Of a stretch of 64,000 nucleotides of DNA, positions 1 through 64,000 are shown piece by piece. The DNA lies in assembly GCF_902833045.1 (NCBI RefSeq), contig NZ_CADFDU010000009.1:124001-188000 (forward strand), given 5' to 3'. The DNA is from Burkholderia sp. BCC0322. GTDB lineage: Bacteria > Pseudomonadota > Gammaproteobacteria > Burkholderiales > Burkholderiaceae. The first letter of the stretch is position 1. Every line of letters begins with the position of its first letter. The notes under the pieces were generated by a model. The model made no database searches. It was not told where the DNA came from and saw only the letters and a list, made by a program, of their open reading frames with translations. The translations under genes were made by a program, and so were the position numbers.

Positions 1-1
1 C

Positions 2-646
2 ATCACGTTCGACTGCTACGGCACGCTCACCCGCTTCCGGATGGCGGAAATGGCGCGCGAGGTTTACGCGGACCGGCTGTCGCCGGTCGCGCTCGAGGCG
101 TTCGTGCGCGCGTTCGCCGCCTATCGCCTCGACGAGGTGCTCGGTGCATGGAAGCCGTACCGGGATGTCGTCGTCAACGCGATCCGCCGCACCTGCAACA
201 AGCTCGGCGTGACGTTCGACGAAGCCGAGGCCGAAAGCTTCTATCTGGCGGTGCCGACCTGGGGCCCGCATCCGGACGTGCCCGCGGGCCTGTCGCGACT
301 GGCCCAAAAATACAAGCTGGTGATCCTGTCGAACGCATCGGACGACCAGATCATGAGCAACGTCGACAAGCTCGGCGCGCCGTTCCATGCGGTGTTCACC
401 GCGCAACAGGCGCAGTCGTACAAGCCGCGGATGCAGGGCTTCGAATACATGTTCGGCCAGCTCGGCTGCCAGCCGGAGGATGTGCTGCACGTGTCGTCGA
501 GCCTGCGCTACGACCTGATGACGGCGGAGGATCTCGGGATCAAGCACAAGGCGTTCGTCAACCGCGGCCACGAGCCGGGCACGCCGTTCTACAACTACTA
601 CGAAGTGTCGGACATCGGCCATCTCGCGACGCAGCTCGGACTGTAG
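2..646 (+). CDS. Haloacid dehalogenase type II-like hydrolase (5' partial)
   Basis: The reading frame is open from the first base of the window, so the start codon lies upstream. The first visible residues, FDCYGTLT, are HAD motif I, whose Asp is the expected nucleophile. SNAS (motif II) follows near 330-345, then the SYKP lysine and a RYDLMTAEDLG stretch typical of motif III in type II (L-2-haloacid dehalogenase-like) enzymes. Only a few N-terminal residues appear to be missing. In this family water attacks an aspartyl ester to remove halide or phosphate; the real substrate here is unknown. A gap of nearly 490 bp separates it from the ABC operon, so a shared transcript is uncertain. Confidence 0.85.
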   Translation: MTFDCYGTLTRFRMAEMAREVYADRLSPVALEAFVRAFAAYRLDEVLGAWKPYRDVVVNAIRRTCNKLGVTFDEAEAESFYLAVPTWGPHPDVPAGLSRLAQKYKLVILSNASDDQIMSNVDKLGAPFHAVFTAQQAQSYKPRMQGFEYMFGQLGCQPEDVLHVSSSLRYDLMTAEDLGIKHKAFVNRGHEPGTPFYNYYEVSDIGHLATQLGL

Positions 647-1133
647 GCGGCGTATCGGCCGCGCAGCGCGCCTTCGAACCGGCCGGGATCGCATGCGTCG
701 CCGCCCGGCGGTCTATACGCGCGGGCGCGGTGCCGGGCAAGCCGCCCGCACCGCGGTCGGCGCCCGGATCGGTCGCGCCGGGCGCCGACTATCGTCTGAA
801 CTTTCATGCGGGGCCGGCGCGCGGCGCGGGGGCATCGCGGGTCGGCGCGGCCGTCGCGGCACGGTGTCGGCCAAACGGTGCGACGCGGTGTGACGCGGCG
901 TGACGTGACGCGCAGTGACGTATAGACACGCAGCAATTCATGCTGCGCAGGCTACCCAAAACGGTTGATTCGTGTCGTGCGGCCGCCCCGAATCGAGACA
1001 ACCCGCATTTTGGCGATGCTTAAATGAACTTCATGTGCAAGACGTTGCGCCCGCCACCAGCAGGCGGGCGCAACGGGATGATCGAACCACGCTGGACCCC
1101 AGGACCCACTTTCCACAGTCAGGAGCAGTTCGG
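647..1133. promoter_or_regulatory. Intergenic leader of the ABC importer operon
   Basis: No convincing gene is present. Between 881 and 920 the pentamer TGACG (or CGACG) recurs at 881, 891, 901, 906 and 916, mostly at 10-base steps, which would place the copies on one face of the helix. From 957 to 1027 there is a block resembling the sequence upstream of the PuuB-like operon (6678-6747). Both begin CAAAACGGT and end TTAAATG. This is the most likely promoter and operator zone for the importer. Confidence 0.5.
957..1027 (+). promoter_or_regulatory. Shared upstream block, copy A
   Basis: This block starts CAAAACGGT and ends TTAAATG, with 54 bases between. The copy at 6678-6747 has the same two ends, also 54 bases apart, and further shared pieces between (TCGTG, GAAT, a CAAC...GC run and a TTTT tract before TTAAATG). 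It lies about 110 bp before the ABC binding-protein start. That two adjacent operons share it suggests a common regulator or promoter type. Confidence 0.5.
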
Positions 1134-2708
1134 ATGAACGACGATATCGACAAGGGCGGTTTCACGCGCCGCGACATGATGCGGGTCATGGCGGCGAGCG
1201 GCATGATGGCCGTCGGCGGCGGCGGGCTGCTGATGAATGCGCAGTCGGCGTTCGCCGCGCCGGCGCCGAAGCGCGGCGGCAAGATCCGGGTCGCGAACGA
1301 ATCCAGTTCGACGGCCGATACGCTCGATCCGGCCAAGGGCTCGACCGGCGCGGACTACATTCGCTTCTTCATGTTCTACAGCGGCCTCACGCAGCTCGAT
1401 GCGAGCCTGACGCCGCAGATGAATCTCGCCGAGTCGCTGCAGACGACCGACGCGAAGACGTGGATCGTCAAGCTGCGCAAGGGCGTCACGTTTCACGACG
1501 GGAAGCCGGTCGGGCCGGCCGACGTCGTGTTCTCGCTGATGCGCCACAAGAACCCGGCCACCGCATCGAAGGTCAAGACGCTCGCCGACCAGTTCGCCGA
1601 CGTGAAGGCGAGCGGTCCGGACGAGGTCACGCTCACGCTCGCCAGCGCGAACGCCGACCTGCCGGTGATCCTCGCGACGCCGCAGCTCGTGATCGTCAAG
1701 GACGGCACGACCGACTTCTCGACCGGCATCGGCTGCGGGCCGTACAAGCTCAAGTCGTTCAAGCCGGGGGTATCGACCGTCGGCGTGCGCAACGACAGCT
1801 ACTTCAAGCCCGGGATGCCGTACCTCGACGAGATCGAGCTGATCGGCATCAGCGACAGCGCCGCGCGCCTGAACGCGCTGCTGTCGGGCGACGTGCACCT
1901 GATCAACTCGATCGACCCGCGCTCGACGCAGCGGGTCGCGTCGACGCCCGGCTACGCGCTGAAGGAGACCAAGTCGGGGCTCTATACCGATCTGATCATG
2001 CGCAGCGAAAACCCGATCACCGCGCATCCCGATTTCGTCGAGGGGATGAAGTACCTGTTCGATCGCGAGCAGATCCGCTCGGCGGTGTTCCGCGGCTACG
2101 CGGTGATCGGCAACGACCAGCCGATCCCGCCGGGGCATCGCTACTTCAACGCGTCGCTGCCGCAGCGCCCGCACGATCCGGACAAGGCGAAGTTCCTGTT
2201 CCAGAAGGCCGGTGCGCTCGGCGCCGCGCTGCCGCCGATCTACGCGACGTCGGATGCGAACGGGTCGATCGAGATGGCCGTGCTGCTGCAGCAGGCCGGC
2301 CAGAAGATCGGATTGAACCTGCAGGTGAACCGCGTGTCGCCCGACGGCTACTGGTCGAACCACTGGATGAAGCATCCGCTCGGCTTCGGCAACATCAACC
2401 CACGCTCGAGCGCCGACGTGCTGTTCACGCAGTTCTTCAAGTCGGATGCGCCGTGGAACGAGTCGGGCTGGAAGAACACGAAGTTCGACCAGTTGCTGCT
2501 CGCCGCGCGCTCCGAGACCGACGATGCGAAGCGCAAGCAGATGTACGGCGAGATGCAGGCGATCGTCGCGCAGCAGGGCCGGGTCGGCATTCCGGCGTTC
2601 ATCAGCTTCCTCGACGGGTACGACAAGCGGCTCGCGGGCCTCGGCTCGGTGCCGACCGGCGGGATGATGGGCTTCATGTTCGCCGAGCACGTGTGGTGGA
2701 ACGCCTGA
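1134..2708 (+). CDS. ABC transporter substrate-binding protein, dipeptide/oligopeptide family 5
   Basis: This is the periplasmic solute receptor of a peptide-type ABC importer, 524 aa. The N-terminus has a twin-arginine motif (TRRDMMR, residues 11-17), a hydrophobic stretch and a cleavage region near AFAAPAP, so Tat export is likely. The body has family 5 features: the RGGK start of the mature protein, TLDPAKGS, and VTFHDGKPV. I chose ATG 1134 over the longer upstream reading because an AGGAG lies just before it and the signal sequence then sits at the very N-terminus. The two permeases and the fused ATPase follow on the same strand. Ligand unknown; the adjacent oxidase operon makes an amine or small peptide plausible. 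Confidence 0.9.
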   Translation: MNDDIDKGGFTRRDMMRVMAASGMMAVGGGGLLMNAQSAFAAPAPKRGGKIRVANESSSTADTLDPAKGSTGADYIRFFMFYSGLTQLDASLTPQMNLAESLQTTDAKTWIVKLRKGVTFHDGKPVGPADVVFSLMRHKNPATASKVKTLADQFADVKASGPDEVTLTLASANADLPVILATPQLVIVKDGTTDFSTGIGCGPYKLKSFKPGVSTVGVRNDSYFKPGMPYLDEIELIGISDSAARLNALLSGDVHLINSIDPRSTQRVASTPGYALKETKSGLYTDLIMRSENPITAHPDFVEGMKYLFDREQIRSAVFRGYAVIGNDQPIPPGHRYFNASLPQRPHDPDKAKFLFQKAGALGAALPPIYATSDANGSIEMAVLLQQAGQKIGLNLQVNRVSPDGYWSNHWMKHPLGFGNINPRSSADVLFTQFFKSDAPWNESGWKNTKFDQLLLAARSETDDAKRKQMYGEMQAIVAQQGRVGIPAFISFLDGYDKRLAGLGSVPTGGMMGFMFAEHVWWNA

Positions 2709-2787
2709 TGGCGACGCCTGCCGCCGTGGCGCGACCGGTGCGGGACACCGCGCCGGCTGCGCGCGGCCTTTTCGGGAGTGCCGCTCC

Positions 2788-3741
2788 ATGAACCGAATCC
2801 TGCTCGGGCTGATCGGCCGGCGCATCGCGGTGACCGCGCTGACGCTGCTGATCGTGTCCGCGATCATCTTCACGATCACGAACCTGCTGCCGGGCGACGC
2901 CGCACAGGCCGCGCTCGGCCAGTCGGCGACGCCGGAGACGGTCGCCGCGCTGCGTCAGCAGTTCGGCCTCGACATGCCGGCCCACGTGCGCTACCTGCAC
3001 TGGCTCGCGGGGCTGCTGCACGGCGATTTCGGCCGTTCGCTGTCCGGCGACATGCCGGTGTCCGACATGATCGGCGGGCGCCTGCCGAAGTCGCTCGCGC
3101 TCGCGGCGATCACGACGGCCGTGTCGGTGCCGATCGCGCTGCTGCTCGGGATCCTCGCGGCGGTCAAGCGCGAGTCGGTGATCGATCGCGTGATCAGCCT
3201 CGGCACGCTGTCGCTCGTCGCGACGCCGGAGTTCCTGATCGCGACGGTCGCGGTGCTCGTGCTGGCCGTGAAGCTGCACTGGCTGTCCGCGCTGTCGTAC
3301 AGCGGCCCGATCGACAGCGTGCACGACTTCCTGCGCGCGTATGCGATGCCGGTGCTGACGCTGTGCGCGGTCGTGATCGCGCAGATGGCCCGCATGACGC
3401 GCGCCGCGGTGATCGAGCAGCTGAGCGCGTCGTATGTCGAGATGGCCGTGCTCAAGGGGGCGAGCCCCGCGCGCGTCGTGCTGCGCCATGCGCTGCCGAA
3501 CGCGATCGGGCCGATCGCCAATGCAGTCGCCCTGAGCCTGTCGTATCTGCTCGGCGGCGTGATCGTCGTCGAGACGATCTTCAACTATCCGGGCCTCGCG
3601 AGCCTGATGGTCGATGCCGTCGGCAACCGCGATTTCCCGCTGATCCAGGCGTGCACGCTGATCTTCTGCGTCGCATATCTGACGCTCGTGCTGTTTGCCG
3701 ACCTGTGCTCGATCGTGTCGAACCCGCGACTGCGCACCTGA
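2788..3741 (+). CDS. ABC transporter permease, DppB-like
   Basis: A 317-aa inner-membrane permease with several hydrophobic segments, the first at about residues 11-31. It matches the DppB/OppB type: an early helix ending ITNLLPGD, the extracytoplasmic region with the AALRQQFGLD pattern, and the EAA-like loop (LKGASPARVVLRHALPNAIGP) that docks on the ATPase. It would form the channel with the following DppC-like gene. About 80 bp separate it from the binding-protein stop, and 23 bp separate it from the next start. Confidence 0.92.
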   Translation: MNRILLGLIGRRIAVTALTLLIVSAIIFTITNLLPGDAAQAALGQSATPETVAALRQQFGLDMPAHVRYLHWLAGLLHGDFGRSLSGDMPVSDMIGGRLPKSLALAAITTAVSVPIALLLGILAAVKRESVIDRVISLGTLSLVATPEFLIATVAVLVLAVKLHWLSALSYSGPIDSVHDFLRAYAMPVLTLCAVVIAQMARMTRAAVIEQLSASYVEMAVLKGASPARVVLRHALPNAIGPIANAVALSLSYLLGGVIVVETIFNYPGLASLMVDAVGNRDFPLIQACTLIFCVAYLTLVLFADLCSIVSNPRLRT

Positions 3742-3764
3742 CAGGTTGCCGTCCTTCTACCGAG

Positions 3765-4730
3765 ATGCCGCCCATGCACCCCGAACCCGTTCAACGCAGC
3801 AGCGCGCTGCCGCCGTCCGGCGAGCAGCGCCCACCGTGGGGCGGCTCGCCGCCGCCCGCCGCGCCCGCCCCCGATCGGCCGCGCAAGCGCCGCACCGCGC
3901 GCCTGAAGCTGACGGCCGGCGGTCGCGTCGGCCTGTCGATGGTCGGCCTGATGCTGTTCATCGCGGTATTCGCACCGCTGCTCGCGCCGCACGACGTCGG
4001 CACGATCGTCACGCAGGACGTGTTCGCGCCGTTCAGCGCGAAGCTGCCGTTCGGCTCGGATTTCCTCGGCCGCGACATGCTGAGCCGGATCCTGTACGGC
4101 ACGCGGCTGACCGTGCTGCTCGCGCTCGCGGCCGTGTTGCTCGCCGCGCTGACCGGCACGACGCTCGGGCTGCTCGCGACCGTGTCGGGCCGCGCGGTCG
4201 ACGAGACGATGAGCCGGCTGCTCGATGCGCTCACGTCGATTCCGTCGAAGATGTTCGCGCTGATGTTCGTCGCCGCGTTCGGCTCGTCGCTGCCGCTGCT
4301 GGTCCTCACCGCCGCGGTCAGCTACATGCCGGGTTCGTACCGGATCGCGCGCGCGCTGGCCGTCAACATCAGCACGCTCGAATTCGTCCAGGTCGCGCGG
4401 GCGCGCGGCGAAAGCGCGCTGTACATCGCGTGCGTCGAGATGCTGCCGAACATGATTCACCCGATGCTCGCCGACACCGGGCTGCGCTTCACGTTCGTCG
4501 TGCTGCTGCTGAGCGGCCTCAGCTTTCTGGGGCTCGGCGTGCAGCCGCCGTACGCGGATCTCGGCTCGCTCGTGCGCGAGAACATCGCGAGCCTCGGCGA
4601 CGGCTCGGCCGTCGCGATCATGCCCGCGGTCGCGATCGCGATCCTGACGGTGGGCGTGAACCTGTTGATCGACGGCCTGCCGCATCGCGGCCGCCGCAAG
4701 GGCGCTGCGGGCGCCGCGGGAGGGCACTGA
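3765..4730 (+). CDS. ABC transporter permease, DppC-like
   Basis: The second channel subunit, about 321 aa. The first 45 residues are a proline- and arginine-rich cytoplasmic tail, followed by the first membrane helix (VGLSMVGLMLFIAVFAPLL). The segment FGSDFLGRDMLSRILYGTR is a hallmark of DppC/OppC permeases, and RARGESALYIACVEMLPN is the EAA loop. The start is either ATG 3765 or ATG 3774, both in frame; neither has a strong ribosome site. The stop codon overlaps the next start by one base (TGATG), so the ATPase is translationally coupled. Confidence 0.9.
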   Translation: MPPMHPEPVQRSSALPPSGEQRPPWGGSPPPAAPAPDRPRKRRTARLKLTAGGRVGLSMVGLMLFIAVFAPLLAPHDVGTIVTQDVFAPFSAKLPFGSDFLGRDMLSRILYGTRLTVLLALAAVLLAALTGTTLGLLATVSGRAVDETMSRLLDALTSIPSKMFALMFVAAFGSSLPLLVLTAAVSYMPGSYRIARALAVNISTLEFVQVARARGESALYIACVEMLPNMIHPMLADTGLRFTFVVLLLSGLSFLGLGVQPPYADLGSLVRENIASLGDGSAVAIMPAVAIAILTVGVNLLIDGLPHRGRRKGAAGAAGGH

Positions 4731-6601
4731 TGCAACACGAATCGAACCTGCTCGTCGAGGTGCGCGGGCTGCGTGTGGTCGGCGGCCGGCCGGGCGGCGA
4801 GGAAACGACGATCGTCCATGGCGTCGACTTCGAGATCCGGCGCGGCGAGGTGCTCGCGCTGATCGGCGAATCCGGGTCCGGCAAGACGACGATCGCGTTG
4901 TCGCTGATGGGCCATGCGCGCGCCGGCTGCCGGATCGCCGGCGGCTCCGTGAAGCTCGGGGGTACCGACGTCTGCACGTTGTCCGCGCCTGCACTGGCCG
5001 CGCTGCGCGGCCGCAGGGTCGCGTACATCGCGCAGAGCGCCGCTGCCGCATTCAATCCGTCGCGCACGATCCTCGACCAGGTGATCGAGAGCGCGCTGAT
5101 CCACAAGACGCTGACGAAGCGCGATGCGCAGGCGAAGGCGGTCGAGCTGTTCCGCGCGCTCGCGCTGCCGGAGCCGGAGACGATCGGCAGGCGCTACCCG
5201 CACCAGGTGTCGGGCGGCCAGTTGCAGCGGCTCATGGCCGCGATGGCGCTGATCACCGATCCGGAGCTGGTGATCCTCGACGAACCGACCACGGCGCTCG
5301 ACGTGACCACGCAGATCGACGTGCTGCAGGCCTTCAAGAGCGTGATCCGGCGCTACGGGATGAGCGCGGTCTACGTGTCGCACGATCTCGCGGTCGTCGC
5401 GCAGATGGCCGACCGGATCGTCGTGCTGAGCGACGGCGTGATCCGCGAGGCGGGCGAGACCGAACAGATCCTGCATGCGCCGGCGCACCCGTACACGCAG
5501 AGCCTGATCGCGGCGGTCACGCCGTCCGATGCCGGACGCGATGCGAAAGCAGCGCCCGCCGCGCCGGCGCACCTGCTCGACCTGCGCGGCGCGATCGCCG
5601 GCTATGGCGGCCGGACCGCGAAAGGCTGGCCCGCGAAGGTGATCCTGCACGAAGTCGACCTGCGCATCGGGCGCGGGCAGACGGTCGGCGTGATCGGCGA
5701 GTCCGGCTCCGGCAAGACGACGCTCGCGAAGGTGATCGCGGGCCTCGTGCCGGCGACGGGCGGCGAGATCCTGCTCGACGGCGTGCCGCTCGCGCGCGAT
5801 ATCGGCAAGCGCACCAAGGAGCAGCACCGCCGCGTGCAGATCGTGTTCCAGAACGCCGATACCGCGCTCAACCCGGTGCATACCGTCGAGCGCACGCTGG
5901 CGCGACCGCTTGCGTTCTATCACGGGATCAGGGGGGCGCGTGCGCGGCAGCGCGTCGCGGAATTGCTCGAACTCGTGCGGCTGCCGCAGACGGTCGCCGC
6001 GCGGCGCACGGGCGAGCTGTCCGGCGGACAGAAGCAGCGCGTGAACCTCGCGCGCGCACTCGCGGCCGAGCCCGACCTGATCCTGTGCGACGAGGTCACG
6101 TCGGCGCTCGATACGGTGGTGGGCGCCGCGATCATGGACCTGCTGCGCGACCTGCAGGCGAAGCTCGGCGTGTCGTACATATTCATCACGCACGACATCG
6201 CGAAGGTGCGCGCGATCAGCGACGAGATCGTCGTGCTGTACGCGGGCCGGCGGGTCGAGACCGGCAGCCGCGATGCGCTGTGCGCGCCGCCCTACCACCC
6301 GTATTCGCACCTGCTCGTGTCGTCCGCGCCGGAACTGCGCGCGGGCTGGCTCGACGGTGCGGCCGAGCGTTGTCATCGGCCGCTCGTGCCGATCGGCGCG
6401 AGCACGGACGATGCCGAGCTGTGCCCGTTCCTGTCGCGCTGCGCGATGCGGGTGGACGGTGTGTGCAATCGCACGGCGCCGGTATTGCGCACGCTCGGGA
6501 ACGGCGCGCAGGTGCTGTGCCATCGCAGCGAGGACGATCTCGCGCGCTTCCAGGCCGAGCCGGCCGGGGCCGACGCGCCGGTGCAGCCGGTGCGCCTGTA
6601 A
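4730..6601 (+). CDS. Fused double ATP-binding protein of a dipeptide-type ABC importer (DppD-DppF)
   Basis: Both ATPase subunits are joined in one 623-aa chain. The N-terminal half has Walker A GESGSGKTT, signature VSGGQLQR and Walker B LVILDEPTTALD. The C-terminal half repeats the set: GESGSGKTT, LSGGQKQRVN and DLILCDEVTSALD. The oligopeptide-family cysteine cluster near the end (CPFLSRC...VC) is present. In most peptide importers these are two genes; the fusion is known in some transporters of this family. The start codon shares one base with the upstream permease stop. It energises the preceding permeases at the inner face of the membrane. Confidence 0.93.
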   Translation: MQHESNLLVEVRGLRVVGGRPGGEETTIVHGVDFEIRRGEVLALIGESGSGKTTIALSLMGHARAGCRIAGGSVKLGGTDVCTLSAPALAALRGRRVAYIAQSAAAAFNPSRTILDQVIESALIHKTLTKRDAQAKAVELFRALALPEPETIGRRYPHQVSGGQLQRLMAAMALITDPELVILDEPTTALDVTTQIDVLQAFKSVIRRYGMSAVYVSHDLAVVAQMADRIVVLSDGVIREAGETEQILHAPAHPYTQSLIAAVTPSDAGRDAKAAPAAPAHLLDLRGAIAGYGGRTAKGWPAKVILHEVDLRIGRGQTVGVIGESGSGKTTLAKVIAGLVPATGGEILLDGVPLARDIGKRTKEQHRRVQIVFQNADTALNPVHTVERTLARPLAFYHGIRGARARQRVAELLELVRLPQTVAARRTGELSGGQKQRVNLARALAAEPDLILCDEVTSALDTVVGAAIMDLLRDLQAKLGVSYIFITHDIAKVRAISDEIVVLYAGRRVETGSRDALCAPPYHPYSHLLVSSAPELRAGWLDGAAERCHRPLVPIGASTDDAELCPFLSRCAMRVDGVCNRTAPVLRTLGNGAQVLCHRSEDDLARFQAEPAGADAPVQPVRL

Positions 6602-6677
6602 CGCGCGGCGCCGCCCATGCATCGCGTGCGCCGCGCCCGGCGAGCAGCCTTCCGCATAGTGTGCTGCGGCGGTCGTG

Positions 6678-6747
6678 CAAAACGGTGAATCGTGCGCGCG
6701 CCATGCGTGAATACGCGGCAACTGCGCTTTTTGATGGTGATTAAATG
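6678..6747 (+). promoter_or_regulatory. Shared upstream block, copy B
   Basis: This is the counterpart of 957-1027, lying 54-123 bp before the first amine-oxidase start. It begins CAAAACGGT, ends TTAAATG and holds the same internal pieces. It marks a separate promoter for the oxidase operon and implies co-regulation with the importer. The AraC-type protein encoded at 8104 is one candidate for binding it, but the sequence does not prove this. Confidence 0.5.
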
Positions 6748-6800
6748 GCTTGCAACGGACGGTCGCCGATCGTCGGTGCCGAAGGCTCGAGAAGGATCCG

Positions 6801-8078
6801 ATGAAATTCGAATCGTACTGGCTGGATACCCGCCCCGCGTTTCGCGCCGGCTGCGAGGGGCCCGTTGAAGGGCGCGCCGACGTGGCCGTGATCGGCGGCG
6901 GCTTCACCGGCCTGTCCGCGGCGCTTGCGCTGGCGCAGCGCGGCGTCTCGGTGGTCGTGCTCGAAGCCGCGCAGATCGCAGGCGAAGCGTCGGGCCGCAA
7001 CGGCGGCCAGTGCAACACCGGCGTGGCGCAGGACTACGCGTCGCTGGTCGCGCGAATCGGCGCCGAACCCGCCAAGCAGTTCTATCGCGCGTACGAAAAC
7101 GCGGTGAAGAGCGTCGAGACGATCGTGGCCGAGCACGCGATCGACTGCGATTTCCGGCGTGCGGGCAAGCTGAAGCTCGCCGCGAAGCCGCAGCATTTCG
7201 CGGGGCTCGCGAAGACGTTCGACGCATTGCGGCGGGATGTCGATCCGGACATCGAACTGATCGAGCCGGCGCGGATCCGCGAGGAAGTCGCGTCCGACGG
7301 TTTCCACGGCGGGCTGTTGCAGCGCCGCGGCGTGCAGATGCACATGGGCAAGTTCGGCGTGGGCCTCGCGCAGGCGGCGGTGCGGGCCGGCGCGCGCATC
7401 TACGAGCAGGCGGCCGTCACGCGGCTCGAACGGCTCGGGGGCGAGCGGCACGCGATCACCTGCGCGCGCGGCACACTCGTCGCCGATCGCGTGCTGGTCG
7501 CCACCGGTGCGTCGCAGCACGGCCCGTTCGCATGGTTCCGTCGGCGCATCGCGCCGGTCGGCAGTTTCATCGTCGTCACCGAGCCGCTGCCCGACGCGCA
7601 ACTGAACCGGTTGTTTCCGCACCGCCGCGCGTACGTGACGTCGCGCCAGATCGGCAACTACTTCCGCGTGACACCCGACAACCGGCTGCTGTTCGGCGGC
7701 CGCGCGCGTTTCGCGATGTCGAGCCCGCGCTCCGACGCGAAAAGCGGCGACATCCTGCGCGCGGGCATGGCCGGATATTTTCCGGAACTGGCCGACGTGC
7801 GGCTCGATTACTGCTGGGGCGGGCTGGTCGACATCACTGCCGACCGGCTGCCGCGCGCGGGCCAGCACGACGGACTCTACTACTCGATGGGCTACAGCGG
7901 CCACGGTGTGCAGATGTCGGTGCACATGGGCCGTGTGATGGCCGACGTGCTGTACGGGGCAGCCGCGTCGAACCCGTGGCGCGAGCTCGACTGGCCGGCG
8001 ATGCCGGGCCATTTCGGGCATGCGTGGTTCCTGCCCATCGTCGGCGCGTATTACCGGATGCAGGATTTCCTGCATTGA
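6801..8078 (+). CDS. FAD-dependent amine oxidase, PuuB-like (paralogue 1)
   Basis: A 425-aa member of the DAO/gamma-glutamylputrescine oxidase family. The FAD-binding fold starts at about residue 31 (VAVIGGGFTGLSAA), followed by SGRNGGQCNTG, the usual flavin-contact loop. Near the end there is a YYSMGYSGHGVQ motif typical of the family. Such enzymes oxidise an amine carbon to an aldehyde, giving ammonia and H2O2. ATG 6801 follows GAAGGAT closely. It heads an operon that later holds a near-collinear paralogue of exactly the same length (10826-12103). Substrate unknown; gamma-glutamylated or other substituted amines are likely. Confidence 0.88.
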   Translation: MKFESYWLDTRPAFRAGCEGPVEGRADVAVIGGGFTGLSAALALAQRGVSVVVLEAAQIAGEASGRNGGQCNTGVAQDYASLVARIGAEPAKQFYRAYENAVKSVETIVAEHAIDCDFRRAGKLKLAAKPQHFAGLAKTFDALRRDVDPDIELIEPARIREEVASDGFHGGLLQRRGVQMHMGKFGVGLAQAAVRAGARIYEQAAVTRLERLGGERHAITCARGTLVADRVLVATGASQHGPFAWFRRRIAPVGSFIVVTEPLPDAQLNRLFPHRRAYVTSRQIGNYFRVTPDNRLLFGGRARFAMSSPRSDAKSGDILRAGMAGYFPELADVRLDYCWGGLVDITADRLPRAGQHDGLYYSMGYSGHGVQMSVHMGRVMADVLYGAAASNPWRELDWPAMPGHFGHAWFLPIVGAYYRMQDFLH

Positions 8079-8103
8079 AACGCGTGCCCCGGGAGGATTC
8101 GAC

Positions 8104-8517
8104 ATGAACGCACGATTCGTTTGCCCGCTCTCGCCGGCGATCGGCGACGTGCTCCGCACGATCGATGCGTCGTTTGCGCAGCCGCTGAACCTCGACACGC
8201 TCGCGGCCGTGGCCGGATTGAGCGTGTCGCGTTTCACCGCGCGCTTTCGCAGCGAAGTCGGGTTGTCGCCGCACCGCTATCTGTGCCTCGTGCGGGTGCG
8301 GCGGGCGCAGGACCTGTTGCGGGCCGGCCTGGCGCCGTCGGTCGTGGCGACCGAGGTCGGCTTCTTCGATCAGAGCCATCTGTGCCGGCATTTCCGGCGC
8401 GTGCTCGGGATCACGCCGCGCGACTACATGGTCGCGCGCACGGATGGCGCACCGGCGCGCGTGCCGGCGATCCGCACGCGGACCGAACACCGCGAAGCGT
8501 CGTGTCACGTCGCGTAG
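8104..8517 (+). CDS. AraC-family transcriptional regulator, DNA-binding domain only
   Basis: A 137-aa protein that is almost entirely the AraC/XylS two-helix-turn-helix domain: LDTLAAVAGLSVSRFTARFRSE (HTH1), then VATEVGFFDQSHLCRHFRR and the closing GITPRDY. There is no sensor domain, unlike the usual 250-300 aa of the family, so ligand control would have to come from elsewhere. The start has a clear GGGAGGA site. It sits inside the oxidase operon, 25 bp after the first oxidase, so it is probably made together with the enzymes and may autoregulate. Confidence 0.88.
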   Translation: MNARFVCPLSPAIGDVLRTIDASFAQPLNLDTLAAVAGLSVSRFTARFRSEVGLSPHRYLCLVRVRRAQDLLRAGLAPSVVATEVGFFDQSHLCRHFRRVLGITPRDYMVARTDGAPARVPAIRTRTEHREASCHVA

Positions 8518-8632
8518 GTGCAAGGGCGGCGCGCCCGCCCGCGGGTTGCCGGCCGACGCGCCGGCAAACGACGATTTCCGATATCGCGCGGCGGTTTTCC
8601 ACCCGGCCCGCGCGCACAGTACAGGAGCAGGA

Positions 8633-9367
8633 ATGAGCGCAGTTTTCGTGTTGCACCGTGCCGACGGCAGCCCTTCTTCAACCGCGTTCGACATGCGGGC
8701 GTTCGGCGAGCGCGATCCTTTCGCGCGACATCGCGAGATCGCGTGGGAAGGGCCCGACTCGATGGCCGCGGGGCGGATCCGCTTCGTTGGCGAGCTCGAC
8801 GTCTCGAGCTATTCGCACATTGAAACCCTCGTCGTGGTCGAAGGCGAACTGACGCTCGAAGCGGACGGGGCCGCCCCGTTGGTGCTCGGGCCGGGGGAGG
8901 GGGCCGTCATCGGCGGCGGCACGGCGCTGCGCGTCAGCGCGGCATCACGCGTGCTTCTCATGTTCTGCGCGGCCGCGTGCGCGACACCGACGAAGCGAGG
9001 ATGCTTTCCGCTGAGTGCCGACGCGGACTTCAAGCCGTCGTCGTCGCTGCCGGCGGAGGTGCTGCTCGGGCCCGCACCGCAATGCCGCAGCGACAACGTG
9101 TTCATCGACGACGGCGCCGGGTACTGCGCGGGCACGTGGGATTCGACGCCCTATCACCGCATCGTTCGCCCGCATCGCGTGAACGAGTTCATGTTCCTGC
9201 TGGCCGGCAGCGTACGGTTCGCCGCGCCCGACGGCAGCGTGCTGTCGCTCGGCGCCGGCGATGCGCTGTTCGTGCCGCACGGCGCACCGATCGGGTGGGA
9301 AAGCCGCGAGCGCGTGGCGAAATTCTACGTCGTGCAGAACGTCCACGTATCCACCGAACGAGACTGA
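8633..9367 (+). CDS. Bicupin protein
   Basis: A 244-aa protein with two cupin-like halves. The first half carries the VVEGELTLEADG...LGPGEGAVIGGG pattern at about residues 70-100. The second (RVNEFMFLLAGSVRF, then SLGAGDALFVPHGAPIGW) lies at about 180-230. Metal-ligand histidines are sparse, so catalysis is uncertain. Proteins of this kind often accompany amine and amino-acid oxidase operons, where they may bind or isomerise a small product. AGGAGCAGGA precedes the start. It is two bases from the next gene, so the two are cotranscribed. Confidence 0.8.
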   Translation: MSAVFVLHRADGSPSSTAFDMRAFGERDPFARHREIAWEGPDSMAAGRIRFVGELDVSSYSHIETLVVVEGELTLEADGAAPLVLGPGEGAVIGGGTALRVSAASRVLLMFCAAACATPTKRGCFPLSADADFKPSSSLPAEVLLGPAPQCRSDNVFIDDGAGYCAGTWDSTPYHRIVRPHRVNEFMFLLAGSVRFAAPDGSVLSLGAGDALFVPHGAPIGWESRERVAKFYVVQNVHVSTERD

Positions 9368-9369
9368 AC

Positions 9370-10695
9370 ATGTCCCCTCCGCTGCGCCAAATAGAAACTT
9401 CGCCCACGCTGCCGGCTTCGGCCGACGTCGTCGTGATCGGCGGCGGAATCATCGGCGTGTTTACCGCGTACTACCTCGCCCGGCGCGGGGTGTCGGTCGC
9501 GCTGGTCGAGAAGGGGCGGATCGGTGCCGAGCAGTCGAGCCGCAACTGGGGCTGGTGCCGGCAGCAGAACCGCGACGAGCGCGAATTGCCGATGGCCAGC
9601 AAGAGCATCGATCTGTGGGAGCGATTCGCCGCCGAGTCCGGCGAAGACACGGGCTTTCATCGCTGCGGGTTGCTGTACCTGAGCAATGACGAGGCCGAGC
9701 TGTCCCGCTGGGCCAGCTGGGGCGACTTCGCGAAGACCGCGGGCGTGACGACGTACATGCTCGACAGCAAGCAGGCCGGCGAGCGCGGGCATGCAACCGG
9801 GCGGCCATGGAAGGGCGGCGTGTTCTCGCCGACCGACGGCACGGCCGACCCGGGGAAGGCCGCGCCGGCCGTGGCGGCTGCACTGATGAAGCTGGGCGGC
9901 AGCGTGCACCAGCAATGCGCGGCGCGCGGGATCGAACTCGAGGGCGGGCGTGTCGCAGGGGTCGTCACCGAAGCCGGCGTGATCAAGACCCGGACGGTCG
10001 TGCTTGCCGGCGGCGCGTGGGCGTCGTCGTTCTGCCGCCAGCTCGGCATCCGTTTTCTGCAGGCGTCGATCCGTCAGTCGATCCTGAGCGTGTCGCCGGT
10101 CGAGCATCCGCTGCCCGATGCGATGTACACGTCGGGGGTGTCCGTGACGCGCCGCAGCGACGGACGTTACGCGCTGGCCATCAGCGGCCGCGCGCGCGTG
10201 GACGTGACGCCGCAGTTCCTGCGATTCGCCCCGCAGTTCGTGCCGATGTTCGCCAAGCGCTGGCGCAACCTGCTTCCGGGCGGCCTGGAGGGCGTGCGCG
10301 GCGGACACGAAACGCTGAAGCGGTGGCGGCTCGACGCGCCGACCCCGATGGAGCAGGTGCGCATTCTCGATCCGAAACCCGACATGCCGACGGTCGCCGA
10401 AACCTACCACCGCGCCGTCGAGCTGCTGCCCGAACTTCGCGAAGCAACGATCACGCATGCGTGGGCCGGCTTCGTCGACAGCACGCCGGACGGCGTTCCG
10501 GGGATCGGCGAAGTGCCGGGCGTGCCGGGCTTGATCCTGGCTGCCGGCTTTTCCGGGCACGGTTTCGGCATCGGCCCCGGCGCGGGCCACCTGATCGCGG
10601 ATCTCGCCACCGGCGCGCAACCGATCGTGGATCCGCTGCCGTATCGGCCGGGCCGGTTCGACGCTTCCGCATGGGGCAAGGTCGCCGATTTCTAG
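9370..10695 (+). CDS. FAD-binding oxidoreductase, D-amino-acid dehydrogenase-like (DAO family)
   Basis: A 441-aa flavoprotein of the DAO superfamily, distinct from its two PuuB-like neighbours. The FAD fold begins at about residue 20 (VVVIGGGIIGVFTAYYLARRG), with SSRNWGWCRQQNRDERE as the following loop. The C-terminus has the conserved STPDGVPGIGEV and GFSGHGFGIGPGAG. The family oxidises amino acids or N-substituted amines at the expense of a quinone or oxygen. It follows the cupin by two bases. Three different DAO-type oxidases in one operon suggest stepwise oxidation of one substrate, or related substrates. Confidence 0.87.
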   Translation: MSPPLRQIETSPTLPASADVVVIGGGIIGVFTAYYLARRGVSVALVEKGRIGAEQSSRNWGWCRQQNRDERELPMASKSIDLWERFAAESGEDTGFHRCGLLYLSNDEAELSRWASWGDFAKTAGVTTYMLDSKQAGERGHATGRPWKGGVFSPTDGTADPGKAAPAVAAALMKLGGSVHQQCAARGIELEGGRVAGVVTEAGVIKTRTVVLAGGAWASSFCRQLGIRFLQASIRQSILSVSPVEHPLPDAMYTSGVSVTRRSDGRYALAISGRARVDVTPQFLRFAPQFVPMFAKRWRNLLPGGLEGVRGGHETLKRWRLDAPTPMEQVRILDPKPDMPTVAETYHRAVELLPELREATITHAWAGFVDSTPDGVPGIGEVPGVPGLILAAGFSGHGFGIGPGAGHLIADLATGAQPIVDPLPYRPGRFDASAWGKVADF

Positions 10696-10825
10696 GCGGC
10701 GGCCGTCACGCGGAAGGCGGCGGCGTTTGAACGATGCGTTTCGGTTCGGATCGCGCGACCGGCCGGACCGGCGCGGCGAACGCCCGCCGGCTTTCCGGCC
10801 CGATGCACCAGCTTTGGAGTGTGTG

Positions 10826-12103
10826 ATGCGTTTCAGTTCCTACTGGCTCGATACGTCCGAGCCATTCGTGGGCAACTCGCCGGGGCTGCCTGACGGAAGT
10901 TGCGACGTGGTCGTGGTGGGCGGCGGGATCACGGGCTCCGCGGCTGCGCTGGCGCTGTCGAAAAAAGGCGCGCGGGTCGTCGTCTGCGAGGCGGGCACCG
11001 TGGGGCAGGCAGCGTCGGGACGCAACGGCGGCATGTGCAACAACGGCTTCGCGCAGGATTACGCGTCACTGTCGCAGCGCATCGGCACCGAACTGGCCAA
11101 CCGGTTGTATCGGGCGTTCGATGCGGGTGTCGACACGGTCGAGCGGCTGGTCAGGGAAGAGTCGATCGACTGCGATTTCGTGCGCCGCGGCAAGCTCAAG
11201 CTCGCGGCGAAGCCGGAGCACTACGACAAGCTGGTGCGAAGCCAGGCGCTGCTCGCCGCGAGCGTGGACCCCGACACGCGTGTGGTGACGAAGGCGCAAC
11301 TGCGTGACGAGATCGGCTCGCACCGGTATCACGGCGGGTTGATCTTCGAGAAGAGCGCCGGGATGCACGTCGGCCGCTATGTGCGCGGCCTGGCGCGCGC
11401 CGCGCAAGCGCGCGGCGCGCACATCCTGGAGCATGCGCCGGTGCTCGGCTTGAAGCGGGAGGCGGGCGGCGCATACGCGGTGCATACGCCGCTCGGCGAG
11501 ATTCGTGCGCGCCAGGTGCTGCTCGCGAGCGGCATCTCGCAGGTGGGGCCGTTCGGCTGGATCCGCCGCAGGATCGTGCCGGTCGGCGCGTTCATCATCG
11601 TCACCGAGCCGTTGCCGCGCGAGCGGCTCGACCGGTTGCTGCCGACGCGCCGGATGGTCACCGACACGAAGCACTTCGTCAATTTCTTTCGCGTCACGCC
11701 CGACAACCGGATCCTGTTCGGCGGGCGGGCGCGTTTCGCGGCGTCGAACCCCCGTTCGGACGAAAAGAGCGGGCTGATCCTGCGACAGCAGATGGCCGCC
11801 GTGTTTCCCGAGCTGGCCGGCGTGCGCATCGACTATTGCTGGGGCGGCATGGTCGACATGACAGCCAACCGCCTGCCGCGCGCGGGCCAGCGACAAGGCG
11901 TGTATTACTCGACGGGTTATAGCGGCCACGGCACGCACATGGCCACGCTGATGGGCACGTTGATGGCGGAGATCATGGACGGGCGGGCCGATCTCAACCC
12001 GTGGAGCGGTTTCGACTGGCCCGCCATTCCTGGCCACTTCGGCAAACCGTGGTTTTTGCCGTTCGTGGGCGCGTGGTACCGACTGAAGGACACCCTGCAA
12101 TGA
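10826..12103 (+). CDS. FAD-dependent amine oxidase, PuuB-like (paralogue 2)
   Basis: A 425-aa enzyme, collinear with the 6801 gene and the same length. Shared stretches include ESIDCDF/EHAIDCDF, GKLKLAAKP, RVTPDNR and GYSGHG. The FAD fold starts at about residue 28 (VVVVGGGITGSAAALAL). A tandem duplication followed by divergence is the likely origin, and the two may prefer different amines. A 130-bp gap precedes it, so a secondary promoter is possible. Its stop overlaps the aldehyde dehydrogenase start (ATGA), which fits the aldehyde product being passed straight on. Confidence 0.88.
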   Translation: MRFSSYWLDTSEPFVGNSPGLPDGSCDVVVVGGGITGSAAALALSKKGARVVVCEAGTVGQAASGRNGGMCNNGFAQDYASLSQRIGTELANRLYRAFDAGVDTVERLVREESIDCDFVRRGKLKLAAKPEHYDKLVRSQALLAASVDPDTRVVTKAQLRDEIGSHRYHGGLIFEKSAGMHVGRYVRGLARAAQARGAHILEHAPVLGLKREAGGAYAVHTPLGEIRARQVLLASGISQVGPFGWIRRRIVPVGAFIIVTEPLPRERLDRLLPTRRMVTDTKHFVNFFRVTPDNRILFGGRARFAASNPRSDEKSGLILRQQMAAVFPELAGVRIDYCWGGMVDMTANRLPRAGQRQGVYYSTGYSGHGTHMATLMGTLMAEIMDGRADLNPWSGFDWPAIPGHFGKPWFLPFVGAWYRLKDTLQ

Positions 12104-13557
12104 ATTCACCTGTTCGTCACCTGCTGCAAGCCGGAAGGCTCGACCGCTTCTTCATCGACGGAGACTGGGTCTTGCCCGACGGTGGCGACCGGTTCGCCGT
12201 GGTCTGCCCGTCCACTGAAGACACGCTGTGCGAGATTCCGCTCGGCAGCGCCCGCGACGCCGATCGCGCGGTGCAGGCCGCGCGCCACGCGTTCGAGCGC
12301 TGGGCCGCGACGTCGCCGCAGCAGCGCGCCGCGCTGCTCGACCGCATTCATGCGCTGATCCTCGAGCGTGCGGAGTCGTTCGCGCTGGCGCTCGCGATGG
12401 AGATGGGCGCGCCGATCGGCTATGCGCGCGGCGCGCATGTGCCGCTCGCGGCCGAACATATCCGGGTCGCGCGCGACAACCTGGCGAGCTACCCGTTCGT
12501 CACGCGGCGGGGGACCACCGCGGTCGTGCGCGAGCCGATCGGCGTATGTGCGCTGATCACGCCGTGGAACTGGCCGATCTATCAAATCACCGCGAAGGTC
12601 GGCCCGGCGCTCGCGGCAGGCTGCACCGTGGTGCTGAAGCCCAGCGAGCTGTCGCCGCTCAGCGCATTGCTGTTTGCCGAAGTGATCGCCGATGCGGGCG
12701 TGCCGGCCGGCGTATTCAACCTGGTGAGCGGCAGCGGCACGGAGGTGGGCGCATCGCTCGCGTCGCACCCGCAGGTCGACATGGTGTCGATCACGGGGTC
12801 GACGCGCGCCGGCGTGCTGGTGGCGCAAGCCGCGGCCCCGACCGTCAAGCGCGTCGCGCAGGAGCTGGGCGGCAAGTCGCCGAACCTCGTATTGCCGGAT
12901 GCGGACCTGTCGCTGGCCATCCCGCCGGGCGTGGCCGCCGCGTTCCGGAACATGGGCCAGTCGTGCAGCGCGCCGACCCGCATGATCGTGCCGCGCAACC
13001 TGCTCGGCGCGGTCGAGGACCTGGCCGTCGCGGCCGCGCAGCAGCTGATCGTCGGCGATCCGTTCGACGACGCGACGACGCATGGGCCGCTGGCCAATCG
13101 TGCGCAGTTCGGCCGGGTCGCGCAGATGATCGACATAGGCATCGACGAAGGGGCAAAGCTGATCGCAGGCGGTCCCGGCCGGCCCGCGGGGTTCGACAAG
13201 GGCTTTTACGCGCGGCCGACGATCTTTTCCGATGTGCGGCCCGACATGACGATCGCGCAGCAGGAGATCTTCGGTCCGGTCCTCGCCATCCTGCCGTACG
13301 ACACCGTGGACGAGGCGATCGCCATCGCGAACGACACGGTGTACGGGCTCGGCGCACATGTGCAGGGCGCCGACAAGGACGGCGCGCGCGCGGTGGCCGC
13401 GCGCATCCGGTCGGGGCAGGTGCACCTGAACTATCCGGCATGGGATCCGCAGGCGCCGTTCGGCGGGTACAAGCAGTCGGGCAACGGTCGCGAGTACGGG
13501 ATCGAAGGGATGGAAGAGTACATGGAGATCAAGTCGATCGTCGGCTATTACGATTGA
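12100..13557 (+). CDS. NAD(P)-dependent aldehyde dehydrogenase
   Basis: A 485-aa ALDH-superfamily enzyme of ordinary length. The catalytic Cys is C289 (GQSCSAPTRM) and the general-base Glu is E255 (QELGGKSPN). The nucleotide-contact ITGS motif lies at 231-234, and PWNWP is present. It should oxidise the aldehyde released by the amine oxidases to a carboxylate in the cytoplasm. ATG 12100 overlaps the upstream stop, giving translational coupling. Members with these features include PuuC-like and betaine-aldehyde-type enzymes; the substrate cannot be told from sequence. Confidence 0.92.
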   Translation: MNSPVRHLLQAGRLDRFFIDGDWVLPDGGDRFAVVCPSTEDTLCEIPLGSARDADRAVQAARHAFERWAATSPQQRAALLDRIHALILERAESFALALAMEMGAPIGYARGAHVPLAAEHIRVARDNLASYPFVTRRGTTAVVREPIGVCALITPWNWPIYQITAKVGPALAAGCTVVLKPSELSPLSALLFAEVIADAGVPAGVFNLVSGSGTEVGASLASHPQVDMVSITGSTRAGVLVAQAAAPTVKRVAQELGGKSPNLVLPDADLSLAIPPGVAAAFRNMGQSCSAPTRMIVPRNLLGAVEDLAVAAAQQLIVGDPFDDATTHGPLANRAQFGRVAQMIDIGIDEGAKLIAGGPGRPAGFDKGFYARPTIFSDVRPDMTIAQQEIFGPVLAILPYDTVDEAIAIANDTVYGLGAHVQGADKDGARAVAARIRSGQVHLNYPAWDPQAPFGGYKQSGNGREYGIEGMEEYMEIKSIVGYYD

Positions 13558-13608
13558 CGCGGCCGCCGCGTGCGAACGCGGTGGCGCGCCGGCATGGAGC
13601 CGGGCAGC

Positions 13609-14829
13609 ATGGAAGCCGTTTACTTTCCGAAGGTGCCGAAATTGGAAAACCCCGTCATTCCCGATACGTCGCTGCACGCGCATCACGCGCACTGGGCGAA
13701 GCTGCGGCGCGACCTGCATGCGCATCCCGAGCTGCGGTTCGAAGAGCACCGGACGGCCGACGTCGTCGCCCGCGAGCTGGAAGCGCTCGGCTATGCGGTG
13801 TCGCGCGGCCTGGGCGGCACCGGCGTCGTTGCGAGCCTGCCCGGCGCGGACCCGGGCCGCGGCATCGTGCTTCGCGCGGATCTGGATGCGTTGCCGATCC
13901 AGGAGGCCAACGATTTTGCGCACGCATCGTGCACGCACGGGATCATGCACGCTTGCGGCCATGACGGCCATACCGTCATGTTGCTCGGCGCCGCGCGGGT
14001 GCTGAAGGACTTGCCGCAACTGCCGGGCACCGTCCATTTCGTGTTTCAGCCCGGAGAAGAGGGAGGCGCGGGCGCGCGCAAGATGATCGACGACGGGCTG
14101 TTCGACCAATACCCGACGGAAGCGGTATTCGGCATGCACAACTGGCCTGGTTTGCCGGCCGGGCACTTCGGGCTGCGTACCGGCCCGATCATGGCCGCGG
14201 GCTCCCGCTTCAGGATCACGGTAACCGGCAAGGGCGCGCATGCGGCGCAGCCGCACCTGGGTATCGATCCCGTGCCGCTCGCGTGCTCGATGGTGCTGCA
14301 GTGCCAGACCATCGCCGCGCGGCACAAGGATCCGGTGGATCCCGCCGTCATTTCCGTCTGCATGATCCATGCGGGAACGACGGACAACGTCATTCCGGAC
14401 AGCGCCGAGCTGCGCGGGACGATTCGCACGCTGTCGTCCGCGTTGCAGCAACAGTTGCAGCGCGACGTGCGGCTCATGTGCGAGGGGCTGGCAAGCGCCC
14501 ATGGCGCACGCGTCGACGTGGAATTCTTTCAGTACTACCCGGCAACGGTCAACACGCCGGCCGAGACCGCACTGTGCGAAGCGGTGATACGCGAGACGTT
14601 CGGCGACGAACGCCTGGACCGCGATGTGCCGCCGAACATGACTTCCGAAGACTTCGGCTTCATGCTGGAGGAGCGCCCCGGCGCTTACGTGCTGATCGGC
14701 AATGCGCCGGCCGGCGACGTCGCACCGGCGCTCCATCACCCGAAATACGACTTCAACGACGACATCATTCCGGCCGGTGTCCGGTACTGGGTTGCGCTGG
14801 CGCGCGATTACTTCACGCGCTTGCCGTGA
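13609..14829 (+). CDS. M20-family amidohydrolase (aminoacylase/hippurate hydrolase-like)
   Basis: A metal-dependent amidohydrolase of about 406 aa. Metal ligands are visible in HACGHDGH (Cys116, His118) and in the GEEGGAGA loop. DLHAHPELRFEEH at the N-terminus is typical of the HipO/AmaA group. It would release an acyl group from an N-acyl amino acid or amine. I chose ATG 13609 because GGAG lies nine bases upstream; ATG 13594 and GTG 13570 are also in frame. As the last gene of the oxidase operon it supports an acylated amine or peptide as the growth substrate. Confidence 0.87.
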   Translation: MEAVYFPKVPKLENPVIPDTSLHAHHAHWAKLRRDLHAHPELRFEEHRTADVVARELEALGYAVSRGLGGTGVVASLPGADPGRGIVLRADLDALPIQEANDFAHASCTHGIMHACGHDGHTVMLLGAARVLKDLPQLPGTVHFVFQPGEEGGAGARKMIDDGLFDQYPTEAVFGMHNWPGLPAGHFGLRTGPIMAAGSRFRITVTGKGAHAAQPHLGIDPVPLACSMVLQCQTIAARHKDPVDPAVISVCMIHAGTTDNVIPDSAELRGTIRTLSSALQQQLQRDVRLMCEGLASAHGARVDVEFFQYYPATVNTPAETALCEAVIRETFGDERLDRDVPPNMTSEDFGFMLEERPGAYVLIGNAPAGDVAPALHHPKYDFNDDIIPAGVRYWVALARDYFTRLP

Positions 14830-15125
14830 CGGTGCGCCCGATTCGTCGCGTTGGCTGACGCGGGGAGGCGGCCCGGCGTTGCCGGGCCCCGGTCGCGATC
14901 GCGCTGCTTCACCGGTGTCGGGACCGGCACGCCCTTGTCATTGATCAGGAACCCGACGAATTCTGCCGGCCCCATGCGGCCGGCGTTTCGTCCGACCGTG
15001 TGCATGTCGTCCGGCCCTTCATGAAACGTGTCGCCGGCATGGAGCGTGACCGTTTTTCCCGCCGTTCAGGCCCATGACGCTCGGCTGCTGCTTGATCTGC
15101 TGAAACACCGTGCAGCGGAATCCCC
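14808..15125 (-). pseudogene. Decayed cupin-domain gene fragment
   Basis: On the minus strand two frames join into one cupin-like C-terminal half. About 15125 to 15055 reads FRCTVFQQIKQQPSVMGLNGG. After a one-base shift at an A-run (5 A) it continues KTVTLHAGDTFHEGPDDMHTVGRN and then AEFVGFLINDKGVPVPTPV. That ending is typical of small single-cupin proteins. The upstream half is missing and no start with a ribosome site is visible. Truncation plus a frameshift indicates a relic. A sequencing error at the A-run could explain the shift, but not the missing 5' half. Confidence 0.55.
14871..14887. terminator. Hairpin after the amine-catabolism operon
   Basis: GCCCGGC-GTT-GCCGGGC forms a perfect 7-bp GC stem with a 3-base loop about 40 bp after the M20 gene stop. 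There is no following T-run, so it may act with Rho or simply protect the 3' end. Confidence 0.5.
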
Positions 15126-15470
15126 CGTTTTTATGAAACCTTCTCTAAATGAATTGGCGGTTTATTCAATATCGCAATCGAACTTGAGCCATAAAAGATT
15201 GAAATGAAAAACGATTCAAGCCTTTGATTGAAATTAAAAAACTATCCGCGCGGGACGTTTATTTTTTCTATTTTTGCGGATAAGGTTCGGTTTGGTGAAA
15301 GCGATTTGTCAGCAAGCGTGGCGATTGATCATCGCTTGCCGCGATTTGATTGGGCTGCCGCTTTTGCCGATCAGTGTGCGCGACGACGCGTCGACAGGAT
15401 TCCCTGCCGGGGATCTTGCTGCAGGCTCGATATGCGCCCATCCGTTCCGACATCAATGCCATGAGGGCTC
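15126..15470. other. AT-rich leader before the LPMO gene
   Basis: About 345 bp of much lower GC than the surroundings, with A/T runs around 15200-15290. No gene is supported. The compositional break beside the cupin relic suggests an insertion or deletion joint. It probably carries the LPMO promoter, but I cannot fix its elements. GAGGGCTC just before ATG 15471 provides the ribosome site. Confidence 0.4.
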
Positions 15471-16181
15471 ATGAAAAAGAACATCCGCAGATACGTTGCT
15501 TCCGTGATGCCATGCTCGTTGGCCGCCGCGGCACTGCTGGTCGCGGCGGCCGGCGCTCACGCGCACGGCCGTTTGACCGAACCGCCTTCGCGCATCGTGC
15601 TGTGCACGCAAGGCCAGAATCCGGACTGTCATGTCGACGCCTGGCACGCGAACGCGATGGAGAACGGCAAGTTCTTCCCCGCGACGCAAAGTGGCCTGTC
15701 CGATCCGTTTGCGCCGGACGACGCGAAGAATGCCGCACCACCGATGGACGGCGAAATCGCCGGCGCCAGCACGAATGGCGCGCTGCCCGTGCTGAACGAG
15801 CAGTCGCCGGGCCGCTGGCAGAAGATCCCGCTGCGGCCGGGCGCATTGCAGAATTTCAAATGGGAATTCAGCGCCGTGCACAAGACGCGGCGCTGGAACT
15901 ACTTCATTACACGCACCGACTGGAACCCGTCGGAGAAGCTGACGCGCGCGCAGTTCGAGCCCACGCCGTTCTGCACGATCCAGAATCCCGGCCAGCCCTA
16001 CTGGAACCCGAACGCGAACCTGGTACCGCAGCAGCCGACCATTCATCAATGCCGGTTGCCGGTGCGTAGCGGTTACCACGTCATCCTTGCGGTCTGGGAA
16101 GTCGCGGATACGGCGATGGCGTTCTATCAGGTCGTCGACGCGACGTTCACCAATGGCGATACGACACGCAGCCCGTTCTGA
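15471..16181 (+). CDS. AA10 lytic polysaccharide monooxygenase (chitin-active type)
   Basis: A 236-aa secreted copper enzyme that breaks crystalline chitin or cellulose by oxidation. A signal peptide (residues 1-31) ends AHA, so cleavage leaves His32 as the mature N-terminus, the first ligand of the copper histidine brace. His137 (SAVHKTRRWNYF) is the likely second ligand, and the aromatic near the end (AFYQVVDATF) fits the axial position. Cys45 and Cys53 may pair. There is no separate carbohydrate-binding module. The GH18 chitinase 2.6 kb away makes chitin the probable target. Confidence 0.9.
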   Translation: MKKNIRRYVASVMPCSLAAAALLVAAAGAHAHGRLTEPPSRIVLCTQGQNPDCHVDAWHANAMENGKFFPATQSGLSDPFAPDDAKNAAPPMDGEIAGASTNGALPVLNEQSPGRWQKIPLRPGALQNFKWEFSAVHKTRRWNYFITRTDWNPSEKLTRAQFEPTPFCTIQNPGQPYWNPNANLVPQQPTIHQCRLPVRSGYHVILAVWEVADTAMAFYQVVDATFTNGDTTRSPF

Positions 16182-16192
16182 ACCTGCTGCGA

Positions 16193-16225
16193 CATGACGC
16201 GCCCGGCGATGGCCGGGGCGTCATG
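16193..16225. terminator. Hairpin between LPMO and diguanylate cyclase genes
   Basis: CATGACGC-G-CCCGGC and GCCGGGGCGTCATG pair over 14 bp with one bulged G and a GATG loop. It lies between convergent genes, 12 bp after the LPMO stop, and can serve both directions. No T-run follows. Confidence 0.6.
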
Positions 16226-16278
16226 AATCGAAGAACGCCTGCCGAAGGCGAGGCGGACGGCACTGATACGGTTCCCGG

Positions 16279-17682
16279 CTAGCCGGCGACCACCTGATTG
16301 CGACCTTGATGCTTCGCGCGGTACAGGCGTTCGTCGGCCTTGCGCAGGATCGCGTCGATCGTCTCGCCGTCCCGGCCGAATTCGGACGCGCCGACGCTCA
16401 CGGTGACCTTGATCGGTGCGCCGGTGCCTGCTTCGAACGGCGTGCCCGCGATCGCCGCGCGGATGCGCTCGCCGATCGACTGCGCGGTGTCCAGCGCGGC
16501 TTGCGGAAGCAGCACCATGAATTCCTCGCCGCCCACCCGCGCGACGCCGTCGTACGGCCGGATCGCATCGGCGCATGTGTCGACGAAGCGTTGCAATACC
16601 TGATCGCCCGCCTGATGCCCGTAACTGTCGTTGATCGCCTTGAAGTGGTCGAGATCGAGTGCGAGCAACGAGAACGGCGCGCCATTGCGCTTGGCCCGGT
16701 TGATTTCCGCTTCCACGCTTTCGATGAATTGCCGCCGGTTGGTCGCGCCCGTGAGCGGGTCCGTGGCTGCCAGGTGTTCGAGCTTTTCGTTGGTCCGTTG
16801 AAGCGCCTGCAGGGCGCGCTCCGTCCGGGCCATGGCCTCCCTCAGCCGGGCAAACAGTTCTTCCTGGCTGTAGATCCTCGAAAACGAACGGGTTGTATGA
16901 AAGGCCTGCACCACGCCGAAACTGAGCAGGAAGAAGCCTGCCGCAAAAATGGCATGCGCCAGCCACCACATGTGATTCCACGGCCGCCCGAGGATGAAGG
17001 CGAGCGACGAAAACGCGAACGACGTCACCGAAATGCCGTAGATCGTCATCAGCGGCGAGCGGATGCGGCGCATGAGCAGCGCAACGACGTTTACGACCGA
17101 GAGCAGCAGTGCGCCGCCCTCCATCGACAGGCGTACCCACGGGTGGCCGGCCACCGGCGAGAAGGCGATCACGGCGACCGCGACGTCGACGAGCGCGAAC
17201 AGCGCGAGCCAGGGTAACCAGATGCGGGAATCGGCGCGGGTTGCTGCGCTGTCGGCCTTGTGACTGTAGGTGTACTGCCCGACCAGGATCAGGATCGACA
17301 TGGTCAGGCGCGATGCAGGTCCGTACAGCAGGAACAGCCAGATATTGTGATGCGCCATGCCGGTAAACAAGCCATGCAACGCATAGATGACGGAAAAGCC
17401 CAGGAAGCCCAGCGTGAGCCAGCGTAGCAACGGCTCGCCCGACAGGCGATAGCAGCGCCAGCAGACGTAGGTGACGAACGCGCCCTCGAGCGTGGCGACC
17501 GCGATCGCCAGTTCGTGAAAGGCGTGATTCTCGAATGTCAGCGATGGGTCCTGGAACACGTACAGGTAGGCGATCAGGTAAGCAGGCGCCAGCGCGAAGC
17601 CGACCAGCAGGAACCTGGCGTACACCCGGGTGACCCGTTCGGCGGTGCGGGCCGATTCCTGGGCGGCGACATTGACGGTCAT
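16279..17682 (-). CDS. Membrane diguanylate cyclase (GGDEF domain)
   Basis: A 467-aa protein making cyclic di-GMP from two GTP. Residues about 20-265 hold several hydrophobic helices that I cannot assign to a named sensor family. A short coiled linker (270-305) leads to a GGDEF domain. The active site is GGEEF (384-388) and the inhibitory I-site RPYD (375-378) sits the required five residues before it, so product inhibition is expected. GGAGGCAG-type sequence precedes the start. It lies between two chitin-acting genes, on the opposite strand. Control of attachment or secretion on chitin is possible but unproven. Confidence 0.92.
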   Translation of the reverse strand: MTVNVAAQESARTAERVTRVYARFLLVGFALAPAYLIAYLYVFQDPSLTFENHAFHELAIAVATLEGAFVTYVCWRCYRLSGEPLLRWLTLGFLGFSVIYALHGLFTGMAHHNIWLFLLYGPASRLTMSILILVGQYTYSHKADSAATRADSRIWLPWLALFALVDVAVAVIAFSPVAGHPWVRLSMEGGALLLSVVNVVALLMRRIRSPLMTIYGISVTSFAFSSLAFILGRPWNHMWWLAHAIFAAGFFLLSFGVVQAFHTTRSFSRIYSQEELFARLREAMARTERALQALQRTNEKLEHLAATDPLTGATNRRQFIESVEAEINRAKRNGAPFSLLALDLDHFKAINDSYGHQAGDQVLQRFVDTCADAIRPYDGVARVGGEEFMVLLPQAALDTAQSIGERIRAAIAGTPFEAGTGAPIKVTVSVGASEFGRDGETIDAILRKADERLYRAKHQGRNQVVAG

Positions 17683-18765
17683 GATCTGCCTCCGGTTTCG
17701 ATGGATGCATCAAGGATCAGCACGGCAACCACGATGTCATGGCGAGCCGGTCGCCAATCCGGTGAAGCACGATCGCAGCGCCTGAATTTCGTCTATTTGA
17801 ACAATCATCCAGACGACTGCGAGATATCTGTTTGAATTATCGAATGTCGACAATTTCAATCCGGCTATGCAATCACATGAGTATTTCGGGTTTCGACGTG
17901 GGTGGAAATAGTCGATTCCAGGGTTGATGCCGGATGATTATGTAGTATAACAAATCAAAGTGCGGATGCAGGATTGAAGCATCACTACATTTGCCGTCGA
18001 AATATAGGTATTCGACACCGTGAGGCAGGTGCCGTTTCAGGCGGGCGTGACGACTTCACGATACTACTGCTTGCGTCGCGTCGTTTGGGGCATCCGGTCT
18101 TGCGCGAAAGTGACGGACGACACGCTTCACCACCATTGAATGAAGTCGTGGTGTATTCCGTTGGCGATATAAAAACAGAATCAATATCGAAATTTGTCTT
18201 CAAGTGACAATTTGTAAGGTCGATTTCATTTGAATTCGGCCTGGGCGGAGCTTTGTCGATCGAAAGGGGAAACCATGAGCCAGATCGGAATGACGAACGG
18301 GCGGGGTTCGAGAAATGAAACGGGCGCCATGCCGTTTCGCTTTCATTCGCGTTGCTTTCCATGCCTGGCGCGACGGTGCCGGGCCATGCGGCAGCGGTAT
18401 TGACCCGTCACGTTCGGGAGGGCGCCGATCGGGTACTTCAATCCGTTGATTGACGCGCGGAACCAGGTCAACGGCGCGCTGACGCACAGCCTGTGCAGCA
18501 GGCTTCCATTGATATCGCGAGCGGCGCGGCAGGCAGTTGCAGGGCGGTGAAAGTCCACGACCTGGTCACCGGGTTGTGAACAAAAGTCTGATTTGAGCAC
18601 GATGTTGATTTTGCAGTCCGTATCAATGGTGCAGGCGTTTGCTGTCGATGTCACATGGCGGATTTCCGCTACACCCGCCTGGGTGGAGCGCATCTTCCTG
18701 ACCTATTCCCCGGCATGGTTTGCGTGCAGGACAGGTGCCGGTAACGCGTAAAACACGATGAGGGC
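17683..18765. other. Long AT-rich intergenic region
   Basis: About 1.1 kb between the diguanylate cyclase and the chitinase. A + strand sigma-70-like promoter is possible at 17924-17951 (TTGATG, 16-base spacer, TATAAC), but no clear gene follows it. The only candidate gene is a weak minus-strand frame at 18343-18693, described separately. The rest looks non-coding, and its composition differs from the flanks. Confidence 0.4.
18343..18693 (-). CDS. Possible cysteine-rich ORF, unknown
   Basis: A 116-aa frame with cysteines spaced CTIDTDC, then single Cys at wider intervals, and a basic tail. I do not recognise it. There is an AGGAAG directly before the ATG, too close for an ideal ribosome site, and no signal peptide at this start. 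Codon third positions are less GC-rich than in neighbouring genes. It may be a real secreted-protein remnant or simply open sequence in a low-GC stretch. Confidence 0.25.
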   Translation of the reverse strand: MRSTQAGVAEIRHVTSTANACTIDTDCKINIVLKSDFCSQPGDQVVDFHRPATACRAARDINGSLLHRLCVSAPLTWFRASINGLKYPIGALPNVTGQYRCRMARHRRARHGKQRE

Positions 18766-19863
18766 ATGAACATGAAGAGCAACCGATCCGGAATCATCCA
18801 GCGATCGACCTTGAAGGGCGCGCTGGCGCTTTTGTTGGCATGGTCATCTTTCGGCACCGGCGCCGCCGCGGCGGGCGCGGCGGCCACCGGCACGGCGCCG
18901 GCGTTCGTTTACAGCCCGTACAAGGACGCGACGATTTCGATGAACTGGAACACGAACGTCATCTCGTCGAACGTCACGGGCCAGCTGAGCCCGGTGCTGT
19001 CGGTGCTGCCGGCCGGTGTCCGTACGCTGACGCTCGCGTTTGCGACCGGTGAATGCGGCAGCGAGAACTGGGCGGGCGTCGACGGCGGCGCGATGGCGGC
19101 CGCCAATGTGCCGCTTTTCACCGCGGCCAATGTGAATTACGTGATTTCCACCGGCGGCGCGGCCGGCATGTTCACGTGCGGGACGGATGCGGGCATGGCG
19201 GCCTTCATCAACCGTTATGCATCGAGCAACCTGATCGGAATCGATTTCGATATCGAGGGCGGGCAGACACAACAGGTGATCAACGATCTCGTCCAACGCG
19301 TGGCGGTTGCCCAGCAGAATTATCCCGGCCTGCGCTTCAGCTTCACGCTGGCGACACTGGCCCCTTCCCAGCAGGGCGCGACCACGGCCAGCTCATGGGG
19401 CGCCAGCGCCCCCGACAGCTTCAACGTGTATGGCGACTGGGTCATGCAGGCGATCCAGGCGGTCGGCCTGAAGAACTACACCATCGACCTGATGACGATG
19501 GACTACGGGTCGGCCGGGGCGGGGAACTGCGTGGTCGCGAACGGCACCTGCCAGATGGGGCAATCGGCGATCCAGGCGGCGATGAACCTGCACGATCGCT
19601 GGGGCGTGCCGTACAGCCAGATCGAGCTGACGCCGATGATCGGCGGCAACGATGTGAGCGGCGAAACCTTTACGCCGGCGGATGCAGACACCGTTGCGCA
19701 GTTCGTGAAACAGAACGGTCTCGTGGGTGTCCACTTCTGGTCGTTCGACCGTGACGTCGATTGCCCGCCGGGCGCCGCATCGTCGACGTGCAATTCGATC
19801 GGCGGTGTCGGTACGCTCGGTTATACGAACCGGTTTGCCAACGACCTGGCGCCCGGCAATTGA
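18766..19863 (+). CDS. Secreted GH18 chitinase
   Basis: A 365-aa glycoside hydrolase family 18 enzyme with an N-terminal signal sequence (hydrophobic core about residues 17-40, alanine-rich end). The catalytic motif is LIGIDFDIEGG, giving D160-x-D162-x-E164 with Glu164 as the acid. LMTMDYGS and the C-terminal GVHFWSFDRD fit the barrel strands of bacterial chitinases. It cleaves beta-1,4 links in chitin outside the cell and would act with the nearby LPMO. Two in-frame ATGs (18766, 18772) are possible; GAGGGC supports the first. Confidence 0.9.
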   Translation: MNMKSNRSGIIQRSTLKGALALLLAWSSFGTGAAAAGAAATGTAPAFVYSPYKDATISMNWNTNVISSNVTGQLSPVLSVLPAGVRTLTLAFATGECGSENWAGVDGGAMAAANVPLFTAANVNYVISTGGAAGMFTCGTDAGMAAFINRYASSNLIGIDFDIEGGQTQQVINDLVQRVAVAQQNYPGLRFSFTLATLAPSQQGATTASSWGASAPDSFNVYGDWVMQAIQAVGLKNYTIDLMTMDYGSAGAGNCVVANGTCQMGQSAIQAAMNLHDRWGVPYSQIELTPMIGGNDVSGETFTPADADTVAQFVKQNGLVGVHFWSFDRDVDCPPGAASSTCNSIGGVGTLGYTNRFANDLAPGN

Positions 19864-20313
19864 ACGAAGCCGGGCAGGGTGGAGACCATGCGTGGCCGCC
19901 CGCATCATGGCGGCGAGGTTTCCCATGGTCTCCGACTTCCGCGACCGGCAACCGGGGGAATCGCCGAGGGCATGCGTTGAACGGCGACTGACGCTCAAAT
20001 GCGAACGGATCGGCAGGATCGCGGCGGTCGTGCAGGCGAAGAGACCGATCGATCAGGCAACCGTCACCTTCCTGCGTCGAGAAGCCGTGGCCCATGAGGA
20101 AGTTCGTACCGCGGCAACCGTGGCTTTCCGCCGCTCGCCACGCCGACAAAAATCGACAAATTGGAACAGATCGACGCTGCGTTCCCGCCTACCATCCGCA
20201 CGTGCCTCGCGCATTCCCGCGCCACCGCAGCGTCGGCAGAGACATCGCCCGCATCCCGCTGCACGTGTCTTCCCCGCATCCTGACAAGCCGCCCAACAGG
20301 CAAAGGATTCGCC
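19864..20313. other. Non-coding gap between chitinase and GH114-like genes
   Basis: Apart from the inverted repeat at its start, I see no gene, repeat or recognisable operator. The promoter of the following lipoprotein gene should lie in the last 150 bp, but no element can be assigned with confidence. Confidence 0.35.
19881..19933. terminator. Long inverted repeat after the chitinase gene
   Basis: GGAGACCATG (19881-19890) and CATGGTCTCC (19924-19933) are perfect complements, and an inner GCCGCC/GGCGGC pair tightens the loop. It begins 17 bp after the chitinase stop. Terminator or transcript-end structure is likely. Confidence 0.5.
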
Positions 20314-21195
20314 ATGTCCGCCAGATCGTTCGCTTCAGTCGTGCTGATGCTGCTGCTCGCCGCGTGCGGAGGCGACTCGGATTCGTTCACGCCCGGCACC
20401 GCCGTCGCGGCGGCTTCGGCGCGTGCGTCGCAAGCCACCGCGTGGAAGCCGCTCGTGCCCGGCACGAGCTGGCAATGGCAGATCGACGGCAACCGCATCA
20501 ACGAGACGGTGCTGGACGGCGTGAACAACCCGCGCAAGATGTTCGACGTCGACATGGAGCTGACCGATGCCGGCACGATCCAGCGCCTGAAGGCGAAGGG
20601 CATCTATGTCGTCTGCTACATGGAGGTGGGCGGGCGCGAAGACAACCGCGGCGATGCCGGCAAGTTTCCGGACAGCGTGCTCGGCAACCCCGTCGAAGGG
20701 TACGAGGATCACGAACGCTGGCTGGACATTCGCCAGACCGCGATCCTGATGCCGCTGATGCTGGCGCGTCTCGACCAGGCGAAGAAGAAGGGCTGCGACG
20801 GCATCGAGCCGGACCTCGACGACAGCTATCGCCAGGAAACGGGTTTTCCGCTGACGCGCGACGATCAGTTGCGCTACAACACGGCGCTGATCGCCGCCGC
20901 GCACGATCGCGGCATGTCGATGGGGCTGAAGAACGGCTCGGGCATCGCGACCGAGATGGCGAAGGTGGCCGACTGGGCGCTCAACGAGCAATGCAACAGG
21001 TTCCATGAGTGCGCCGACTACGCCAGCTTTATCGCGCTGAACAAGGCCGTGTTCAATGTCGAATACACGCGTCCGGACGGCATGAAGCTCGCGGATTTCT
21101 GTCCGGCGGACAACCAGGCCAATTTCGACGGCATTCTGAAACTGTCGAGCGACACGCTCTCGGCGCTGCCGCGCGGGGCTTGCCGGTTCGAGTGA
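20314..21195 (+). CDS. Lipoprotein of the GH114 endo-alpha-1,4-polygalactosaminidase-like family
   Basis: A 293-aa predicted lipoprotein: the signal peptide ends LLLAAC with lipid-acceptor Cys18. The mature part has the family pattern WQWQIDG, VDMELTD, KAKGIYVVCYMEVG, then DGIEPDLDD, with acidic catalytic residues expected in the last motif. This TIM-barrel family cleaves galactosaminogalactan-type polymers in characterised members; many bacterial relatives are untested. I chose ATG 20314 because the upstream reading has no signal peptide. It extends the polysaccharide-attack theme of this region. Confidence 0.8.
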   Translation: MSARSFASVVLMLLLAACGGDSDSFTPGTAVAAASARASQATAWKPLVPGTSWQWQIDGNRINETVLDGVNNPRKMFDVDMELTDAGTIQRLKAKGIYVVCYMEVGGREDNRGDAGKFPDSVLGNPVEGYEDHERWLDIRQTAILMPLMLARLDQAKKKGCDGIEPDLDDSYRQETGFPLTRDDQLRYNTALIAAAHDRGMSMGLKNGSGIATEMAKVADWALNEQCNRFHECADYASFIALNKAVFNVEYTRPDGMKLADFCPADNQANFDGILKLSSDTLSALPRGACRFE

Positions 21196-21259
21196 GCGGC
21201 GCGGCGAACGACGCGGCGTCGCCGCAGCGAACGGGACGGGCCTGCCGCGCACGTCGCGC

Positions 21260-21732
21260 TCATGCATCGCGTCGCGTCGGGCCGACGGGGCATGGCACGA
21301 TCCTGCCGGCCGCGACGAGGGCGGCCGCCACGCCGCCCGACAGCGCGACCAGCAGGATGGCGAGGTCGGTCAACAGGCTGCTCGCAGCGTCGAGATCGGG
21401 GCCGATCGCGCGCTGAGCCCGTTCGACGTACGCTGAACGCGATAGGCCCTGTCGGTCGGCGAGGGCCCTCAGCCGCGTGTCCGGGGGCGGTGGCCGCCGG
21501 CAAGCCGAGGCGCTGCGTCAGGGCCGCTTCCGGCACGTGGTACGTCGTGGCCACGTAGCCGAGCGTCATCCATGAGCGCACGCTGCCGGTTTGCGGTGCA
21601 GCGGCTTCATAGGAGGAATGCAGCTGGACGATCGCGTGATAGCTATGCACTTGAAAATCGTTCCGACGCGACGGCGCAAGCCAGCATCACCGCGATTGCG
21701 ACGACGCGTGCGATGCCCGGACTGACCCGCAT
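21260..21732 (-). pseudogene. Frameshifted gene for a small membrane protein
   Basis: Three minus-strand pieces in different frames join into one sensible protein. MRVSPGIARVVAIAVMLACAVAS (from 21732) is a membrane anchor. HSYHAIVQLHSSYEAAAP and then MTLGYVATTYHVPEAAL follow in a second frame. After a CCCCC run near 21493, DTRLRALADRQGLSRSAYVERAQ and then LLTDLAILLVALSGGVAAAL give a soluble stretch and a second membrane helix. Two one-base shifts break it: near 21655, and at the C-run. The family is unknown to me. Either it is a recent pseudogene or the sequence has indel errors. Confidence 0.55.
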
Positions 21733-21788
21733 CGGCGATGATCCCGTTCGAAACACGCAGCGCATGGCCCGTGTCGGTGCGACGGCGA

Positions 21789-22070
21789 TCAGCTGCCGCT
21801 GCCGAAGAAGCGGTCGATGCGCTTGATTTCGCCGACCCGTTCGGCCTGTTCAAGCTCTCGCCTGACCTGCGCGCGGGTCTTGCCGGCGACGCCGTCGCGC
21901 GGAATCGATGCGGGAGCGGGCGATTCGCTTTCCGATGGCGCCGCGACAACCGGTGACGGCGTGTCCGCGGCAGGCGGTTCCGGCCCCTGCGCATGAACCG
22001 GTACGACGAATCCGGTCCAGGCGATGGCGGCCGCCAACGCTGACGATCTGGCAAGACGCATGCAATCCAT
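21789..22070 (-). CDS. DUF4148-type small exported protein
   Basis: A 93-aa protein with a signal peptide (ALAAAIAWTGFVVPVHA, cleavage near residue 27), a proline/serine-rich linker and the C-terminal DUF4148 signature GKTRAQVRRELEQAERVG. Such proteins are very common in Burkholderia and have no known function. AGGAG lies seven bases before ATG 22070. An FNR-type box (22148-22161) is centred about 84 bp upstream, so oxygen control is plausible. Confidence 0.82.
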   Translation of the reverse strand: MDCMRLARSSALAAAIAWTGFVVPVHAQGPEPPAADTPSPVVAAPSESESPAPASIPRDGVAGKTRAQVRRELEQAERVGEIKRIDRFFGSGS

Positions 22071-22147
22071 GTCCGGACTCCTGTGGTTGGCACGGCGCGA
22101 TCGATCCGGTTTCGATCCCGAGCGTACGAGACGCGCGGCGTGATCCG

Positions 22148-22161
22148 TTGACGAACGTCAA
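22148..22161. promoter_or_regulatory. FNR/ANR-type box
   Basis: TTGAC-GAAC-GTCAA, a perfect palindrome. At -41.5 it gives a start near 22113 for the DUF4148 gene (43-base leader), and near 22196 for PEP synthase (146-base leader). It is the first box met from the left. Confidence 0.72.
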
Positions 22162-22341
22162 ACGCAGACACATCGCGGGCCGCACAGCGCATGGCCCGCG
22201 TCGGCCTCCATTCTTGATACAGGTCACGGGAGCCCGCGCGGCGCGGCGCCAGGATGACTGTGTCCGGCGCGCCCGCGCCGGCGAATGCCTGCCACGCGCG
22301 CCTGCCGCGCGCGGCCGGCTGCGACGGCTGGAGGATGCGAC

Positions 22342-24753
22342 ATGGACCACGGGAAAGCATCGATCGTCTGGTTCGACGAACTGCGTCGCGGCGACGTGGC
22401 GCGCGTCGGTGGAAAGAATGCGTCGCTGGGCGAACTGATCGGCAACCTGTCCGCGCGGGGCGTGAGCGTGCCGCCCGGCTTCGCGTCGACGGCGGATGCG
22501 TACTGGCGGTTCATCGAGGCGAACGGGTTGCGGCAGACCATCGGCGGCGCGCTCGACGCATTCGCCGCCCGGAAGATGGCGCTCGCCGATGCCGGCGCGG
22601 CGATCCGGCAGGCGATCCTCCATGGCGACTGGCCCGACGACATCGCCGACGCGATCCGGGACGCGTACCGGCAGCTGTGCAGCCAGGCCGGCCGGCCCGA
22701 CGTCGATGTCGCCGTGCGTTCGAGCGCGACTGCCGAGGATCTGCCGGACGCGAGCTTCGCGGGGCAGCAGGAAACCTACCTGAACGTGCGTGGCGAGCAC
22801 GCGTTGCTCGCCGCGTGCCGCCGGTGCTACGCGTCGCTGTTCACCGACCGCGCGATTGCCTACCGGGAGGAAAAGGGCTTCGATCATCTGCGTGTCGCGC
22901 TGTCGATCGGCGTGCAGCGGATGGTGCGTTCCGACGTCGGCGCGGCCGGCGTGATGTTCTCGCTCGACACGGAAACGGGTTTCGACAAGGTGGTGCTGAT
23001 CAGTGCCGCGTGGGGGTTGGGCGAGAACGTGGTGCAGGGAACCGTCGATCCCGACGAATATGAAGTATTCAAGCCCTTGCTGGGCGATCCCGCATGCAGC
23101 CCCGTCATCGGCAAGACGCTCGGCGGCAAGGCGTACAAGCTGATCTACGCGCGCGACAAGGATGCGCCGACCCGCAACGTGCCGACCTCGAAAGCGGAGC
23201 GCGCCGCGTTCGTGCTCGCGGATCGCGACATCCTGACGCTCGCGCACTGGGCCTGCGTGATCGAGGCGCACTACGGCCAGCCGATGGACATCGAGTGGGC
23301 GAAGGACGGCGTGAGCGGCGAACTGTTCGTCGTGCAGGCGCGCCCGGAAACGGTGCAGTCGCGGCGTGAAGCCAGCGCCGTGAAGACCTACCGGCTCGGC
23401 CAGACCGGCCGGAAGCTGCTGACGGGCGTCAGTGTCGGCGAGGCCGTCGCGGCCGGCAGCGTATGCGTGATCGACAGCCCGCGCGACATGGCGCGCTTCG
23501 TCGACGGCGCGGTGCTCGTGACGCGCACGACGGATCCGGACTGGCTGCCGGTCATGCGTCGCGCCGCAGCGATCATCACCGATCACGGCGGCCGCACGTC
23601 GCATGCCGCGATCGTGAGCCGCGAGCTGGGATTGCCGGCGATCGTCGGCACCGGCCATGCGACGCACCTGCTGCACGACCAGCAGGAAGTCACGGTGTCG
23701 TGCGCGGAGGGCGAGGCCGGCTTCGTCTACGAAGGCATCGCGCACTACGACGTGGAAGCGATCGACCTGGCCGACCTGCCGGCCACCCGCACGCAGGTCA
23801 TGCTGAACCTCGCGAATCCGGCAGCGGCTTTCCGGTGGTGGCGCATGCCGGCGGACGGCATCGGGCTCGCGCGGATGGAGTTCGTGATCAGCAATCACAT
23901 CAAGGTGCATCCGATGGCGCTGGCCTGCTACGACGCATTGCAGGACGAGCAGGCGAAGCGCGCGATCGCGGTGCTGACAACGGGCTACGACGATCCGGCG
24001 GACTATTTCGTCGACCGGCTCGCGCGCGGCCTCGCGCGCATCGCGGCGGTCTGCCATCCCGCGCCGGTCATCGTCCGCATGAGCGACTTCAAGACGAACG
24101 AATACGCGCATCTCATCGGCGGCGCGCAATTCGAGCCGCAGGAAGAGAATCCGATGCTCGGATTTCGCGGTGCGTCGCGCTACTACTCGCCGCGCTACCG
24201 CGACGGGTTTGCACTCGAGTGCCGGGCGATCGCACGGCTGCGCAACGACATGGGTTTCAGGAACGTGATCGTGATGATTCCGTTCTGCCGCACGCCCGAC
24301 GAGGCGGACCGCGTGCTCGAGGTACTGGCCGCGAACGGGCTGAAGCGGGGTGAAGACGGTCTGCAGATCTACGTGATGTGCGAGATCCCGTCGAACGTCA
24401 TTCTGGCGAGCGCGTTTGCGCAGCGCTTCGACGGGTTTTCGATCGGCAGCAACGACCTGACCCAGCTCACGCTCGGGGTCGATCGCGATTCCGCGGAGCT
24501 GGCCGGCCTGTTCGATGAACGGAACGATGCGGTGAAGTGGATGATTGCACGCGTGATCGCTTCCGCGCACGACGCCGGGGCGAAGGTGGGACTCTGCGGC
24601 CAGGCGCCGAGCGATCATCCGGAATTCGCCGATTTCCTCGTGGCGTGCGGCATCGACTCGGTGTCGGTCAGCCCCGACAGCTTCATTGCGGTCAAGCGCC
24701 GCGTGGCGGCCGCGGAACAGGCGGCGCGCGGCGCGGACCCGCCTTCGGCATGA
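22342..24753 (+). CDS. ppsA: Phosphoenolpyruvate synthase
   Basis: An 803-aa enzyme that makes PEP from pyruvate and ATP, giving AMP and phosphate. Order: ATP-grasp domain (GGKNASLGEL near the start, RSSATAEDLP), phosphohistidine swivel domain with GGRTSHAAIV, whose His421 is the phosphoryl carrier, then the PEP/pyruvate barrel (IGSNDLTQLTLG; CGQAPSDHPEF). Length and the catalytic histidine position match the E. coli enzyme. It lies behind an FNR-type box, which suggests a role in gluconeogenesis or PEP/pyruvate balance at low oxygen. A housekeeping copy elsewhere in the genome is probable. Confidence 0.93.
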   Translation: MDHGKASIVWFDELRRGDVARVGGKNASLGELIGNLSARGVSVPPGFASTADAYWRFIEANGLRQTIGGALDAFAARKMALADAGAAIRQAILHGDWPDDIADAIRDAYRQLCSQAGRPDVDVAVRSSATAEDLPDASFAGQQETYLNVRGEHALLAACRRCYASLFTDRAIAYREEKGFDHLRVALSIGVQRMVRSDVGAAGVMFSLDTETGFDKVVLISAAWGLGENVVQGTVDPDEYEVFKPLLGDPACSPVIGKTLGGKAYKLIYARDKDAPTRNVPTSKAERAAFVLADRDILTLAHWACVIEAHYGQPMDIEWAKDGVSGELFVVQARPETVQSRREASAVKTYRLGQTGRKLLTGVSVGEAVAAGSVCVIDSPRDMARFVDGAVLVTRTTDPDWLPVMRRAAAIITDHGGRTSHAAIVSRELGLPAIVGTGHATHLLHDQQEVTVSCAEGEAGFVYEGIAHYDVEAIDLADLPATRTQVMLNLANPAAAFRWWRMPADGIGLARMEFVISNHIKVHPMALACYDALQDEQAKRAIAVLTTGYDDPADYFVDRLARGLARIAAVCHPAPVIVRMSDFKTNEYAHLIGGAQFEPQEENPMLGFRGASRYYSPRYRDGFALECRAIARLRNDMGFRNVIVMIPFCRTPDEADRVLEVLAANGLKRGEDGLQIYVMCEIPSNVILASAFAQRFDGFSIGSNDLTQLTLGVDRDSAELAGLFDERNDAVKWMIARVIASAHDAGAKVGLCGQAPSDHPEFADFLVACGIDSVSVSPDSFIAVKRRVAAAEQAARGADPPSA

Positions 24754-24759
24754 GCGGCG

Positions 24760-25971
24760 TCACGCCGCGCGTGTGCGCGGCCGGCTGCTTTCGGCGCGGG
24801 CAAACGCCGCGTGCAGCGCGGGATGAACGTCGGTGCGCCAGTGCTCATCGGTGAACAGCCCGTAGTGGTCGCATCCGTCGATGTCGACGCGCTGCCTCGC
24901 ATCCGCTGCGAGGCCGCTGCACATGGCCAGTGCTGCATGGGTCTGTCCCGCGCCGGTGACGGCATCGCGCGCGCCTTCGACGGTCAGCAGCACGATGTCG
25001 CGCAGTGCGGCAGGGTCGACCCGCAGGCCCTGAACGTGCCAGGTGCCGTTGGCGAGGCAGGCACGCTGGAACACGATGTCGACCGTGTCGAGGAAATACT
25101 CGGCGGGCATGTCGAGGAGCGTCAGGTATTCGCGCAGCGCCCGGCGCGCGTGCGCGAGTACGCCGGCATCGCCGCCCGTTGCCGCGCGCCGGTAGCGATC
25201 GACCAGCGTCATGTAGCGTTGCGGGTAGGCGATCGAGATCTCGGCGCGTTGCAGATAAGCCGGGAAGACCTGCCGCCCGTGTCCGGCGAAGCCGGACGGA
25301 ACCGTGTCGATCAAGGTGGCACGACACCACGCGAGCGAATGCGAGCCGGCCGCGATCCCGAGCGCGCTCGGATTGATCCGGGCATCGAGCGGGCCGCCAA
25401 TCAGCGTCAGGCTGGCCGGCAGTGCGGCCCCGCGCTGCGCGCGCAGCGCGAACGCGCCGAGCGACGGAACCGTCGCCTGGCAGACGGCGACGACGTGCAC
25501 GGGCCGCCTGTCGGCCAGCAGCGCATCGATGAAGCCGTCGAGCAGCGCCACGTATTCGTCGAGGCCGAATCGACCGGCGTCAGGCGGCACGTCGCGCGCA
25601 TCGATCCAGTCGGTGATGCAGACATCGCCATCGGTCAGCAGCGTCTCGACCGTCTCCCGCATCATCACGGCCGCATGGCCGGCCAGCGGTACGCACAGGA
25701 GGATCACGCGCGGCGCACCGGCGCGCGCGAAGCGGCGCAGCGAGCAGAACGGGGTGGGCGCGGCAATCGTTTCATCGACGTCGAATCGTCGTCCGTCCGC
25801 GTCGATCGCTTCGATCGCGAACCGTGGCGCTACGGCATCCGGGTCGAGCAGGGGCTCGAACAGGTCTGCGTAGCACGCCGCCGCACCGGGCCAGAGACCG
25901 CACGCGAACCGCGCCGCCGTGTCCCACGTACGCAACCATTGCCGTTGCCGTTCGATCAGGTCATACCACAT
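24760..25971 (-). CDS. Intracellular polyhydroxybutyrate depolymerase, PhaZ-like
   Basis: A 403-aa alpha/beta hydrolase of the intracellular PHB depolymerase type. The N-terminus MWYDLIERQRQWL resembles PhaZ starts. The nucleophile is Cys164 in VCQATVP, as in Ralstonia PhaZ, and GCDHYGLFT holds the catalytic His369. It releases hydroxybutyrate from storage granules. The frame opens further upstream, but ATG 25971 fits the family and leaves a 33-base leader from an FNR-type box at 26039-26052. It complements the PHB synthesis genes 34 kb away in the same region. Confidence 0.8.
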   Translation of the reverse strand: MWYDLIERQRQWLRTWDTAARFACGLWPGAAACYADLFEPLLDPDAVAPRFAIEAIDADGRRFDVDETIAAPTPFCSLRRFARAGAPRVILLCVPLAGHAAVMMRETVETLLTDGDVCITDWIDARDVPPDAGRFGLDEYVALLDGFIDALLADRRPVHVVAVCQATVPSLGAFALRAQRGAALPASLTLIGGPLDARINPSALGIAAGSHSLAWCRATLIDTVPSGFAGHGRQVFPAYLQRAEISIAYPQRYMTLVDRYRRAATGGDAGVLAHARRALREYLTLLDMPAEYFLDTVDIVFQRACLANGTWHVQGLRVDPAALRDIVLLTVEGARDAVTGAGQTHAALAMCSGLAADARQRVDIDGCDHYGLFTDEHWRTDVHPALHAAFARAESSRPRTRAA

Positions 25972-26038
25972 CGCGCATGGACGAGAAGCCGCCGGGAATT
26001 CGGACAGGTTTACTGTCGCCGGATTGACCGGCGACGGG

Positions 26039-26052
26039 TTGACCTGAATCAG
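26039..26052. promoter_or_regulatory. FNR/ANR-type box, divergent
   Basis: TTGAC-CTGA-ATCAG, one mismatch from the palindrome. Centred at 26045.5, it fits -41.5 placement for both the PhaZ-like gene (33-base leader) and the flavodoxin-like gene (30-base leader). Confidence 0.65.
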
Positions 26053-26116
26053 CGTCGGCTCGACCGCCGCTGCATAAGCTGATGTTCGGATCCTGGACGC
26101 AGGCACGGAGCAGATC

Positions 26117-26650
26117 ATGGACGCTTCTCGACGCATGCTCGTCGTTTTTTACTCGCGTAGCGATACGACGGCGGGGCTGGCGCGCCTGCTTGCCGCCGAA
26201 CTCGGCGCGGATTGCGAACGGCTGCGGGAGCACGACGATCGACGGCGAGCGGGGGCCATCGGCTATCTGCGTTCGCTCGCCGACGTGATCGGCCAGCGCG
26301 AGGCGGACCTGCGGCCGACGGCCTGTTCGCCATCGGCCTACGATGTGGTCTTGCTCGGTACGCCGGTATGGGCCGGACGCGCATCGACGCCTGTATCGAC
26401 GTGGCTGGCCCGTCACGGGCACGAACTGCGCGCAACCGCATTCTTCTGCACGATGGGCCTGCGTGGCGACCTGACGGCATTCGGGCAGATGCAGGCGCTG
26501 GCACGGCAAAAGCCGGTCGCGACGTGTGCGATTTCCGCGCGCGATATCGGCCGCGGCCTGGCTTCCAGGAAGCTCGCCCACTTTGCCCGGTCGATCGCTC
26601 GACGGCTGGATGTCCGCGAGCGTCGCGCGAGCACGGAGCGGGCAGCGTGA
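26117..26650 (+). CDS. Flavodoxin-like protein
   Basis: A 177-aa protein with a flavodoxin fold: the N-terminal FMN-phosphate loop VVFYSRSDTTAGLA, then LGTPVWAGRASTP in the middle and FFCTMGLRGD at the later flavin loop. It would bind FMN and carry electrons or reduce a quinone. Its stop overlaps the GTG start of the FAD-oxidoreductase/patatin fusion, so the two products are coupled. The fusion, an NAD(P)H-type oxidoreductase, could be its electron partner (inference). It lies directly behind a divergent FNR-type box. Confidence 0.8.
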   Translation: MDASRRMLVVFYSRSDTTAGLARLLAAELGADCERLREHDDRRRAGAIGYLRSLADVIGQREADLRPTACSPSAYDVVLLGTPVWAGRASTPVSTWLARHGHELRATAFFCTMGLRGDLTAFGQMQALARQKPVATCAISARDIGRGLASRKLAHFARSIARRLDVRERRASTERAA

Positions 26651-28923
26651 CGGTGCGTGCGGCCGGCGAGCGAGACTACGATCATGTACTGGTCGGTGGC
26701 GGCATCGCCAGCGTGTCGGCCGCGCATGCGCTGCGGCGCGAAGATCCGGCCGCGCGCATCGCGATCCTGTGCGGAGAACGCGTGCTGCCCTATCAGCGAC
26801 AGCCGCTGACGAAGGAGTTCCTCGCAGGCAAGGTTGCGCCGGCGGCAATCGCGATCCATCCGGCCGGGTTCTACGAGATGCGCCGGATCGACCTGCTGCT
26901 CGATGCAAGGGTAGCGGCAGTCGATTGCGGTGCGCACGCCGTCCGGCTCGCCGACGGCGCCGAGGTGCGGTACGGCAAGCTGCTGATCGCGACCGGCGCG
27001 TCGCCTCGCCGCCTGAATGTGCCGGGCGCGACGCTCGATGGTGTCCACTACCTTCACGACATCGACGAAACGGTCGCGCTTCGCGAGAACGCCGCCCGGC
27101 GGCGGCGCCTGCTCGTGGTGGGCGGCGGCTTCACGGGGATCGAGGCGGCGGCGACGCTCCGCGAACGGGGGCTTGAAGTCACGCTCGTCGAGCGCTGCGA
27201 CGGGCTGCTGCCGCAGCTGCACTCCGCACGGCTGTCCGGGCATTTCGGCAGGCTGTGCGCCGCGCGCGGTGTCGACGTCCGGACCGGAACGACGGTCGAA
27301 CGCTTCGTCGGGCAGCAGAAGATCGAGGCCGCCGTGCTCGCCGACGGCAGCGTCGTCGAATGTGATCTCGCCGTGATCGCGGTTGGCGTCGAGCCGAACT
27401 GCGGGTTTCTGGCGGGCAGCGGCATCGCGACGGCGGACGGCGTGCTCGTCGACGAATGCCTGCAGTCGTCGGATCCGGACATCCATGCGGCCGGCGATGT
27501 GGCGCGGTTTCGCGATCCGGTGTTCGGCATGCAGCGGCGCGTCGAGCATTGGGACAATGCGGTGCGTCAGGGGCGCCTGGCCGCCCGGAACATGCGCGGC
27601 GCGCGTTTGCCCTATCGGGACGTGTCGATCTTCTACGGCAACGTGTTCGATGTGCCCTACAACTTTCTCGGCAATGCGTCCGATGCGACGGAAGTCGTCG
27701 AACAGGGCGGGTTCCCGGATGCCCCGTATGCGCTGCTTTATCTGAAGCATCATGTCCTGCGCGCGATGTTCTCGATCGGCGTGCGCGCGGATGAAATGAC
27801 CGCGGCCGAGGAGACGATCCGCCACCGGGTCAATCTCGGCTCGCACCTCCAGGCCGCCGAGCACAACGCATTGCGGCTGCGCGAGCTGCCGGCGCAAACG
27901 GTCCTGATCCTGCAGGGCGGCGGCGCGCTCGGCGCGTTCGAAAGCGGCGCGATCGCCGCGCTCGAATCACGCGGCATCCGGCCGGATGTGGTCGCGGCCG
28001 TGTCGATCGGCGCGTTCAACGGCGCGATTGTCGCGAGCCACCCGGGGCACGCTGCCGAGGCGCTCGACGCGTTCTGGCGCGAACTGTCGATCCCGTATCC
28101 GGCGGCGGTGCTGTCGCCCGCCGGGGCGGAGCATGCGCTGCTCGCCTGGCATGTCGCGCTGTTCGGCGTGCCGAACTTCCTGCGACCCCACTGGTGGCCG
28201 GGCGGGATGTTTTCGTCGGGCCTCGCGCCGTGGTGGACGAGCTGCTACGACACGCAGCCGATGCTCGCGCTGCTGCGCCGCCATGTCGATTTCGATGCGC
28301 TGGCGGCCAGTTCGACGCGCCTGTTGCTCGGGGCCGTCGACGTGGAGAGCGGGGAACGGCGGATTTTCGACAGCTATGTCGACCGCATCACGCCCGAGCA
28401 CCTGCTTGCCAGCGGCAGCCTGCCGCCCGCGATGCCGTGGACGTGTATCGACGGCCGCGCTTACTGGGACGGCGGGATCATCAGCAACTCGCCGCTCGAT
28501 CTCGTGATCGAAAGGTGCGGGCGGATTGCGGGGCGCGTATTCGTCGTCGATCTGTTTTCCGGGGTGCGGCCGTTGCCGTCGAACCTGCTCGAGGTCATGC
28601 TGCGGCGTGACGAGATCGTCTATGCGGACCGGGTGCGTAACGACCTGCGGTTCGAGGAGAGCGCGAACGATTTTCGCGATCTCGTCGAACGCATCACCAG
28701 CCGGCTCGATCCCGGGACGGCGGCGCGCATGCGCCAGCTTCCCGAATACATCCGGCTGATGGGCAATCGCGCGCCGGTACGGGTGCTCAGGATCGCGCTG
28801 GACGGCCGCGCCGCAGGTCGGGAAACGTTCGCGCGCGATTTCGATTTTTCCGGTGCGTCGATCGCGGCGCTGTTCGAACTGGGTCGCGCCACGGCGCTTG
28901 ACGTGCTCGCGCGCCATACGTGA
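26647..28923 (+). CDS. Fusion of FAD/NAD(P) oxidoreductase and patatin-like phospholipase
   Basis: A 758-aa two-domain protein. Residues 1-410 form a ferredoxin/rubredoxin-reductase-like module: FAD loop VGGGIAS (16-22), second nucleotide loop VVGGGFTG (157-164), and AAGDVARF (281-288). Residues 418-758 are patatin-like: oxyanion loop GGGALG (424-429), nucleophile Ser453 in AVSIG, and DGG (608-610) with the catalytic Asp. The usual GxSxG begins with Ala here. GTG 26647 has GGAG eight bases upstream and overlaps the flavodoxin stop. A redox module joined to an acyl hydrolase is unusual; redox-gated lipid or PHA-granule hydrolysis is one guess. Confidence 0.85.
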   Translation: MTVRAAGERDYDHVLVGGGIASVSAAHALRREDPAARIAILCGERVLPYQRQPLTKEFLAGKVAPAAIAIHPAGFYEMRRIDLLLDARVAAVDCGAHAVRLADGAEVRYGKLLIATGASPRRLNVPGATLDGVHYLHDIDETVALRENAARRRRLLVVGGGFTGIEAAATLRERGLEVTLVERCDGLLPQLHSARLSGHFGRLCAARGVDVRTGTTVERFVGQQKIEAAVLADGSVVECDLAVIAVGVEPNCGFLAGSGIATADGVLVDECLQSSDPDIHAAGDVARFRDPVFGMQRRVEHWDNAVRQGRLAARNMRGARLPYRDVSIFYGNVFDVPYNFLGNASDATEVVEQGGFPDAPYALLYLKHHVLRAMFSIGVRADEMTAAEETIRHRVNLGSHLQAAEHNALRLRELPAQTVLILQGGGALGAFESGAIAALESRGIRPDVVAAVSIGAFNGAIVASHPGHAAEALDAFWRELSIPYPAAVLSPAGAEHALLAWHVALFGVPNFLRPHWWPGGMFSSGLAPWWTSCYDTQPMLALLRRHVDFDALAASSTRLLLGAVDVESGERRIFDSYVDRITPEHLLASGSLPPAMPWTCIDGRAYWDGGIISNSPLDLVIERCGRIAGRVFVVDLFSGVRPLPSNLLEVMLRRDEIVYADRVRNDLRFEESANDFRDLVERITSRLDPGTAARMRQLPEYIRLMGNRAPVRVLRIALDGRAAGRETFARDFDFSGASIAALFELGRATALDVLARHT

Positions 28924-28930
28924 ACGGCAC

Positions 28931-29350
28931 TCACTCGACCGTTGCTGAGCGCGCCGAGCGTCGGCCGGACGACGGTGACGGCGCGAGGCCCTGGCCGAAC
29001 CACGGGATCGCTGCGCCGAGTGATGCGACGTAGCGCGCCCAGCCACCCGGGTTGCCCGCGAACAGCCACGCGCACACGGACTCGGCGAGTGCGTCGCGGT
29101 CGAGCGGTTCGTCGAGCAGACGCTGCGGCCACAAGCAGTAGGCGTGGAGGACCGCGCGCGTGAACTCACGTAAGGTCATGTGCGCGAACACGTGATTCAG
29201 CAGCGGCACGTCGGCGAGCATGGGCTGCGCTGCCAGCAGCGAGTCGATCGTCCTGTCGTCAGGCTCGTATTCGAGCACGCAACTGAGCGTTCGCAAGATG
29301 CTGCCAAGATGCATGAGCAAGGCGTAGCGTGCTTCGGTTTCGGTCGGCAT
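28931..29350 (-). CDS. Hypothetical protein, 139 aa
   Basis: I do not recognise this protein. It is mostly helical by eye (MHLGSILRTLSCVLEYEPDD, FTRAVLHAYCLWPQRLL), without signal peptide or clear membrane segment, and has a serine/arginine-rich tail. It is read towards the fusion gene and ends eight bases from that gene's stop. An FNR-type box at 29427-29440 lies at the right distance for control (leader about 42 bases), which supports a real, oxygen-regulated gene. Confidence 0.65.
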   Translation of the reverse strand: MPTETEARYALLMHLGSILRTLSCVLEYEPDDRTIDSLLAAQPMLADVPLLNHVFAHMTLREFTRAVLHAYCLWPQRLLDEPLDRDALAESVCAWLFAGNPGGWARYVASLGAAIPWFGQGLAPSPSSGRRSARSATVE

Positions 29351-29426
29351 GATCGGCTTCCGGTTTCGCGGAGCGAATCGCCACGCGTGCTTCCTTGCAA
29401 TCTATGAGCGATGCCGCGACGGAGCG

Positions 29427-29440
29427 TTGATGGAGGTCAA
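29427..29440. promoter_or_regulatory. FNR/ANR-type box
   Basis: TTGAT-GGAG-GTCAA. Predicted minus-strand start near 29392, 42 bases before the 139-aa hypothetical gene. Confidence 0.65.
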
Positions 29441-29559
29441 GCGCGGTCGACCGGGCAGGCCTAGCCGGATCGATCGACGCACGCCACGGGTTCCGCGTTC
29501 ACTCGCCCGAATCGTGCGGTCGTTTCGCATCGCGAATGCAAGCGAGCAGCGCGAACGCA

Positions 29560-29775
29560 TCAGAATCGTTCGAGGAGCGCGAGGATTTCGTCGGTGCGGC
29601 GCAACAGCGTCTTGTTCTGCTCGGCCGTTGCCCTGACAGCGTGCAGTCTTGCGCGCCAGTAGGCGGGATCGCCAATCGACGTTTTCGTGCGGAAGTAGCC
29701 CCGTGTCTGTTCGAGCAGGCGAATGGATCCTTCGATATGGGCGAGCTCGCGTTCGACTTCGTAGTACCAGTTCAT
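29560..29775 (-). CDS. Small hypothetical protein, 71 aa
   Basis: A soluble, charged, helical 71-aa protein (YYEVERELAHIEGSIRLLEQTRGYF, then a second helix ending LLRRTDEILALLERF), probably a helical hairpin. No family recognised. GAAGGGG lies eight bases before the ATG, and an imperfect FNR-type box (29831-29844) sits at about -41 relative to a start just upstream. It could bind another protein of the island, but nothing shows which. Confidence 0.65.
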   Translation of the reverse strand: MNWYYEVERELAHIEGSIRLLEQTRGYFRTKTSIGDPAYWRARLHAVRATAEQNKTLLRRTDEILALLERF

Positions 29776-30215
29776 GCACGGACCCCTTCAGGATGGTGAT
29801 TCATGGTGGATTCCCGCTGTCCGTTGCGCATTGACTTCAAGCAAGCCGGATACGACATCCGGCCCATCGGCGAAAAACAGACGATTCGGAGTGCTGTGTT
29901 GACGGGATGAACCCGGGAGCGAAAATTCGAGGCGCCGGCGTGAAGACACGCACGGTATCGCGGTGTTTCGATCGGGCGACGAAAGGCTAAGCGATCAACT
30001 TGACGTGTTCCTGACAGGCAGGAACACGTGATCGTCGGACACCAACATGGCGTCAGATGAATCGCCGGTCGTTTCGTGCGCGCGTGTGCTTGCTGACCTG
30101 CGTCAAGGCCGCTCGCGCCGCAAGAGCGAATATCGACGTTCGCGCGTGTCGATCACGATCGAGGACCGATGCGCATCGTGCCGTCTGCGTCGTCACAATG
30201 ATACGGGCCTCCATC
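29776..30215. other. Intergenic region with two FNR-type sites
   Basis: About 440 bp without a supported gene. It holds a weak box TTGAC-TTCA-AGCAA (29831-29844), placed to drive the 71-aa gene on the minus strand, and a better one at 30093-30106 placed to drive the 142-aa gene on the plus strand. Short imperfect repeats of CGTGTTCCTGACAGGCAGGAACACG (30003-30028) form a hairpin. Confidence 0.5.
30093..30106. promoter_or_regulatory. FNR/ANR-type box
   Basis: CTGAC-CTGC-GTCAA, one mismatch from TTGAC-N4-GTCAA. Predicted plus-strand start near 30141, 75 bases before ATG 30216. Confidence 0.55.
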
Positions 30216-30644
30216 ATGCCTTCCCTGTTCGCGCACACGTCGAATCTTCAGATCATCACGCTGCCCGGCGAGGCGACGCCGAACGTACCGCTCGCCACAC
30301 CGCACCGGAATCGTCCGGTCGACATCGACGGCGACCGCCTGTTGAGTCCCCACGAAATCGCGATCCTGATGGTGCTGGCCAGCGAGCCGCGACGCCAGCA
30401 GGGCGACCCTGCCGATCTTCACTGCCTTGCCGACCGCGGTCTCGTCCGGCTGGAGGCCGCGCCGCTTGCGGCGGCTCACGTGCGCCTGTCGGATCGGGGG
30501 CGCCAGATGGTGTCGCGTCTCGCCGAACCCGACCGGCCACGTTGCGGCTGCCATGCCGACACGACGATTGCCGGCTGGACGTCAACCTCGGCACCGGGCG
30601 TCGATCGACGATCCGCGTCGACCCGACTGGGAGAGGGAACATGA
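30216..30644 (+). CDS. Hypothetical protein with winged-helix-like segment
   Basis: About 142 aa. After an N-terminal stretch rich in T and N, LSPHEIAILMVLASEPRR, then CLADRGLVRLEAA and HVRLSDRGRQMVSRLA give the helix-helix-wing layout of a small winged-helix protein. I cannot name the family. The stop overlaps the start of the CBS protein (ATGA), which argues that the frame is translated. ATG 30216 is the start closest to the conserved part; ATG 30198 is possible. The C-terminal 35 residues look low in information. Confidence 0.5.
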   Translation: MPSLFAHTSNLQIITLPGEATPNVPLATPHRNRPVDIDGDRLLSPHEIAILMVLASEPRRQQGDPADLHCLADRGLVRLEAAPLAAAHVRLSDRGRQMVSRLAEPDRPRCGCHADTTIAGWTSTSAPGVDRRSASTRLGEGT

Positions 30645-31096
30645 ATGCCGCGATGCTTTGCACCCGCGATATCGCCATGTGTTCCGCGCAGACGACCGTC
30701 GTCGAGGCGGCCGCGATGATGCGCGATACACACGCTGGCGATCTGGTCGTCGTACGTGAACGGGAAGGGGACGGGCGATGCGAGCCGGTCGGCATGCTGA
30801 CCGACCGGGACATCGTGCTCGCCGTGGTTGGCCCCGACGCACCGGCCGGCTCGCTGTTCGTCGGCGACATCATGTCGGCGCCCGTCGCGGTCGCGAATGT
30901 CGACGACGATCTCTGGCTGCTCGCGAAGCGGATGCGCCAGCATGGCGTGCGCCGGCTGCCGGTCGTCGGCGACGACGGCGAGCTGGTCGGCATCGTGTCG
31001 CTCGACGATCTGCTGCGCGCGGCTGCCGCGCTGCTCGACGAATTGCGTCTCGTGGCGGCGCGTCAGCCGTATTTCGAGGAGAAGCTGCGTGGATGA
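30641..31096 (+). CDS. CBS-domain pair protein
   Basis: A 151-aa protein made of two CBS repeats: VVEAAAMMRDTHAGDLVVV...GMLTDRDIVLAVV (first) and DDDLWLLAKRMRQHGVRRLPVV...VGIVSLDDLLRA (second). Such pairs bind adenosine nucleotides and sense energy charge. GAGAGGGAAC precedes ATG 30641, which overlaps the preceding stop. A related CBS protein lies at 41303. Its position in an oxygen-controlled operon suggests energy-state sensing when respiration stops. Confidence 0.88.
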   Translation: MNAAMLCTRDIAMCSAQTTVVEAAAMMRDTHAGDLVVVREREGDGRCEPVGMLTDRDIVLAVVGPDAPAGSLFVGDIMSAPVAVANVDDDLWLLAKRMRQHGVRRLPVVGDDGELVGIVSLDDLLRAAAALLDELRLVAARQPYFEEKLRG

Positions 31097-31172
31097 TGCG
31101 GTGCGTGTCTGGGGCGGTCGCGACGCGCGCGGCGGTGGCGTGCGCGAGCACGGCAACGAAGGGGGAATGACC

Positions 31173-31412
31173 ATGGCGATTTCAGGCGAACTTCACGAGG
31201 CGGACTGGTCCGTCGAGATCGAGACGATTCCCGTCGAGAACGGCGGCTACCGGTGCCGCGTTCACGTGATGGTCCGCGCGCCGGACCGCACGTGCGAGCA
31301 TGTATTCCCGCATCACCGCATATTCGCGACCGAGCGCGAAGCGGCGCTCGAAGGCTTGCGCAGCGGCATGACCTGGATCGAAATGAAGAAGTCGGATACG
31401 TTCACGTTCTGA
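31173..31412 (+). CDS. Small conserved protein, 79 aa (paralogue of 47620)
   Basis: A short protein beginning MAISGELHEADWSVEIETI with GGYRCRVHV in the middle and the ending SGMTWIEMKKSDTFTF. The gene at 47620-47859 encodes the same length with matching residues throughout (HEADWSV/HDADWSV, GGYRCR, TEREAA, GMTW.EM). It looks like a single compact beta-rich domain of unknown function. I chose ATG 31173 because AGGGGG is seven bases upstream and the paralogue starts at the equivalent codon. Confidence 0.75.
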   Translation: MAISGELHEADWSVEIETIPVENGGYRCRVHVMVRAPDRTCEHVFPHHRIFATEREAALEGLRSGMTWIEMKKSDTFTF

Positions 31413-31425
31413 CTGCCGGCCGCGT

Positions 31426-32298
31426 TCACCGCGCGATATGCGGATAGAGCCGTGCGCTCACCGTCACCAGCAACACGAGCGAACCGGTGAGCACGAGGAA
31501 ATCGGTTGCAAGCCCGATGTGTGCGATTGCGCCGTAGCCGGGCAACAGCAGCAGGCGAAGCGCGTCGACCTGGTAGCTGAGCGGATTCAGGTGCGCGACG
31601 ACCTGCAGCGCGCGCGGCATCATCGCGGTCGGGTAGATCGCGTTGCTCGCGAAAAAAAGCGGCATGGTCAGCACCTGTCCGACTCCCATGAAGCGCTCGC
31701 GCGTCTTTACGAGGCACGCGATGATCAGCGAGAACGTCGAGAACACGGCCGCGCCCAGCATGACGAACAGCACGAGCCCGGCGAGCGCGGCCGGATCGTA
31801 GCGCATGTGCACGCCGAGCATCGCCCCGAGCGCCATCACCACGACGGCCTGCACCAGCGCGCGGGCGCCGCCGCCGAGCGCCTTGCCCATCACCAGCGCG
31901 GCGCGCGGCGTCGGCGTGGCGAGAAACTTGTGGACGATGCCGAGATCCCGCTCCCAGATGATCGAGATGCCGTTGAAGATCGCGATGAACAGCACGCTCT
32001 GCGCGAGGATGCCCGGCGTGAGGAAGTCGAGGTAGCGCATGTCGGCCGTTTCGATCGCGCGGGCGCGGCTCATCACCTGGCCGAAGATCAGCAGCCACAG
32101 GGCCGGCTGGATCGCGCGTGTCGCGAGCTCGGTCGGGTCGTGCCGCAGCTTGCGGATCTCCATGTCGGCGATCGCCAGCGTTTTCGACACGAAACCCGCA
32201 AGGTGCCGGAGCGGGCGCGGCATGCGCGCGCGCACGGCAGCCGGTGTGACGGTCTTATCCGAGCCGCTGGGTAGTGCGGCGAGTCTGCGAGATTTCAT
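31426..32298 (-). CDS. ABC-2 type exporter permease
   Basis: A 290-aa membrane protein of the DrrB/ABC-2 type with six hydrophobic segments: ALWLLIFGQVM, LTPGILAQSVLFIAIFNG, LVQAVVVMALGAMLG, LAGLVLFVMLGAAVFSTFSLIIA and two more. NPLSYQVDALR is the family's conserved loop. The start has GGAAGGA seven bases upstream and overlaps the ATPase gene by 44 bp, so the pair is one unit. Substrate unknown; relatives export drugs, lipids or polysaccharides. Confidence 0.87.
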   Translation of the reverse strand: MKSRRLAALPSGSDKTVTPAAVRARMPRPLRHLAGFVSKTLAIADMEIRKLRHDPTELATRAIQPALWLLIFGQVMSRARAIETADMRYLDFLTPGILAQSVLFIAIFNGISIIWERDLGIVHKFLATPTPRAALVMGKALGGGARALVQAVVVMALGAMLGVHMRYDPAALAGLVLFVMLGAAVFSTFSLIIACLVKTRERFMGVGQVLTMPLFFASNAIYPTAMMPRALQVVAHLNPLSYQVDALRLLLLPGYGAIAHIGLATDFLVLTGSLVLLVTVSARLYPHIAR

Positions 32299-33070
32299 CG
32301 TAGGATCCTTCCGAACCGGCGTCGTCGCGCGTGAAGTGCTCGAACGCGTCGTCGAAGGTGGCGCCGGGCCGCACGCTCGCGGCCAGTTCGCGCGGGCTGC
32401 CGATCGCCGTCACGCGGCCACGGCTCATGATCGCGACGCGGTCGCACATCTGCTCGGCCTCGTCGAGGTAATGGGTGGTCAGCAGCACCGCCGCGTGATA
32501 TTCGGCGCGCAGGCGCTCGACCAGCGACCAGACGGTCGCGCGGGCAATCGGATCGAGCCCGACGGTGGGCTCGTCGAGAAACAGCACCTGCGGACGGTGC
32601 AGCGTGGACTGCGCGATCTCGAGGCGCCGGATCATGCCGCCCGAATAGGTTTTCACGAGCTTGTCGCCGAAATCGGAGAGTTCCATGAAAGCAAGCGCGT
32701 CGCGAATCCGTGAGGCCCGTTCCGCACGCGGCAGGTCGTACAGCTTCGCGAACACGAGCATGTTTTCGTAGCCGGTCAGGTCGCCGTCTGCCGACAACGC
32801 CTGCGGGACATAGCCGATCGTGCGGCGCACCGACCCGGCTGCGTCCACGATGTCGAAGCCGGCGACCCGGGCGTGGCCCGAGGTCGGCGGAAGCAGTGTC
32901 GTCAGCATCTTGATCACGGTCGTCTTGCCCGCGCCGTTCCGGCCGAGCAGGCCGAGCGCTTCCCCGGGCTTGACCGTCAGCGTCAGTGCATTGACCGCAC
33001 ACAGGTCGCCGAAGCGCCGGGTCAACCGGTCGGTTTCGACGACGGGCGCGGCGAGCGAGGTGTCGTTCAT
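32255..33070 (-). CDS. ABC-2 exporter ATP-binding protein, DrrA-like
   Basis: A 271-aa ATPase: Walker [10 protein letters not shown] (43-51), signature YSGGMIRR, Walker [13 protein letters not shown] and the switch His in [14 protein letters not shown]. The C-terminal extension ([15 protein letters not shown]) is typical of DrrA-like subunits. It powers the overlapping permease gene. ATG 33070 is preferred to the longer frame because the ABC domain begins there. An FNR-type box at 33144-33157 is centred 80 bp before the start. Confidence 0.9.
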
Positions 33071-33143
33071 GAGGCGATGCGCCAGGAAGGCCGATTCGTT
33101 AGAGGTTCGCGATTCATTCTTCCAGCCGGGCGTGCTGCACGCT

Positions 33144-33157
33144 TGATGCACGTCAAG
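33144..33157. promoter_or_regulatory. FNR/ANR-type box
   Basis: TTGAT-GCAC-GTCAA. Predicted minus-strand start near 33109, 39 bases before the DrrA-like gene. A second box lies 82 bp away and faces the other way. Confidence 0.68.
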
Positions 33158-33238
33158 CGCCCGCTCGACGCATGGGCATGCGGCGCGCGACCGGCTCGCC
33201 TGAGCGCTTGCGCTGCCGGTCGCATCGCAGCCGTGTCG

Positions 33239-33252
33239 TTGATCGCGGTCAA
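33239..33252. promoter_or_regulatory. FNR/ANR-type box
   Basis: TTGAT-CGCG-GTCAA. Predicted plus-strand start near 33287, 22 bases before ATG 33309. Confidence 0.65.
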
Positions 33253-33308
33253 CGCCGCGCCGTGGGGCGTGAATACGATGGATCGCAACTCCTTGAAGGG
33301 CGACGACC

Positions 33309-33740
33309 ATGGGCAGAATCCACTCCGCTTGCCGCGCACTCGTGCTCTGCGCGGCGGCATGCTGTGCGATGGCGCAGCCGGCACGGGCGCAGCATGCGGG
33401 TCATGTGCCCCGCCAGGATTTTCACGGCCGAGACTTTCGACACTTCGGACCGGGGGACCGCGCGCGATGGCGGGGCGGCCACTGGACGCAGGACTGGCAC
33501 GACGGTCGTTACGCGTGGTGGTGGATCGTCGACGACTACTGGTATTTCTATCCGGAGCCGATGTACCCGTTTCCGACGTACATTCCGCCGGCGGTCATCA
33601 TGCAGCGGCCGCCGCCCACGCCAGACGGCCTGCCGCCGGCGCGCGCGTGGTTCTACTGCAGCGACCCGCGCGGCTACTACCCGTACGTCGCCTCATGCAA
33701 CGGCGTGTGGACCGAGGTGCCGTCGACGCCCGGTCCCTGA
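33309..33740 (+). CDS. Exported aromatic-rich protein of unknown function
   Basis: A 143-aa protein with a signal peptide (LVLCAAACCAMAQPARA, cleavage near residue 27). The mature part is rich in H, W, Y and P (WWWIVDDYWYFYPEPMYPFPTYIPP) and has two Cys near the end that could pair. Periplasmic proteins of this look are common in Burkholderia and lack a known role. It sits behind an FNR-type box and reads towards the phosphoribosyltransferase-like gene. Confidence 0.75.
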   Translation: MGRIHSACRALVLCAAACCAMAQPARAQHAGHVPRQDFHGRDFRHFGPGDRARWRGGHWTQDWHDGRYAWWWIVDDYWYFYPEPMYPFPTYIPPAVIMQRPPPTPDGLPPARAWFYCSDPRGYYPYVASCNGVWTEVPSTPGP

Positions 33741-33863
33741 ACGGTGTCGACAGGTACGACGAACCGGAGCACGCGGCATGGCTGAAGCGGCGGACCGCGC
33801 ATCGTCCGCGGGCACCCGGCGACGTACGGTCCGTTCGTCCGTTCGTGCCGCGCGAACACGACC

Positions 33864-34661
33864 ATGATTTCACGAGCCAGCGCCATGTTTCTGGATCGAC
33901 GCGATGCCGGCCGTCATGTCGCGCTCGCGCTGCATTCGTGCGCGAACCGCGACGATGTCGTCGTGATCGCACTGGCACGCGGCGGCATTCCGGTCGGCCT
34001 CGAGGTGGCATACGCGTTGCGGGCCCGGTTCGACATCGTCGCGGTCGGGCGACTGCACAATTCGCCGGCCGACGCGCCGCCGCTCGGCACGATTACCGCG
34101 TCGGGCGCGTGCGTGTTCGATGGCGCGTTGCTCGGAAGCGGGACCGTGAGTGCGGCACAGCTCGACCGGATCATCCGTCGCGAGCGCGCCGCGCTCGAAC
34201 GCGCGAGCCGCCTGATGCGAGGGTTCGTGACGCCGGTCCCGCTGCACGGTCGATCGGTCATCGTCGTCGGTGACGGCTTCGACGGCGAGGACATGGTGCG
34301 CGCGGCGCTCCTCGAGATCCATCTGGCTTCCCCCGCACACGTGACCATCGCGGCGCCCGTACTGCCGAGCGACATCCGCGGACGATTGGGCGATCTGGCC
34401 AACGCGTCGATTGCGGTGCGCGAGCCGGCGGCGTTTCGTGGCGGCCGGGCTTACTACCGGGATTGCTGTTCGATCAGTGATGCCGAATTCATCCTTGACC
34501 TCGCGGCGGCGCGGTGCTGGCAACGTGAACAGGCAGCGCTCGAGAAGCAGGGCGCGCAGGGTGCCCATCGCCCGGCGGCCCTGCTGGCCGGCATGGCGCG
34601 CAGGATTGCGACCGCGACGTCGCTTGCCGTGGGGCAGCATATCGCGTCGATCTTCCGGTGA
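33864..34661 (+). CDS. Phosphoribosyltransferase-like protein with degenerate PRPP loop
   Basis: A 265-aa protein with the type I PRTase layout: FLDRRDAGRHVA at the start, then IALARGGIPVGLEVAYAL, then a hydrophobic strand VIVVGDGFDGEDMVRAAL where the PRPP-binding loop should be. The usual DD...TG(A/G)T acidic pair and turn are replaced (GDG...GED), so PRPP binding is doubtful. The start is ATG 33864 or 33888. It lies 123 bp after the aromatic-rich protein gene and may share its transcript. Its real function is unknown. Confidence 0.75.
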   Translation: MISRASAMFLDRRDAGRHVALALHSCANRDDVVVIALARGGIPVGLEVAYALRARFDIVAVGRLHNSPADAPPLGTITASGACVFDGALLGSGTVSAAQLDRIIRRERAALERASRLMRGFVTPVPLHGRSVIVVGDGFDGEDMVRAALLEIHLASPAHVTIAAPVLPSDIRGRLGDLANASIAVREPAAFRGGRAYYRDCCSISDAEFILDLAAARCWQREQAALEKQGAQGAHRPAALLAGMARRIATATSLAVGQHIASIFR

Positions 34662-34819
34662 GGCGCGGGATCGGGCCCGCGGTCACGACGCGGGTCGCGA
34701 CATGACGACTGCACGGTGTGTCGGGTGACGCCCGTCGGCCCGTTCGACGGTGTGCCTGACGGGCGAAAATGGGGCGGCCGCGGGCTGGCCGAAGGCGGCG
34801 GCGATCGTGCCGCGGCCCC

Positions 34820-34833
34820 TTGATCTCGCGCAA
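34820..34833. promoter_or_regulatory. Weak FNR-type box
   Basis: TTGAT-CTCG-CGCAA has one good half-site only. Its placement (predicted start near 34868, 48 bases before ATG 34916) is right, so a low-affinity site is possible. Confidence 0.35.
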
Positions 34834-34915
34834 ATTCGCCACCGGACGGCAATCTATGCTGGGCTGTGCCGACATGGCCGCCGGCGCCGATGCGGCGTGC
34901 CGCGCGGGAGAACGC

Positions 34916-36301
34916 ATGATGAACGGATTTTTGCAGGATGCGAACGCGAACGACGTGTTGCTTACGGATTGGTATGAGCTGACGATGATGCAGGCCGCCT
35001 TCGATGCCGGCATGAATGACACGGCCAGCTTCGAATTCTTCGTTCGGGCGCTGCCGGAGCAGCGCTCGTTCCTGATGGCGGCGGGACTTGCGCCCGTGCT
35101 CGATTATCTGGAGCGACTGCGCATGCCGGCCGCCGTGCTCGAACGGCTGGCCGGAACCGGGCGCCTTCGCGGGGACTTCCTCGCATCGCTCGCCGGCATC
35201 CGCTTCACTGGCACGGTCGACGCGATGCCGGAGGGCACGGTGTTCTTTGCCGACGAGCCGATCCTGCGGATCACGGCGCCGCTTCGCGAGGCGCAGTTCG
35301 TCGAGAGCCGCGTGATGAACCTGCTCCACTATGCGACGCTCGTCGCAAGCAAGGCCGCACGCGCCACGTTGGCCGCGCACGGCAGGCTGCTGGTCGACTT
35401 CGGCCTGCGGCGCGCGCATGGCGCGGAGGCAGCGATGCTGTCGGCGCGCGCCAGCTATCTGGCGGGTTTCTCCGGGACGGCGACCCTGCTTGCCGGCTTG
35501 CGCTATGGCATTCCCGCGTACGGGACGATGGCGCATTCATATATCCAGGTGCACGACGACGAAGCGCGCGCGTTCGAGAACTTCGCGCGATCGCAGCCGG
35601 ACAACGCGGTGTTGGTGATCGATACGTATGACACGGAGCGCGCGGCGCACAAGGTGGTCGAACTGGCGCGACGGCTCGCACGCGAGCAGATCCGCATCAA
35701 GGGTGTGCGGATCGATAGCGGCGATCTCGCAGCGCATGCGCGAAACGTTCGAGTGATCCTCGACCGGGGCGGCCTCGCCGACGTCACGATCTTCGTGAGC
35801 GGCAATCTCGACGAACGCCGGCTGCAGGCGCTGATTCGCGAGCACGCACCGATCGACGGTTTCGGGATCGGCACGCAGATGAGCACGTCGGCGGACGCGC
35901 CTTGTCTCGATTGCGCGTACAAGCTAGTCGAGTATGCGGGCCGGGCGCGTTGCAAACTTTCGGAAGGCAAGGCGACGCTGCCCGGCCGCAAGCAGGTGTT
36001 CCGGCGATACGGCCCGGATGGGAGGATCGCCGGCGACTGCATCGGTCTCAATGGCGAACGCGTCGACGGCAGGCCGCTGTTGCGGCCGGTCATGGTCTCG
36101 GGTGCGCGGCTCCCGTCCCCGACGCTCGACGAGAGCCGCATACACGCGCTGCGCGAATTGACCACGCTGCCGGATCTCATGCATGCGCTGGCGCCCGTGA
36201 TGCCGCTGCAGGCGTCGATTTCTCCGGCGCTGGCGGTCTGCGTTGCGCAGTGCGGCGGCGGGCCGGACACGCACGCGCATGCGAGGCAGCAAGCGGCATG
36301 A
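34916..36301 (+). CDS. Nicotinate phosphoribosyltransferase
   Basis: A 461-aa enzyme of NAD salvage that makes nicotinate mononucleotide from nicotinate and PRPP. Family marks: LLTDWYELTMMQAAF at the N-terminus, VDFGLRRAHGAEAA, GTMAHSYIQ, VLVIDTYDT, IRIDSGDLAAHA and VSGNLDE. GGGAG lies five bases before ATG 34916 and eight before ATG 34919. The length is typical. The gene sits between oxygen-responsive boxes, so NAD supply may be adjusted at low oxygen. The PRTase-like gene just upstream is a different family. Confidence 0.9.
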   Translation: MMNGFLQDANANDVLLTDWYELTMMQAAFDAGMNDTASFEFFVRALPEQRSFLMAAGLAPVLDYLERLRMPAAVLERLAGTGRLRGDFLASLAGIRFTGTVDAMPEGTVFFADEPILRITAPLREAQFVESRVMNLLHYATLVASKAARATLAAHGRLLVDFGLRRAHGAEAAMLSARASYLAGFSGTATLLAGLRYGIPAYGTMAHSYIQVHDDEARAFENFARSQPDNAVLVIDTYDTERAAHKVVELARRLAREQIRIKGVRIDSGDLAAHARNVRVILDRGGLADVTIFVSGNLDERRLQALIREHAPIDGFGIGTQMSTSADAPCLDCAYKLVEYAGRARCKLSEGKATLPGRKQVFRRYGPDGRIAGDCIGLNGERVDGRPLLRPVMVSGARLPSPTLDESRIHALRELTTLPDLMHALAPVMPLQASISPALAVCVAQCGGGPDTHAHARQQAA

Positions 36302-36352
36302 GCGAGACCCGCGGCGCGATCGGCGCGACGCGTGCCGGCGGCTGCGGGACGG

Positions 36353-36366
36353 TTGACGCAGGTCAA
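36353..36366. promoter_or_regulatory. FNR/ANR-type box
   Basis: TTGAC-GCAG-GTCAA, a perfect palindrome. Predicted start near 36401. This lies after ATG 36393 and before GTG 36426, and so helps fix the start of the permease gene. Confidence 0.7.
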
Positions 36367-36425
36367 CCGGGCTGGCCTGTCTGCCCCGGAAGATGAACCC
36401 CGCCATCATCGCCGGGGAGGGCATC

Positions 36426-38159
36426 GTGGAGCACCATGCGGAGGTATTGCGGGGCGGTCGCTGGACGCTGCCGCTGCCGGGCTGGCGGGATCTCGCCGCG
36501 ATGCTGATCGTCACCGGTTTTCTGCTGCTGGCCGGCATCTCGGCGCACCAGATGGCAGGCCCGCTCGCGGTCGCCCATCCTCCGGTCATCTCGCTGTCTC
36601 CCGCGGCGCTGCCAGGCTACACGCTGCGTACGGTCTCGCGCATGTTCGCGGCCTTGCTCGCGTCGATCGTCTTCACATTCGTCTACGCGACTGCAGCGGC
36701 CAGGAGTCCGTCAGCCGAGCGGGTGCTGATTCCGGTGCTCGACGTGCTGCAGTCGGTGCCGATCCTCGGCTACCTGTCGTTTACGGTGCTGTTCTTCCTG
36801 TCGTTGTTTCCGGGGCGAATCCTCGGCGCCGAGTGCGCGGCGATCTTCGCAATCTTCACGAGCCAAGCGTGGAATATGACGTTCAGCTTCTACCAGGCGC
36901 TGCGCACGGTGCCGCTCGACCTCGACGAGGCAAGCCGTAGCTTCCGGCTTTCGGCATGGCAGCGCTTCTGGCGTCTCGAGGTGCCGTTCGCGATGCCCGG
37001 CCTCGTCTGGAACGCGATGATGTCGATGTCGGGCGGCTGGTTCTTTGTGGTCGCATCCGAAGCGATCGCAGTTGGCGACCTGCACGTCGACCTGCCGGGC
37101 GTGGGCGCCTACGTCGCGCAGGCGATCGCGAACCGCGACCTGGCCGCGGTCGGCTGGGCGATCGTTGCGATGAGCATAGCAATCGTCCTGTACGACCAGT
37201 TGCTGTTCCGGCCGCTCGTCGCGTGGTCGGAACGGTTCCGCTACGGCGATGCCGCGCCCTCGGTCGCGCCGCACAGCTGGGTGCTCGACCTGTTTCATCG
37301 ATCGCGATGGGTGACTCGCGCGGTCGGCCCGGTCCGCATGCTGTTGCGCCGCGCGGCGCGTGCGCGGCTGCACGGGGCAGCATGGCCGTTGCGCGGCCGG
37401 ATCGCATTGCCGCGCCGCGCGCGCGATGTGCTCTGGTTCGCGCTGTGCGGTGCAGGATGCGCCTATGCGGCGTATGTGCTGTTCCGGCTCGGACGCGCGA
37501 CGCTGACCTGGACAGACTTTAGTGTCGTGGCGGGCGCGGGGGCGCTCACGTTCGTTCGCGTGACGGTGCTGGTCGTGATCGCGTCAGCGATCTGGGTGCC
37601 GGTCGGTATCGCGATCGGTCTCAGGCCGCGCCTGGCCGCCCGCGTTCAGCCGGTCACGCAGTTCCTCGCCGCGTTTCCGGCCAACCTGCTGTTTCCGGTC
37701 GCCGTGTTTGCGATCGTGCGCTTCCGTCTCGAACCCGACATCTGGCTGTGCCTGCTGATGATCCTGGGCGCGCAATGGTATGTACTGTTCAACGTGGTCG
37801 CCGGTGCGAGCGCGTTCCCGGCCGACCTGTGCGAAGCGGCCGCGTGCTTCCGGGTCCGGCCGGCGACCTGGTGGCGTCGCGTCATGCTGCCGGGCGTCCT
37901 GCCGTACTTCGTGACGGGCGCGATCACTGCGTCCGGTGGCGCATGGAATGCGAGCATCGTTGCCGAAGCCGTTAGCTGGGGCAGCACGCGCCTGAACGCC
38001 GGTGGGCTGGGCGCCTACATCGCGCAGATGACCGACGCGGGCGACTATCCGCACATTGCGCTCGGCGTCGCCATCATGTCGTTGCTCGTGATCGCGACCA
38101 ACCGGCTCGTGTGGCGGCCGATGTACGCGTTCGCGGAGCGCAGAACGCGGCTCGACTGA
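36426..38159 (+). CDS. Two-domain ABC importer permease, NitT/TauT type
   Basis: A 577-aa protein with two fused permease units, each with its own EAA loop: LDEASRSFRLSAWQRFW in the first half and LCEAAACFRVRPATWWRR in the second. Many hydrophobic helices surround them. Relatives move nitrate, sulfonates or related ions. GTG 36426 (GGGGAGG five bases upstream) is favoured over ATG 36393 because the FNR-type box puts the transcript start between them. The ATPase gene follows. No periplasmic binding protein is encoded nearby, so the substrate and even the direction of transport are open. Confidence 0.85.
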   Translation: MEHHAEVLRGGRWTLPLPGWRDLAAMLIVTGFLLLAGISAHQMAGPLAVAHPPVISLSPAALPGYTLRTVSRMFAALLASIVFTFVYATAAARSPSAERVLIPVLDVLQSVPILGYLSFTVLFFLSLFPGRILGAECAAIFAIFTSQAWNMTFSFYQALRTVPLDLDEASRSFRLSAWQRFWRLEVPFAMPGLVWNAMMSMSGGWFFVVASEAIAVGDLHVDLPGVGAYVAQAIANRDLAAVGWAIVAMSIAIVLYDQLLFRPLVAWSERFRYGDAAPSVAPHSWVLDLFHRSRWVTRAVGPVRMLLRRAARARLHGAAWPLRGRIALPRRARDVLWFALCGAGCAYAAYVLFRLGRATLTWTDFSVVAGAGALTFVRVTVLVVIASAIWVPVGIAIGLRPRLAARVQPVTQFLAAFPANLLFPVAVFAIVRFRLEPDIWLCLLMILGAQWYVLFNVVAGASAFPADLCEAAACFRVRPATWWRRVMLPGVLPYFVTGAITASGGAWNASIVAEAVSWGSTRLNAGGLGAYIAQMTDAGDYPHIALGVAIMSLLVIATNRLVWRPMYAFAERRTRLD

Positions 38160-38194
38160 GCCCGAGCCCCACCCTTTACTCGCGGGAGTCCGGT

Positions 38195-39538
38195 GTGCCG
38201 AACCTCGATGAATGCAAGGAAGCGAACGTTTTGACGTCGGGTGCGTGCTCATCGGACGAGGCGCCGATCGTGCTCGAGATGCACGCCGTCTGCAAATCGT
38301 TTGCGAAGCCGTCCGGCGACCCGCTGCACGTGCTCGCCGATATCGATCTCGCGCTGCGCGAGGGTGAAATACTGGGGCTGCTCGGGCGTTCCGGCTCAGG
38401 CAAGTCCACGCTGTTGCGGATCGCAGGCGGGCTCGTCAGGCCTTCGTCAGGCACGGTCGCGTATCGCGGTGCGCCACTTGCCGGCCCGACCGGCGGCATC
38501 GCGGTGGTGTTCCAGACATTCGCGCTGTACCCGTGGCTGACCGTCGTCGAGAACGTCGAGCTTGGGCTCGATGCGCTGAGCCTCCCGCCACGCGAGGTGC
38601 GCGAACGGGCGGCCGCTGCGATCGAGATGATTGGACTCGACGGTTTCGAATCGGCCTTCCCGCGTGAACTGTCGGGCGGCATGCGCCAGCGGGTCGGGTT
38701 CGCCCGCGCGCTCGTCAGCGAGCCCGTCTTGCTGTTGATGGACGAACCGTTCTCGGCGCTCGACGTGCTCACCGCGGAAACGTTACGTACTGATTTTCTC
38801 GACCTGTGGGACGCGGGTCAGCTGTCGACTCGGTCAGTGATGATGGTGACCCACAACATCGAGGAGGCCGTGCTCATGTGCGATCGAATCCTAGTGCTCG
38901 GCGCGGGTCCGGCGCACATCGACACAGTGCTGAACGTGCCGCTCCCGCGCCCGCGCAGCCGGCACGACTCGGCCTTTCAGGCGATCGTCGGCAGGATCTA
39001 CGCGACGCTGACCGCGCGTATCGCCGACACGACGGCGGCCCGGGAGGAGACCGGCCGCGCGCTGGCCATGATGTTGCCCGATGTGACGAGCCACCATCTC
39101 GCCGGGTTCGTCGAGACACTGGCGGCCGCGCCGTATGACGGCCATGTGGAGCTCGGCGCGATTGCGTCTGCGCTCGCGCTGCGGGTCGATGCACTCCATT
39201 CGACCGCCGCGGCACTCCATCTGCTTGCCTTTGCGGAGTGGCACGATCGCACCATCCGGCTGAGCGCGGCAGGCCACTTGTTCGCGCACAGCGACGACGA
39301 GGCCCGGCGGCGCCTGTTTCGGGAGCATGTCGTCAAATTCGTGCCGCTTGCCGCGCATATCGACGAAGTGCTGGACGAGCGGGCAGGGCATCGTGCGCCG
39401 CGCGAGCGTTTCGAACTGGAGCTCGAGGATCATCTCGATCCGCGCGCCGCGGATCAGTCATTGCGCGTCGTGACCGACTGGGGCCGCTACGCCGGACTGT
39501 TCGATTACGACGACCATACGCGCACGTTCGGCCGTTGA
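38195..39538 (+). CDS. ABC ATPase with C-terminal AAA-associated domain
   Basis: A 447-aa ATPase of the NitT/TauT/SsuB type: Walker A GRSGSGKST (64-72), Q-loop VFQTFALYPWL, signature LSGGMRQRV and Walker B VLLLMDEPFSALD. After about residue 300 comes an extra 150-aa domain (LPDVTSHHLAGFVETL...GHLFAHSDDEARRRLF) of the AAA-associated C-terminal kind, perhaps regulatory. GTG 38195 has GGGAG six bases upstream and lies 35 bp after the permease stop. Together with the two-domain permease it forms a complete membrane unit without a binding protein. Confidence 0.87.
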   Translation: MPNLDECKEANVLTSGACSSDEAPIVLEMHAVCKSFAKPSGDPLHVLADIDLALREGEILGLLGRSGSGKSTLLRIAGGLVRPSSGTVAYRGAPLAGPTGGIAVVFQTFALYPWLTVVENVELGLDALSLPPREVRERAAAAIEMIGLDGFESAFPRELSGGMRQRVGFARALVSEPVLLLMDEPFSALDVLTAETLRTDFLDLWDAGQLSTRSVMMVTHNIEEAVLMCDRILVLGAGPAHIDTVLNVPLPRPRSRHDSAFQAIVGRIYATLTARIADTTAAREETGRALAMMLPDVTSHHLAGFVETLAAAPYDGHVELGAIASALALRVDALHSTAAALHLLAFAEWHDRTIRLSAAGHLFAHSDDEARRRLFREHVVKFVPLAAHIDEVLDERAGHRAPRERFELELEDHLDPRAADQSLRVVTDWGRYAGLFDYDDHTRTFGR

Positions 39539-39889
39539 CCGTGTGCACTCCCGTCAAATGCGATGCGACGTGACGTGTCGATGGCGAGCGTGTGCCGCGG
39601 TGCGCATTGACTTCCGTCAACGCACACCGCGCGGTGCGATCGAGAATGAATGCATCGTCGATGGCAAGTCGAGGCAGCTTGCCGATCCGGCACCGGAACA
39701 CACTGGGCGTTCGCTGACGACGTCGCTCAAGCATCCGATCGATGCGTCGCGGCGCGACGTCGATCGTCTCGTCATCGAGCGTGGCGCAGCGGGGCATGCG
39801 ACGCTGGATGTGCCGTCGGCGCCAGCGTGCCGAACCGGCCGAACTGTCCCGCGCTAGCACGCCAACGACCGTCCGTGGGAGGACTGACC
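39539..39889. other. Long leader with FNR-type box
   Basis: About 350 bp with no supported gene. A box at 39607-39620 would start transcription near 39655, leaving an untranslated leader of about 235 bases before ATG 39890. Short frames inside it have no ribosome site or coding bias. Confidence 0.45.
39607..39620. promoter_or_regulatory. FNR/ANR-type box
   Basis: TTGAC-TTCC-GTCAA, perfect half-sites. The next plus-strand gene is 270 bp away, so the leader would be long. Confidence 0.65.
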
Positions 39890-40360
39890 ATGAACTGGCT
39901 TTCCGAATATTTTGCACAGCACACGAGCCCGTTGTGGCTGTCGCTCTGGGCGCATCCGCCGCTCGTGGTCGGGCCGGACGGGCCGGCTTGCCGCGAGCCT
40001 TATCGCCTGCCTTATCCGGGTGTGGAACTGATGTACACGCCGGCCGAATCGGTGGAGCACGGCGGCAGGATCTATGCGTTGCCGGCGCGCTACGACTCGA
40101 GCGGGACGTTCGCGCGCGGCGGGGTGCACCACGACGGCACGCCGTTCTTCCGCGAGGTGACGATTTTCGCGCCATCGCCGTTCAACCGCGACTTCGTCGT
40201 AACGGTCAACGGTGAATTTTCATTCGCGCCATCGTTCTGGCCGGACGGGTCGCCCGGCTTCTCGGGTATCTGCGTGCCTGCCGCGGGCGGCTGTTTGTCG
40301 GGGGTGTCCGGTGAGCGATCCGCCCCGCCATGGCTGTTCCAGGGGTATCTCAGCATCTAG
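39890..40360 (+). CDS. Hypothetical protein, 156 aa
   Basis: I do not recognise this protein. It begins MNWLSEYFAQHTSPLWLSLW, is rich in P, G and aromatic residues, and looks beta-rich (PFFREVTIFAPSPFNRDFVVTVNGEFSF). Three Cys lie near residues 35, 131 and 137. There is no signal peptide. A strong GGGAGGA lies six bases before ATG 39890, so translation is likely. It ends at a hairpin shared with the convergent rhomboid gene. Confidence 0.7.
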   Translation: MNWLSEYFAQHTSPLWLSLWAHPPLVVGPDGPACREPYRLPYPGVELMYTPAESVEHGGRIYALPARYDSSGTFARGGVHHDGTPFFREVTIFAPSPFNRDFVVTVNGEFSFAPSFWPDGSPGFSGICVPAAGGCLSGVSGERSAPPWLFQGYLSI

Positions 40361-40362
40361 GC

Positions 40363-40393
40363 GGCCGGTTCCAGCCGAGGGCCGGAACCGGCC
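40363..40393. terminator. Bidirectional hairpin terminator
   Basis: GGCCGGTTCC (40363-40372) and GGAACCGGCC (40384-40393) pair perfectly over 10 bp around an 11-base loop. It fills the gap between two convergent genes. Confidence 0.65.
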
Positions 40394-40987
40394 CTACGCG
40401 CGCGCGTCCCCGCGCTTTCTCCAGACGGCGAGGCAAACGAGCGCGCCGAGCATGCCGCCCAGGTGGGCGAAGTGCGCGACGCCGCTTGTGTCGCCGCCGA
40501 GACCGGCCAGCAGCTCGGTCAATGCATAGCCGGTGGCGAAGAGCCATGCTGGCATCGGCACCGGCGGAAACAGTAGCACGACGTGCCGTTTCGGAAACAG
40601 CACCGCATAGGCGATCAGCGCGCCGAACACGCCCGCCGACGCGCCGACGGTCGGCGCGCCGCTGGGCGGCAGCATCTGCACGACCGCGAGCTGCGTGACG
40701 CCGCCGGCCAGCACGCTCGCCAGGTAGAGCGCGAGAAAACGTGCGCGGCCGAGCGCGCGTTCGACGTCGCGTCCGAACATGTAGAGCCCGAACATGTTGA
40801 ACGCAATGTGCGCGAGACTGGCATGCAGCATGCCGTAGGTCAGCAGCTGCCACACGTGGAAATCCGGTGTCGCCGGCGCACCCGGCCGGGCAGGCGGCCA
40901 CAGTGCGAACAGGTCGACGAGCGGCGGCCGGCCGATGGTTTCGGCGATGAACACGGCGAGGTTCGCCAGAATCAATGCGCTGGTCAT
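40394..40987 (-). CDS. Rhomboid-family intramembrane serine protease
   Basis: A 197-aa membrane protease with six predicted helices. The catalytic Ser117 is in GASAGVFGA and the partner His175 in HFAHLGGMLGA; HASLAHIAFNMFGLYMFG matches the conserved helix-2 region. It cleaves membrane proteins inside the bilayer. The frame is open further upstream, but ATG 40987 starts just before the first helix. A TTGAC/GTCA-like pair at 41054-41068 with a spacer one base too long lies at a promoter-like distance. Confidence 0.85.
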   Translation of the reverse strand: MTSALILANLAVFIAETIGRPPLVDLFALWPPARPGAPATPDFHVWQLLTYGMLHASLAHIAFNMFGLYMFGRDVERALGRARFLALYLASVLAGGVTQLAVVQMLPPSGAPTVGASAGVFGALIAYAVLFPKRHVVLLFPPVPMPAWLFATGYALTELLAGLGGDTSGVAHFAHLGGMLGALVCLAVWRKRGDARA

Positions 40988-41302
40988 GGGGCAACGGCAT
41001 CCGCGGGATGAACGTGACGTTGCGCGGCAGCGGCGCGGCCCGCGTCGAACGTCGTGACATACCGTCAAGTTAGCCGCGCGCCGTGCACGGTCGTTGAGGC
41101 AAATCATGGACAGCCGACGCCCGGGACCTGCCGGGACGATTCTCCGGCCGTCAGTGCGCCGTGCGCGGCGAGCGCGCGCGGCACGTTGACGTGCGTCAAG
41201 CCCGCCCGGGCGGCCCCCCTTACCCTGAATCCGGGATGCATGCGCCGCCGCCGGGCGGGTCGCGTGCGTGGTCTCCACCGAACGCGCAACAGGAGCCTCA
41301 TC
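40988..41302. other. Divergent intergenic region, rhomboid/CBS
   Basis: About 315 bp. It holds one clear FNR-type box (41186-41199) serving the CBS gene, and an imperfect pair at 41054-41068 facing the rhomboid gene. No other gene or repeat is seen. Confidence 0.45.
41186..41199. promoter_or_regulatory. FNR/ANR-type box
   Basis: TTGAC-GTGC-GTCAA, perfect half-sites. Predicted start near 41234, 69 bases before ATG 41303. Confidence 0.7.
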
Positions 41303-41752
41303 ATGCACATCGGAAGAATCAGTACCCGGCCGGTCGAATCCTGCACCGTGGAATGCAGTGCGCTCGAACTGGCCGATCGCATGCGGCACGCGCATGTCGG
41401 CGATATCGTCGTCATCGAGTATCGCGAGGGCGACGCCATCCCGATCGGCGTCGTCACCGACCGCGACCTGGTGATCGAGGTGATGGCCCGCGGCGACGAT
41501 CCGGGCGCCGTAACGGCCGGCCAGATCATGTCGCGGGGCCTGGTCGTCGTGTCGGACACCGACGAAATCGGCGTCGCGCTCGAGGAGATGCGCCGGTCGG
41601 GCATTCGGCGCTTGCCGGTGGTCGACGATGAGGGCCGTCTCGCCGGCATCGTGACGCTCGACGATATCGTCGAGCATCTTGCCGGGCTGCTCGGCGGTGT
41701 CGCGGAAGTCAGCAAGCTGCAGCAGATCGAGGAGCAGCGTTTCCGCGCGTAA
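41303..41752 (+). CDS. CBS-domain pair protein (second copy)
   Basis: A 149-aa protein with two CBS repeats: ELADRMRHAHVGDIVVIEY...GVVTDRDLVIEVM and EIGVALEEMRRSGIRRLPVVDDEGRLAGIVTLDDIVEHL. It is related in layout and size to the 30641 protein. AGGAG lies eight bases before the ATG. CBS pairs of this size bind AMP/ATP or NAD and regulate partner proteins. The partner here is unknown. It stands alone behind its own FNR-type box. Confidence 0.88.
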   Translation: MHIGRISTRPVESCTVECSALELADRMRHAHVGDIVVIEYREGDAIPIGVVTDRDLVIEVMARGDDPGAVTAGQIMSRGLVVVSDTDEIGVALEEMRRSGIRRLPVVDDEGRLAGIVTLDDIVEHLAGLLGGVAEVSKLQQIEEQRFRA

Positions 41753-41821
41753 CGACGTGTCGCCGGCGCTGCGCCCGTTGCGTGCGCCGGTGCCGTTCCC
41801 CGAGCGCCACGCATAGCGCGT

Positions 41822-43456
41822 CTACGTGGGCAGCACCGCGAGCAACGGCGCCCAGAATGCGCTGCTCCCGTACGCCGCGACATCGCAGTCGGTCTCGAAG
41901 CGGATCGCGATCGCGGCCTCGGATCCGTCCAGCGGGTCGGCACGCTCGAATTGCCGGGCCAGCACGGCCGTGTCGGCGTCGGATGCGTCGTGCCCGCGTA
42001 CGGCCCGTTCGGCGACGCGCGCGGCGAGCGTCGCCGGGCTTGCGGTGAAATCGAGAATCGCGACGCGCACGCCGAGCTGCGCGGCGAGCGAGATGAAGGC
42101 CGCCCGGTTGTGCCGGCGCAGGAACGTCGCGTCGGCGATCGCCGTATAGCCGCTGGCGAGGACCACACCGGCCTGCTCACGCAGTCTTTCGTAGATCGCG
42201 TCGATTGCCGTATCCGAGTAAGCGGCAGCGGGAAGCCGGGTGTGCTCCGGCGCACAGGCGTCGCGCTTGCGCTCGACGTCGCTGGACAGCCGGATCGCGC
42301 CGATCCGCTCAGCCAGCGCGCGGCTGGCCACCGATTTGCCGGAGCCGGATACGCCATGACACAGCAGCAAGGCCGGTTGCGTTTCGCGCCGCGTTCGCGC
42401 CAGGTCCGACGCGACGCGCAGATAGCGGCTGCGCGCCGCGTCGTCGCCGCGCAGCCGCGCGGTCATCGCACGCACCAGCGCGCGATAGACGAAGTAGCAC
42501 GGCAGCACGCCCAGTGCTGCATGGTCGCCCGTGCGTGCGAGCCATCCGGACAGGAGGCGATGGGCGCAATCGGCTCGCCCGCGGGCGGAATAATCCATCA
42601 GCGCAAACGCGAGATCGCTCGCCACGTCGATCCAGCGCAGCGTGTCATCGAACTCGATGCAGTCGAACATCAGGATGCGGTTGCGCCAGCGCACGATGTT
42701 GTCGAGATGCAGGTCGCCGTGGCATGCGCGCACGAAGCCGTGCGCGTGCCGCTCGGCGAGCCGCGGTGCGATGCGGGCCAGCTCGGCCTCGTACCAGCGG
42801 CGCAGCGCGGCTTCCCCGGGCACCGTGACGTCGAGCGTGTCGCACAGCGGCCGGCATTGAGCCGCGACGCTGGCCGCGCTGCCCGGGTGGCCGCGTGGCG
42901 CACGCCGGGGCGCGTGAAGGTGATGGCGGGCCAGGGTATCCGCGAGCGCGTCCGCATCGGCCAGCCCCACGTCGTGCGACGTGCTGCGCACCGACAGCAT
43001 CGCATCCGAATCGAAGCGGCGCATGCGCACCACATACTCGCCCGGCACCGCCGCGTGCCGCTGCCGGCGTGCACCGATCGGCACGGGCGGGCCGAAGGCA
43101 CTGCGCCGGCCGTGCGCGACGAGCGGCCAGACGGCCAGGTACAGCGGGCCGGCGAACGGCCGGTTGAGCGCGCACTCCGCAAGCGCGCAGCGGCGCCGCT
43201 GCGCGGGGTGCACGAGATCGACGAACGCGAAGCGCACGGGCTTGATGCGCTTGTACGCGTAACGCCCCGCCAGATACACGACGGACAGGTGCGTTTCGAT
43301 CCGTTCGATTCGGCCGGCGGGGTGCGGATAAGTGGTGGGCCGGCGCAATGTGCGATCGAGTTGCAGGGTCTTGCGTCGTGCGGCTGCGCGACTCGACGTG
43401 AACGGCGGGCGTGACGCTCGGGGCATGGTGAACGGATCGATGCGGCGCGCGTGCAT
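41822..43456 (-). CDS. Aminoglycoside-phosphotransferase-fold kinase fused to P-loop kinase
   Basis: A 544-aa (or 534-aa, from ATG 43426) two-domain protein. The N-terminal half has the APH kinase signature RACHGDLHLDNIV (HGD at 246-248, Asn253) and FDCIEFDD for the metal-binding Asp. The C-terminal half has a Walker A loop GVSGSGKS (368-375), as in small-molecule kinases of the zeta-toxin/gluconate-kinase kind. This pairing occurs widely in proteobacteria and its substrate is unknown; it need not mean drug resistance. Neither start has a good ribosome site. An FNR-type box lies 135 bp upstream. Confidence 0.82.
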   Translation of the reverse strand: MHARRIDPFTMPRASRPPFTSSRAAARRKTLQLDRTLRRPTTYPHPAGRIERIETHLSVVYLAGRYAYKRIKPVRFAFVDLVHPAQRRRCALAECALNRPFAGPLYLAVWPLVAHGRRSAFGPPVPIGARRQRHAAVPGEYVVRMRRFDSDAMLSVRSTSHDVGLADADALADTLARHHLHAPRRAPRGHPGSAASVAAQCRPLCDTLDVTVPGEAALRRWYEAELARIAPRLAERHAHGFVRACHGDLHLDNIVRWRNRILMFDCIEFDDTLRWIDVASDLAFALMDYSARGRADCAHRLLSGWLARTGDHAALGVLPCYFVYRALVRAMTARLRGDDAARSRYLRVASDLARTRRETQPALLLCHGVSGSGKSVASRALAERIGAIRLSSDVERKRDACAPEHTRLPAAAYSDTAIDAIYERLREQAGVVLASGYTAIADATFLRRHNRAAFISLAAQLGVRVAILDFTASPATLAARVAERAVRGHDASDADTAVLARQFERADPLDGSEAAIAIRFETDCDVAAYGSSAFWAPLLAVLPT

Positions 43457-43590
43457 GCCGCGGCGCTGGCGGGTTGGTGTCGAACGGAAACGGCACGTTT
43501 CCGTCTGCTCGATGTCGCGGGATCGGGCCGGCAGGCCCTCAGTGACGTATGCGACGACCCCTATTGCAGCCGACCGGCGCCGGTTCCGGC

Positions 43591-43604
43591 TTGATGCGCG
43601 TCAA
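43591..43604. promoter_or_regulatory. FNR/ANR-type box
   Basis: TTGAT-GCGC-GTCAA. Predicted minus-strand start near 43556, 100-130 bases before the kinase gene. Confidence 0.65.
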
Positions 43605-43709
43605 GCCGGTCGCGGTCGCGCGCCCCGCACGGTTTCGCGCGGCCCGGCGCGGGTGCGGCATCGACGCAACGTCGTTCCAGTACGCGGTCTGCATCGCGCG
43701 GGCGGGTGA

Positions 43710-43723
43710 TTGACCAAGGTCAA
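43710..43723. promoter_or_regulatory. FNR/ANR-type box
   Basis: TTGAC-CAAG-GTCAA, perfect half-sites. Predicted plus-strand start near 43758, before the lipoprotein gene. Confidence 0.68.
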
Positions 43724-43889
43724 CCGTAATTCCGGCGGCGGCCATACAGTCGATTCGAACGCTTGCGCGATGCGGCATGCGCCCGCGCGCCACACGCGGG
43801 ACGTTTGCCGCGACAGGGCCGGATTCGCGCCGAGCGTGTTCATGCCGCCCGATTGCGAGCGGAATTCGATGCGTTGCGGGGCAGTGACG

Positions 43890-44363
43890 ATGAATCAACG
43901 GGTGTGGGTGGTCTGCATGGTGCTTGCGTTGGCCGCGTGCGCGGGTGCGGAACGGAACGCGGCCTTCCGGTCGATGGAAACGCAATTGTTCGCGACGCGC
44001 CAGGCCGCCGCGCTGCCGTGTCCGACGCCTGCCGAATGCGATCGTGCATGGAACTTCGCACGCCGCTACGTCGAAACGCATTCGTCGACCCGGATCACGC
44101 GCGCCGGTGCGGAGACGATCGAAACGGCGCCTCCGTTTCTGGCCGGAGAGGTGTATCTGTGGGCTTCCCGGACGGCCTCGGGGAGCGGCGCTTCGGTGAT
44201 CCGGATCAAGGCGATGTGCAAGGGCATGTACGACAGTGATGGCGGCCCGGGGTGGCAGTACGACGCATGCGCGACGAAGATCCTCGACATCGAGCGAGGC
44301 TTCCGGTCATACGGAAACCCGGCGCGTTCGTCCGACGCGCCGAAGACGCCCGTCGCGCCGTGA
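43890..44363 (+). CDS. Predicted lipoprotein of unknown function
   Basis: A 157-aa protein with a short signal peptide ending LALAAC; the lipid-acceptor Cys is at about residue 16. The mature part has PCPTPAECDRAWNFARRYVETHSSTRI and a further Cys pair (MCKGMYDSD...YDACATKI), perhaps disulfide-bonded. It resembles exported proteins of Burkholderia with no assigned role. ATG 43890 is chosen because it starts the signal peptide; ATG 43869 is also possible. It follows an FNR-type box. Confidence 0.75.
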   Translation: MNQRVWVVCMVLALAACAGAERNAAFRSMETQLFATRQAAALPCPTPAECDRAWNFARRYVETHSSTRITRAGAETIETAPPFLAGEVYLWASRTASGSGASVIRIKAMCKGMYDSDGGPGWQYDACATKILDIERGFRSYGNPARSSDAPKTPVAP

Positions 44364-44417
44364 TGATCCCGCGTTTCGTGCCCGCTCGCGGGCCGGTTTT
44401 TCCGTGATTTCGAACCG

Positions 44418-44431
44418 TTGACTTCCATCAA
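44418..44431. promoter_or_regulatory. FNR/ANR-type box
   Basis: TTGAC-TTCC-ATCAA. Predicted start near 44466, 44 bases before the universal stress protein ATG 44510. Confidence 0.7.
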
Positions 44432-44509
44432 CGCCCGCTTCCGTCGAACGCCGATGATGAAAGCCAATCCGAACGCCGCCAGCGCGTCGGTTCATCCAGC
44501 GAGGTCGGT

Positions 44510-44980
44510 ATGTACATGAACATCATGGTCGCCGTGGACGGCAGTCCTTCATCGCAACGGGCGCTCGACGAGGGCCTGAAGGTGGCGCGAGCGTGCGGCG
44601 CCCGCCTGTTCGCGGTTTTCGTCGTCGACAAGTCGCTGCTGATCACGTTCGGCGGACGCATGGACCCGGATGCACTGCTCGCCGAGATCCGGCGCGACGG
44701 TGCGTCGGTCCTGCGACGCGAGGAACGGACCATCGCGCACGCGGCTGTCAACGGCGAGACGGAACTCATCGAGACCGAGATCGGCGAGAGTGTCGCCGAA
44801 CGGCTGCAGCGCTACGTCGCCGACCGGTCGATCGATCTGGCCGTGATCGGTACCCATGGGCGGCGCGGGGTCCGGCGGCTGTTCCTTGGCAGCGTCGCCG
44901 AACGGTTCCTGCGCGGATCGAGCTGCCCGGTGCTGCTCGTGCGCGCCGGCGACGCCGCACCGGCTGCCGCGGCGGCGTAG
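44510..44980 (+). CDS. Universal stress protein (UspA family)
   Basis: A 156-aa single-domain Usp. The start MNIMVAVDGSPSSQRAL and the ATP-binding loop GTHGRRGVRRLFLGSVAERFLR (G-2X-G-9X-G-S) are both intact, so nucleotide binding is likely. Usp proteins raise survival during arrest and oxygen loss. Two starts (44510, 44516) are in frame. Sequence style is close to the Usp genes at 55944 and 57293. It follows an FNR-type box with ideal spacing and precedes the DUF1488-like gene. Confidence 0.9.
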   Translation: MYMNIMVAVDGSPSSQRALDEGLKVARACGARLFAVFVVDKSLLITFGGRMDPDALLAEIRRDGASVLRREERTIAHAAVNGETELIETEIGESVAERLQRYVADRSIDLAVIGTHGRRGVRRLFLGSVAERFLRGSSCPVLLVRAGDAAPAAAAA

Positions 44981-45045
44981 GACCGCCGTGCGCGGCGCGC
45001 TGCCAGCCGGCGCCCGCCCATGCGTAACCTGCCGAGGTGACCATC

Positions 45046-45321
45046 ATGCAGATCTCCTTTCCTTCCGAACATCCGACCTATTGCGGCCTGGATCCGGCAT
45101 TGACCTTTCCGGCGCTGGTCGAAGGCCGTCGCGTGCGCTGCGCGATCACCGCGGAAGCGCTGGAGGATCACTTCCGCGCGGCGTCGCCGCGCGAACAGGA
45201 TCTCGTGGACGCGTTCGCGCGCCACCGGCCCGCGATCGAGCGCGCCGCACGGTGCCTGCTCGAGGAAATGGGCGGCCGGCCTATCCTGCTCCACAGCGGC
45301 TATTTCCGGTTTTGCACGTGA
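45046..45321 (+). CDS. DUF1488-like small protein
   Basis: A 91-aa protein: an N-terminal beta part (ISFPSEHPTYCGLDPALTFPALVEGRRVRCAITAEAL) and C-terminal helices (VDAFARHRPAIERAARCLLEE), the layout of DUF1488 proteins, whose role is unknown. GAGGTG lies six bases before ATG 45046. It follows the Usp gene by 65 bp and may share its promoter. Confidence 0.72.
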   Translation: MQISFPSEHPTYCGLDPALTFPALVEGRRVRCAITAEALEDHFRAASPREQDLVDAFARHRPAIERAARCLLEEMGGRPILLHSGYFRFCT

Positions 45322-45334
45322 GCGTCCGCGGCCG

Positions 45335-45348
45335 TTGACGCGCGTCAA
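45335..45348. promoter_or_regulatory. FNR/ANR-type box
   Basis: TTGAC-GCGC-GTCAA, a perfect palindrome including the spacer. Predicted start near 45383, 119 bases before hsp20. Confidence 0.7.
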
Positions 45349-45501
45349 ACCCAAGACGATGCGGGAAGTTACGCTGGAATCCTGATGATCGTTCGTCCGT
45401 TGCGCGGCATACGGCGCCGCGTCAATCCGGTCTTAGTCATGGCTTCGCGCGGGCGGGACGAACGCGCAGGCCGCCTGTCTATCGTTCTAGGAGTAGGAAT
45501 C

Positions 45502-45936
45502 ATGAGCAATGTCTCGCGTTACGATCCGTTTTCGATCGAACCCGTCGCCGACTTGTTTCAGGGGCTGTTCAGGCCGCTGCGCGGGATGACGCTGACGGAC
45601 GAGCCCGATCTGGCCTCGATGAAGATCGACGTGACGGAAAGCGACGATGCGTACAAGGTCAACGCGGAGCTGCCGGGCGTCGCCAAGGACGATATCGACG
45701 TCCAGGTGACAGGCAGCACGGTATCGATCAACGCGAAGATCGAGCGCAACAAGGAGCAGAAGGACGGCGAGCGCGTGATCCGGCGCGAGCGCTACAGCGG
45801 CGCGATCAGCCGTTCGTTCTCGCTGTCGGGCGAGATCGACGATGCGAACGCCACGGCGACCTACCAGGACGGCGTGCTGTCGCTGACGTTGCCGAAGAAG
45901 GCACCGCTCGCGCAGAAGAAACTGACGATCGGCTGA
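45502..45936 (+). CDS. Small heat-shock protein, Hsp20/alpha-crystallin family
   Basis: A 144-aa chaperone that holds unfolding proteins without ATP. The alpha-crystallin domain spans about residues 38-140 (MKIDVTESDDAYKVNAELPGVAKDDIDVQV...YQDGVLSLTLPKKA). The C-terminal anchoring motif is reduced (KKLTIG). A clear AGGAGTAGGA precedes the ATG. The leader from the FNR-type box is about 119 bases; no ROSE-type thermometer hairpin was evident to me. Confidence 0.93.
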   Translation: MSNVSRYDPFSIEPVADLFQGLFRPLRGMTLTDEPDLASMKIDVTESDDAYKVNAELPGVAKDDIDVQVTGSTVSINAKIERNKEQKDGERVIRRERYSGAISRSFSLSGEIDDANATATYQDGVLSLTLPKKAPLAQKKLTIG

Positions 45937-46020
45937 TCGGGCGGCACACGTCGCCCGCAGGGAGATGCCGGCGCGTGGAGCGATCCGCGCGCCGTTTCTT
46001 TTCAACGCCCGCCAGGGCGC

Positions 46021-46686
46021 TCACGCATGCGATGCCGCACCGCCGGCCCGGTAGCCGACCGTCTGCGCGAGGATCGGGAGTTCGTCCTCGTTCAGCCGCA
46101 GCGCGTCGGCAAGCGCGCGGTGGTTGATCCAGCCGCGCACGACCGTGCCGAGCCCGGCGGCTGCGCAGAAGAGCGACACGTTCTGCGCGATGGCGCCGGC
46201 CGCGATCGCCGAGAACACGTCGCGTTGTTGCGGCGGCATGTCGAGGATCGCCGAGGTCCGGACGACGTAGACGAGATCCAGCGGCGCACGGCCGACGAAA
46301 TCCTGGTAACCGGTCAGGTTGCGGGCATCCACCGCGTGTTTCAGCACGAGCCGATGCGCGGGCGCGTCGTAGCGATAGACGCCGCACGGCAGCGCGACAT
46401 ATACGTCGATTTCGTGGAACGCATGCGCGGACGGCGCGGTGCGGCCGCCGCCGGCCGGCCGGTTGACGCCGTCCGCGGCCCATAGCATCGCGCCGAGCGT
46501 CGCGGGCGGCAGCGGTGTAGCGGCGAATTCGCGGGAACTCATTCTTGTCGCGAGTGCCATCATCAATGTCGGGCCGCCGTCGAGGTCCGGACGCGGCAGG
46601 TCGATGAGGGCCGGGGATTCGCCCTGTGGCGAGACCGGCTGTGCCGGCGGCGCCGGCGAATAGGCCAGCAGTTGCTGTTCCGTCAT
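46021..46686 (-). CDS. Nitroreductase-family protein (SagB-like)
   Basis: A 221-aa FMN-dependent oxidoreductase of the nitroreductase fold. Visible marks: SSREFAATPLPPATLGAMLWAADGVNRP, typical of the SagB-type group, and FSAIAAGAIAQNVSLFCAAAGLGTVVRGW at the dimer and flavin site. Members reduce nitro compounds or quinones, or oxidise azolines; no peptide-toxin genes are nearby, so general redox use is likelier. An FNR-type box lies at an ideal distance. Confidence 0.85.
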   Translation of the reverse strand: MTEQQLLAYSPAPPAQPVSPQGESPALIDLPRPDLDGGPTLMMALATRMSSREFAATPLPPATLGAMLWAADGVNRPAGGGRTAPSAHAFHEIDVYVALPCGVYRYDAPAHRLVLKHAVDARNLTGYQDFVGRAPLDLVYVVRTSAILDMPPQQRDVFSAIAAGAIAQNVSLFCAAAGLGTVVRGWINHRALADALRLNEDELPILAQTVGYRAGGAASHA

Positions 46687-46770
46687 GTGAGTCTCCTTGG
46701 AGCGTCGCCGTGCTTGCCTGGGACATCGCGCATCGGCGATCTCACGATAAGGCGGCCGGGCCGCGCCGGC

Positions 46771-46784
46771 TTGACCTCCGTCAA
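46771..46784. promoter_or_regulatory. FNR/ANR-type box
   Basis: TTGAC-CTCC-GTCAA, perfect half-sites. Predicted minus-strand start near 46736, 50 bases before the nitroreductase gene. Confidence 0.7.
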
Positions 46785-46826
46785 GCGGTGCGCCGGCCGG
46801 CTGTGACGTCCATCGTGCGGCGTCCG

Positions 46827-46840
46827 TTGACCTGCATCAG
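46827..46840. promoter_or_regulatory. FNR/ANR-type box
   Basis: TTGAC-CTGC-ATCAG, one mismatch. Predicted plus-strand start near 46875, 42 bases before the BON protein. Confidence 0.62.
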
Positions 46841-46916
46841 CGATCCCTGGCCGCGCGTGTGCAAATCTGGAGATGTGCGGCGGACTGGCGCGCCGCAACT
46901 CATAGGAGTGCAGGCG

Positions 46917-47567
46917 ATGAAGACCGACAAGCAGTTGAAGCAGGACGTTCAGGACGAACTGGAGTCCGACCCGGCGATCGACGCGACTCGTATCGGTGTC
47001 GAGGTCGTCAACCGGATCGTGACGCTCTCGGGCCACCCGCCGAGCTACGCGGAGAAACTGGCGATCGAGCGGGCGGCGAACCGCGTGGCCGGCGTCAAGG
47101 CGCTCGTCGTCGACATGACCGTGCATCTGCCGGACGACGACGTCCGCACCGACGAGGACATTGCGAACGCGGTGCGTTCGGTGCTGCACTGGACGGTCGG
47201 GCTGCACGACGACACGGTGAAGGTACAGGTCGAACACGGCTGGATCACGCTGTCCGGCAGGGTCGATTGGGCGTACCAGAGCCATATGGCCGTCCGGGCG
47301 ATCTCGCAGATGCGCAGCGTGACCGGCGTGACCGATCATATCGCGGTGCAGGGGGCGGTCGGGTCGGCCGACATCGGCGGCAACATCAAGCGCGCGATCA
47401 TGCGCCATGCCGAGCGCGAGGCGAAGCACATCGCGATCGAGGTGCGTGACGGCACCGTGCGGCTGACGGGCAAGGTCGGCTCGTTCTCCGAGCGCAAGGC
47501 CGTGCGCGGTGCGGCATGGTCGGCGCGCGGCGTGCGCGCCGTCGTCGACGACCTGGTCGTAGAGTAA
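46917..47567 (+). CDS. Triple BON-domain protein
   Basis: A 216-aa protein of three BON repeats: DPAIDATRIGVEVVNRIVTLSG, then TVGLHDDTVKVQVEHGWITLSGRV, then AEREAKHIAIEVRDGTVRLTGKVG, each followed by a VxGV/ARGV helix. BON domains bind membranes or phospholipids and are seen in OsmY-like stress proteins; there is no signal peptide here, so it should be cytoplasmic. AGGAG precedes the start. The 79-aa paralogue gene follows after 52 bp. Confidence 0.9.
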   Translation: MKTDKQLKQDVQDELESDPAIDATRIGVEVVNRIVTLSGHPPSYAEKLAIERAANRVAGVKALVVDMTVHLPDDDVRTDEDIANAVRSVLHWTVGLHDDTVKVQVEHGWITLSGRVDWAYQSHMAVRAISQMRSVTGVTDHIAVQGAVGSADIGGNIKRAIMRHAEREAKHIAIEVRDGTVRLTGKVGSFSERKAVRGAAWSARGVRAVVDDLVVE

Positions 47568-47619
47568 CGCCGGCAAGCGGTAACCGGATGTGCGGTCCGC
47601 GCGGAAGAGGAGGAGTCAG

Positions 47620-47859
47620 ATGACACTGTCAGGCGAGGTACACGATGCGGACTGGTCGGTGACGATCGAGACGATCGCCACCGGAACGGGCGGTTACCGT
47701 TGCAGGATCCATGTGACATTGATGTCGCCGGAGGGCGCGTGCGAGCGCACGTTCGCGCACAGCCGGACCCACGACACCGAGCGCGAAGCCGCGATCGACG
47801 GGCTGCGCACCGGGATGACGTGGGTAGAAATGAGAAAGTCGAACACGTTCACGGTTTGA
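47620..47859 (+). CDS. Small conserved protein, 79 aa (paralogue of 31173)
   Basis: This is the second copy of the compact protein at 31173-31412, equal in length and similar from end to end (MTLSGEVHDADWSV, GGYRCRIHV, TEREAAIDGLRTGMTWVEM). Function unknown. A very strong GAGGAGGAG precedes the ATG. It lies last in the BON operon, just before a strong hairpin. In both places it follows a nucleotide- or membrane-binding protein gene (CBS there, BON here). Confidence 0.78.
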   Translation: MTLSGEVHDADWSVTIETIATGTGGYRCRIHVTLMSPEGACERTFAHSRTHDTEREAAIDGLRTGMTWVEMRKSNTFTV

Positions 47860-47865
47860 GGTCGC

Positions 47866-47894
47866 GGCACCCGTGCGCGTGTCGCACGGGTGCC
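47866..47894. terminator. Strong hairpin terminator
   Basis: GGCACCCGTGCG (47866-47877) and CGCACGGGTGCC (47883-47894) pair perfectly over 12 bp with a 5-base loop. It lies between convergent units, seven bases after the 79-aa gene. Confidence 0.7.
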
Positions 47895-47951
47895 GGCGTT
47901 TCGTTCGCCACGCGATGCAATCGATGCCGCATCGCGTGTGCATCGACATGC

Positions 47952-49718
47952 CTAGCCGTCGGACCGATCACGGGTGGAAAGCCGTTGCGCGGTGCGCGTG
48001 ACCGGTTCGTCGTCGCGCGCATGTCTGCGTTGTCGCCCGACATGATGCGCGACGGCATCGGTCACGGTCGGAAAGAAACAGGCGGAACCGAATACGTCGA
48101 ACAGCCCGTAGGCGCGCAGGCGATCCTTCACCGGGCCCTTCATTTCCGCGAAGTCGAGCCCGATTTTCTGCTCCCGGAGTTCCTCACAAAGCATCACGAG
48201 CCGGTCCGCGGCGCTGACGTCGATATCCGTGACGGGCTCGGCCGCGATGACGACGCGCGTGACCGGCGATGCCGATTTCGCGATGGCCGCGTGCAGATGC
48301 TCGCAGAAAATCTCGACATTCGCATAGAAGAGCGGTGCATCCCAGCGGAACAGCAGGAGCCCCGGTGTCAGCACGGCGTCTGGATGGCGCGCGACGTCGT
48401 GATAGCCGCGCACACCGGCCAGCCGGCCCAGCACCGCATCGTACGGATGCCACGCGCGCCACACGAACGACAGCAGCGACAGCGCGCTGGCGAGCAGGAT
48501 GCCGGGCACGACACCCAGGCCGATCACGCCGGCAAAGCACAGCACCGCGATCAGGCATTCGCCGCGACGCATCCGGTACAGTCGGACGACGCTGCGGACG
48601 TCCGCGATGCCGAACGCCGCGTACATCACGACGGCGGCCAGCGCCGCGCGTGGGACGAGGGTCAGCAGCGCGGGCGCGGCAACGAGCAGGAGCGCGATGC
48701 ACGCGGCCGCGACGAGATTCGTGACCTGGCTTTGCGCGCCCGCGGCAATCGCGACGGGCGTACGCGATGCGCTACTGCTGACCGCGCAGCCCTGCATCAC
48801 GCCGGCCAGCAGATTGGCGGCGCCCAGTGCGACCAGTTCCTGGTTGCGGTCCGGCGTGTCGCGCGCGCGCGTGGACAGGGCGCGCGACAGCATGCTGATG
48901 TCGGCGAAGGACACCAGTGCGACGGCGATCGAGCCGGACGCAAGCGCGCTCAGGTCGGCGAAGGAGACGAGCGGTAGGTGCGGCACGGGCGCGCCTGCAG
49001 GCAGCACGCCGACCGTCGCGATGCCGTGCAGCGGCGCCACCTGGGCGACGACGGTCGCCGCCAGCACCGCGATCAATACGCCGGGCGCACACGGCACCAA
49101 GCGTTTCATCAGGAAGATCGTTGCGAGCGCACCGATGCCCAGCGCGCTTGCAGAGAGCGAGAACCGGCGTTCGGCGAGGGCTTGCACGATGCGAGGCACG
49201 CTGGAGAACACGTCGCCGCCCGCTGGCGGCATGCCCAGCAGTTCAGGCAACCGGCCGATCGCGAGCGCAATGGCGATGCCGTTCAGGTAGCCATACTGGA
49301 TCGGGCGCGACAGCAAATCGGTGACGAAGCCGAGGCGGAGTGTGCCTAGCAGGACGCAGATCGTGCCGGCCGACAGCGCCAGCGCGCCGGCGAGTGCGAT
49401 GGCGCGCTGCGGATCGTGGCCGGCGAGCGGGGCGATGGCGCCGGCAATCAGCGCGGCCAGCGCCGAATCGGGGCCGAGGACGAGGATCTGGCTCGGGCCG
49501 AGCAGGGCATACGCGAGCAACGCGGCGATCGACGCATAGAGCCCCGTGATGGCGGGCAGGCCGGCCGCCTGGGCATAGCTCATGCCGACGGGCACCAGCA
49601 CGGCCGACAGCGCGATGCCCGCATAGAGATCGCGCGAGAGCCATGTGCGCCGGTAGTTCACGAGCAGCGCGATACCCGGGAAAAGATGGGCGACGCGCGC
49701 GGAAAGGGGCCGGTTCAT
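47952..49718 (-). CDS. SulP-family anion transporter with STAS domain
   Basis: A 588-aa inner-membrane transporter. The first 420 residues hold the SulP helices, opening with LSRDLYAGIALSAVLVPVGMSYAQAAGLP and with LGPDSALAALIAG. The last 150 carry a STAS domain (LFRWDAPLFYANVEIFCEHL...SAADRLVMLCEEL). SulP proteins move sulfate, bicarbonate or dicarboxylates; the ion here is not predictable. It is the last gene of a minus-strand run beginning at 52718. Confidence 0.9.
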   Translation of the reverse strand: MNRPLSARVAHLFPGIALLVNYRRTWLSRDLYAGIALSAVLVPVGMSYAQAAGLPAITGLYASIAALLAYALLGPSQILVLGPDSALAALIAGAIAPLAGHDPQRAIALAGALALSAGTICVLLGTLRLGFVTDLLSRPIQYGYLNGIAIALAIGRLPELLGMPPAGGDVFSSVPRIVQALAERRFSLSASALGIGALATIFLMKRLVPCAPGVLIAVLAATVVAQVAPLHGIATVGVLPAGAPVPHLPLVSFADLSALASGSIAVALVSFADISMLSRALSTRARDTPDRNQELVALGAANLLAGVMQGCAVSSSASRTPVAIAAGAQSQVTNLVAAACIALLLVAAPALLTLVPRAALAAVVMYAAFGIADVRSVVRLYRMRRGECLIAVLCFAGVIGLGVVPGILLASALSLLSFVWRAWHPYDAVLGRLAGVRGYHDVARHPDAVLTPGLLLFRWDAPLFYANVEIFCEHLHAAIAKSASPVTRVVIAAEPVTDIDVSAADRLVMLCEELREQKIGLDFAEMKGPVKDRLRAYGLFDVFGSACFFPTVTDAVAHHVGRQRRHARDDEPVTRTAQRLSTRDRSDG

Positions 49719-49913
49719 CGCGGCGTCATCCCGGCGATGTCCGGGAGAAAGGGATGGCTGGCGCCGGCCAGCGCAGGGTCACCGGGACGCGGCCAACCCG
49801 GGCAGACGGACGAAACGGCTGGGCGATAGGGGCCATCGCGTCGGGCGACGTGGCCGCTGCCGCCGCACCGGATGCGGGCGGCGCGGCACGGCCATGCGCG
49901 GCTTGAAGCGGTC

Positions 49914-50138
49914 TCAGGCGGCCTTGAGCGCCGACAGCTGCAGCGCCTGGGCGAAGCGGGCCAGCGTGGCGACCGATCCCGTCACGCTTTCGTACCGCTC
50001 GCGCCCGATCTGGGCGTCGAGGATCACGAGCATGCCGGCGTCGCGTGCGAGCGCGACGAGCGCCTGCGTGTCGAGCGCGGGTGCGTCGGATCGGCCGGCC
50101 TGATCGCCCGGATCGGGAAGATGGGTAGCGTGTGACAT
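49914..50138 (-). CDS. Small hypothetical protein, 74 aa
   Basis: A 74-aa acidic-to-neutral protein with one long helix (TQALVALARDAGMLVILDAQIGRERYESV) and a hydrophobic tail helix (LARFAQALQLSALKAA). Not recognised. AGGAGA lies seven bases before the ATG, which supports translation. It sits between the LOG-like and SulP genes on the same strand. Confidence 0.6.
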   Translation of the reverse strand: MSHATHLPDPGDQAGRSDAPALDTQALVALARDAGMLVILDAQIGRERYESVTGSVATLARFAQALQLSALKAA

Positions 50139-50277
50139 GACGATTCTCCTGATGGCCTCGAATCCGGATACCGTGCAGCCGTGATCCGTGAATCCAGTAT
50201 CGTCGCCGTGCCTGCGCGATTCAATCGGCGTACCCCGAAGCTGCGGTAGGAATCGTGCGGCGGGCGTCGGCGGATTC

Positions 50278-51306
50278 CTACATGGCACGCGGCTTCGGCG
50301 GTGCGCGACGGCGCACCGGCCGTGCCGCGCGCTGCCGCGCATACCAGCCGCCGATCGCGCGCCAGATGTCGGGGGCGGATTCGCAGTACGTGAACAGGTC
50401 GAGATCGCGGCGGTCGATCATCCCTTCGTCGGCGAGGAAGGCCAGGTCGACCGCGCGCCGCCAGTACGCTTCGCCGACGAGGATGACCGGCAGCGGCGGG
50501 ATCTTGCGCGTTTGCAGCAGCGTCAGGACTTCGAACAGCTCGTCGAACGTGCCGTAGCCGCCGGGGAAAAATACCGCCGCCTTCGCGCGTTCGAGCAGGT
50601 GCAGCTTGCGGATCGCGAAATAGTGAAACCGGAAGTGGAGATCGGGGGTGATGTACGGATTCGGCGCCTGTTCGCGCGGCAGCTCGATGTTCAAGCCGAT
50701 GCTCGGCGCGCCGCGCTCGTACGCGCCGCGGTTCGCGGCCTCCATGATGCCGGGGCCGCCGCCGGTGACGACGGCGAGCCGCGCGGCTCGCGTGCACCGG
50801 TCGGCGTGGCCGACGATACGCCCGAATTCGCGCGCGACGCGGTAATACACGCTGTGCTCGACGAGCCGGCTCGCCGCCGCGACGGCACGGCGTCGGCCCG
50901 CGTCGTGCGGGCGCGCCGCGAGCAGGCGATTGGCCTCGTTCAGCCGCGCGTTCGCGACGGCAGGGGCAACGATGCGCGTGCTGCCGTAGATCACGACGGC
51001 ATGACCGATGTGCTCTTGCTGCAGGCGTTCCTCGGCCTTCCAGTAGTCGAGCTGCAGCCGGATGCCGCGCATGCCCGCGCGTTGCAGGATGGCGGCATCG
51101 TCGTCGTCGGGCGTGCGCCTCGCGCGTTGGACGAGACGCGACGCGCGACGCGGGATGCGCTGGACGTCGTCGCCGCGGACGATCGCATCGGGCCGCGTGC
51201 GGGCGCGTTTGCCGCGCGCATTCGCGGGCGTCGCGCCGGTCGCGGTACGACGGCGCGCGTCGCCTCGTGCGAGACCGGCGGGAATGCGTTTGACGGCGGT
51301 CGTCAT
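50278..51306 (-). CDS. LOG-family (TIGR00730-type) Rossmann-fold protein
   Basis: A protein of up to 342 aa. The family signatures are GGGPGIMEAANRGAYE and PGGYGTFDELFE, which form the phosphoribohydrolase active site of LOG/PpnN proteins. These split nucleoside monophosphates to base and ribose phosphate. The first 75 residues (arginine-rich, MTTAVKRIPAGLARGDARRR) lie outside the domain and may reflect a start that is too early, although no better start is obvious. It fits with nucleotide recycling in resting cells. The gene follows the cytochrome c gene by 22 bp. Confidence 0.83.
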   Translation of the reverse strand: MTTAVKRIPAGLARGDARRRTATGATPANARGKRARTRPDAIVRGDDVQRIPRRASRLVQRARRTPDDDDAAILQRAGMRGIRLQLDYWKAEERLQQEHIGHAVVIYGSTRIVAPAVANARLNEANRLLAARPHDAGRRRAVAAASRLVEHSVYYRVAREFGRIVGHADRCTRAARLAVVTGGGPGIMEAANRGAYERGAPSIGLNIELPREQAPNPYITPDLHFRFHYFAIRKLHLLERAKAAVFFPGGYGTFDELFEVLTLLQTRKIPPLPVILVGEAYWRRAVDLAFLADEGMIDRRDLDLFTYCESAPDIWRAIGGWYARQRAARPVRRRAPPKPRAM

Positions 51307-51328
51307 GCGCTCTGGGGCGGCGGGCCGG

Positions 51329-51664
51329 TTACTGGCTCAGCACCCATTGCACGAGCTGATGTGCGTCGTCGGCGGACAGCGGGCCGCCGCGATCCTCGGC
51401 GGGCGGCATCGGCGTGTCGCCCCAGTGCACGCGGCCGCCGACGCGCAGCTTGCGTTCCAGTTCCGGCGCCGCCGCCGGATCGCCGCGGTAGCGCTGCGCG
51501 ATCTCGTGGAACGACGGCCCGAGGAACGTCATGTCGACCGTATGGCAAAACATGCAGTGCTGCGCATTGACGAGATCGGTCGGCTCGGGCACGGCCGTCT
51601 GCGCGGCGGCCAGGTTGGCCGCCGTGACGATCGCGCAGAAGGCAGCGTAGCGCGGGAGGTTCAT
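51329..51664 (-). CDS. Small soluble cytochrome c
   Basis: A 111-aa exported protein with a signal peptide (residues 1-22, ending AAAQ). The haem site is CMFCH (Cys37, Cys40, His41), and the axial Met is probably in DTPMPP. SADDAHQLVQWVLSQ is the usual C-terminal helix of c551-type cytochromes. It would carry electrons in the periplasm. It lies in the same run as the Acg-like nitroreductase, behind an FNR-type box, consistent with microaerobic respiration. Confidence 0.88.
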   Translation of the reverse strand: MNLPRYAAFCAIVTAANLAAAQTAVPEPTDLVNAQHCMFCHTVDMTFLGPSFHEIAQRYRGDPAAAPELERKLRVGGRVHWGDTPMPPAEDRGGPLSADDAHQLVQWVLSQ

Positions 51665-51716
51665 ATTGTTTTTCCTCGTCCGGATCGGAAGGGCCGTGAC
51701 GCGCCGCAGGGCGCGC

Positions 51717-52718
51717 TCACGAGACGACTTCGTCGAGCGGGCGGCGCGGCGAGTGCGGCGCATGCGGGCCGCGCCCGACGCGCAGCAGCAACTGCGGCTC
51801 GCCGTGCAGCCCGAGCATGTGGCGCAGGTGGGCGCGCAGCCCGGCCGTCTCGATCGGCTGGTTCAGGTACGACGCCGTATAGCCTGCGCGCGTCGCGACG
51901 AGCAGGACGCGCTCCAGCGCCTGGCCGGCGGCGAGCCACGCGTCGCGGTCGTCGCGCAGGGTCGACAGACAGACGATCAGCGGCGAGGCGCCGACGAGCT
52001 GGTGATGCAGCGCGGCCAGCCCATCGCCGAGATCGAAGGTTCGCACCGCCATCGTCACGACGGGCGCCGCGAAGTCCAGCAGCGTCGGCACGCCGGCCGC
52101 GAACGCCGGCATGCCGTCGACGTGCCGGCGCGGATCGATCCAGCTCGCCAGTTCGCGGCGAAAGCGCGGGTCCGCGAACTGCTGCTGATCGGCCTCCGCG
52201 ACCAGTTCGGCCACCCGTGCGCGATGCGCGATCGAGTCGACACAGGTGACCTCCGCGCCTTCGGCGACGCCGGCCGCGATCAGCTCGTGCTGCAGCGCGT
52301 CCGGCACGGCCGTCGATTCGAACGGCGCGCGCGTCGTGACGCGCTCCGGAATCGCATCGAACAGCGCGCCGAGCGACGCGTCGGAGTAGCCGTCGTCGCA
52401 AACGCGGATCATCGCCAGCAGGTCGGGATCGATATCGGACGGAAAGGTGCTGATCGTGTGGGCGAGCCCGGCGTGATCGAGCGCGACGCGCAGGTTGAGC
52501 AGGGCCGCGCCGCAGCTGATGATCAGCTCGCGATCGAACGGATCGATGACGGGCAACGCGCGCACGCGATCCGCGCAGACCGCGATCGTGGGGCCGTCGA
52601 CGATGAACCGCCACGGCTGCGAGTTGTGGCTGGACGGGGCCAGCACCGCGTAGGCCAGCAGCGACCTCAGAGCGTCCTCGGGACGGGTGCTTGCAGCCAA
52701 TGGGGGAGCGGATATCAT
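51717..52718 (-). CDS. Acg-like nitroreductase-family protein
   Basis: A 333-aa protein of the double-length nitroreductase-like Acg group: YAVLAPSSHNSQPWRF near the N-terminus binds flavin in ordinary members, and LVATRAGYTASYLNQPIE is the later conserved part. Mycobacterial Acg is hypoxia-induced and may store flavin rather than reduce nitro groups. I chose ATG 52718 (AGGAGA seven bases upstream); the longer reading has no ribosome site. The FNR-type box at 52789-52802 leaves a 36-base leader. Confidence 0.83.
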   Translation of the reverse strand: MISAPPLAASTRPEDALRSLLAYAVLAPSSHNSQPWRFIVDGPTIAVCADRVRALPVIDPFDRELIISCGAALLNLRVALDHAGLAHTISTFPSDIDPDLLAMIRVCDDGYSDASLGALFDAIPERVTTRAPFESTAVPDALQHELIAAGVAEGAEVTCVDSIAHRARVAELVAEADQQQFADPRFRRELASWIDPRRHVDGMPAFAAGVPTLLDFAAPVVTMAVRTFDLGDGLAALHHQLVGASPLIVCLSTLRDDRDAWLAAGQALERVLLVATRAGYTASYLNQPIETAGLRAHLRHMLGLHGEPQLLLRVGRGPHAPHSPRRPLDEVVS

Positions 52719-52788
52719 TCGAACATCTCCTGGGCGCCACACGCGGGCGTTATGCCACTTCATCGTGTCAGCAACCGTCCGAGCGTCG

Positions 52789-52802
52789 TTGACCCACATC
52801 AA
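52789..52802. promoter_or_regulatory. FNR/ANR-type box, divergent
   Basis: TTGAC-CCAC-ATCAA. At -41.5 it serves both the Acg-like gene (leader 36 bases) and the alcohol dehydrogenase gene (leader 55 bases). Confidence 0.7.
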
Positions 52803-52891
52803 GCGCCCGTCACCGGGCCACGCACACGCGGCGCGTGGCGACTAGCCTTGGAACGTACAGCGCGCGAACACGATCGCGCGGGGAGGCGAGC

Positions 52892-53881
52892 ATGCTTGCG
52901 ATGATGTTTGACGGCGCGACACCGCATTTGCGCGAGACGCGCGTGCCGGACCCGTTGCCGGCGGCGGGCCAGTTGCTGATCGACATACATGCGTGCGGCG
53001 TATGCCGGACGGATCTCCATGTCGTCGACGGCGAGCTCGCGCATCCGAAGCGGCCGCTGATCCCGGGGCACGAAATCGTCGGCACGGTGCGCGCGCTCGG
53101 CGCGGGCGTGACGGGCTTCGCGGTGGGCGAGCGCGTCGGTGTTCCGTGGCTCGGGTCGACGTGCGGCCATTGCGCGTATTGCGCGGCCGGCCGAGAAAAT
53201 CTGTGTAACAGCCCTGGATTAACGGGCTATACGATCGACGGCGGCTACGCGGAGCGCACCGTCGCCGACCATCGGTATTGCGTGCATCTGCCGCGGCGCT
53301 ATTCCGATCTCGAGGCCGCGCCGCTGCTGTGCGCCGGCCTGATCGGCTATCGCACCCTGCGCATGGCGGGCGACGCGCGGCGCATCGGCATCTACGGCTT
53401 CGGCGCGGCCGCGCATCTCGTCGCGCAGGTCGCGCATGGCGAGGGACGGAAGGTGTTCGCGCTGACGAAGCCCGGCGATTCCGTGGCGCAGCAGCTTGCA
53501 CTGTCACTCGGCGCCGCATGGGCCGGCGGCAGTGACGAAACGCCGCCGGAGCCGCTTGATGCCGCGCTCATCTTCGCGCCGGTGGGGGCGCTGGTGCCGG
53601 CCGCGCTGCGTGCGCTCGACAAGGGCGGGATCGTCGTGTGCGGCGGCATCCACATGAGCGACATTCCCGGCTTTCCGTACGCGTGGCTGTGGGGCGAGCG
53701 CCGCATCGCGTCGGTAGCCAACCTGACGCGTGCGGACGCCGTCGAATTCATGCGGATCGCCGATGCGATGCCGTTGCGGGTCGAGGCCGTGCGCTACGCG
53801 CTGACCGACGCGAACCGCGCGCTCGACGACTTGCGCACGGGGCGTCTGTCCGGGGCGGCGGTGCTCGCCATGCGCGGCTGA
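52892..53881 (+). CDS. Zinc-dependent alcohol dehydrogenase
   Basis: A 329-aa MDR-family dehydrogenase. Catalytic zinc ligands are expected in GVCRTDLH (Cys37) and PGHEIVG; the structural zinc site CGHCAYCAAGRENLC has all four Cys. The coenzyme fold follows (GIYGFGAAAHLVAQVA), with an altered glycine pattern. It would interconvert an alcohol and aldehyde, for example to reoxidise NADH when oxygen is absent. GGGAGG lies six bases before the ATG. It stands alone, divergent from the Acg-like gene. Confidence 0.9.
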   Translation: MLAMMFDGATPHLRETRVPDPLPAAGQLLIDIHACGVCRTDLHVVDGELAHPKRPLIPGHEIVGTVRALGAGVTGFAVGERVGVPWLGSTCGHCAYCAAGRENLCNSPGLTGYTIDGGYAERTVADHRYCVHLPRRYSDLEAAPLLCAGLIGYRTLRMAGDARRIGIYGFGAAAHLVAQVAHGEGRKVFALTKPGDSVAQQLALSLGAAWAGGSDETPPEPLDAALIFAPVGALVPAALRALDKGGIVVCGGIHMSDIPGFPYAWLWGERRIASVANLTRADAVEFMRIADAMPLRVEAVRYALTDANRALDDLRTGRLSGAAVLAMRG

Positions 53882-53906
53882 TGCGCCCGCCGCGCGTGCG
53901 GCGAGG

Positions 53907-54680
53907 TCAGATCCGCCCGAGGCCTTCCGAATCGACGATGCGGATCTGCTTGCCTTGCGCGGCGACGAGCCCGTTGCGCTGGAACTTCGACAGCATGCGG
54001 CTGACCGTCTCGAGCTTCATCCCGAGATATTCGCCGATCTCGTCGCGCGTCATCCGCAGCACGAATTCGGCGGACGAGTAGCCGCGCGCCTTGAAGCGTG
54101 TGGAAAGGTTCAGCAGGAACGCGGCGACGCGCTGCTCGGCGGTCATCGTGCCGAGCAGCAGCATCAGTGAGGATTCGCGGACGATTTCGCCGCTCATCAT
54201 CTGGTACACGTGATGCTGCATCGGCCGCACCTCGCGGCAGATCTGCTCGAGCTGGCCGAACGGAATGATGCAGACGGTGCTGTCCTCGAGCGCGATCGCA
54301 TCGCCGTTGTGGTGGCCGGTGTGCACGCCGTCGAGCCCGAGCGATTCGCCGACGATCTGGAAGCCGGTGATCTGCTCGTCGCCGTCGCGGTGCATCACGA
54401 TGGTCTTGAACGACCCGGTTCTCACCGCATAGATGCTGTTGAACGCGTCGCCCGCGCGAAACAGCGTTTCGCCGCGCCTGACGTGCCGCGTCGTGCAGAT
54501 CATCGCGTCGACCCGCGCGAAATCGTCAGGCGAAAGGTCAGGCGGCAGGCAGACCGTGCGCAACGAACACGTCGAACAGCGGGACGTGGCGCGTTTCGGT
54601 TGTTCCGCCCGTTCGACGGGATGCAACGGGATGAACGGGCGTAACGGCATGGCCGGCGAAACATCGGCATGGCTTTGCAT
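53907..54680 (-). CDS. FNR/ANR-type oxygen-sensing transcription regulator
   Basis: A 257-aa Crp/Fnr-family regulator. The N-terminal CSTCSLRTVC gives Cys35-x2-Cys38-x5-Cys44, and Cys137 (TVCIIP) supplies the fourth ligand, the same spacing as Cys20/23/29/122 of E. coli FNR. A [4Fe-4S] oxygen sensor is therefore expected. The recognition helix reads ETVSRM (Glu224, Ser227, Arg228), the FNR residues that read TTGAT half-sites. This matches the twenty or so TTGAY-N4-RTCAA boxes around it, making it the prime candidate for controlling the island. Confidence 0.93.
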   Translation of the reverse strand: MQSHADVSPAMPLRPFIPLHPVERAEQPKRATSRCSTCSLRTVCLPPDLSPDDFARVDAMICTTRHVRRGETLFRAGDAFNSIYAVRTGSFKTIVMHRDGDEQITGFQIVGESLGLDGVHTGHHNGDAIALEDSTVCIIPFGQLEQICREVRPMQHHVYQMMSGEIVRESSLMLLLGTMTAEQRVAAFLLNLSTRFKARGYSSAEFVLRMTRDEIGEYLGMKLETVSRMLSKFQRNGLVAAQGKQIRIVDSEGLGRI

Positions 54681-55023
54681 GATCGGCTCCAGTACTCCAG
54701 TACATTGGGGACAGCGGCGGGCCGCCGTGGGACGCGGTCGCGCTGGTGATAACGCCGGCGGCCCTGGTGCAAGCCGCCCTCATCGGAAAAGCCGCGCCGG
54801 ACGAAAAGTGAGACCTTTCCCGGCGGCGATTGCCGCCGTTGCTTCGCCAGGCGCGTGCTTGTTTTTCTTGATCTGGAGTATGGATGTTGCGCGGCGTCAA
54901 GGAAATCAGCAGGCATTGAAGATGCAGTAGGTCACGTGGAAGCGCTGTAGGCGGTTTCCTACACGGGGGCGGGATTCTGTCCGGGGCGACGCGAAGGCGC
55001 AGCGGTCGTGCGCCGGAGCCGCG
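54681..55023. promoter_or_regulatory. Upstream region of the FNR-type gene
   Basis: About 340 bp without a gene. It holds the palindrome TGTAGG-N6-CCTACA (54946-54963) and two half-matched FNR-type sites, TTGCG-CGGC-GTCAA (54887-54900) and TTGAT-CTGG-AGTAT (54868-54881). CCAGTACT/CCAGTACA is repeated directly at 54689-54703. Combined control by the adjacent response regulator and by FNR itself is plausible. Confidence 0.45.
54946..54963. promoter_or_regulatory. Candidate NarL/FixJ-type response-regulator site
   Basis: TGTAGG-CGGTTT-CCTACA is a perfect 6+6 palindrome with a 6-base spacer, the same architecture as the GacA/UvrY site (TGTAAG-N6-CTTACA). It lies 61 bp past the response regulator gene and upstream of the FNR-type gene. 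Confidence 0.45.
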
Positions 55024-55671
55024 TCAGAGTTCGTCCGGGTCGTCGAACAGCTTGTGGCGCATCGCATAGCGCACGAGCGCCGTGTCGTTCGGCATCTGCA
55101 TCTTCTCGAGAATCCGCGTCTTGTAGGTGCTGACCGTCTTGACGCTCACGCAGAGCGCTTCCGCGATCTCGGAAATCGACTCGCCGGCGGTGACCCGCCG
55201 GAACACGTCGAATTCACGGTCGGACAGCCGCTGGTGCGGCAGGAGATCGGTCGGTTCGTTCAGGCTCTGCGCAAACTGTTCGGCCATCGTCAGGCTGACG
55301 TAAACGCCGCCGGCCGCGATCTTGGCCAGCGCCGCGACCAGCTCGGCGCTGGCGCTTTCCTTGGTCATGTAGCCGGATGCGCCGGCGCGGAACGCGCGCA
55401 CCGCGTATTGCTGCTCGGCGTGCATCGTGAGCACGAGAATATGCAATGCCGGTTTCTCGTCCTTGATCTGCTTGATGAGTTCGACGCCGTTTCGGCCGGG
55501 CATCGACAGGTCGAGTACCAGCACATTCGCGGCCGTGTCGCGTACGAGCGCGATCGTGGACGCGCTGTCGCGCGCTTCGCCCGCGACTTCGAACCCGCTC
55601 GCGCTTTGCAGGATGTGCCGCAGGCCGTCTCTGACGAGGGCGTGGTCGTCGGCGATGAGTACTCGGATCAT
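55024..55671 (-). CDS. NarL/FixJ-family response regulator (orphan)
   Basis: A 215-aa two-domain regulator. The receiver has the acidic pair Asp8-Asp9, phospho-acceptor Asp54 (VLDLSMPG) and Lys104 (YMTKES). The C-terminal LuxR-type HTH reads LSDREFDVFRRVTAGESISEIAEALCVSVKTVSTYKTRILEKM. No histidine kinase is encoded in the window, so its sensor is elsewhere. ATG 55671 is the true start of the receiver; the longer frame is arginine-rich and non-coding in look. A box at 55858-55871 is 190 bp upstream. Confidence 0.92.
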   Translation of the reverse strand: MIRVLIADDHALVRDGLRHILQSASGFEVAGEARDSASTIALVRDTAANVLVLDLSMPGRNGVELIKQIKDEKPALHILVLTMHAEQQYAVRAFRAGASGYMTKESASAELVAALAKIAAGGVYVSLTMAEQFAQSLNEPTDLLPHQRLSDREFDVFRRVTAGESISEIAEALCVSVKTVSTYKTRILEKMQMPNDTALVRYAMRHKLFDDPDEL

Positions 55672-55857
55672 GACAGCCCATCTCCTTGCTGGATGGCGTG
55701 AAGCGGCAACGCGAGGATTTCGTCGTGGGCGGGCGTCGGGCCGGACGCGAGGCACGAAATGCGGGGCGGACCGAAGTTGCGATGTCGCCCGAAATTGTGC
55801 GCGTTTTGTCCGTATTCGCCAATCGGGACCGATGCGTACGCCCGCGGCCGTGCGGGC

Positions 55858-55871
55858 TTGACCGGCGTCAA
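55858..55871. promoter_or_regulatory. FNR/ANR-type box
   Basis: TTGAC-CGGC-GTCAA, perfect half-sites. Predicted plus-strand start near 55906, 38 bases before the Usp ATG 55944. The response regulator on the other strand would have a leader of about 150 bases. Confidence 0.7.
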
Positions 55872-55943
55872 CCGGATCGCGCCCGCCAGGCCCAGACTGG
55901 TGTGGCATTCCAGTCAAAAACCGGACGCCACCAGGGAGGCACC

Positions 55944-56414
55944 ATGTATGCAAGGATCTTTGCGGCGCTCGACGGCAGCCGCAGTTCGCGGCTCGCGCTC
56001 GACGAGGCGATCGCGCTCGCCCGCGATTCGGGGGGCCTGATCGTCGCCGTGTGCGTGGTATCGGACGCGCCAAGAGTGGCTGACTTCGACCGCGGCTATA
56101 TCGACCAGCGCGACCCGAGGGGGCTGGATGCGGACAAGGCCGCGATCGCGGTGGCGGATGCGCAGACCGCGTTTCGCCTGTGCGGCGTCCGCGGCACCGC
56201 GCACACGATCGACGCGTGCGGCGAGGATGTGTCGGCCGTGCTGGCGCGAGCCGCCGCCGAATGCGACGCGGACCTGATCGTGATGGGGACGCACGGACGC
56301 CGCGGCGTGCGCCGTGCGGTGCTCGGCAGCGTCGCCGAATCGCTGGTGCGCAGCGCCGACCGGCCGGTGCTGGTCGTGCGGGAGGGGCAGGGCGCGTGTG
56401 CGGCCGTGTTGTGA
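55944..56414 (+). CDS. Universal stress protein (UspA family)
   Basis: A 156-aa single Usp domain with the start YARIFAALDGSRSSRLAL and an intact nucleotide loop GTHGRRGVRRAVLGSVAESLVR. It is similar in size and motif to the 44510 protein. CCAGGGAGGC precedes the ATG. It is monocistronic: a box on one side and a hairpin (56422-56443) on the other. Confidence 0.9.
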   Translation: MYARIFAALDGSRSSRLALDEAIALARDSGGLIVAVCVVSDAPRVADFDRGYIDQRDPRGLDADKAAIAVADAQTAFRLCGVRGTAHTIDACGEDVSAVLARAAAECDADLIVMGTHGRRGVRRAVLGSVAESLVRSADRPVLVVREGQGACAAVL

Positions 56415-56421
56415 CCGGAGA

Positions 56422-56443
56422 GGGCAGCCGCGGGCGGCTGCCC
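56422..56443. terminator. Bidirectional hairpin terminator
   Basis: GGGCAGCCG and CGGCTGCCC pair over 9 bp around CGGG, between convergent universal-stress genes. Confidence 0.6.
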
Positions 56444-56462
56444 CGTCGTCATACGTGCGGCG

Positions 56463-57296
56463 TCAGTGCGACAGCAGCACCGGCACCGTCATCGTCTCGA
56501 GGATGGTGCGCGTCGCCCCGCCCAGCACGCGTTCGTGCATGCGTGCATGGCTGTACAGGCCCATCACGAGCAGGTCCGCATGCAGGTCGGTCACCCGGTT
56601 CAGCAGCGTCGCGCCCACGCCGACCGACCGGTCGCGCGGCGTCGTCGAGAACGACGCGCGAACGCCGTGCCGCTCGAGATACGCGGCGACGTCGACGCCC
56701 GCCGGCGTCTGGTCGGGGTCGGGTTGACCGCGCACGACCGTCTCGACGTTGACGAAGCGCGCGCGGGCGAGCAGCGGCAGCGCATCGGCCATCGCACGGG
56801 CGGCTTCGCGCCCGCCGTCCCAGCCGATCAGCACGTTCTCGCCGATCGTTCGCACGTCGCCCGCGTAGGGCACGACGAGCGCCGGACGGCCGCTGCCCAT
56901 CACGAGATCCTCGATGAAATGGCGTGCCACGTAGGTCATGCGATCGTCCGGGTCTTCCTGGCCGAGTATCAGCAGATCGGCGTGGCGCGCGTGCAGGATG
57001 GCGGTAGTCGTCGCGTCGCCGGTCGGCGCCTGCCATTCGACGCTGCGTCCCGCGCGCTCGGCCGCCGTCAGGAATCTCTCTTCGGCCTCCTTGCGCCGCT
57101 GGTCGCACAGCCGCTCGTACACGGCCAGCTTCAGTGGTTCGTCGGGCCGCCGCAACGGCTCGAAGAGATCCTGGCAGACCACGTAGAGGCCGATCAGATG
57201 CGCGTTCCAGCGTCCCGCCAGTTCGAGCGCGAGGTCGACGCGCGTCGCGCAGCGTTCGCTGTCGTCGAGGTGGACAAGCAGGGTCTTGTAGCTCAT
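56463..57296 (-). CDS. Tandem universal stress protein
   Basis: A 277-aa protein with two Usp domains. The N-terminal one starts MSYKTLLVHLDDSERC and lacks the classical nucleotide loop. The C-terminal one ends GLYSHARMHERVLGGATRTILETMTVPVL, a modified G-2X-G-9X-G(S/T) loop. It belongs with the protein at 58120, which has the same length and opening. Its start overlaps the stop of the single-domain Usp gene by four bases (ATGA), so the two are made together. Confidence 0.88.
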   Translation of the reverse strand: MSYKTLLVHLDDSERCATRVDLALELAGRWNAHLIGLYVVCQDLFEPLRRPDEPLKLAVYERLCDQRRKEAEERFLTAAERAGRSVEWQAPTGDATTTAILHARHADLLILGQEDPDDRMTYVARHFIEDLVMGSGRPALVVPYAGDVRTIGENVLIGWDGGREAARAMADALPLLARARFVNVETVVRGQPDPDQTPAGVDVAAYLERHGVRASFSTTPRDRSVGVGATLLNRVTDLHADLLVMGLYSHARMHERVLGGATRTILETMTVPVLLSH

Positions 57297-57796
57297 GACG
57301 GCTCCTTTTCGGTTGATGTCGCGACGGTCTCGGCGGGTTGTCCGGACGGGCAACTCGCGGGAATCATCAGCACCGGGCACGTGGCCAGGCGCAGCACGCG
57401 CTCGGCCACGCTGCCGAGGAACAGGCGCTGGGCGCCGCGCCGTCCGTGCGTGCCCATCACGATCAGGTCGGCCGCGATTTCATTGGCAAGACTGACGATC
57501 CGGTGCGGGATGTCTTCGCCCGCCGGATCGACGTTGGCGATCTGCGGCGTGCCGGCCACGTCGCGCGCCTTCATGCGGCGCGCTGCGTCGTCGGTGACGC
57601 GCAGCCCTTCTTCCCGGAACGCATCGATCAGGATCGACGGATCGTATCCGGCCATGTCGTAGGCGGGCACCAGGAAATCGACGACGTAGACGGGGGTCAG
57701 CCGCGCACCTGTTTCCGACGCGAGGCCCAGCGCGGCGTCGAGTGCACGGGACGACGTGTCGCTGCCGTCGAGCGCAACCAGAATGTTCGAGTACAT
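57293..57796 (-). CDS. Universal stress protein (UspA family)
   Basis: A 167-aa single-domain Usp. MYSNILVALDGSDTSSRALDAAL opens the fold, and GTHGRRGAQRLFLGSVAERVLRLATCPVL is an intact ATP-binding loop. It is first in a two-gene operon with the tandem Usp. An FNR-type box at 57856-57869 leaves a leader of only about 25 bases. Confidence 0.9.
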   Translation of the reverse strand: MYSNILVALDGSDTSSRALDAALGLASETGARLTPVYVVDFLVPAYDMAGYDPSILIDAFREEGLRVTDDAARRMKARDVAGTPQIANVDPAGEDIPHRIVSLANEIAADLIVMGTHGRRGAQRLFLGSVAERVLRLATCPVLMIPASCPSGQPAETVATSTEKEPS

Positions 57797-57855
57797 GGCG
57801 TTTCCCTTGAACGGAGGCGGATGAAATCATCATCGGCGCGTGCGCGCCGATCGCG

Positions 57856-57869
57856 CTGATCTGGATCAA
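57856..57869. promoter_or_regulatory. FNR/ANR-type box
   Basis: CTGAT-CTGG-ATCAA, one mismatch. Predicted minus-strand start near 57821, 25 bases before the Usp gene at 57796. It overlaps the stop of the 81-aa upstream gene. Confidence 0.6.
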
Positions 57870-58111
57870 GTGTCGCGGTTGCCGCGCAGCACGCCTATCG
57901 CGGCGCGCGCGGCGATCCACGCTTCGTGGGTCGGCTCGACGACCCCCGTGACCGCGCTGGACGCGGACGACACGACCTGCGCATGGTCCGCGTTGGCGCG
58001 CGCATCGATATCGATGTCGAGCCAGCCGAACAATGCGCAGATCCGTTCACGCAACGCGGCCGGGTGCTCGCCGATGCCGGCATTGACCGCGGGCAGCCCG
58101 AGCATGCGCAT
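57866..58111 (-). CDS. Small hypothetical protein, 81 aa
   Basis: An 81-aa protein (MRMLGLPAVNAGIGEHPAALRERICALFGWLDIDIDARANADH...), helical by eye, with no recognised family. It starts six bases after the stop of the tandem Usp gene at 58120 and is read in the same direction, so it is probably its operon partner. The ribosome site is weak and re-initiation is likely. Codon use is normal for the region. Confidence 0.55.
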   Translation of the reverse strand: MRMLGLPAVNAGIGEHPAALRERICALFGWLDIDIDARANADHAQVVSSASSAVTGVVEPTHEAWIAARAAIGVLRGNRDT

Positions 58112-58119
58112 CGGCCGGC

Positions 58120-58959
58120 TCAGTGCGACATCAGCACCGGGAGCGTCATCGACGCGAGCACCGTGCGGGTGGCGCCGCCCATCACCAGCTCGCGCCAGCG
58201 CGGATGGCCGTACGCGCCCATCACGAGCAGGTCCGAACCCGTTTCGTATGCGCGCGACAGCAGCGTGTCGCCGATCGACGCGCCGGTGCCGGTATCGATG
58301 TCGAGCACGTTCACGTCGCGCGCATGGCGCGCCAGCATCAACGCGGCATCGGCGGCCGGAATGCGCGTGGTCGCCGCTTCGGAATTGCCGTCGACCACCG
58401 CGACGACGGTCGTGCGCTTCGCATGCTCGAGGAAGGGAATCGCGTCGTGTGCGGCACGGGCGGCTTCGCGGCTGCCGTCCCACGCGACGAACACCCGTTC
58501 GCCGATCGACGGGAATTCTCCGGTGTACGGCCAGAACAGCACCGGGCGGCCGGCGGACAGGACGAGGTTCTCCGCGAACTGGTCGTCGATGTAGGTTTCA
58601 GGATCGTTCGGGTCGCTCTGGCCTGCAATCACGAGGTCGGCAAGACGGGCGGCGCGCGGCACGGCGACATTCGCGCGTTCGTCCGCACGAACCCAGGCCG
58701 CCGGCACTTTCGCGCGGGCAGCCTCCGCATGGAACAGGCGCTCCAGCGCGGCGAGCCGTTCGTCGCGCTGTTCGCGGTGTTCGCGGAAATAGTCGGCGGA
58801 GCCGGCCATCACGTAGAACGAATGCGGCTCCGGCGTGTAGACCGCGAACAGCCCGGTGAGATGCGCACCGAAGCGCCGGGCGAGACGCAACGCGAACTCG
58901 AGACGCGAATGCGCGCGGTCGCTCGTGTCGAGATGTACGACTAGGCTTTTGTAGCTCAT
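58120..58959 (-). CDS. Tandem universal stress protein
   Basis: A 279-aa double Usp protein, related to the one at 56463: MSYKSLVVHLDTSDRAHSRLEFALRLA at the start, and GAYGHPRWRELVMGGATRTVLASMTLPVL at the end as the nucleotide loop of the second domain. The first domain lacks it. It is behind a divergent FNR-type box shared with the phasin operon, so stress protection and PHB metabolism switch on together. Confidence 0.9.
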   Translation of the reverse strand: MSYKSLVVHLDTSDRAHSRLEFALRLARRFGAHLTGLFAVYTPEPHSFYVMAGSADYFREHREQRDERLAALERLFHAEAARAKVPAAWVRADERANVAVPRAARLADLVIAGQSDPNDPETYIDDQFAENLVLSAGRPVLFWPYTGEFPSIGERVFVAWDGSREAARAAHDAIPFLEHAKRTTVVAVVDGNSEAATTRIPAADAALMLARHARDVNVLDIDTGTGASIGDTLLSRAYETGSDLLVMGAYGHPRWRELVMGGATRTVLASMTLPVLMSH

Positions 58960-59026
58960 CGGAATCGCTCCATCGACGGGTGATCCGCCAATGCAATCCA
59001 GTCTACGAAGCAGGGTTTCCGCGTGC

Positions 59027-59040
59027 TTGACTCAGATCAA
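59027..59040. promoter_or_regulatory. FNR/ANR-type box, divergent
   Basis: TTGAC-TCAG-ATCAA. At -41.5 it serves the tandem Usp gene (leader 33 bases) and the phasin/PHB operon (leader 74 bases). Confidence 0.7.
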
Positions 59041-59148
59041 CGGGCGCCATGCGCACCGGTCGCACAGTGAAGCAGTCGCGATGCCGATGCCGGGCAGGCG
59101 GCATGACACGGATGCCAACCCATTGACCGGATCGAAGGAGGGAAGACG

Positions 59149-59685
59149 ATGATCTCCCACGCTTTGACGACACCGAACGACGCTTGCCGCGCGGGCTGCG
59201 ATCTCGCGTTGCGCATGGCCGCGCTGACCCGCGACTGGCAGCATGAATGGCTCGCGCTGGCCGGGCGGCGTATCGAGCGCGACCGCGACGCGGTGCGCGA
59301 CCTGCAGCAGGCGCTCACGGCCACGAACGAATGGACGGCTTTCGGCGAAGCGGCGCGGCAGGTGACGCGCGACTACACGATCGCCACCGTCGCGATCTGG
59401 CAGGACGCCACCGAGCTGTGCATGCGCGGGCAGTTCGAGAGCGCGAGTGCCTGGCGCACGTGGCTGCGCGATTACGGCGCCGGTACGCTGGCGCGCTGCC
59501 AGACCGACTGGTGGCCCGATCTCGGGCGGCTGGCCGTGGTCAACGAGGCGAGCATGCCTTGGCGCGACTGGATGGCCGCGTTCGAGCTCGGCGTCACGGA
59601 AGCCGTCGATGTGGGCGGCGGGGCCGCGGCCGTCCGGCGTCTCGACGGCAGCCACGCCGCGCAGGAGCACGATCATGCGCGCTGA
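59149..59685 (+). CDS. Phasin-like granule-associated protein
   Basis: A 178-aa helical protein resembling phasins (LTRDWQHEWLALAGRRIERDRDAVRDLQQALTATNEWTAFGEAARQVTRDYTIATVAIWQDATELC). Phasins coat PHB granules. Recognition rests on helix pattern, size and the following PHB genes. It starts the operon phasin-PhaB-PhaC-Pta-ADH and overlaps PhaB by 11 bp. Confidence 0.75.
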   Translation: MISHALTTPNDACRAGCDLALRMAALTRDWQHEWLALAGRRIERDRDAVRDLQQALTATNEWTAFGEAARQVTRDYTIATVAIWQDATELCMRGQFESASAWRTWLRDYGAGTLARCQTDWWPDLGRLAVVNEASMPWRDWMAAFELGVTEAVDVGGGAAAVRRLDGSHAAQEHDHAR

Positions 59686-60421
59686 ACGGGTTGCATTCGT
59701 CACCGGCGGGATGGGCGGCCTCGGCGCCGCGATCAGCCGCCGCCTGCACGAGGCCGGCATGACCGTGGCGGTGTCGCACACCGAACGCAACGACCACGTC
59801 GCGACGTGGCTCACGCAAGAACGCGAGGCGGGCCGCACGTTTCGTGCGTACGAGGTCGACGTGGCCGACTACGACTCGTGCCAGCACTGCGCCGCACGCG
59901 TGCTGGCCGAATTCGGGCGCGTCGACGTGCTCGTCAACAACGCCGGCATCACGCACGACGCCACCTTCGTGAAGATGACCAAGGGCATGTGGGATGCGGT
60001 GCTGCGCACCAATCTCGACGGCCTGTTCAACATGACGAAGCCGTTCGTACCCGGCATGATCGACGCCGGCTTCGGGCGGATCGTGAACATCGGGTCGGTG
60101 AACGGCGAGCGCGGGGCGTACGGGCAGGCGAACTACGCGGCCGCGAAAGCCGGCATCCACGGCTTCACGAAGTCGCTGGCGCTCGAACTCGCGCGGCACG
60201 GCATCACGGTCAACACGGTGGCGCCCGGCTACCTGGCCACCGCGATGCTCGAGTCGGTGCCGAAGGAAGTGCTCGACACGAAGATCCTGCCGCAGATTCC
60301 GGCCGGCCGCCTCGGCGATCCCGACGAAATCGCCGCGTTCGTCGCGTTCCTGTGTTCCGATGCGGGCGCCTTCGCAACCGGTGCGGAATTCGACGTCAAC
60401 GGCGGCATGTACATGCGATGA
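59675..60421 (+). CDS. phaB: Acetoacetyl-CoA reductase
   Basis: A 248-aa short-chain dehydrogenase that uses NADPH to make (R)-3-hydroxybutyryl-CoA. Marks: TGGMGGLGAAI cofactor loop (residues 10-20), NNAGI, catalytic Ser in NIGSVNGERGAYGQANYAAAK with the YxxxK pair, and C-terminal FDVNGGMYM, typical of PhaB. GCAGGAG lies eight bases before the ATG. It overlaps both neighbours. No beta-ketothiolase (phaA) is in the window, so acetoacetyl-CoA must come from elsewhere. Confidence 0.92.
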   Translation: MRAERVAFVTGGMGGLGAAISRRLHEAGMTVAVSHTERNDHVATWLTQEREAGRTFRAYEVDVADYDSCQHCAARVLAEFGRVDVLVNNAGITHDATFVKMTKGMWDAVLRTNLDGLFNMTKPFVPGMIDAGFGRIVNIGSVNGERGAYGQANYAAAKAGIHGFTKSLALELARHGITVNTVAPGYLATAMLESVPKEVLDTKILPQIPAGRLGDPDEIAAFVAFLCSDAGAFATGAEFDVNGGMYMR

Positions 60422-62217
60422 AAGCGTCCGTCATCCGTGCGCCGCTTCCGCGCGATTCGACGCCGCCGCCGGATCGGGACGGGTTGAAGGCCGCCTCCCG
60501 CGAAGGCGCGGCAACCGACGCGACGCCCGCCGAACGATGGAACCGCGCCGCGCATGCGAACGTTGCCGCGATGACCTTCGGGCTGTCGCCGGTGTCGCTG
60601 GCGCTGGCCATGCTCGACTGGGGCGCGCATCTGGCGGTGTCGCCGGGCAAGTGCTTCGAACTCGCGACGCAGGCGTGGCTGGCGCCCGCGCCCGCGGCGG
60701 CGGACGACGCCGGCGCGGACGGCCTGGCCGTGCATGCGGGGGGCGCCGATCCGCGTTTCGCCGCGCCGGCGTGGTCGGACTGGCCGTTTCGCGGGTATCG
60801 CGACGCGTTCCTGTCGGTCCAGCGCTGGTGGTGCGACGCGACGCGCGGCGTGCCGGGTGTCGAACGGCACCATGAGGAACTGGTCGGTTTCGTCGCGCGT
60901 CAATGGCTTGACGCGTGCTCGCCCGGCAACTTCCTGGCGACCAACCCGGTCGCGCTCGACGCGACGATGCGCAGCGGCGGCGCGAACCTCGCGGCGGGCG
61001 CACGGCACTGGCTCGACGATGCGAACGCGTGGCTCGATCGCGCGGGCGGCAAGCGTGGCCGCGACGTGCGTGCGTACCTGCCGGGGCGCGACGTGGCGAT
61101 TACGCCGGGCCGGGTCGTGTGGCGCAACGCATTGTGCGAGCTGCTGCAATACGACCCGACGACACCGCGCGTCGCGCGCGAGCCGATCCTGGTCGTACCG
61201 TCGTGGATCATGAAGTACTACATCCTCGACCTGCAGCCGCACGATTCGCTGATCCGTTTCCTGGTCGATGCAGGCTACACCGTGTTTGCGGTGTCGTGGC
61301 GCAACCCGGGCGCGGAAGCGCGCGATCTCGGGCTCGACGATTACCTGCGCGACGGGTGCCTCGCGGCGCTCGACGCGGTCGGCTCGATCTGCGGCGAGGC
61401 GGTCCACGCGGCCGGCTATTGCCTCGGCGGCACGCTGCTGGCGATCGGCGCGGCGGCGCTCGCGCGCGACGGGCGGCAACACGAGGCGCTGCGATCCGTC
61501 ACGTTGCTCGCGGCCGAGACCGATTTCAGCGAACCCGGCGAACTCGGCCTGTTCATCGACGCGAGCGAACTGTCCGCACTCGATGCGCTGATGTGGCGGC
61601 AGGGCTACCTGGACGGCGCGCAGATGTCCGCCGCGTTCGAACTGCTGAACGCGCGCGACCTGATCTGGTCGCGGATGATGAGCGAATACCTGCTCGGCCG
61701 GCGTACGAAGCCGAACGACCTGATGTCGTGGAATGCGGACACCACGCGCATGCCGTACCGGATGCATTCGGAATACCTGACCCGGCTGTTCCTCGACAAC
61801 GATCTCGCGGCAGGCCGCTATTGCGTCGACGGGCGGCCGATTGCGCTGTCGGATCTCGACGTGCCGACGTTCGTGGTCGGCACCGAGCGCGATCACGTGT
61901 CGCCGTGGCGCTCCGTCTACAAGCTCCACCTGCTGACGCACCATGCGTTGACCTTCGTGTTGACGGCGGGCGGCCACAACGCGGGCATCGTGTCGGAACC
62001 CGGTCATCCGGGCCGCCACTACCGCTGCGCGACCCGCGAACCCGGCGCGCCGTACCGCAGCCCGCGCGCGTTCGTGCGCGACACGCCCGCGGTCGACGGA
62101 TCGTGGTGGACCTGCTGGCGCGACTGGCTGCGCGCGCGCTCGTCGGGCGACGTGCCGGCCCGCACGCCGGCCGCCGGGCTCGCCGCGGCGCCCGGCACCT
62201 ACGTGCTCGAGACATGA
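60418..62217 (+). CDS. phaC: Poly(3-hydroxyalkanoate) synthase, class I-like
   Basis: A 599-aa polymerase. The nucleophile is Cys335 in the lipase-box variant GYCLGG; Asp492 (TERDHVSPW) and His520 (GGHNAG) complete the triad. The conserved NPVALDATMRSGGANLAAGARHWLDD and PSWIMKYYILDLQPHDSL are typical of class I synthases. ATG 60418 overlaps the phaB stop (ATGA). A main phaCAB cluster is usual elsewhere in Burkholderia, so this is likely an oxygen-regulated extra copy. It joins hydroxyacyl-CoA units on the granule surface. Confidence 0.92.
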   Translation: MKASVIRAPLPRDSTPPPDRDGLKAASREGAATDATPAERWNRAAHANVAAMTFGLSPVSLALAMLDWGAHLAVSPGKCFELATQAWLAPAPAAADDAGADGLAVHAGGADPRFAAPAWSDWPFRGYRDAFLSVQRWWCDATRGVPGVERHHEELVGFVARQWLDACSPGNFLATNPVALDATMRSGGANLAAGARHWLDDANAWLDRAGGKRGRDVRAYLPGRDVAITPGRVVWRNALCELLQYDPTTPRVAREPILVVPSWIMKYYILDLQPHDSLIRFLVDAGYTVFAVSWRNPGAEARDLGLDDYLRDGCLAALDAVGSICGEAVHAAGYCLGGTLLAIGAAALARDGRQHEALRSVTLLAAETDFSEPGELGLFIDASELSALDALMWRQGYLDGAQMSAAFELLNARDLIWSRMMSEYLLGRRTKPNDLMSWNADTTRMPYRMHSEYLTRLFLDNDLAAGRYCVDGRPIALSDLDVPTFVVGTERDHVSPWRSVYKLHLLTHHALTFVLTAGGHNAGIVSEPGHPGRHYRCATREPGAPYRSPRAFVRDTPAVDGSWWTCWRDWLRARSSGDVPARTPAAGLAAAPGTYVLET

Positions 62218-63206
62218 ACGGGCACCGGCATCCGGGTGCGTGCGGCGGCGCGTGCCTGCCCGGCCTGCTGCCGCGCACGGATGGCGCATTGCCCGGGCTG
62301 ATCGCGCGCGCATGCCACGCGCCGCCGCTGGTCGTGGCCGTCGTGCATCCGTGCGACGCAACCAGCCTCGTCGCGCTGGCCGAACTCGGCGCGTCGCCGC
62401 TGGGGGCCGCGATCGAGCCGTTGATCGTCGCGCCGCGCGCCAGGGTGCTGCGGGTCGCGCACGACGCGGGCGTCGACCTTTCGCGCTGGACGATCGAGGA
62501 CGTGCCGCACAGCCATGCGGCGGCGGCCCGCGCGGTCGAACTCGCGGCGGCCGGCCGCGCCGGCGCGCTGATGAAGGGCAGCCTGCATACGGACGAGCTG
62601 ATGGGCGCCGTCGTCGCCGCCGAATCGGGGCTGCGCACGGACAAGCGCATGTCCCACTGTTTCCTGATCGAGACGCCGGCGTATCCGCGGCCGTTCATCC
62701 TGACCGACGCGGCGGTGAACATCGCGCCGGACCTCGCGCAGAAGGCGGCCATCACGCAGAACGCGATCGACGTCGCGCATGCGCTGGGCGTGGCGTGCCC
62801 GCGCGTGGCCGTGCTGTGCGCGGTCGAGACCGTCAATCCGGCGATGCGCTCGACGCTCGATGCGGCGGCGCTCGCGAAGATGGCCGAACGCGGCCAGCTC
62901 ACGGGCGCGATCGTCGACGGCCCGCTCGCGTTCGACAACGCGATCTCGCTGCGGGCGGCGCGCGACAAGGGGATCGATTCGCCCGTCGCCGGCTGCGCCG
63001 ACATCCTGGTCGTACCCGATATCGAAGCGGGCAACCTGCTCGCGAAGCAGCTCGAATACCTGGGCGGCGCCGTCAGCGCCGGCATCGTCGCCGGCGCGCG
63101 CGTGCCGATCGTGCTGACGAGCCGCGCCGACGGCGCGGCCGTCCGGGTCGCATCCTGCGCACTCGCGATGGTGCTGGCGCAGGTGCGCGATGCGCCGCAG
63201 TCCTGA
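62214..63206 (+). CDS. Phosphate acetyl/butyryl transferase
   Basis: A 330-aa enzyme of the phosphotransacetylase family, which exchanges CoA and phosphate on acyl groups. Marks: GALMKGSLHTDELMGAVVAAESGLRTDKRMSHCFLIETP, ILTDAAVNIAPDLAQKAAITQNAIDVA, and VVPDIEAGNLLAKQLEYLGG. This is the short Ptb-like or bifunctional-related form, not the long E. coli Pta. The acyl phosphate could feed an acetate or butyrate kinase for ATP, but no kinase gene is in view. It overlaps phaC by four bases. Confidence 0.88.
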   Translation: MNGHRHPGACGGACLPGLLPRTDGALPGLIARACHAPPLVVAVVHPCDATSLVALAELGASPLGAAIEPLIVAPRARVLRVAHDAGVDLSRWTIEDVPHSHAAAARAVELAAAGRAGALMKGSLHTDELMGAVVAAESGLRTDKRMSHCFLIETPAYPRPFILTDAAVNIAPDLAQKAAITQNAIDVAHALGVACPRVAVLCAVETVNPAMRSTLDAAALAKMAERGQLTGAIVDGPLAFDNAISLRAARDKGIDSPVAGCADILVVPDIEAGNLLAKQLEYLGGAVSAGIVAGARVPIVLTSRADGAAVRVASCALAMVLAQVRDAPQS

Positions 63207-63247
63207 TGAACGAACCTGCCACCCTTTCTTTCGATGGAGGAACCGCA

Positions 63248-64000
63248 ATGAAAGCACTTGTCTACCACGGACCCGGGCGCAAGGCGCTCGAGGAACGGCC
63301 CAGGCCGGAACTGCAGTCGCCGACCGACGCGCTCGTGCGCGTGACGCGCACGACGATCTGCGGCACCGACCTGCACATCCTCAAGGGCGACGTGCCGACC
63401 TGCGAACCCGGCCGCATTCTCGGCCACGAAGGGGTCGGGATCGTCGAACAGGTCGGCGCCGCCGTCGACGCGCTGAAGCCGGGCGACCACGTGTTGATTT
63501 CCTGCATCTCGTCGTGCGGCCGCTGCGAATATTGCCGGCGCGGCCTGTATTCGCACTGCGAGACCGGCGGCTGGATCCTCGGAAACCGGATCGACGGCAC
63601 GCAGGCCGAGTACGTGCGCATTCCGCACGCGCAGACGAGCCTGTACCGGATTCCGCCGGGCGCGGACGAGGAGGCGCTCGTGATGCTGTCCGACATCCTG
63701 CCGACCGGGTTCGAATGCGGCGTGCTGAACGGCAAGGTGCAGCCCGGTTGCTCGGTCGCGATCGTCGGCGCGGGCCCGATCGGGCTGGCGGCACTGCTGA
63801 CCGCGCAGTTCTACTCGCCCGCGCAGATCATCATGATCGATCCGGACAGCAACCGGCTGGAGGTCGCGCGGCGCTTCGGCGCGACCGATTGCCTGGACGG
63901 CCGCAGCGGCGACCCGGTGGCGGAAGTCATGAAGCTGACCGACGGCGTCGGCGTGGATTGCGCGATCGAGGCGGTCGGGATTCCGGCGACGTTCGAGATG
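63248..64000 (+). CDS. Zinc-dependent alcohol dehydrogenase (3' partial)
   Basis: The frame runs off the window with 251 codons visible. It is an MDR dehydrogenase: Cys in TTICGTDLHI, His-Glu in LGHEGVG, structural zinc cysteines in CISSCGRCEYCRRGLYSHC, and coenzyme fold VAIVGAGPIGLAALLTAQ. The layout resembles Burkholderia/Ralstonia-type NAD-dependent alcohol dehydrogenases (isopropanol/ethanol type). GGAGGA lies six bases before the ATG, 41 bp after the transacetylase gene, so it continues the PHB/fermentation operon. It would dispose of NADH by aldehyde or ketone reduction. Confidence 0.9.
   Translation, partial: MKALVYHGPGRKALEERPRPELQSPTDALVRVTRTTICGTDLHILKGDVPTCEPGRILGHEGVGIVEQVGAAVDALKPGDHVLISCISSCGRCEYCRRGLYSHCETGGWILGNRIDGTQAEYVRIPHAQTSLYRIPPGADEEALVMLSDILPTGFECGVLNGKVQPGCSVAIVGAGPIGLAALLTAQFYSPAQIIMIDPDSNRLEVARRFGATDCLDGRSGDPVAEVMKLTDGVGVDCAIEAVGIPATFEM

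Follow-up and report, generated by a model that had tools for sequence, protein, structure and literature searches.

The closest described system is the low-oxygen-activated (lxa) locus of Burkholderia cenocepacia J2315 (BCAM0275A-BCAM0323; PMC4981469). It includes the FNR protein BCAM0287, reported to be induced 17-fold at low oxygen; many low-oxygen genes are reported to have a motif resembling the FNR box (PMC4505428). The lxa family has been linked to anoxic persistence and to changes in chronic cystic fibrosis infection, and its induction at low oxygen has been published for strains other than the present one. FNR-type boxes also stand ahead of oxygen-limitation genes in the Anr regulon of Pseudomonas, the targets of which are reportedly spread across the genome. 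A further likeness is to the dormancy regulon of M. tuberculosis under DosR, itself a NarL/FixJ-type regulator. That regulon is described as comprising 48 genes, with 10 Usp genes and alpha-crystallin, and as serving hypoxic survival (PMC6127331); in contrast, the genes described here lie under FNR boxes. Finally, FixLJ-FixK of rhizobia and B. dolosa (PMC5234846) resembles what we predict below, namely a NarL/FixJ-type regulator driving an FNR-family gene, but its second tier is of the BCAM0049 type, whereas the predicted second tier here is BCAM0287/BCAM1483.

The window, by which we mean the whole 64 kb stretch of DNA analysed, is best read as an extended form of the Burkholderia lxa locus, and comparison with published gene tables supports this identity. 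The core of the locus is already known, since BCAM0287 and the FNR-box-like motif have been published (PMC4505428). Between 43770 and 63206, gene order and Pfam domains match BCAM0275A-BCAM0298 in Table 2 of PMC4981469, with shared Usp, Hsp20, BON, SulP, FNR (0287), response regulator (0288) and PhbB-PhaC-Pta genes, and synteny at the DNA level with B. cenocepacia (L004/G003) covers 43.7-64 kb. Further left, PpsA, an esterase, PncB, SsuC and SsuB match the extension that lxa has in B. contaminans and B. multivorans according to the same table, a match that concerns its named genes. The correspondence to lxa that the initial annotation had proposed is thus borne out. The BCAM1483 (anr1) region was also considered as the identity of the window and was rejected, because the order Usp-DUF1488-Hsp20-BON-SulP-...-FNR-response regulator is that of BCAM0275A-0298 (PMC4981469).

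Two differences from described loci stand out. The acetate kinase gene (0293) has shrunk to an 81-aa remnant, and the window has no counterpart of the sensor-kinase gene that lies ahead of the regulator gene in B. cenocepacia NCTC13227. A direct-repeat origin of the acetate kinase loss was considered and dropped; the 16-bp overlap has one exact copy in L009. The composition is not that of a mobile island, GC being 0.65-0.71 over 22-60 kb, as elsewhere in the window; no integrase was found among the Pfam matches of the proteins scanned, 56 out of 64 called in the window, and a plasmid search gave partial matches only. Genes were called with a home-made codon model, those scoring >15 being used. 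As a separate observation on composition, the 14-20 kb stretch has a lower GC than the remainder of the window. The features are as follows (strand in brackets where assigned; hexamers are -10-like sequences, with their gap in bp past the box).

22148..22161, exact FNR box ahead of PpsA; the sole good -10, TACGCT, faces away from that gene
22214..22227, one-mismatch box upstream of PpsA
22342..24753 (+), PpsA (phosphoenolpyruvate synthase), lxa left extension (Pfam; PMC4981469 Table 2)
24760..25971 (-), PHB depolymerase-like esterase (PF06850)
26039..26052, one-mismatch box between the divergent PHB depolymerase and flavodoxin-like genes; TAAGCT, gap 22, toward the latter
26647..28923 (+), pyridine nucleotide oxidoreductase-patatin fusion (PF07992, PF01734, PF12536)
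29427..29440, exact box; TAGATT, gap 22, toward gene 28931-29350 (-)
29831..29844, one-mismatch box upstream of gene 29560-29775 (-)
30093..30106, one-mismatch box about 0.5 kb ahead of the called start of CBS-domain gene 30641-31096
33143..33156, exact box overlapping the called start of an ABC ATPase
33239..33252, exact box; TACGAT, gap 21, toward 33369 and later genes
34856..36301 (+), PncB-like nicotinate phosphoribosyltransferase (PF17767; PMC4981469 Table 2)
36353..36366, exact box upstream of SsuC-like permease; weak -10
39607..39620, exact box; GAGAAT, gap 21 (+)
41186..41199, exact box inside an over-long rhomboid ORF, in a stretch with non-coding-like codon usage; -10 faces the + strand, away from the rhomboid domain
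43591..43604, exact box; TGCAAT, gap 22, toward APH-AAA33 gene (-)
43710..43723, exact box; TACAGT, gap 21, toward BCAM0275A-like gene
44418..44431, exact box preceding a Usp gene (BCAM0276-like), with conservation of 0.91 in the box columns versus 0.71 elsewhere
45335..45348, exact box; TACGCT, gap 21, toward Hsp20 (BCAM0278-like)
46771..46784, exact box; TATCGT, gap 21, toward nitroreductase (BCAM0279-like)
46827..46840, one-mismatch box preceding the gene for a BON protein (BCAM0280-like), with conservation of 0.98 in the box columns
52789..52802, exact box between nitroreductase (0285) and ADH (0286)
53907..54680 (-), regulator of FNR type, assigned by synteny as the BCAM0287 orthologue; retains C35/C38/C44/C137 and ETVSR
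54877..54882 (-), CATACT, -10-like hexamer ahead of the FNR gene, conserved among relatives
54946..54963, TGTAGGCGGTTTCCTACA palindrome at the head of a conserved array of half-sites ahead of FNR; predicted operator for a response regulator
55024..55671 (-), response regulator of NarL/FixJ type, assigned by synteny as the BCAM0288 orthologue
55858..55871, exact box upstream of Usp (0290)
55944..58959, four Usp genes (0290, 0291, 0292, 0294; Pfam)
57856..57869, one-mismatch box upstream of Usp (0292)
57866-58111, acetate kinase remnant (81 aa) within the Usp stretch
59027..59040, exact box; TAGACT, gap 21, toward Usp (0294); no variation in the box columns across 16 relatives
59609..63206 (+), PhbB, PhaC and Pta (0296-0298), lxa genes past 59040

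The exact box TTGAYNNNNRTCAA (TTGAY-N4-RTCAA) occurs 15 times in the window, every copy inside 22148-59040 and none in 1-22147. Allowing up to one mismatch gives 25 sites, of which 23 lie in that interval (eight one-mismatch boxes besides the 15 exact) and two outside it (6731 and 15224), compared with a mean of 2.05 and a maximum of 7 in the shuffled window; none of 100 shuffles reached 25. The box cluster of the initial annotation is therefore confirmed. According to our own gene calls, 14/15 exact and 6/8 one-mismatch boxes in the interval are not wholly intragenic; those at 33143 and 57856 overlap gene starts, and the one-mismatch sites at 24682 and 44196 fall inside called genes. About 20-21 boxes in the interval are thus plausible on position and pattern, close to the 18 good and two weak ones first counted. 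Not every transcription unit has a box; the gap in front of the FNR gene is itself without one. Nor does the locus end at 59040, since PhbB, PhaC and Pta run on to the window edge. In relatives, FNR boxes extend past the position equivalent to 59040; the window stops just after Pta, and the right arm of lxa (to BCAM0323) lies outside it.

Density was compared in the genomes of relatives, in place of the window's own genome. One relative has 15 of its 36 exact boxes within 47.5 kb of 8.0 Mb, and two others have 19/44 and 17/44 within stretches of 66-71 kb, such that a single locus of 47-71 kb holds 39-43% of the genome total in the three relatives counted, in contrast to the Anr regulon. Conservation was compared for eight boxes, all in the right half, over 2-17 relatives: box columns were 0.84-1.00 conserved versus 0.64-0.84 outside, and in three of the eight the spacer was about as conserved as the box.

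When flanks were scored blind to gene positions, 12 of the 30 carried a -10-like hexamer at a gap of 21-22 bp from the box, versus 0.12 per other spacing, and 0/2000 rotations reached the observed value. Taking four loci together, which are partly orthologous and so not independent, 46 of 132 flanks had a -10 at this gap. Such a fixed gap is the pattern of class II FNR promoters and points to activation of that kind. In three of the 12 cases with a good -10 (boxes 22148, 33143 and 41186) the hexamer faces away from the well-supported gene, and the boxes at 36353, 52789 and 55858 have a weak -10 at the expected spacing. Box density, the conservation of the eight boxes and this spacing fit, and support, control by FNR. 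That base composition or the copying of repeats produced the cluster is so improbable as to be negligible. Nothing was found in favour of this reading, and the shuffles, the genome background and reversed-pattern controls refute it, as do the conservation of the eight boxes over their flanks and the fixed position of the -10.

The gene at 53907-54680 is the sole Crp/Fnr match among the 56 of 64 called window proteins scanned, in line with its earlier description as the only such gene in view. Its product has six cysteines in all and keeps C35, C38, C44 and C137, in the form C-x2-C-x5-C plus a distant fourth cysteine; it aligns to FNR chains 9qll/5cvr with an E value of about 1e-53, its ETVSR motif lying opposite their ETISR. 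Both the four Fe-S cysteines and the recognition residues were therefore correctly read, and by its cysteine pattern and E..SR residues the protein has the hallmarks expected of a [4Fe-4S] FNR. The 343-bp gap upstream of the gene contains no box at up to one mismatch, and among the best 80 of 93 loci an exact box lies within 600 bp of the FNR gene in four. Autoregulation through an FNR box, which we had considered, is thus unsupported.

The locus does contain an FNR gene of its own, as initially stated, but its control is not self-contained, because a relative carries two more Fe-S paralogues of FNR in which the LETVSR helix is the same. This raises the alternative, somewhat doubtful but serious, that the boxes are real but served mainly by the orthologues of BCAM0049/anr2 and BCAM1483/anr1, with the local FNR contributing little. 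Indeed, all three paralogues of the relative keep the cysteines along with the helix, BCAM0049 is reported as the most strongly induced of three FNR paralogues (77-fold; PMC4505428), and anr2 is the gene from an anoxic-survival screen of strain H111, which reportedly is without lxa. Against this, several species of Burkholderia keep the local FNR, at 86% identity or above, beside sequence resembling lxa. Genomes in which the lxa BON protein has a close match also have more boxes (median 42 versus 23; 28 of 65 genus genomes, labelled by the proxy of a BON match of at least 84% identity), a difference that is silent on which FNR acts. As a side observation, BCAM0287- and BCAM1483-type genes have no exact FNR box just upstream in nearly all loci examined.

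The FNR gene is fronted by an 18-bp palindrome, TGTAGG-N6-CCTACA (54946-54963), which heads a rigid array of tandem half-sites about 20-22 bp apart, with a fixed spacing to the CATACT -10. Its description at the FNR gene is new here, although Sass et al (2013), the primary publication on lxa, may mention it. Among the best 80 of 93 loci, the exact palindrome lies upstream of FNR in 44 and a version with at most one mismatch in 62. The 65 genus genomes contain 109 copies, 85 of which were placed, and 81 of these 85 lie ahead of an FNR gene (at least 61% identity), no more than 1 kb upstream of it (75 of 79 in a subset of the placed copies); in the 50 fully placed genomes, 81/85 such FNR genes carry the palindrome. 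The number of palindromes equals that of such FNR genes in 56/65 genomes, and the sole palindrome-less genome of the 65 has no response regulator like the one beside FNR, and an anr2-type FNR only. A second FNR paralogue is fronted by the same half-site array. Within the genus the element is thus conserved and nearly FNR-specific, and it is a predicted operator.

Which protein would bind it? A FixJ-type response regulator gene adjoins the FNR gene in the window, and a regulator gene lies within the FNR locus in 67 of the 80 loci. The palindrome is probably bound by this NarL/FixJ-type regulator or by a paralogue, the two regulators being 83% alike; three response regulators share a nearly identical recognition helix, so the neighbouring one may not be the binder. 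No match to a sensor-kinase gene was found in the window, and so no neighbouring oxygen-sensing kinase of the FixLJ type, whereas in 12 of the 17 closest loci a kinase gene lies beside the regulator. Unlike FixLJ-FixK, the kinases of relatives are CHASE-PAS or PAS proteins with HisKA_3, and the palindrome occurs almost only at FNR genes. If a kinase-regulator pair does command the FNR genes, the lxa regulator of this strain, the local kinase gene of which is gone, would need the kinase of a paralogue.

We think it unlikely that the palindrome is instead the operator of a regulator outside the neighbouring family, such as FixJ or an unrelated factor. Tandem half-sites about 20-22 bp apart suit NarL/FixJ-type dimers, and regulator and palindrome co-occur (44 of 59 genomes with the regulator versus 26 of 141 without it, as raw counts that ignore kinship). 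FixLJ of B. dolosa does control fixK, a BCAM0049 homologue, at low oxygen (PMC5234846), but a palindrome serving as the FixJ operator at fixK is unsupported, because no exact palindrome was found near the BCAM0049-type gene in two relatives. More in favour of an outside regulator, four palindrome-bearing FNR loci (L021, L022, L043 and L074) have no regulator nearby, and of 140 genomes outside the genus that lack the response regulator, 26 have the palindrome. There, 15 of 37 regulator-bearing genomes have no exact palindrome, and 12 of 20 placed palindromes in regulator-bearing genomes lie at most 1 kb from the regulator gene (places given for 13 of the 22 genomes with both). These samples comprise 65 genus and 200 family genomes, which may be incomplete.

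The explanation that we favour, with good though not full confidence, combines lxa identity, class II activation by FNR and response-regulator control of the FNR gene. It builds on the observed boxes, their excess, the eight-box conservation, the -10 spacing, the FNR residues and the placement of the palindrome. As oxygen declines, the boxes would be occupied by one or more FNR-type proteins with a [4Fe-4S] cluster, acting as class II activators that bring in RNA polymerase, with the box centre near -41 and the -10 21-22 bp past the box end. This would induce stress proteins and nitroreductases together with enzymes of PHB turnover and fermentation; for low-oxygen induction of lxa and BCAM0287 we rely on print. 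The local FNR gene would be governed outside FNR-box control, through the half-site array and its -10, the array most likely being bound by the adjacent regulator or a close paralogue. A two-component system might thus set the amount of FNR, and oxygen its activity; which FNR binds, the binding of the regulator to the palindrome and the cascade are what we infer.

A broader proposition, for and against which the case seems evenly balanced, is that Burkholderia and its relatives possess a dedicated FNR-gene promoter module, one per anr1/lxa-type FNR. It would consist of the palindrome and phased half-sites ending at a CATACT-type -10, in the genus almost only at these FNR genes, and would act as a two-key switch, with a membrane or redox signal setting FNR dose through kinase and regulator, and oxygen setting FNR activity. 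The palindrome offers a testable route for the low-oxygen induction of BCAM0287 and BCAM1483 orthologues and narrows the candidates to a small set of regulators, while the box-by-box map and the -10 signature predict transcript starts for many lxa units.

Finally, the proposed two-tier cascade from regulator to FNR to boxes can be set beside published expression values. Between two B. contaminans isolates, a comparison of strains and not of oxygen levels, BCAM0287 differed 7.2-8.8-fold and BCAM1483 9.3-18.8-fold, and the response regulator gene only 1.7-1.9-fold (PMC4981469). A larger change in the FNR genes than in the regulator gene is what a regulator acting above FNR would be expected to give.

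The gene content from 22148 to the window's right edge identifies this region as the low-oxygen-activated (lxa) locus of Burkholderia in an extended form. From Pfam assignments and order, the genes run as follows.

First half: PpsA, PHB depolymerase, flavodoxin-like, oxidoreductase-patatin, CBS, ABC-2 exporter, PncB, SsuC/SsuB-like, rhomboid, APH-AAA
Then: Usp, DUF1488, Hsp20, nitroreductase, BON, SulP, LOG-like, cytochrome c, nitroreductase, ADH
End: FNR, response regulator, four Usp, SDR (PhbB position), PhaC, Pta

Table 2 of PMC4981469 lists BCAM0275A–BCAM0298 in this same order and, leftward, PpsA, esterase, PncB, SsuC, SsuB and unnamed genes, present in B. multivorans and shown in that table with no J2315 orthologue; our comparison of this left part covers the named genes. 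PMC4505428 assigns the FNR protein BCAM0287 to lxa, with 17-fold induction at low oxygen, and reports an FNR-box-like motif accompanying many induced genes. Since the two papers already give the locus, BCAM0287 and the motif, the core of the finding is known. The initial annotation, which had assigned the island to lxa, reads the locus correctly and maps its boxes soundly; the locus is a known one, present here in extended form, and the added part is an element above its FNR gene. Directly after the flavodoxin-like gene, 26647–28923 encodes a 758-aa fusion of a pyridine nucleotide-disulphide oxidoreductase with a DUF3734-containing patatin-like lipase, which may have a part in PHB or lipid turnover. 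Left of the extension, a stretch of lower GC (0.61–0.62; 14001–20000) encodes LPMO_10 and GGDEF proteins and an unassigned 365-aa protein, and is followed by a GH114-type protein (20314–21195).

All 15 exact TTGAY-N4-RTCAA sites (FNR boxes) in the 64 kb lie within the interval 22148–59040, as do 23 of the 25 sites with at most one mismatch (shuffle expectation, 2.05). Our own gene calls place 14 of the 15 exact and six of the eight one-mismatch sites of the interval at least partly outside genes, a tally close to the eighteen good and two weak boxes counted initially; exact site 41186 lies within an over-long ORF whose codon usage there is non-coding-like.

Background density was taken from relatives' genomes. 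In B. cenocepacia NCTC13227 (G003, carrying locus L004), a genome of 8.0 Mb, 15 of 36 exact sites fall in the 47.5 kb of C7:1432296-1479767, and the remaining 21 give an expectation of about 0.1 per 37 kb. The lxa stretch likewise holds 19 of 44 exact sites in B. puraquae (G004, carrying L009) and 17 of 44 in G008. Across 65 genus genomes the median was 42 exact sites with a close lxa BON protein (n=28) versus 23 without (n=37), and a reversed control pattern gave 3–14 per genome. Some genomes without that protein have up to 68 boxes (45–68 in G021, G025, G039 and G043), pointing to further FNR regulons besides lxa, with a large one in these four.

Both flanks of each exact box were scanned for a -10 element, ignoring genes and scoring TATAAT at each spacing (match, 3 of 4.5 weighted points). 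Matches 21–22 bp past the box, the geometry of class II FNR promoters, were found at 12 of 30 flanks in the window, one each for 12 of the 15 boxes; the other spacings averaged 0.12 matches. The same spacing recurred at 10/30 (G003), 13/38 (G004) and 11/34 (G008) flanks; pooled with the window this makes 46/132, equalled in none of 2000 rotations, although many boxes are orthologous and the sets non-independent. A clear -10 faces a gene at boxes 26039, 29427, 33239, 43710, 45335, 46771 and 59027, among others. Counting against the class II reading, the match faces away from a well-supported gene at 22148, 33143 and 41186, and only a weak -10 was found at 36353, 52789 and 55858. At the eight right-half boxes compared (2–17 relatives), box columns were better conserved than the remaining gap sequence, while at 52789, 57856 and 59027 the spacer was conserved about as well as the box.

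The window FNR protein matches solved FNR chains (E about 1e-53) and retains C35, C38, C44, C137 and ETVSR. One relative's genome encodes three proteins of this kind, with 92, 65 and 52% identity to it and all with the LETVSR helix; the boxes may be worked by one or more of these three FNR types, with the window FNR a candidate. Because a Usp gene lies immediately upstream of the 52% paralogue and lxa is about 270 kb away, we infer that this paralogue is of the BCAM0049/anr2 type, and that the 65% paralogue is BCAM1483/anr1.

The element above FNR involves the following features.

53907–54680, minus strand: FNR gene, BCAM0287 orthologue by synteny
54877–54963: conserved block (footprint), with TGTAGGCGGTTTCCTACA at its head
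54946–54963: palindrome TGTAGG-N6-CCTACA
55024–55671, minus strand: NarL/FixJ-type response regulator gene, BCAM0288 orthologue by synteny

Unexpectedly for a gene whose low-oxygen induction is in print, no FNR box with at most one mismatch occurs in the 343-bp gap upstream of this FNR gene. Among the best 80 of 93 FNR loci found, the palindrome was exact in 44 and within one mismatch in 62, and an exact FNR box was present in four (all counted over the 600 bp upstream plus the first 60 bp). The 65 genus genomes carry 0–3 copies each, 109 in total (reversed control, 8). Of these copies, 85 are of known place, and 81 of them have an FNR gene (at least 61% identity) no more than 1 kb downstream; in 50 fully placed genomes, 81 of 85 such genes have the palindrome. 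Both FNR types share one layout (palindrome, half-sites, GCYGATTT, CATACT/GATACT) with fixed spacing, so that the palindrome would fall near -84. We found no description of it in the literature searched, a set outside which the primary lxa paper lies. At the second FNR paralogue (L126:15555-16848), the palindrome is followed by a receiver-only ORF (134 aa), with FNR close behind.

From gene position, co-occurrence and isolate expression changes, we think that the response regulator, or its paralogue, would stand above FNR as the predicted binder of the palindrome. Its gene lies inside the locus in 67 of 80 cases, usually immediately upstream of the palindrome. G003 has a second regulator, 83% identical, about 10 kb from its second palindrome-bearing FNR gene and overlapping the end of its own PAS-HisKA_3 kinase gene. 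The sole genus genome without the palindrome lacks such a response regulator as well as the FNR type that carries the palindrome. Across 200 family genomes, relatedness ignored, the palindrome was present in 44/59 with the regulator versus 26/141 without; outside the genus, again ignoring relatedness, in 22/37 versus 26/140, and there 12 of 20 palindromes placed in regulator-bearing genomes have the regulator gene no more than 1 kb away. Between two B. contaminans isolates, a comparison of strains and not of oxygen levels, PMC4981469 gives changes of 1.7–1.9-fold for the regulator gene, 7.2–8.8-fold for BCAM0287 and 9.3–18.8-fold for BCAM1483. Against the neighbour as binder, its gene is not nearby at some palindrome-bearing loci, and a third regulator (60% identical) has an almost identical recognition helix.

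In 12 of the 17 closest loci (L001–L017), a CHASE-PAS-HisKA_3 kinase gene (665 aa in L004) stands ahead of the regulator. It is partial in L001 and L017 and absent at 55671–55858 of the window, as from L011, L014 and L016, leaving the window regulator without a kinase neighbour. Acetate kinase (BCAM0293-like) appears as an 81-aa C-terminal remnant (57866–58111), at a point where several relatives carry about 0.9 kb that the window lacks; since BCAM0293 is listed in Table 2 of PMC4981469, this stretch is probably the rest of the gene. Burkholderia sp. Nafp2/4-1b (G002) has two lxa-type FNR/regulator loci (L003 and L017) on separate contigs, each with a palindrome, the kinase gene being present in one and nearly gone from the other.
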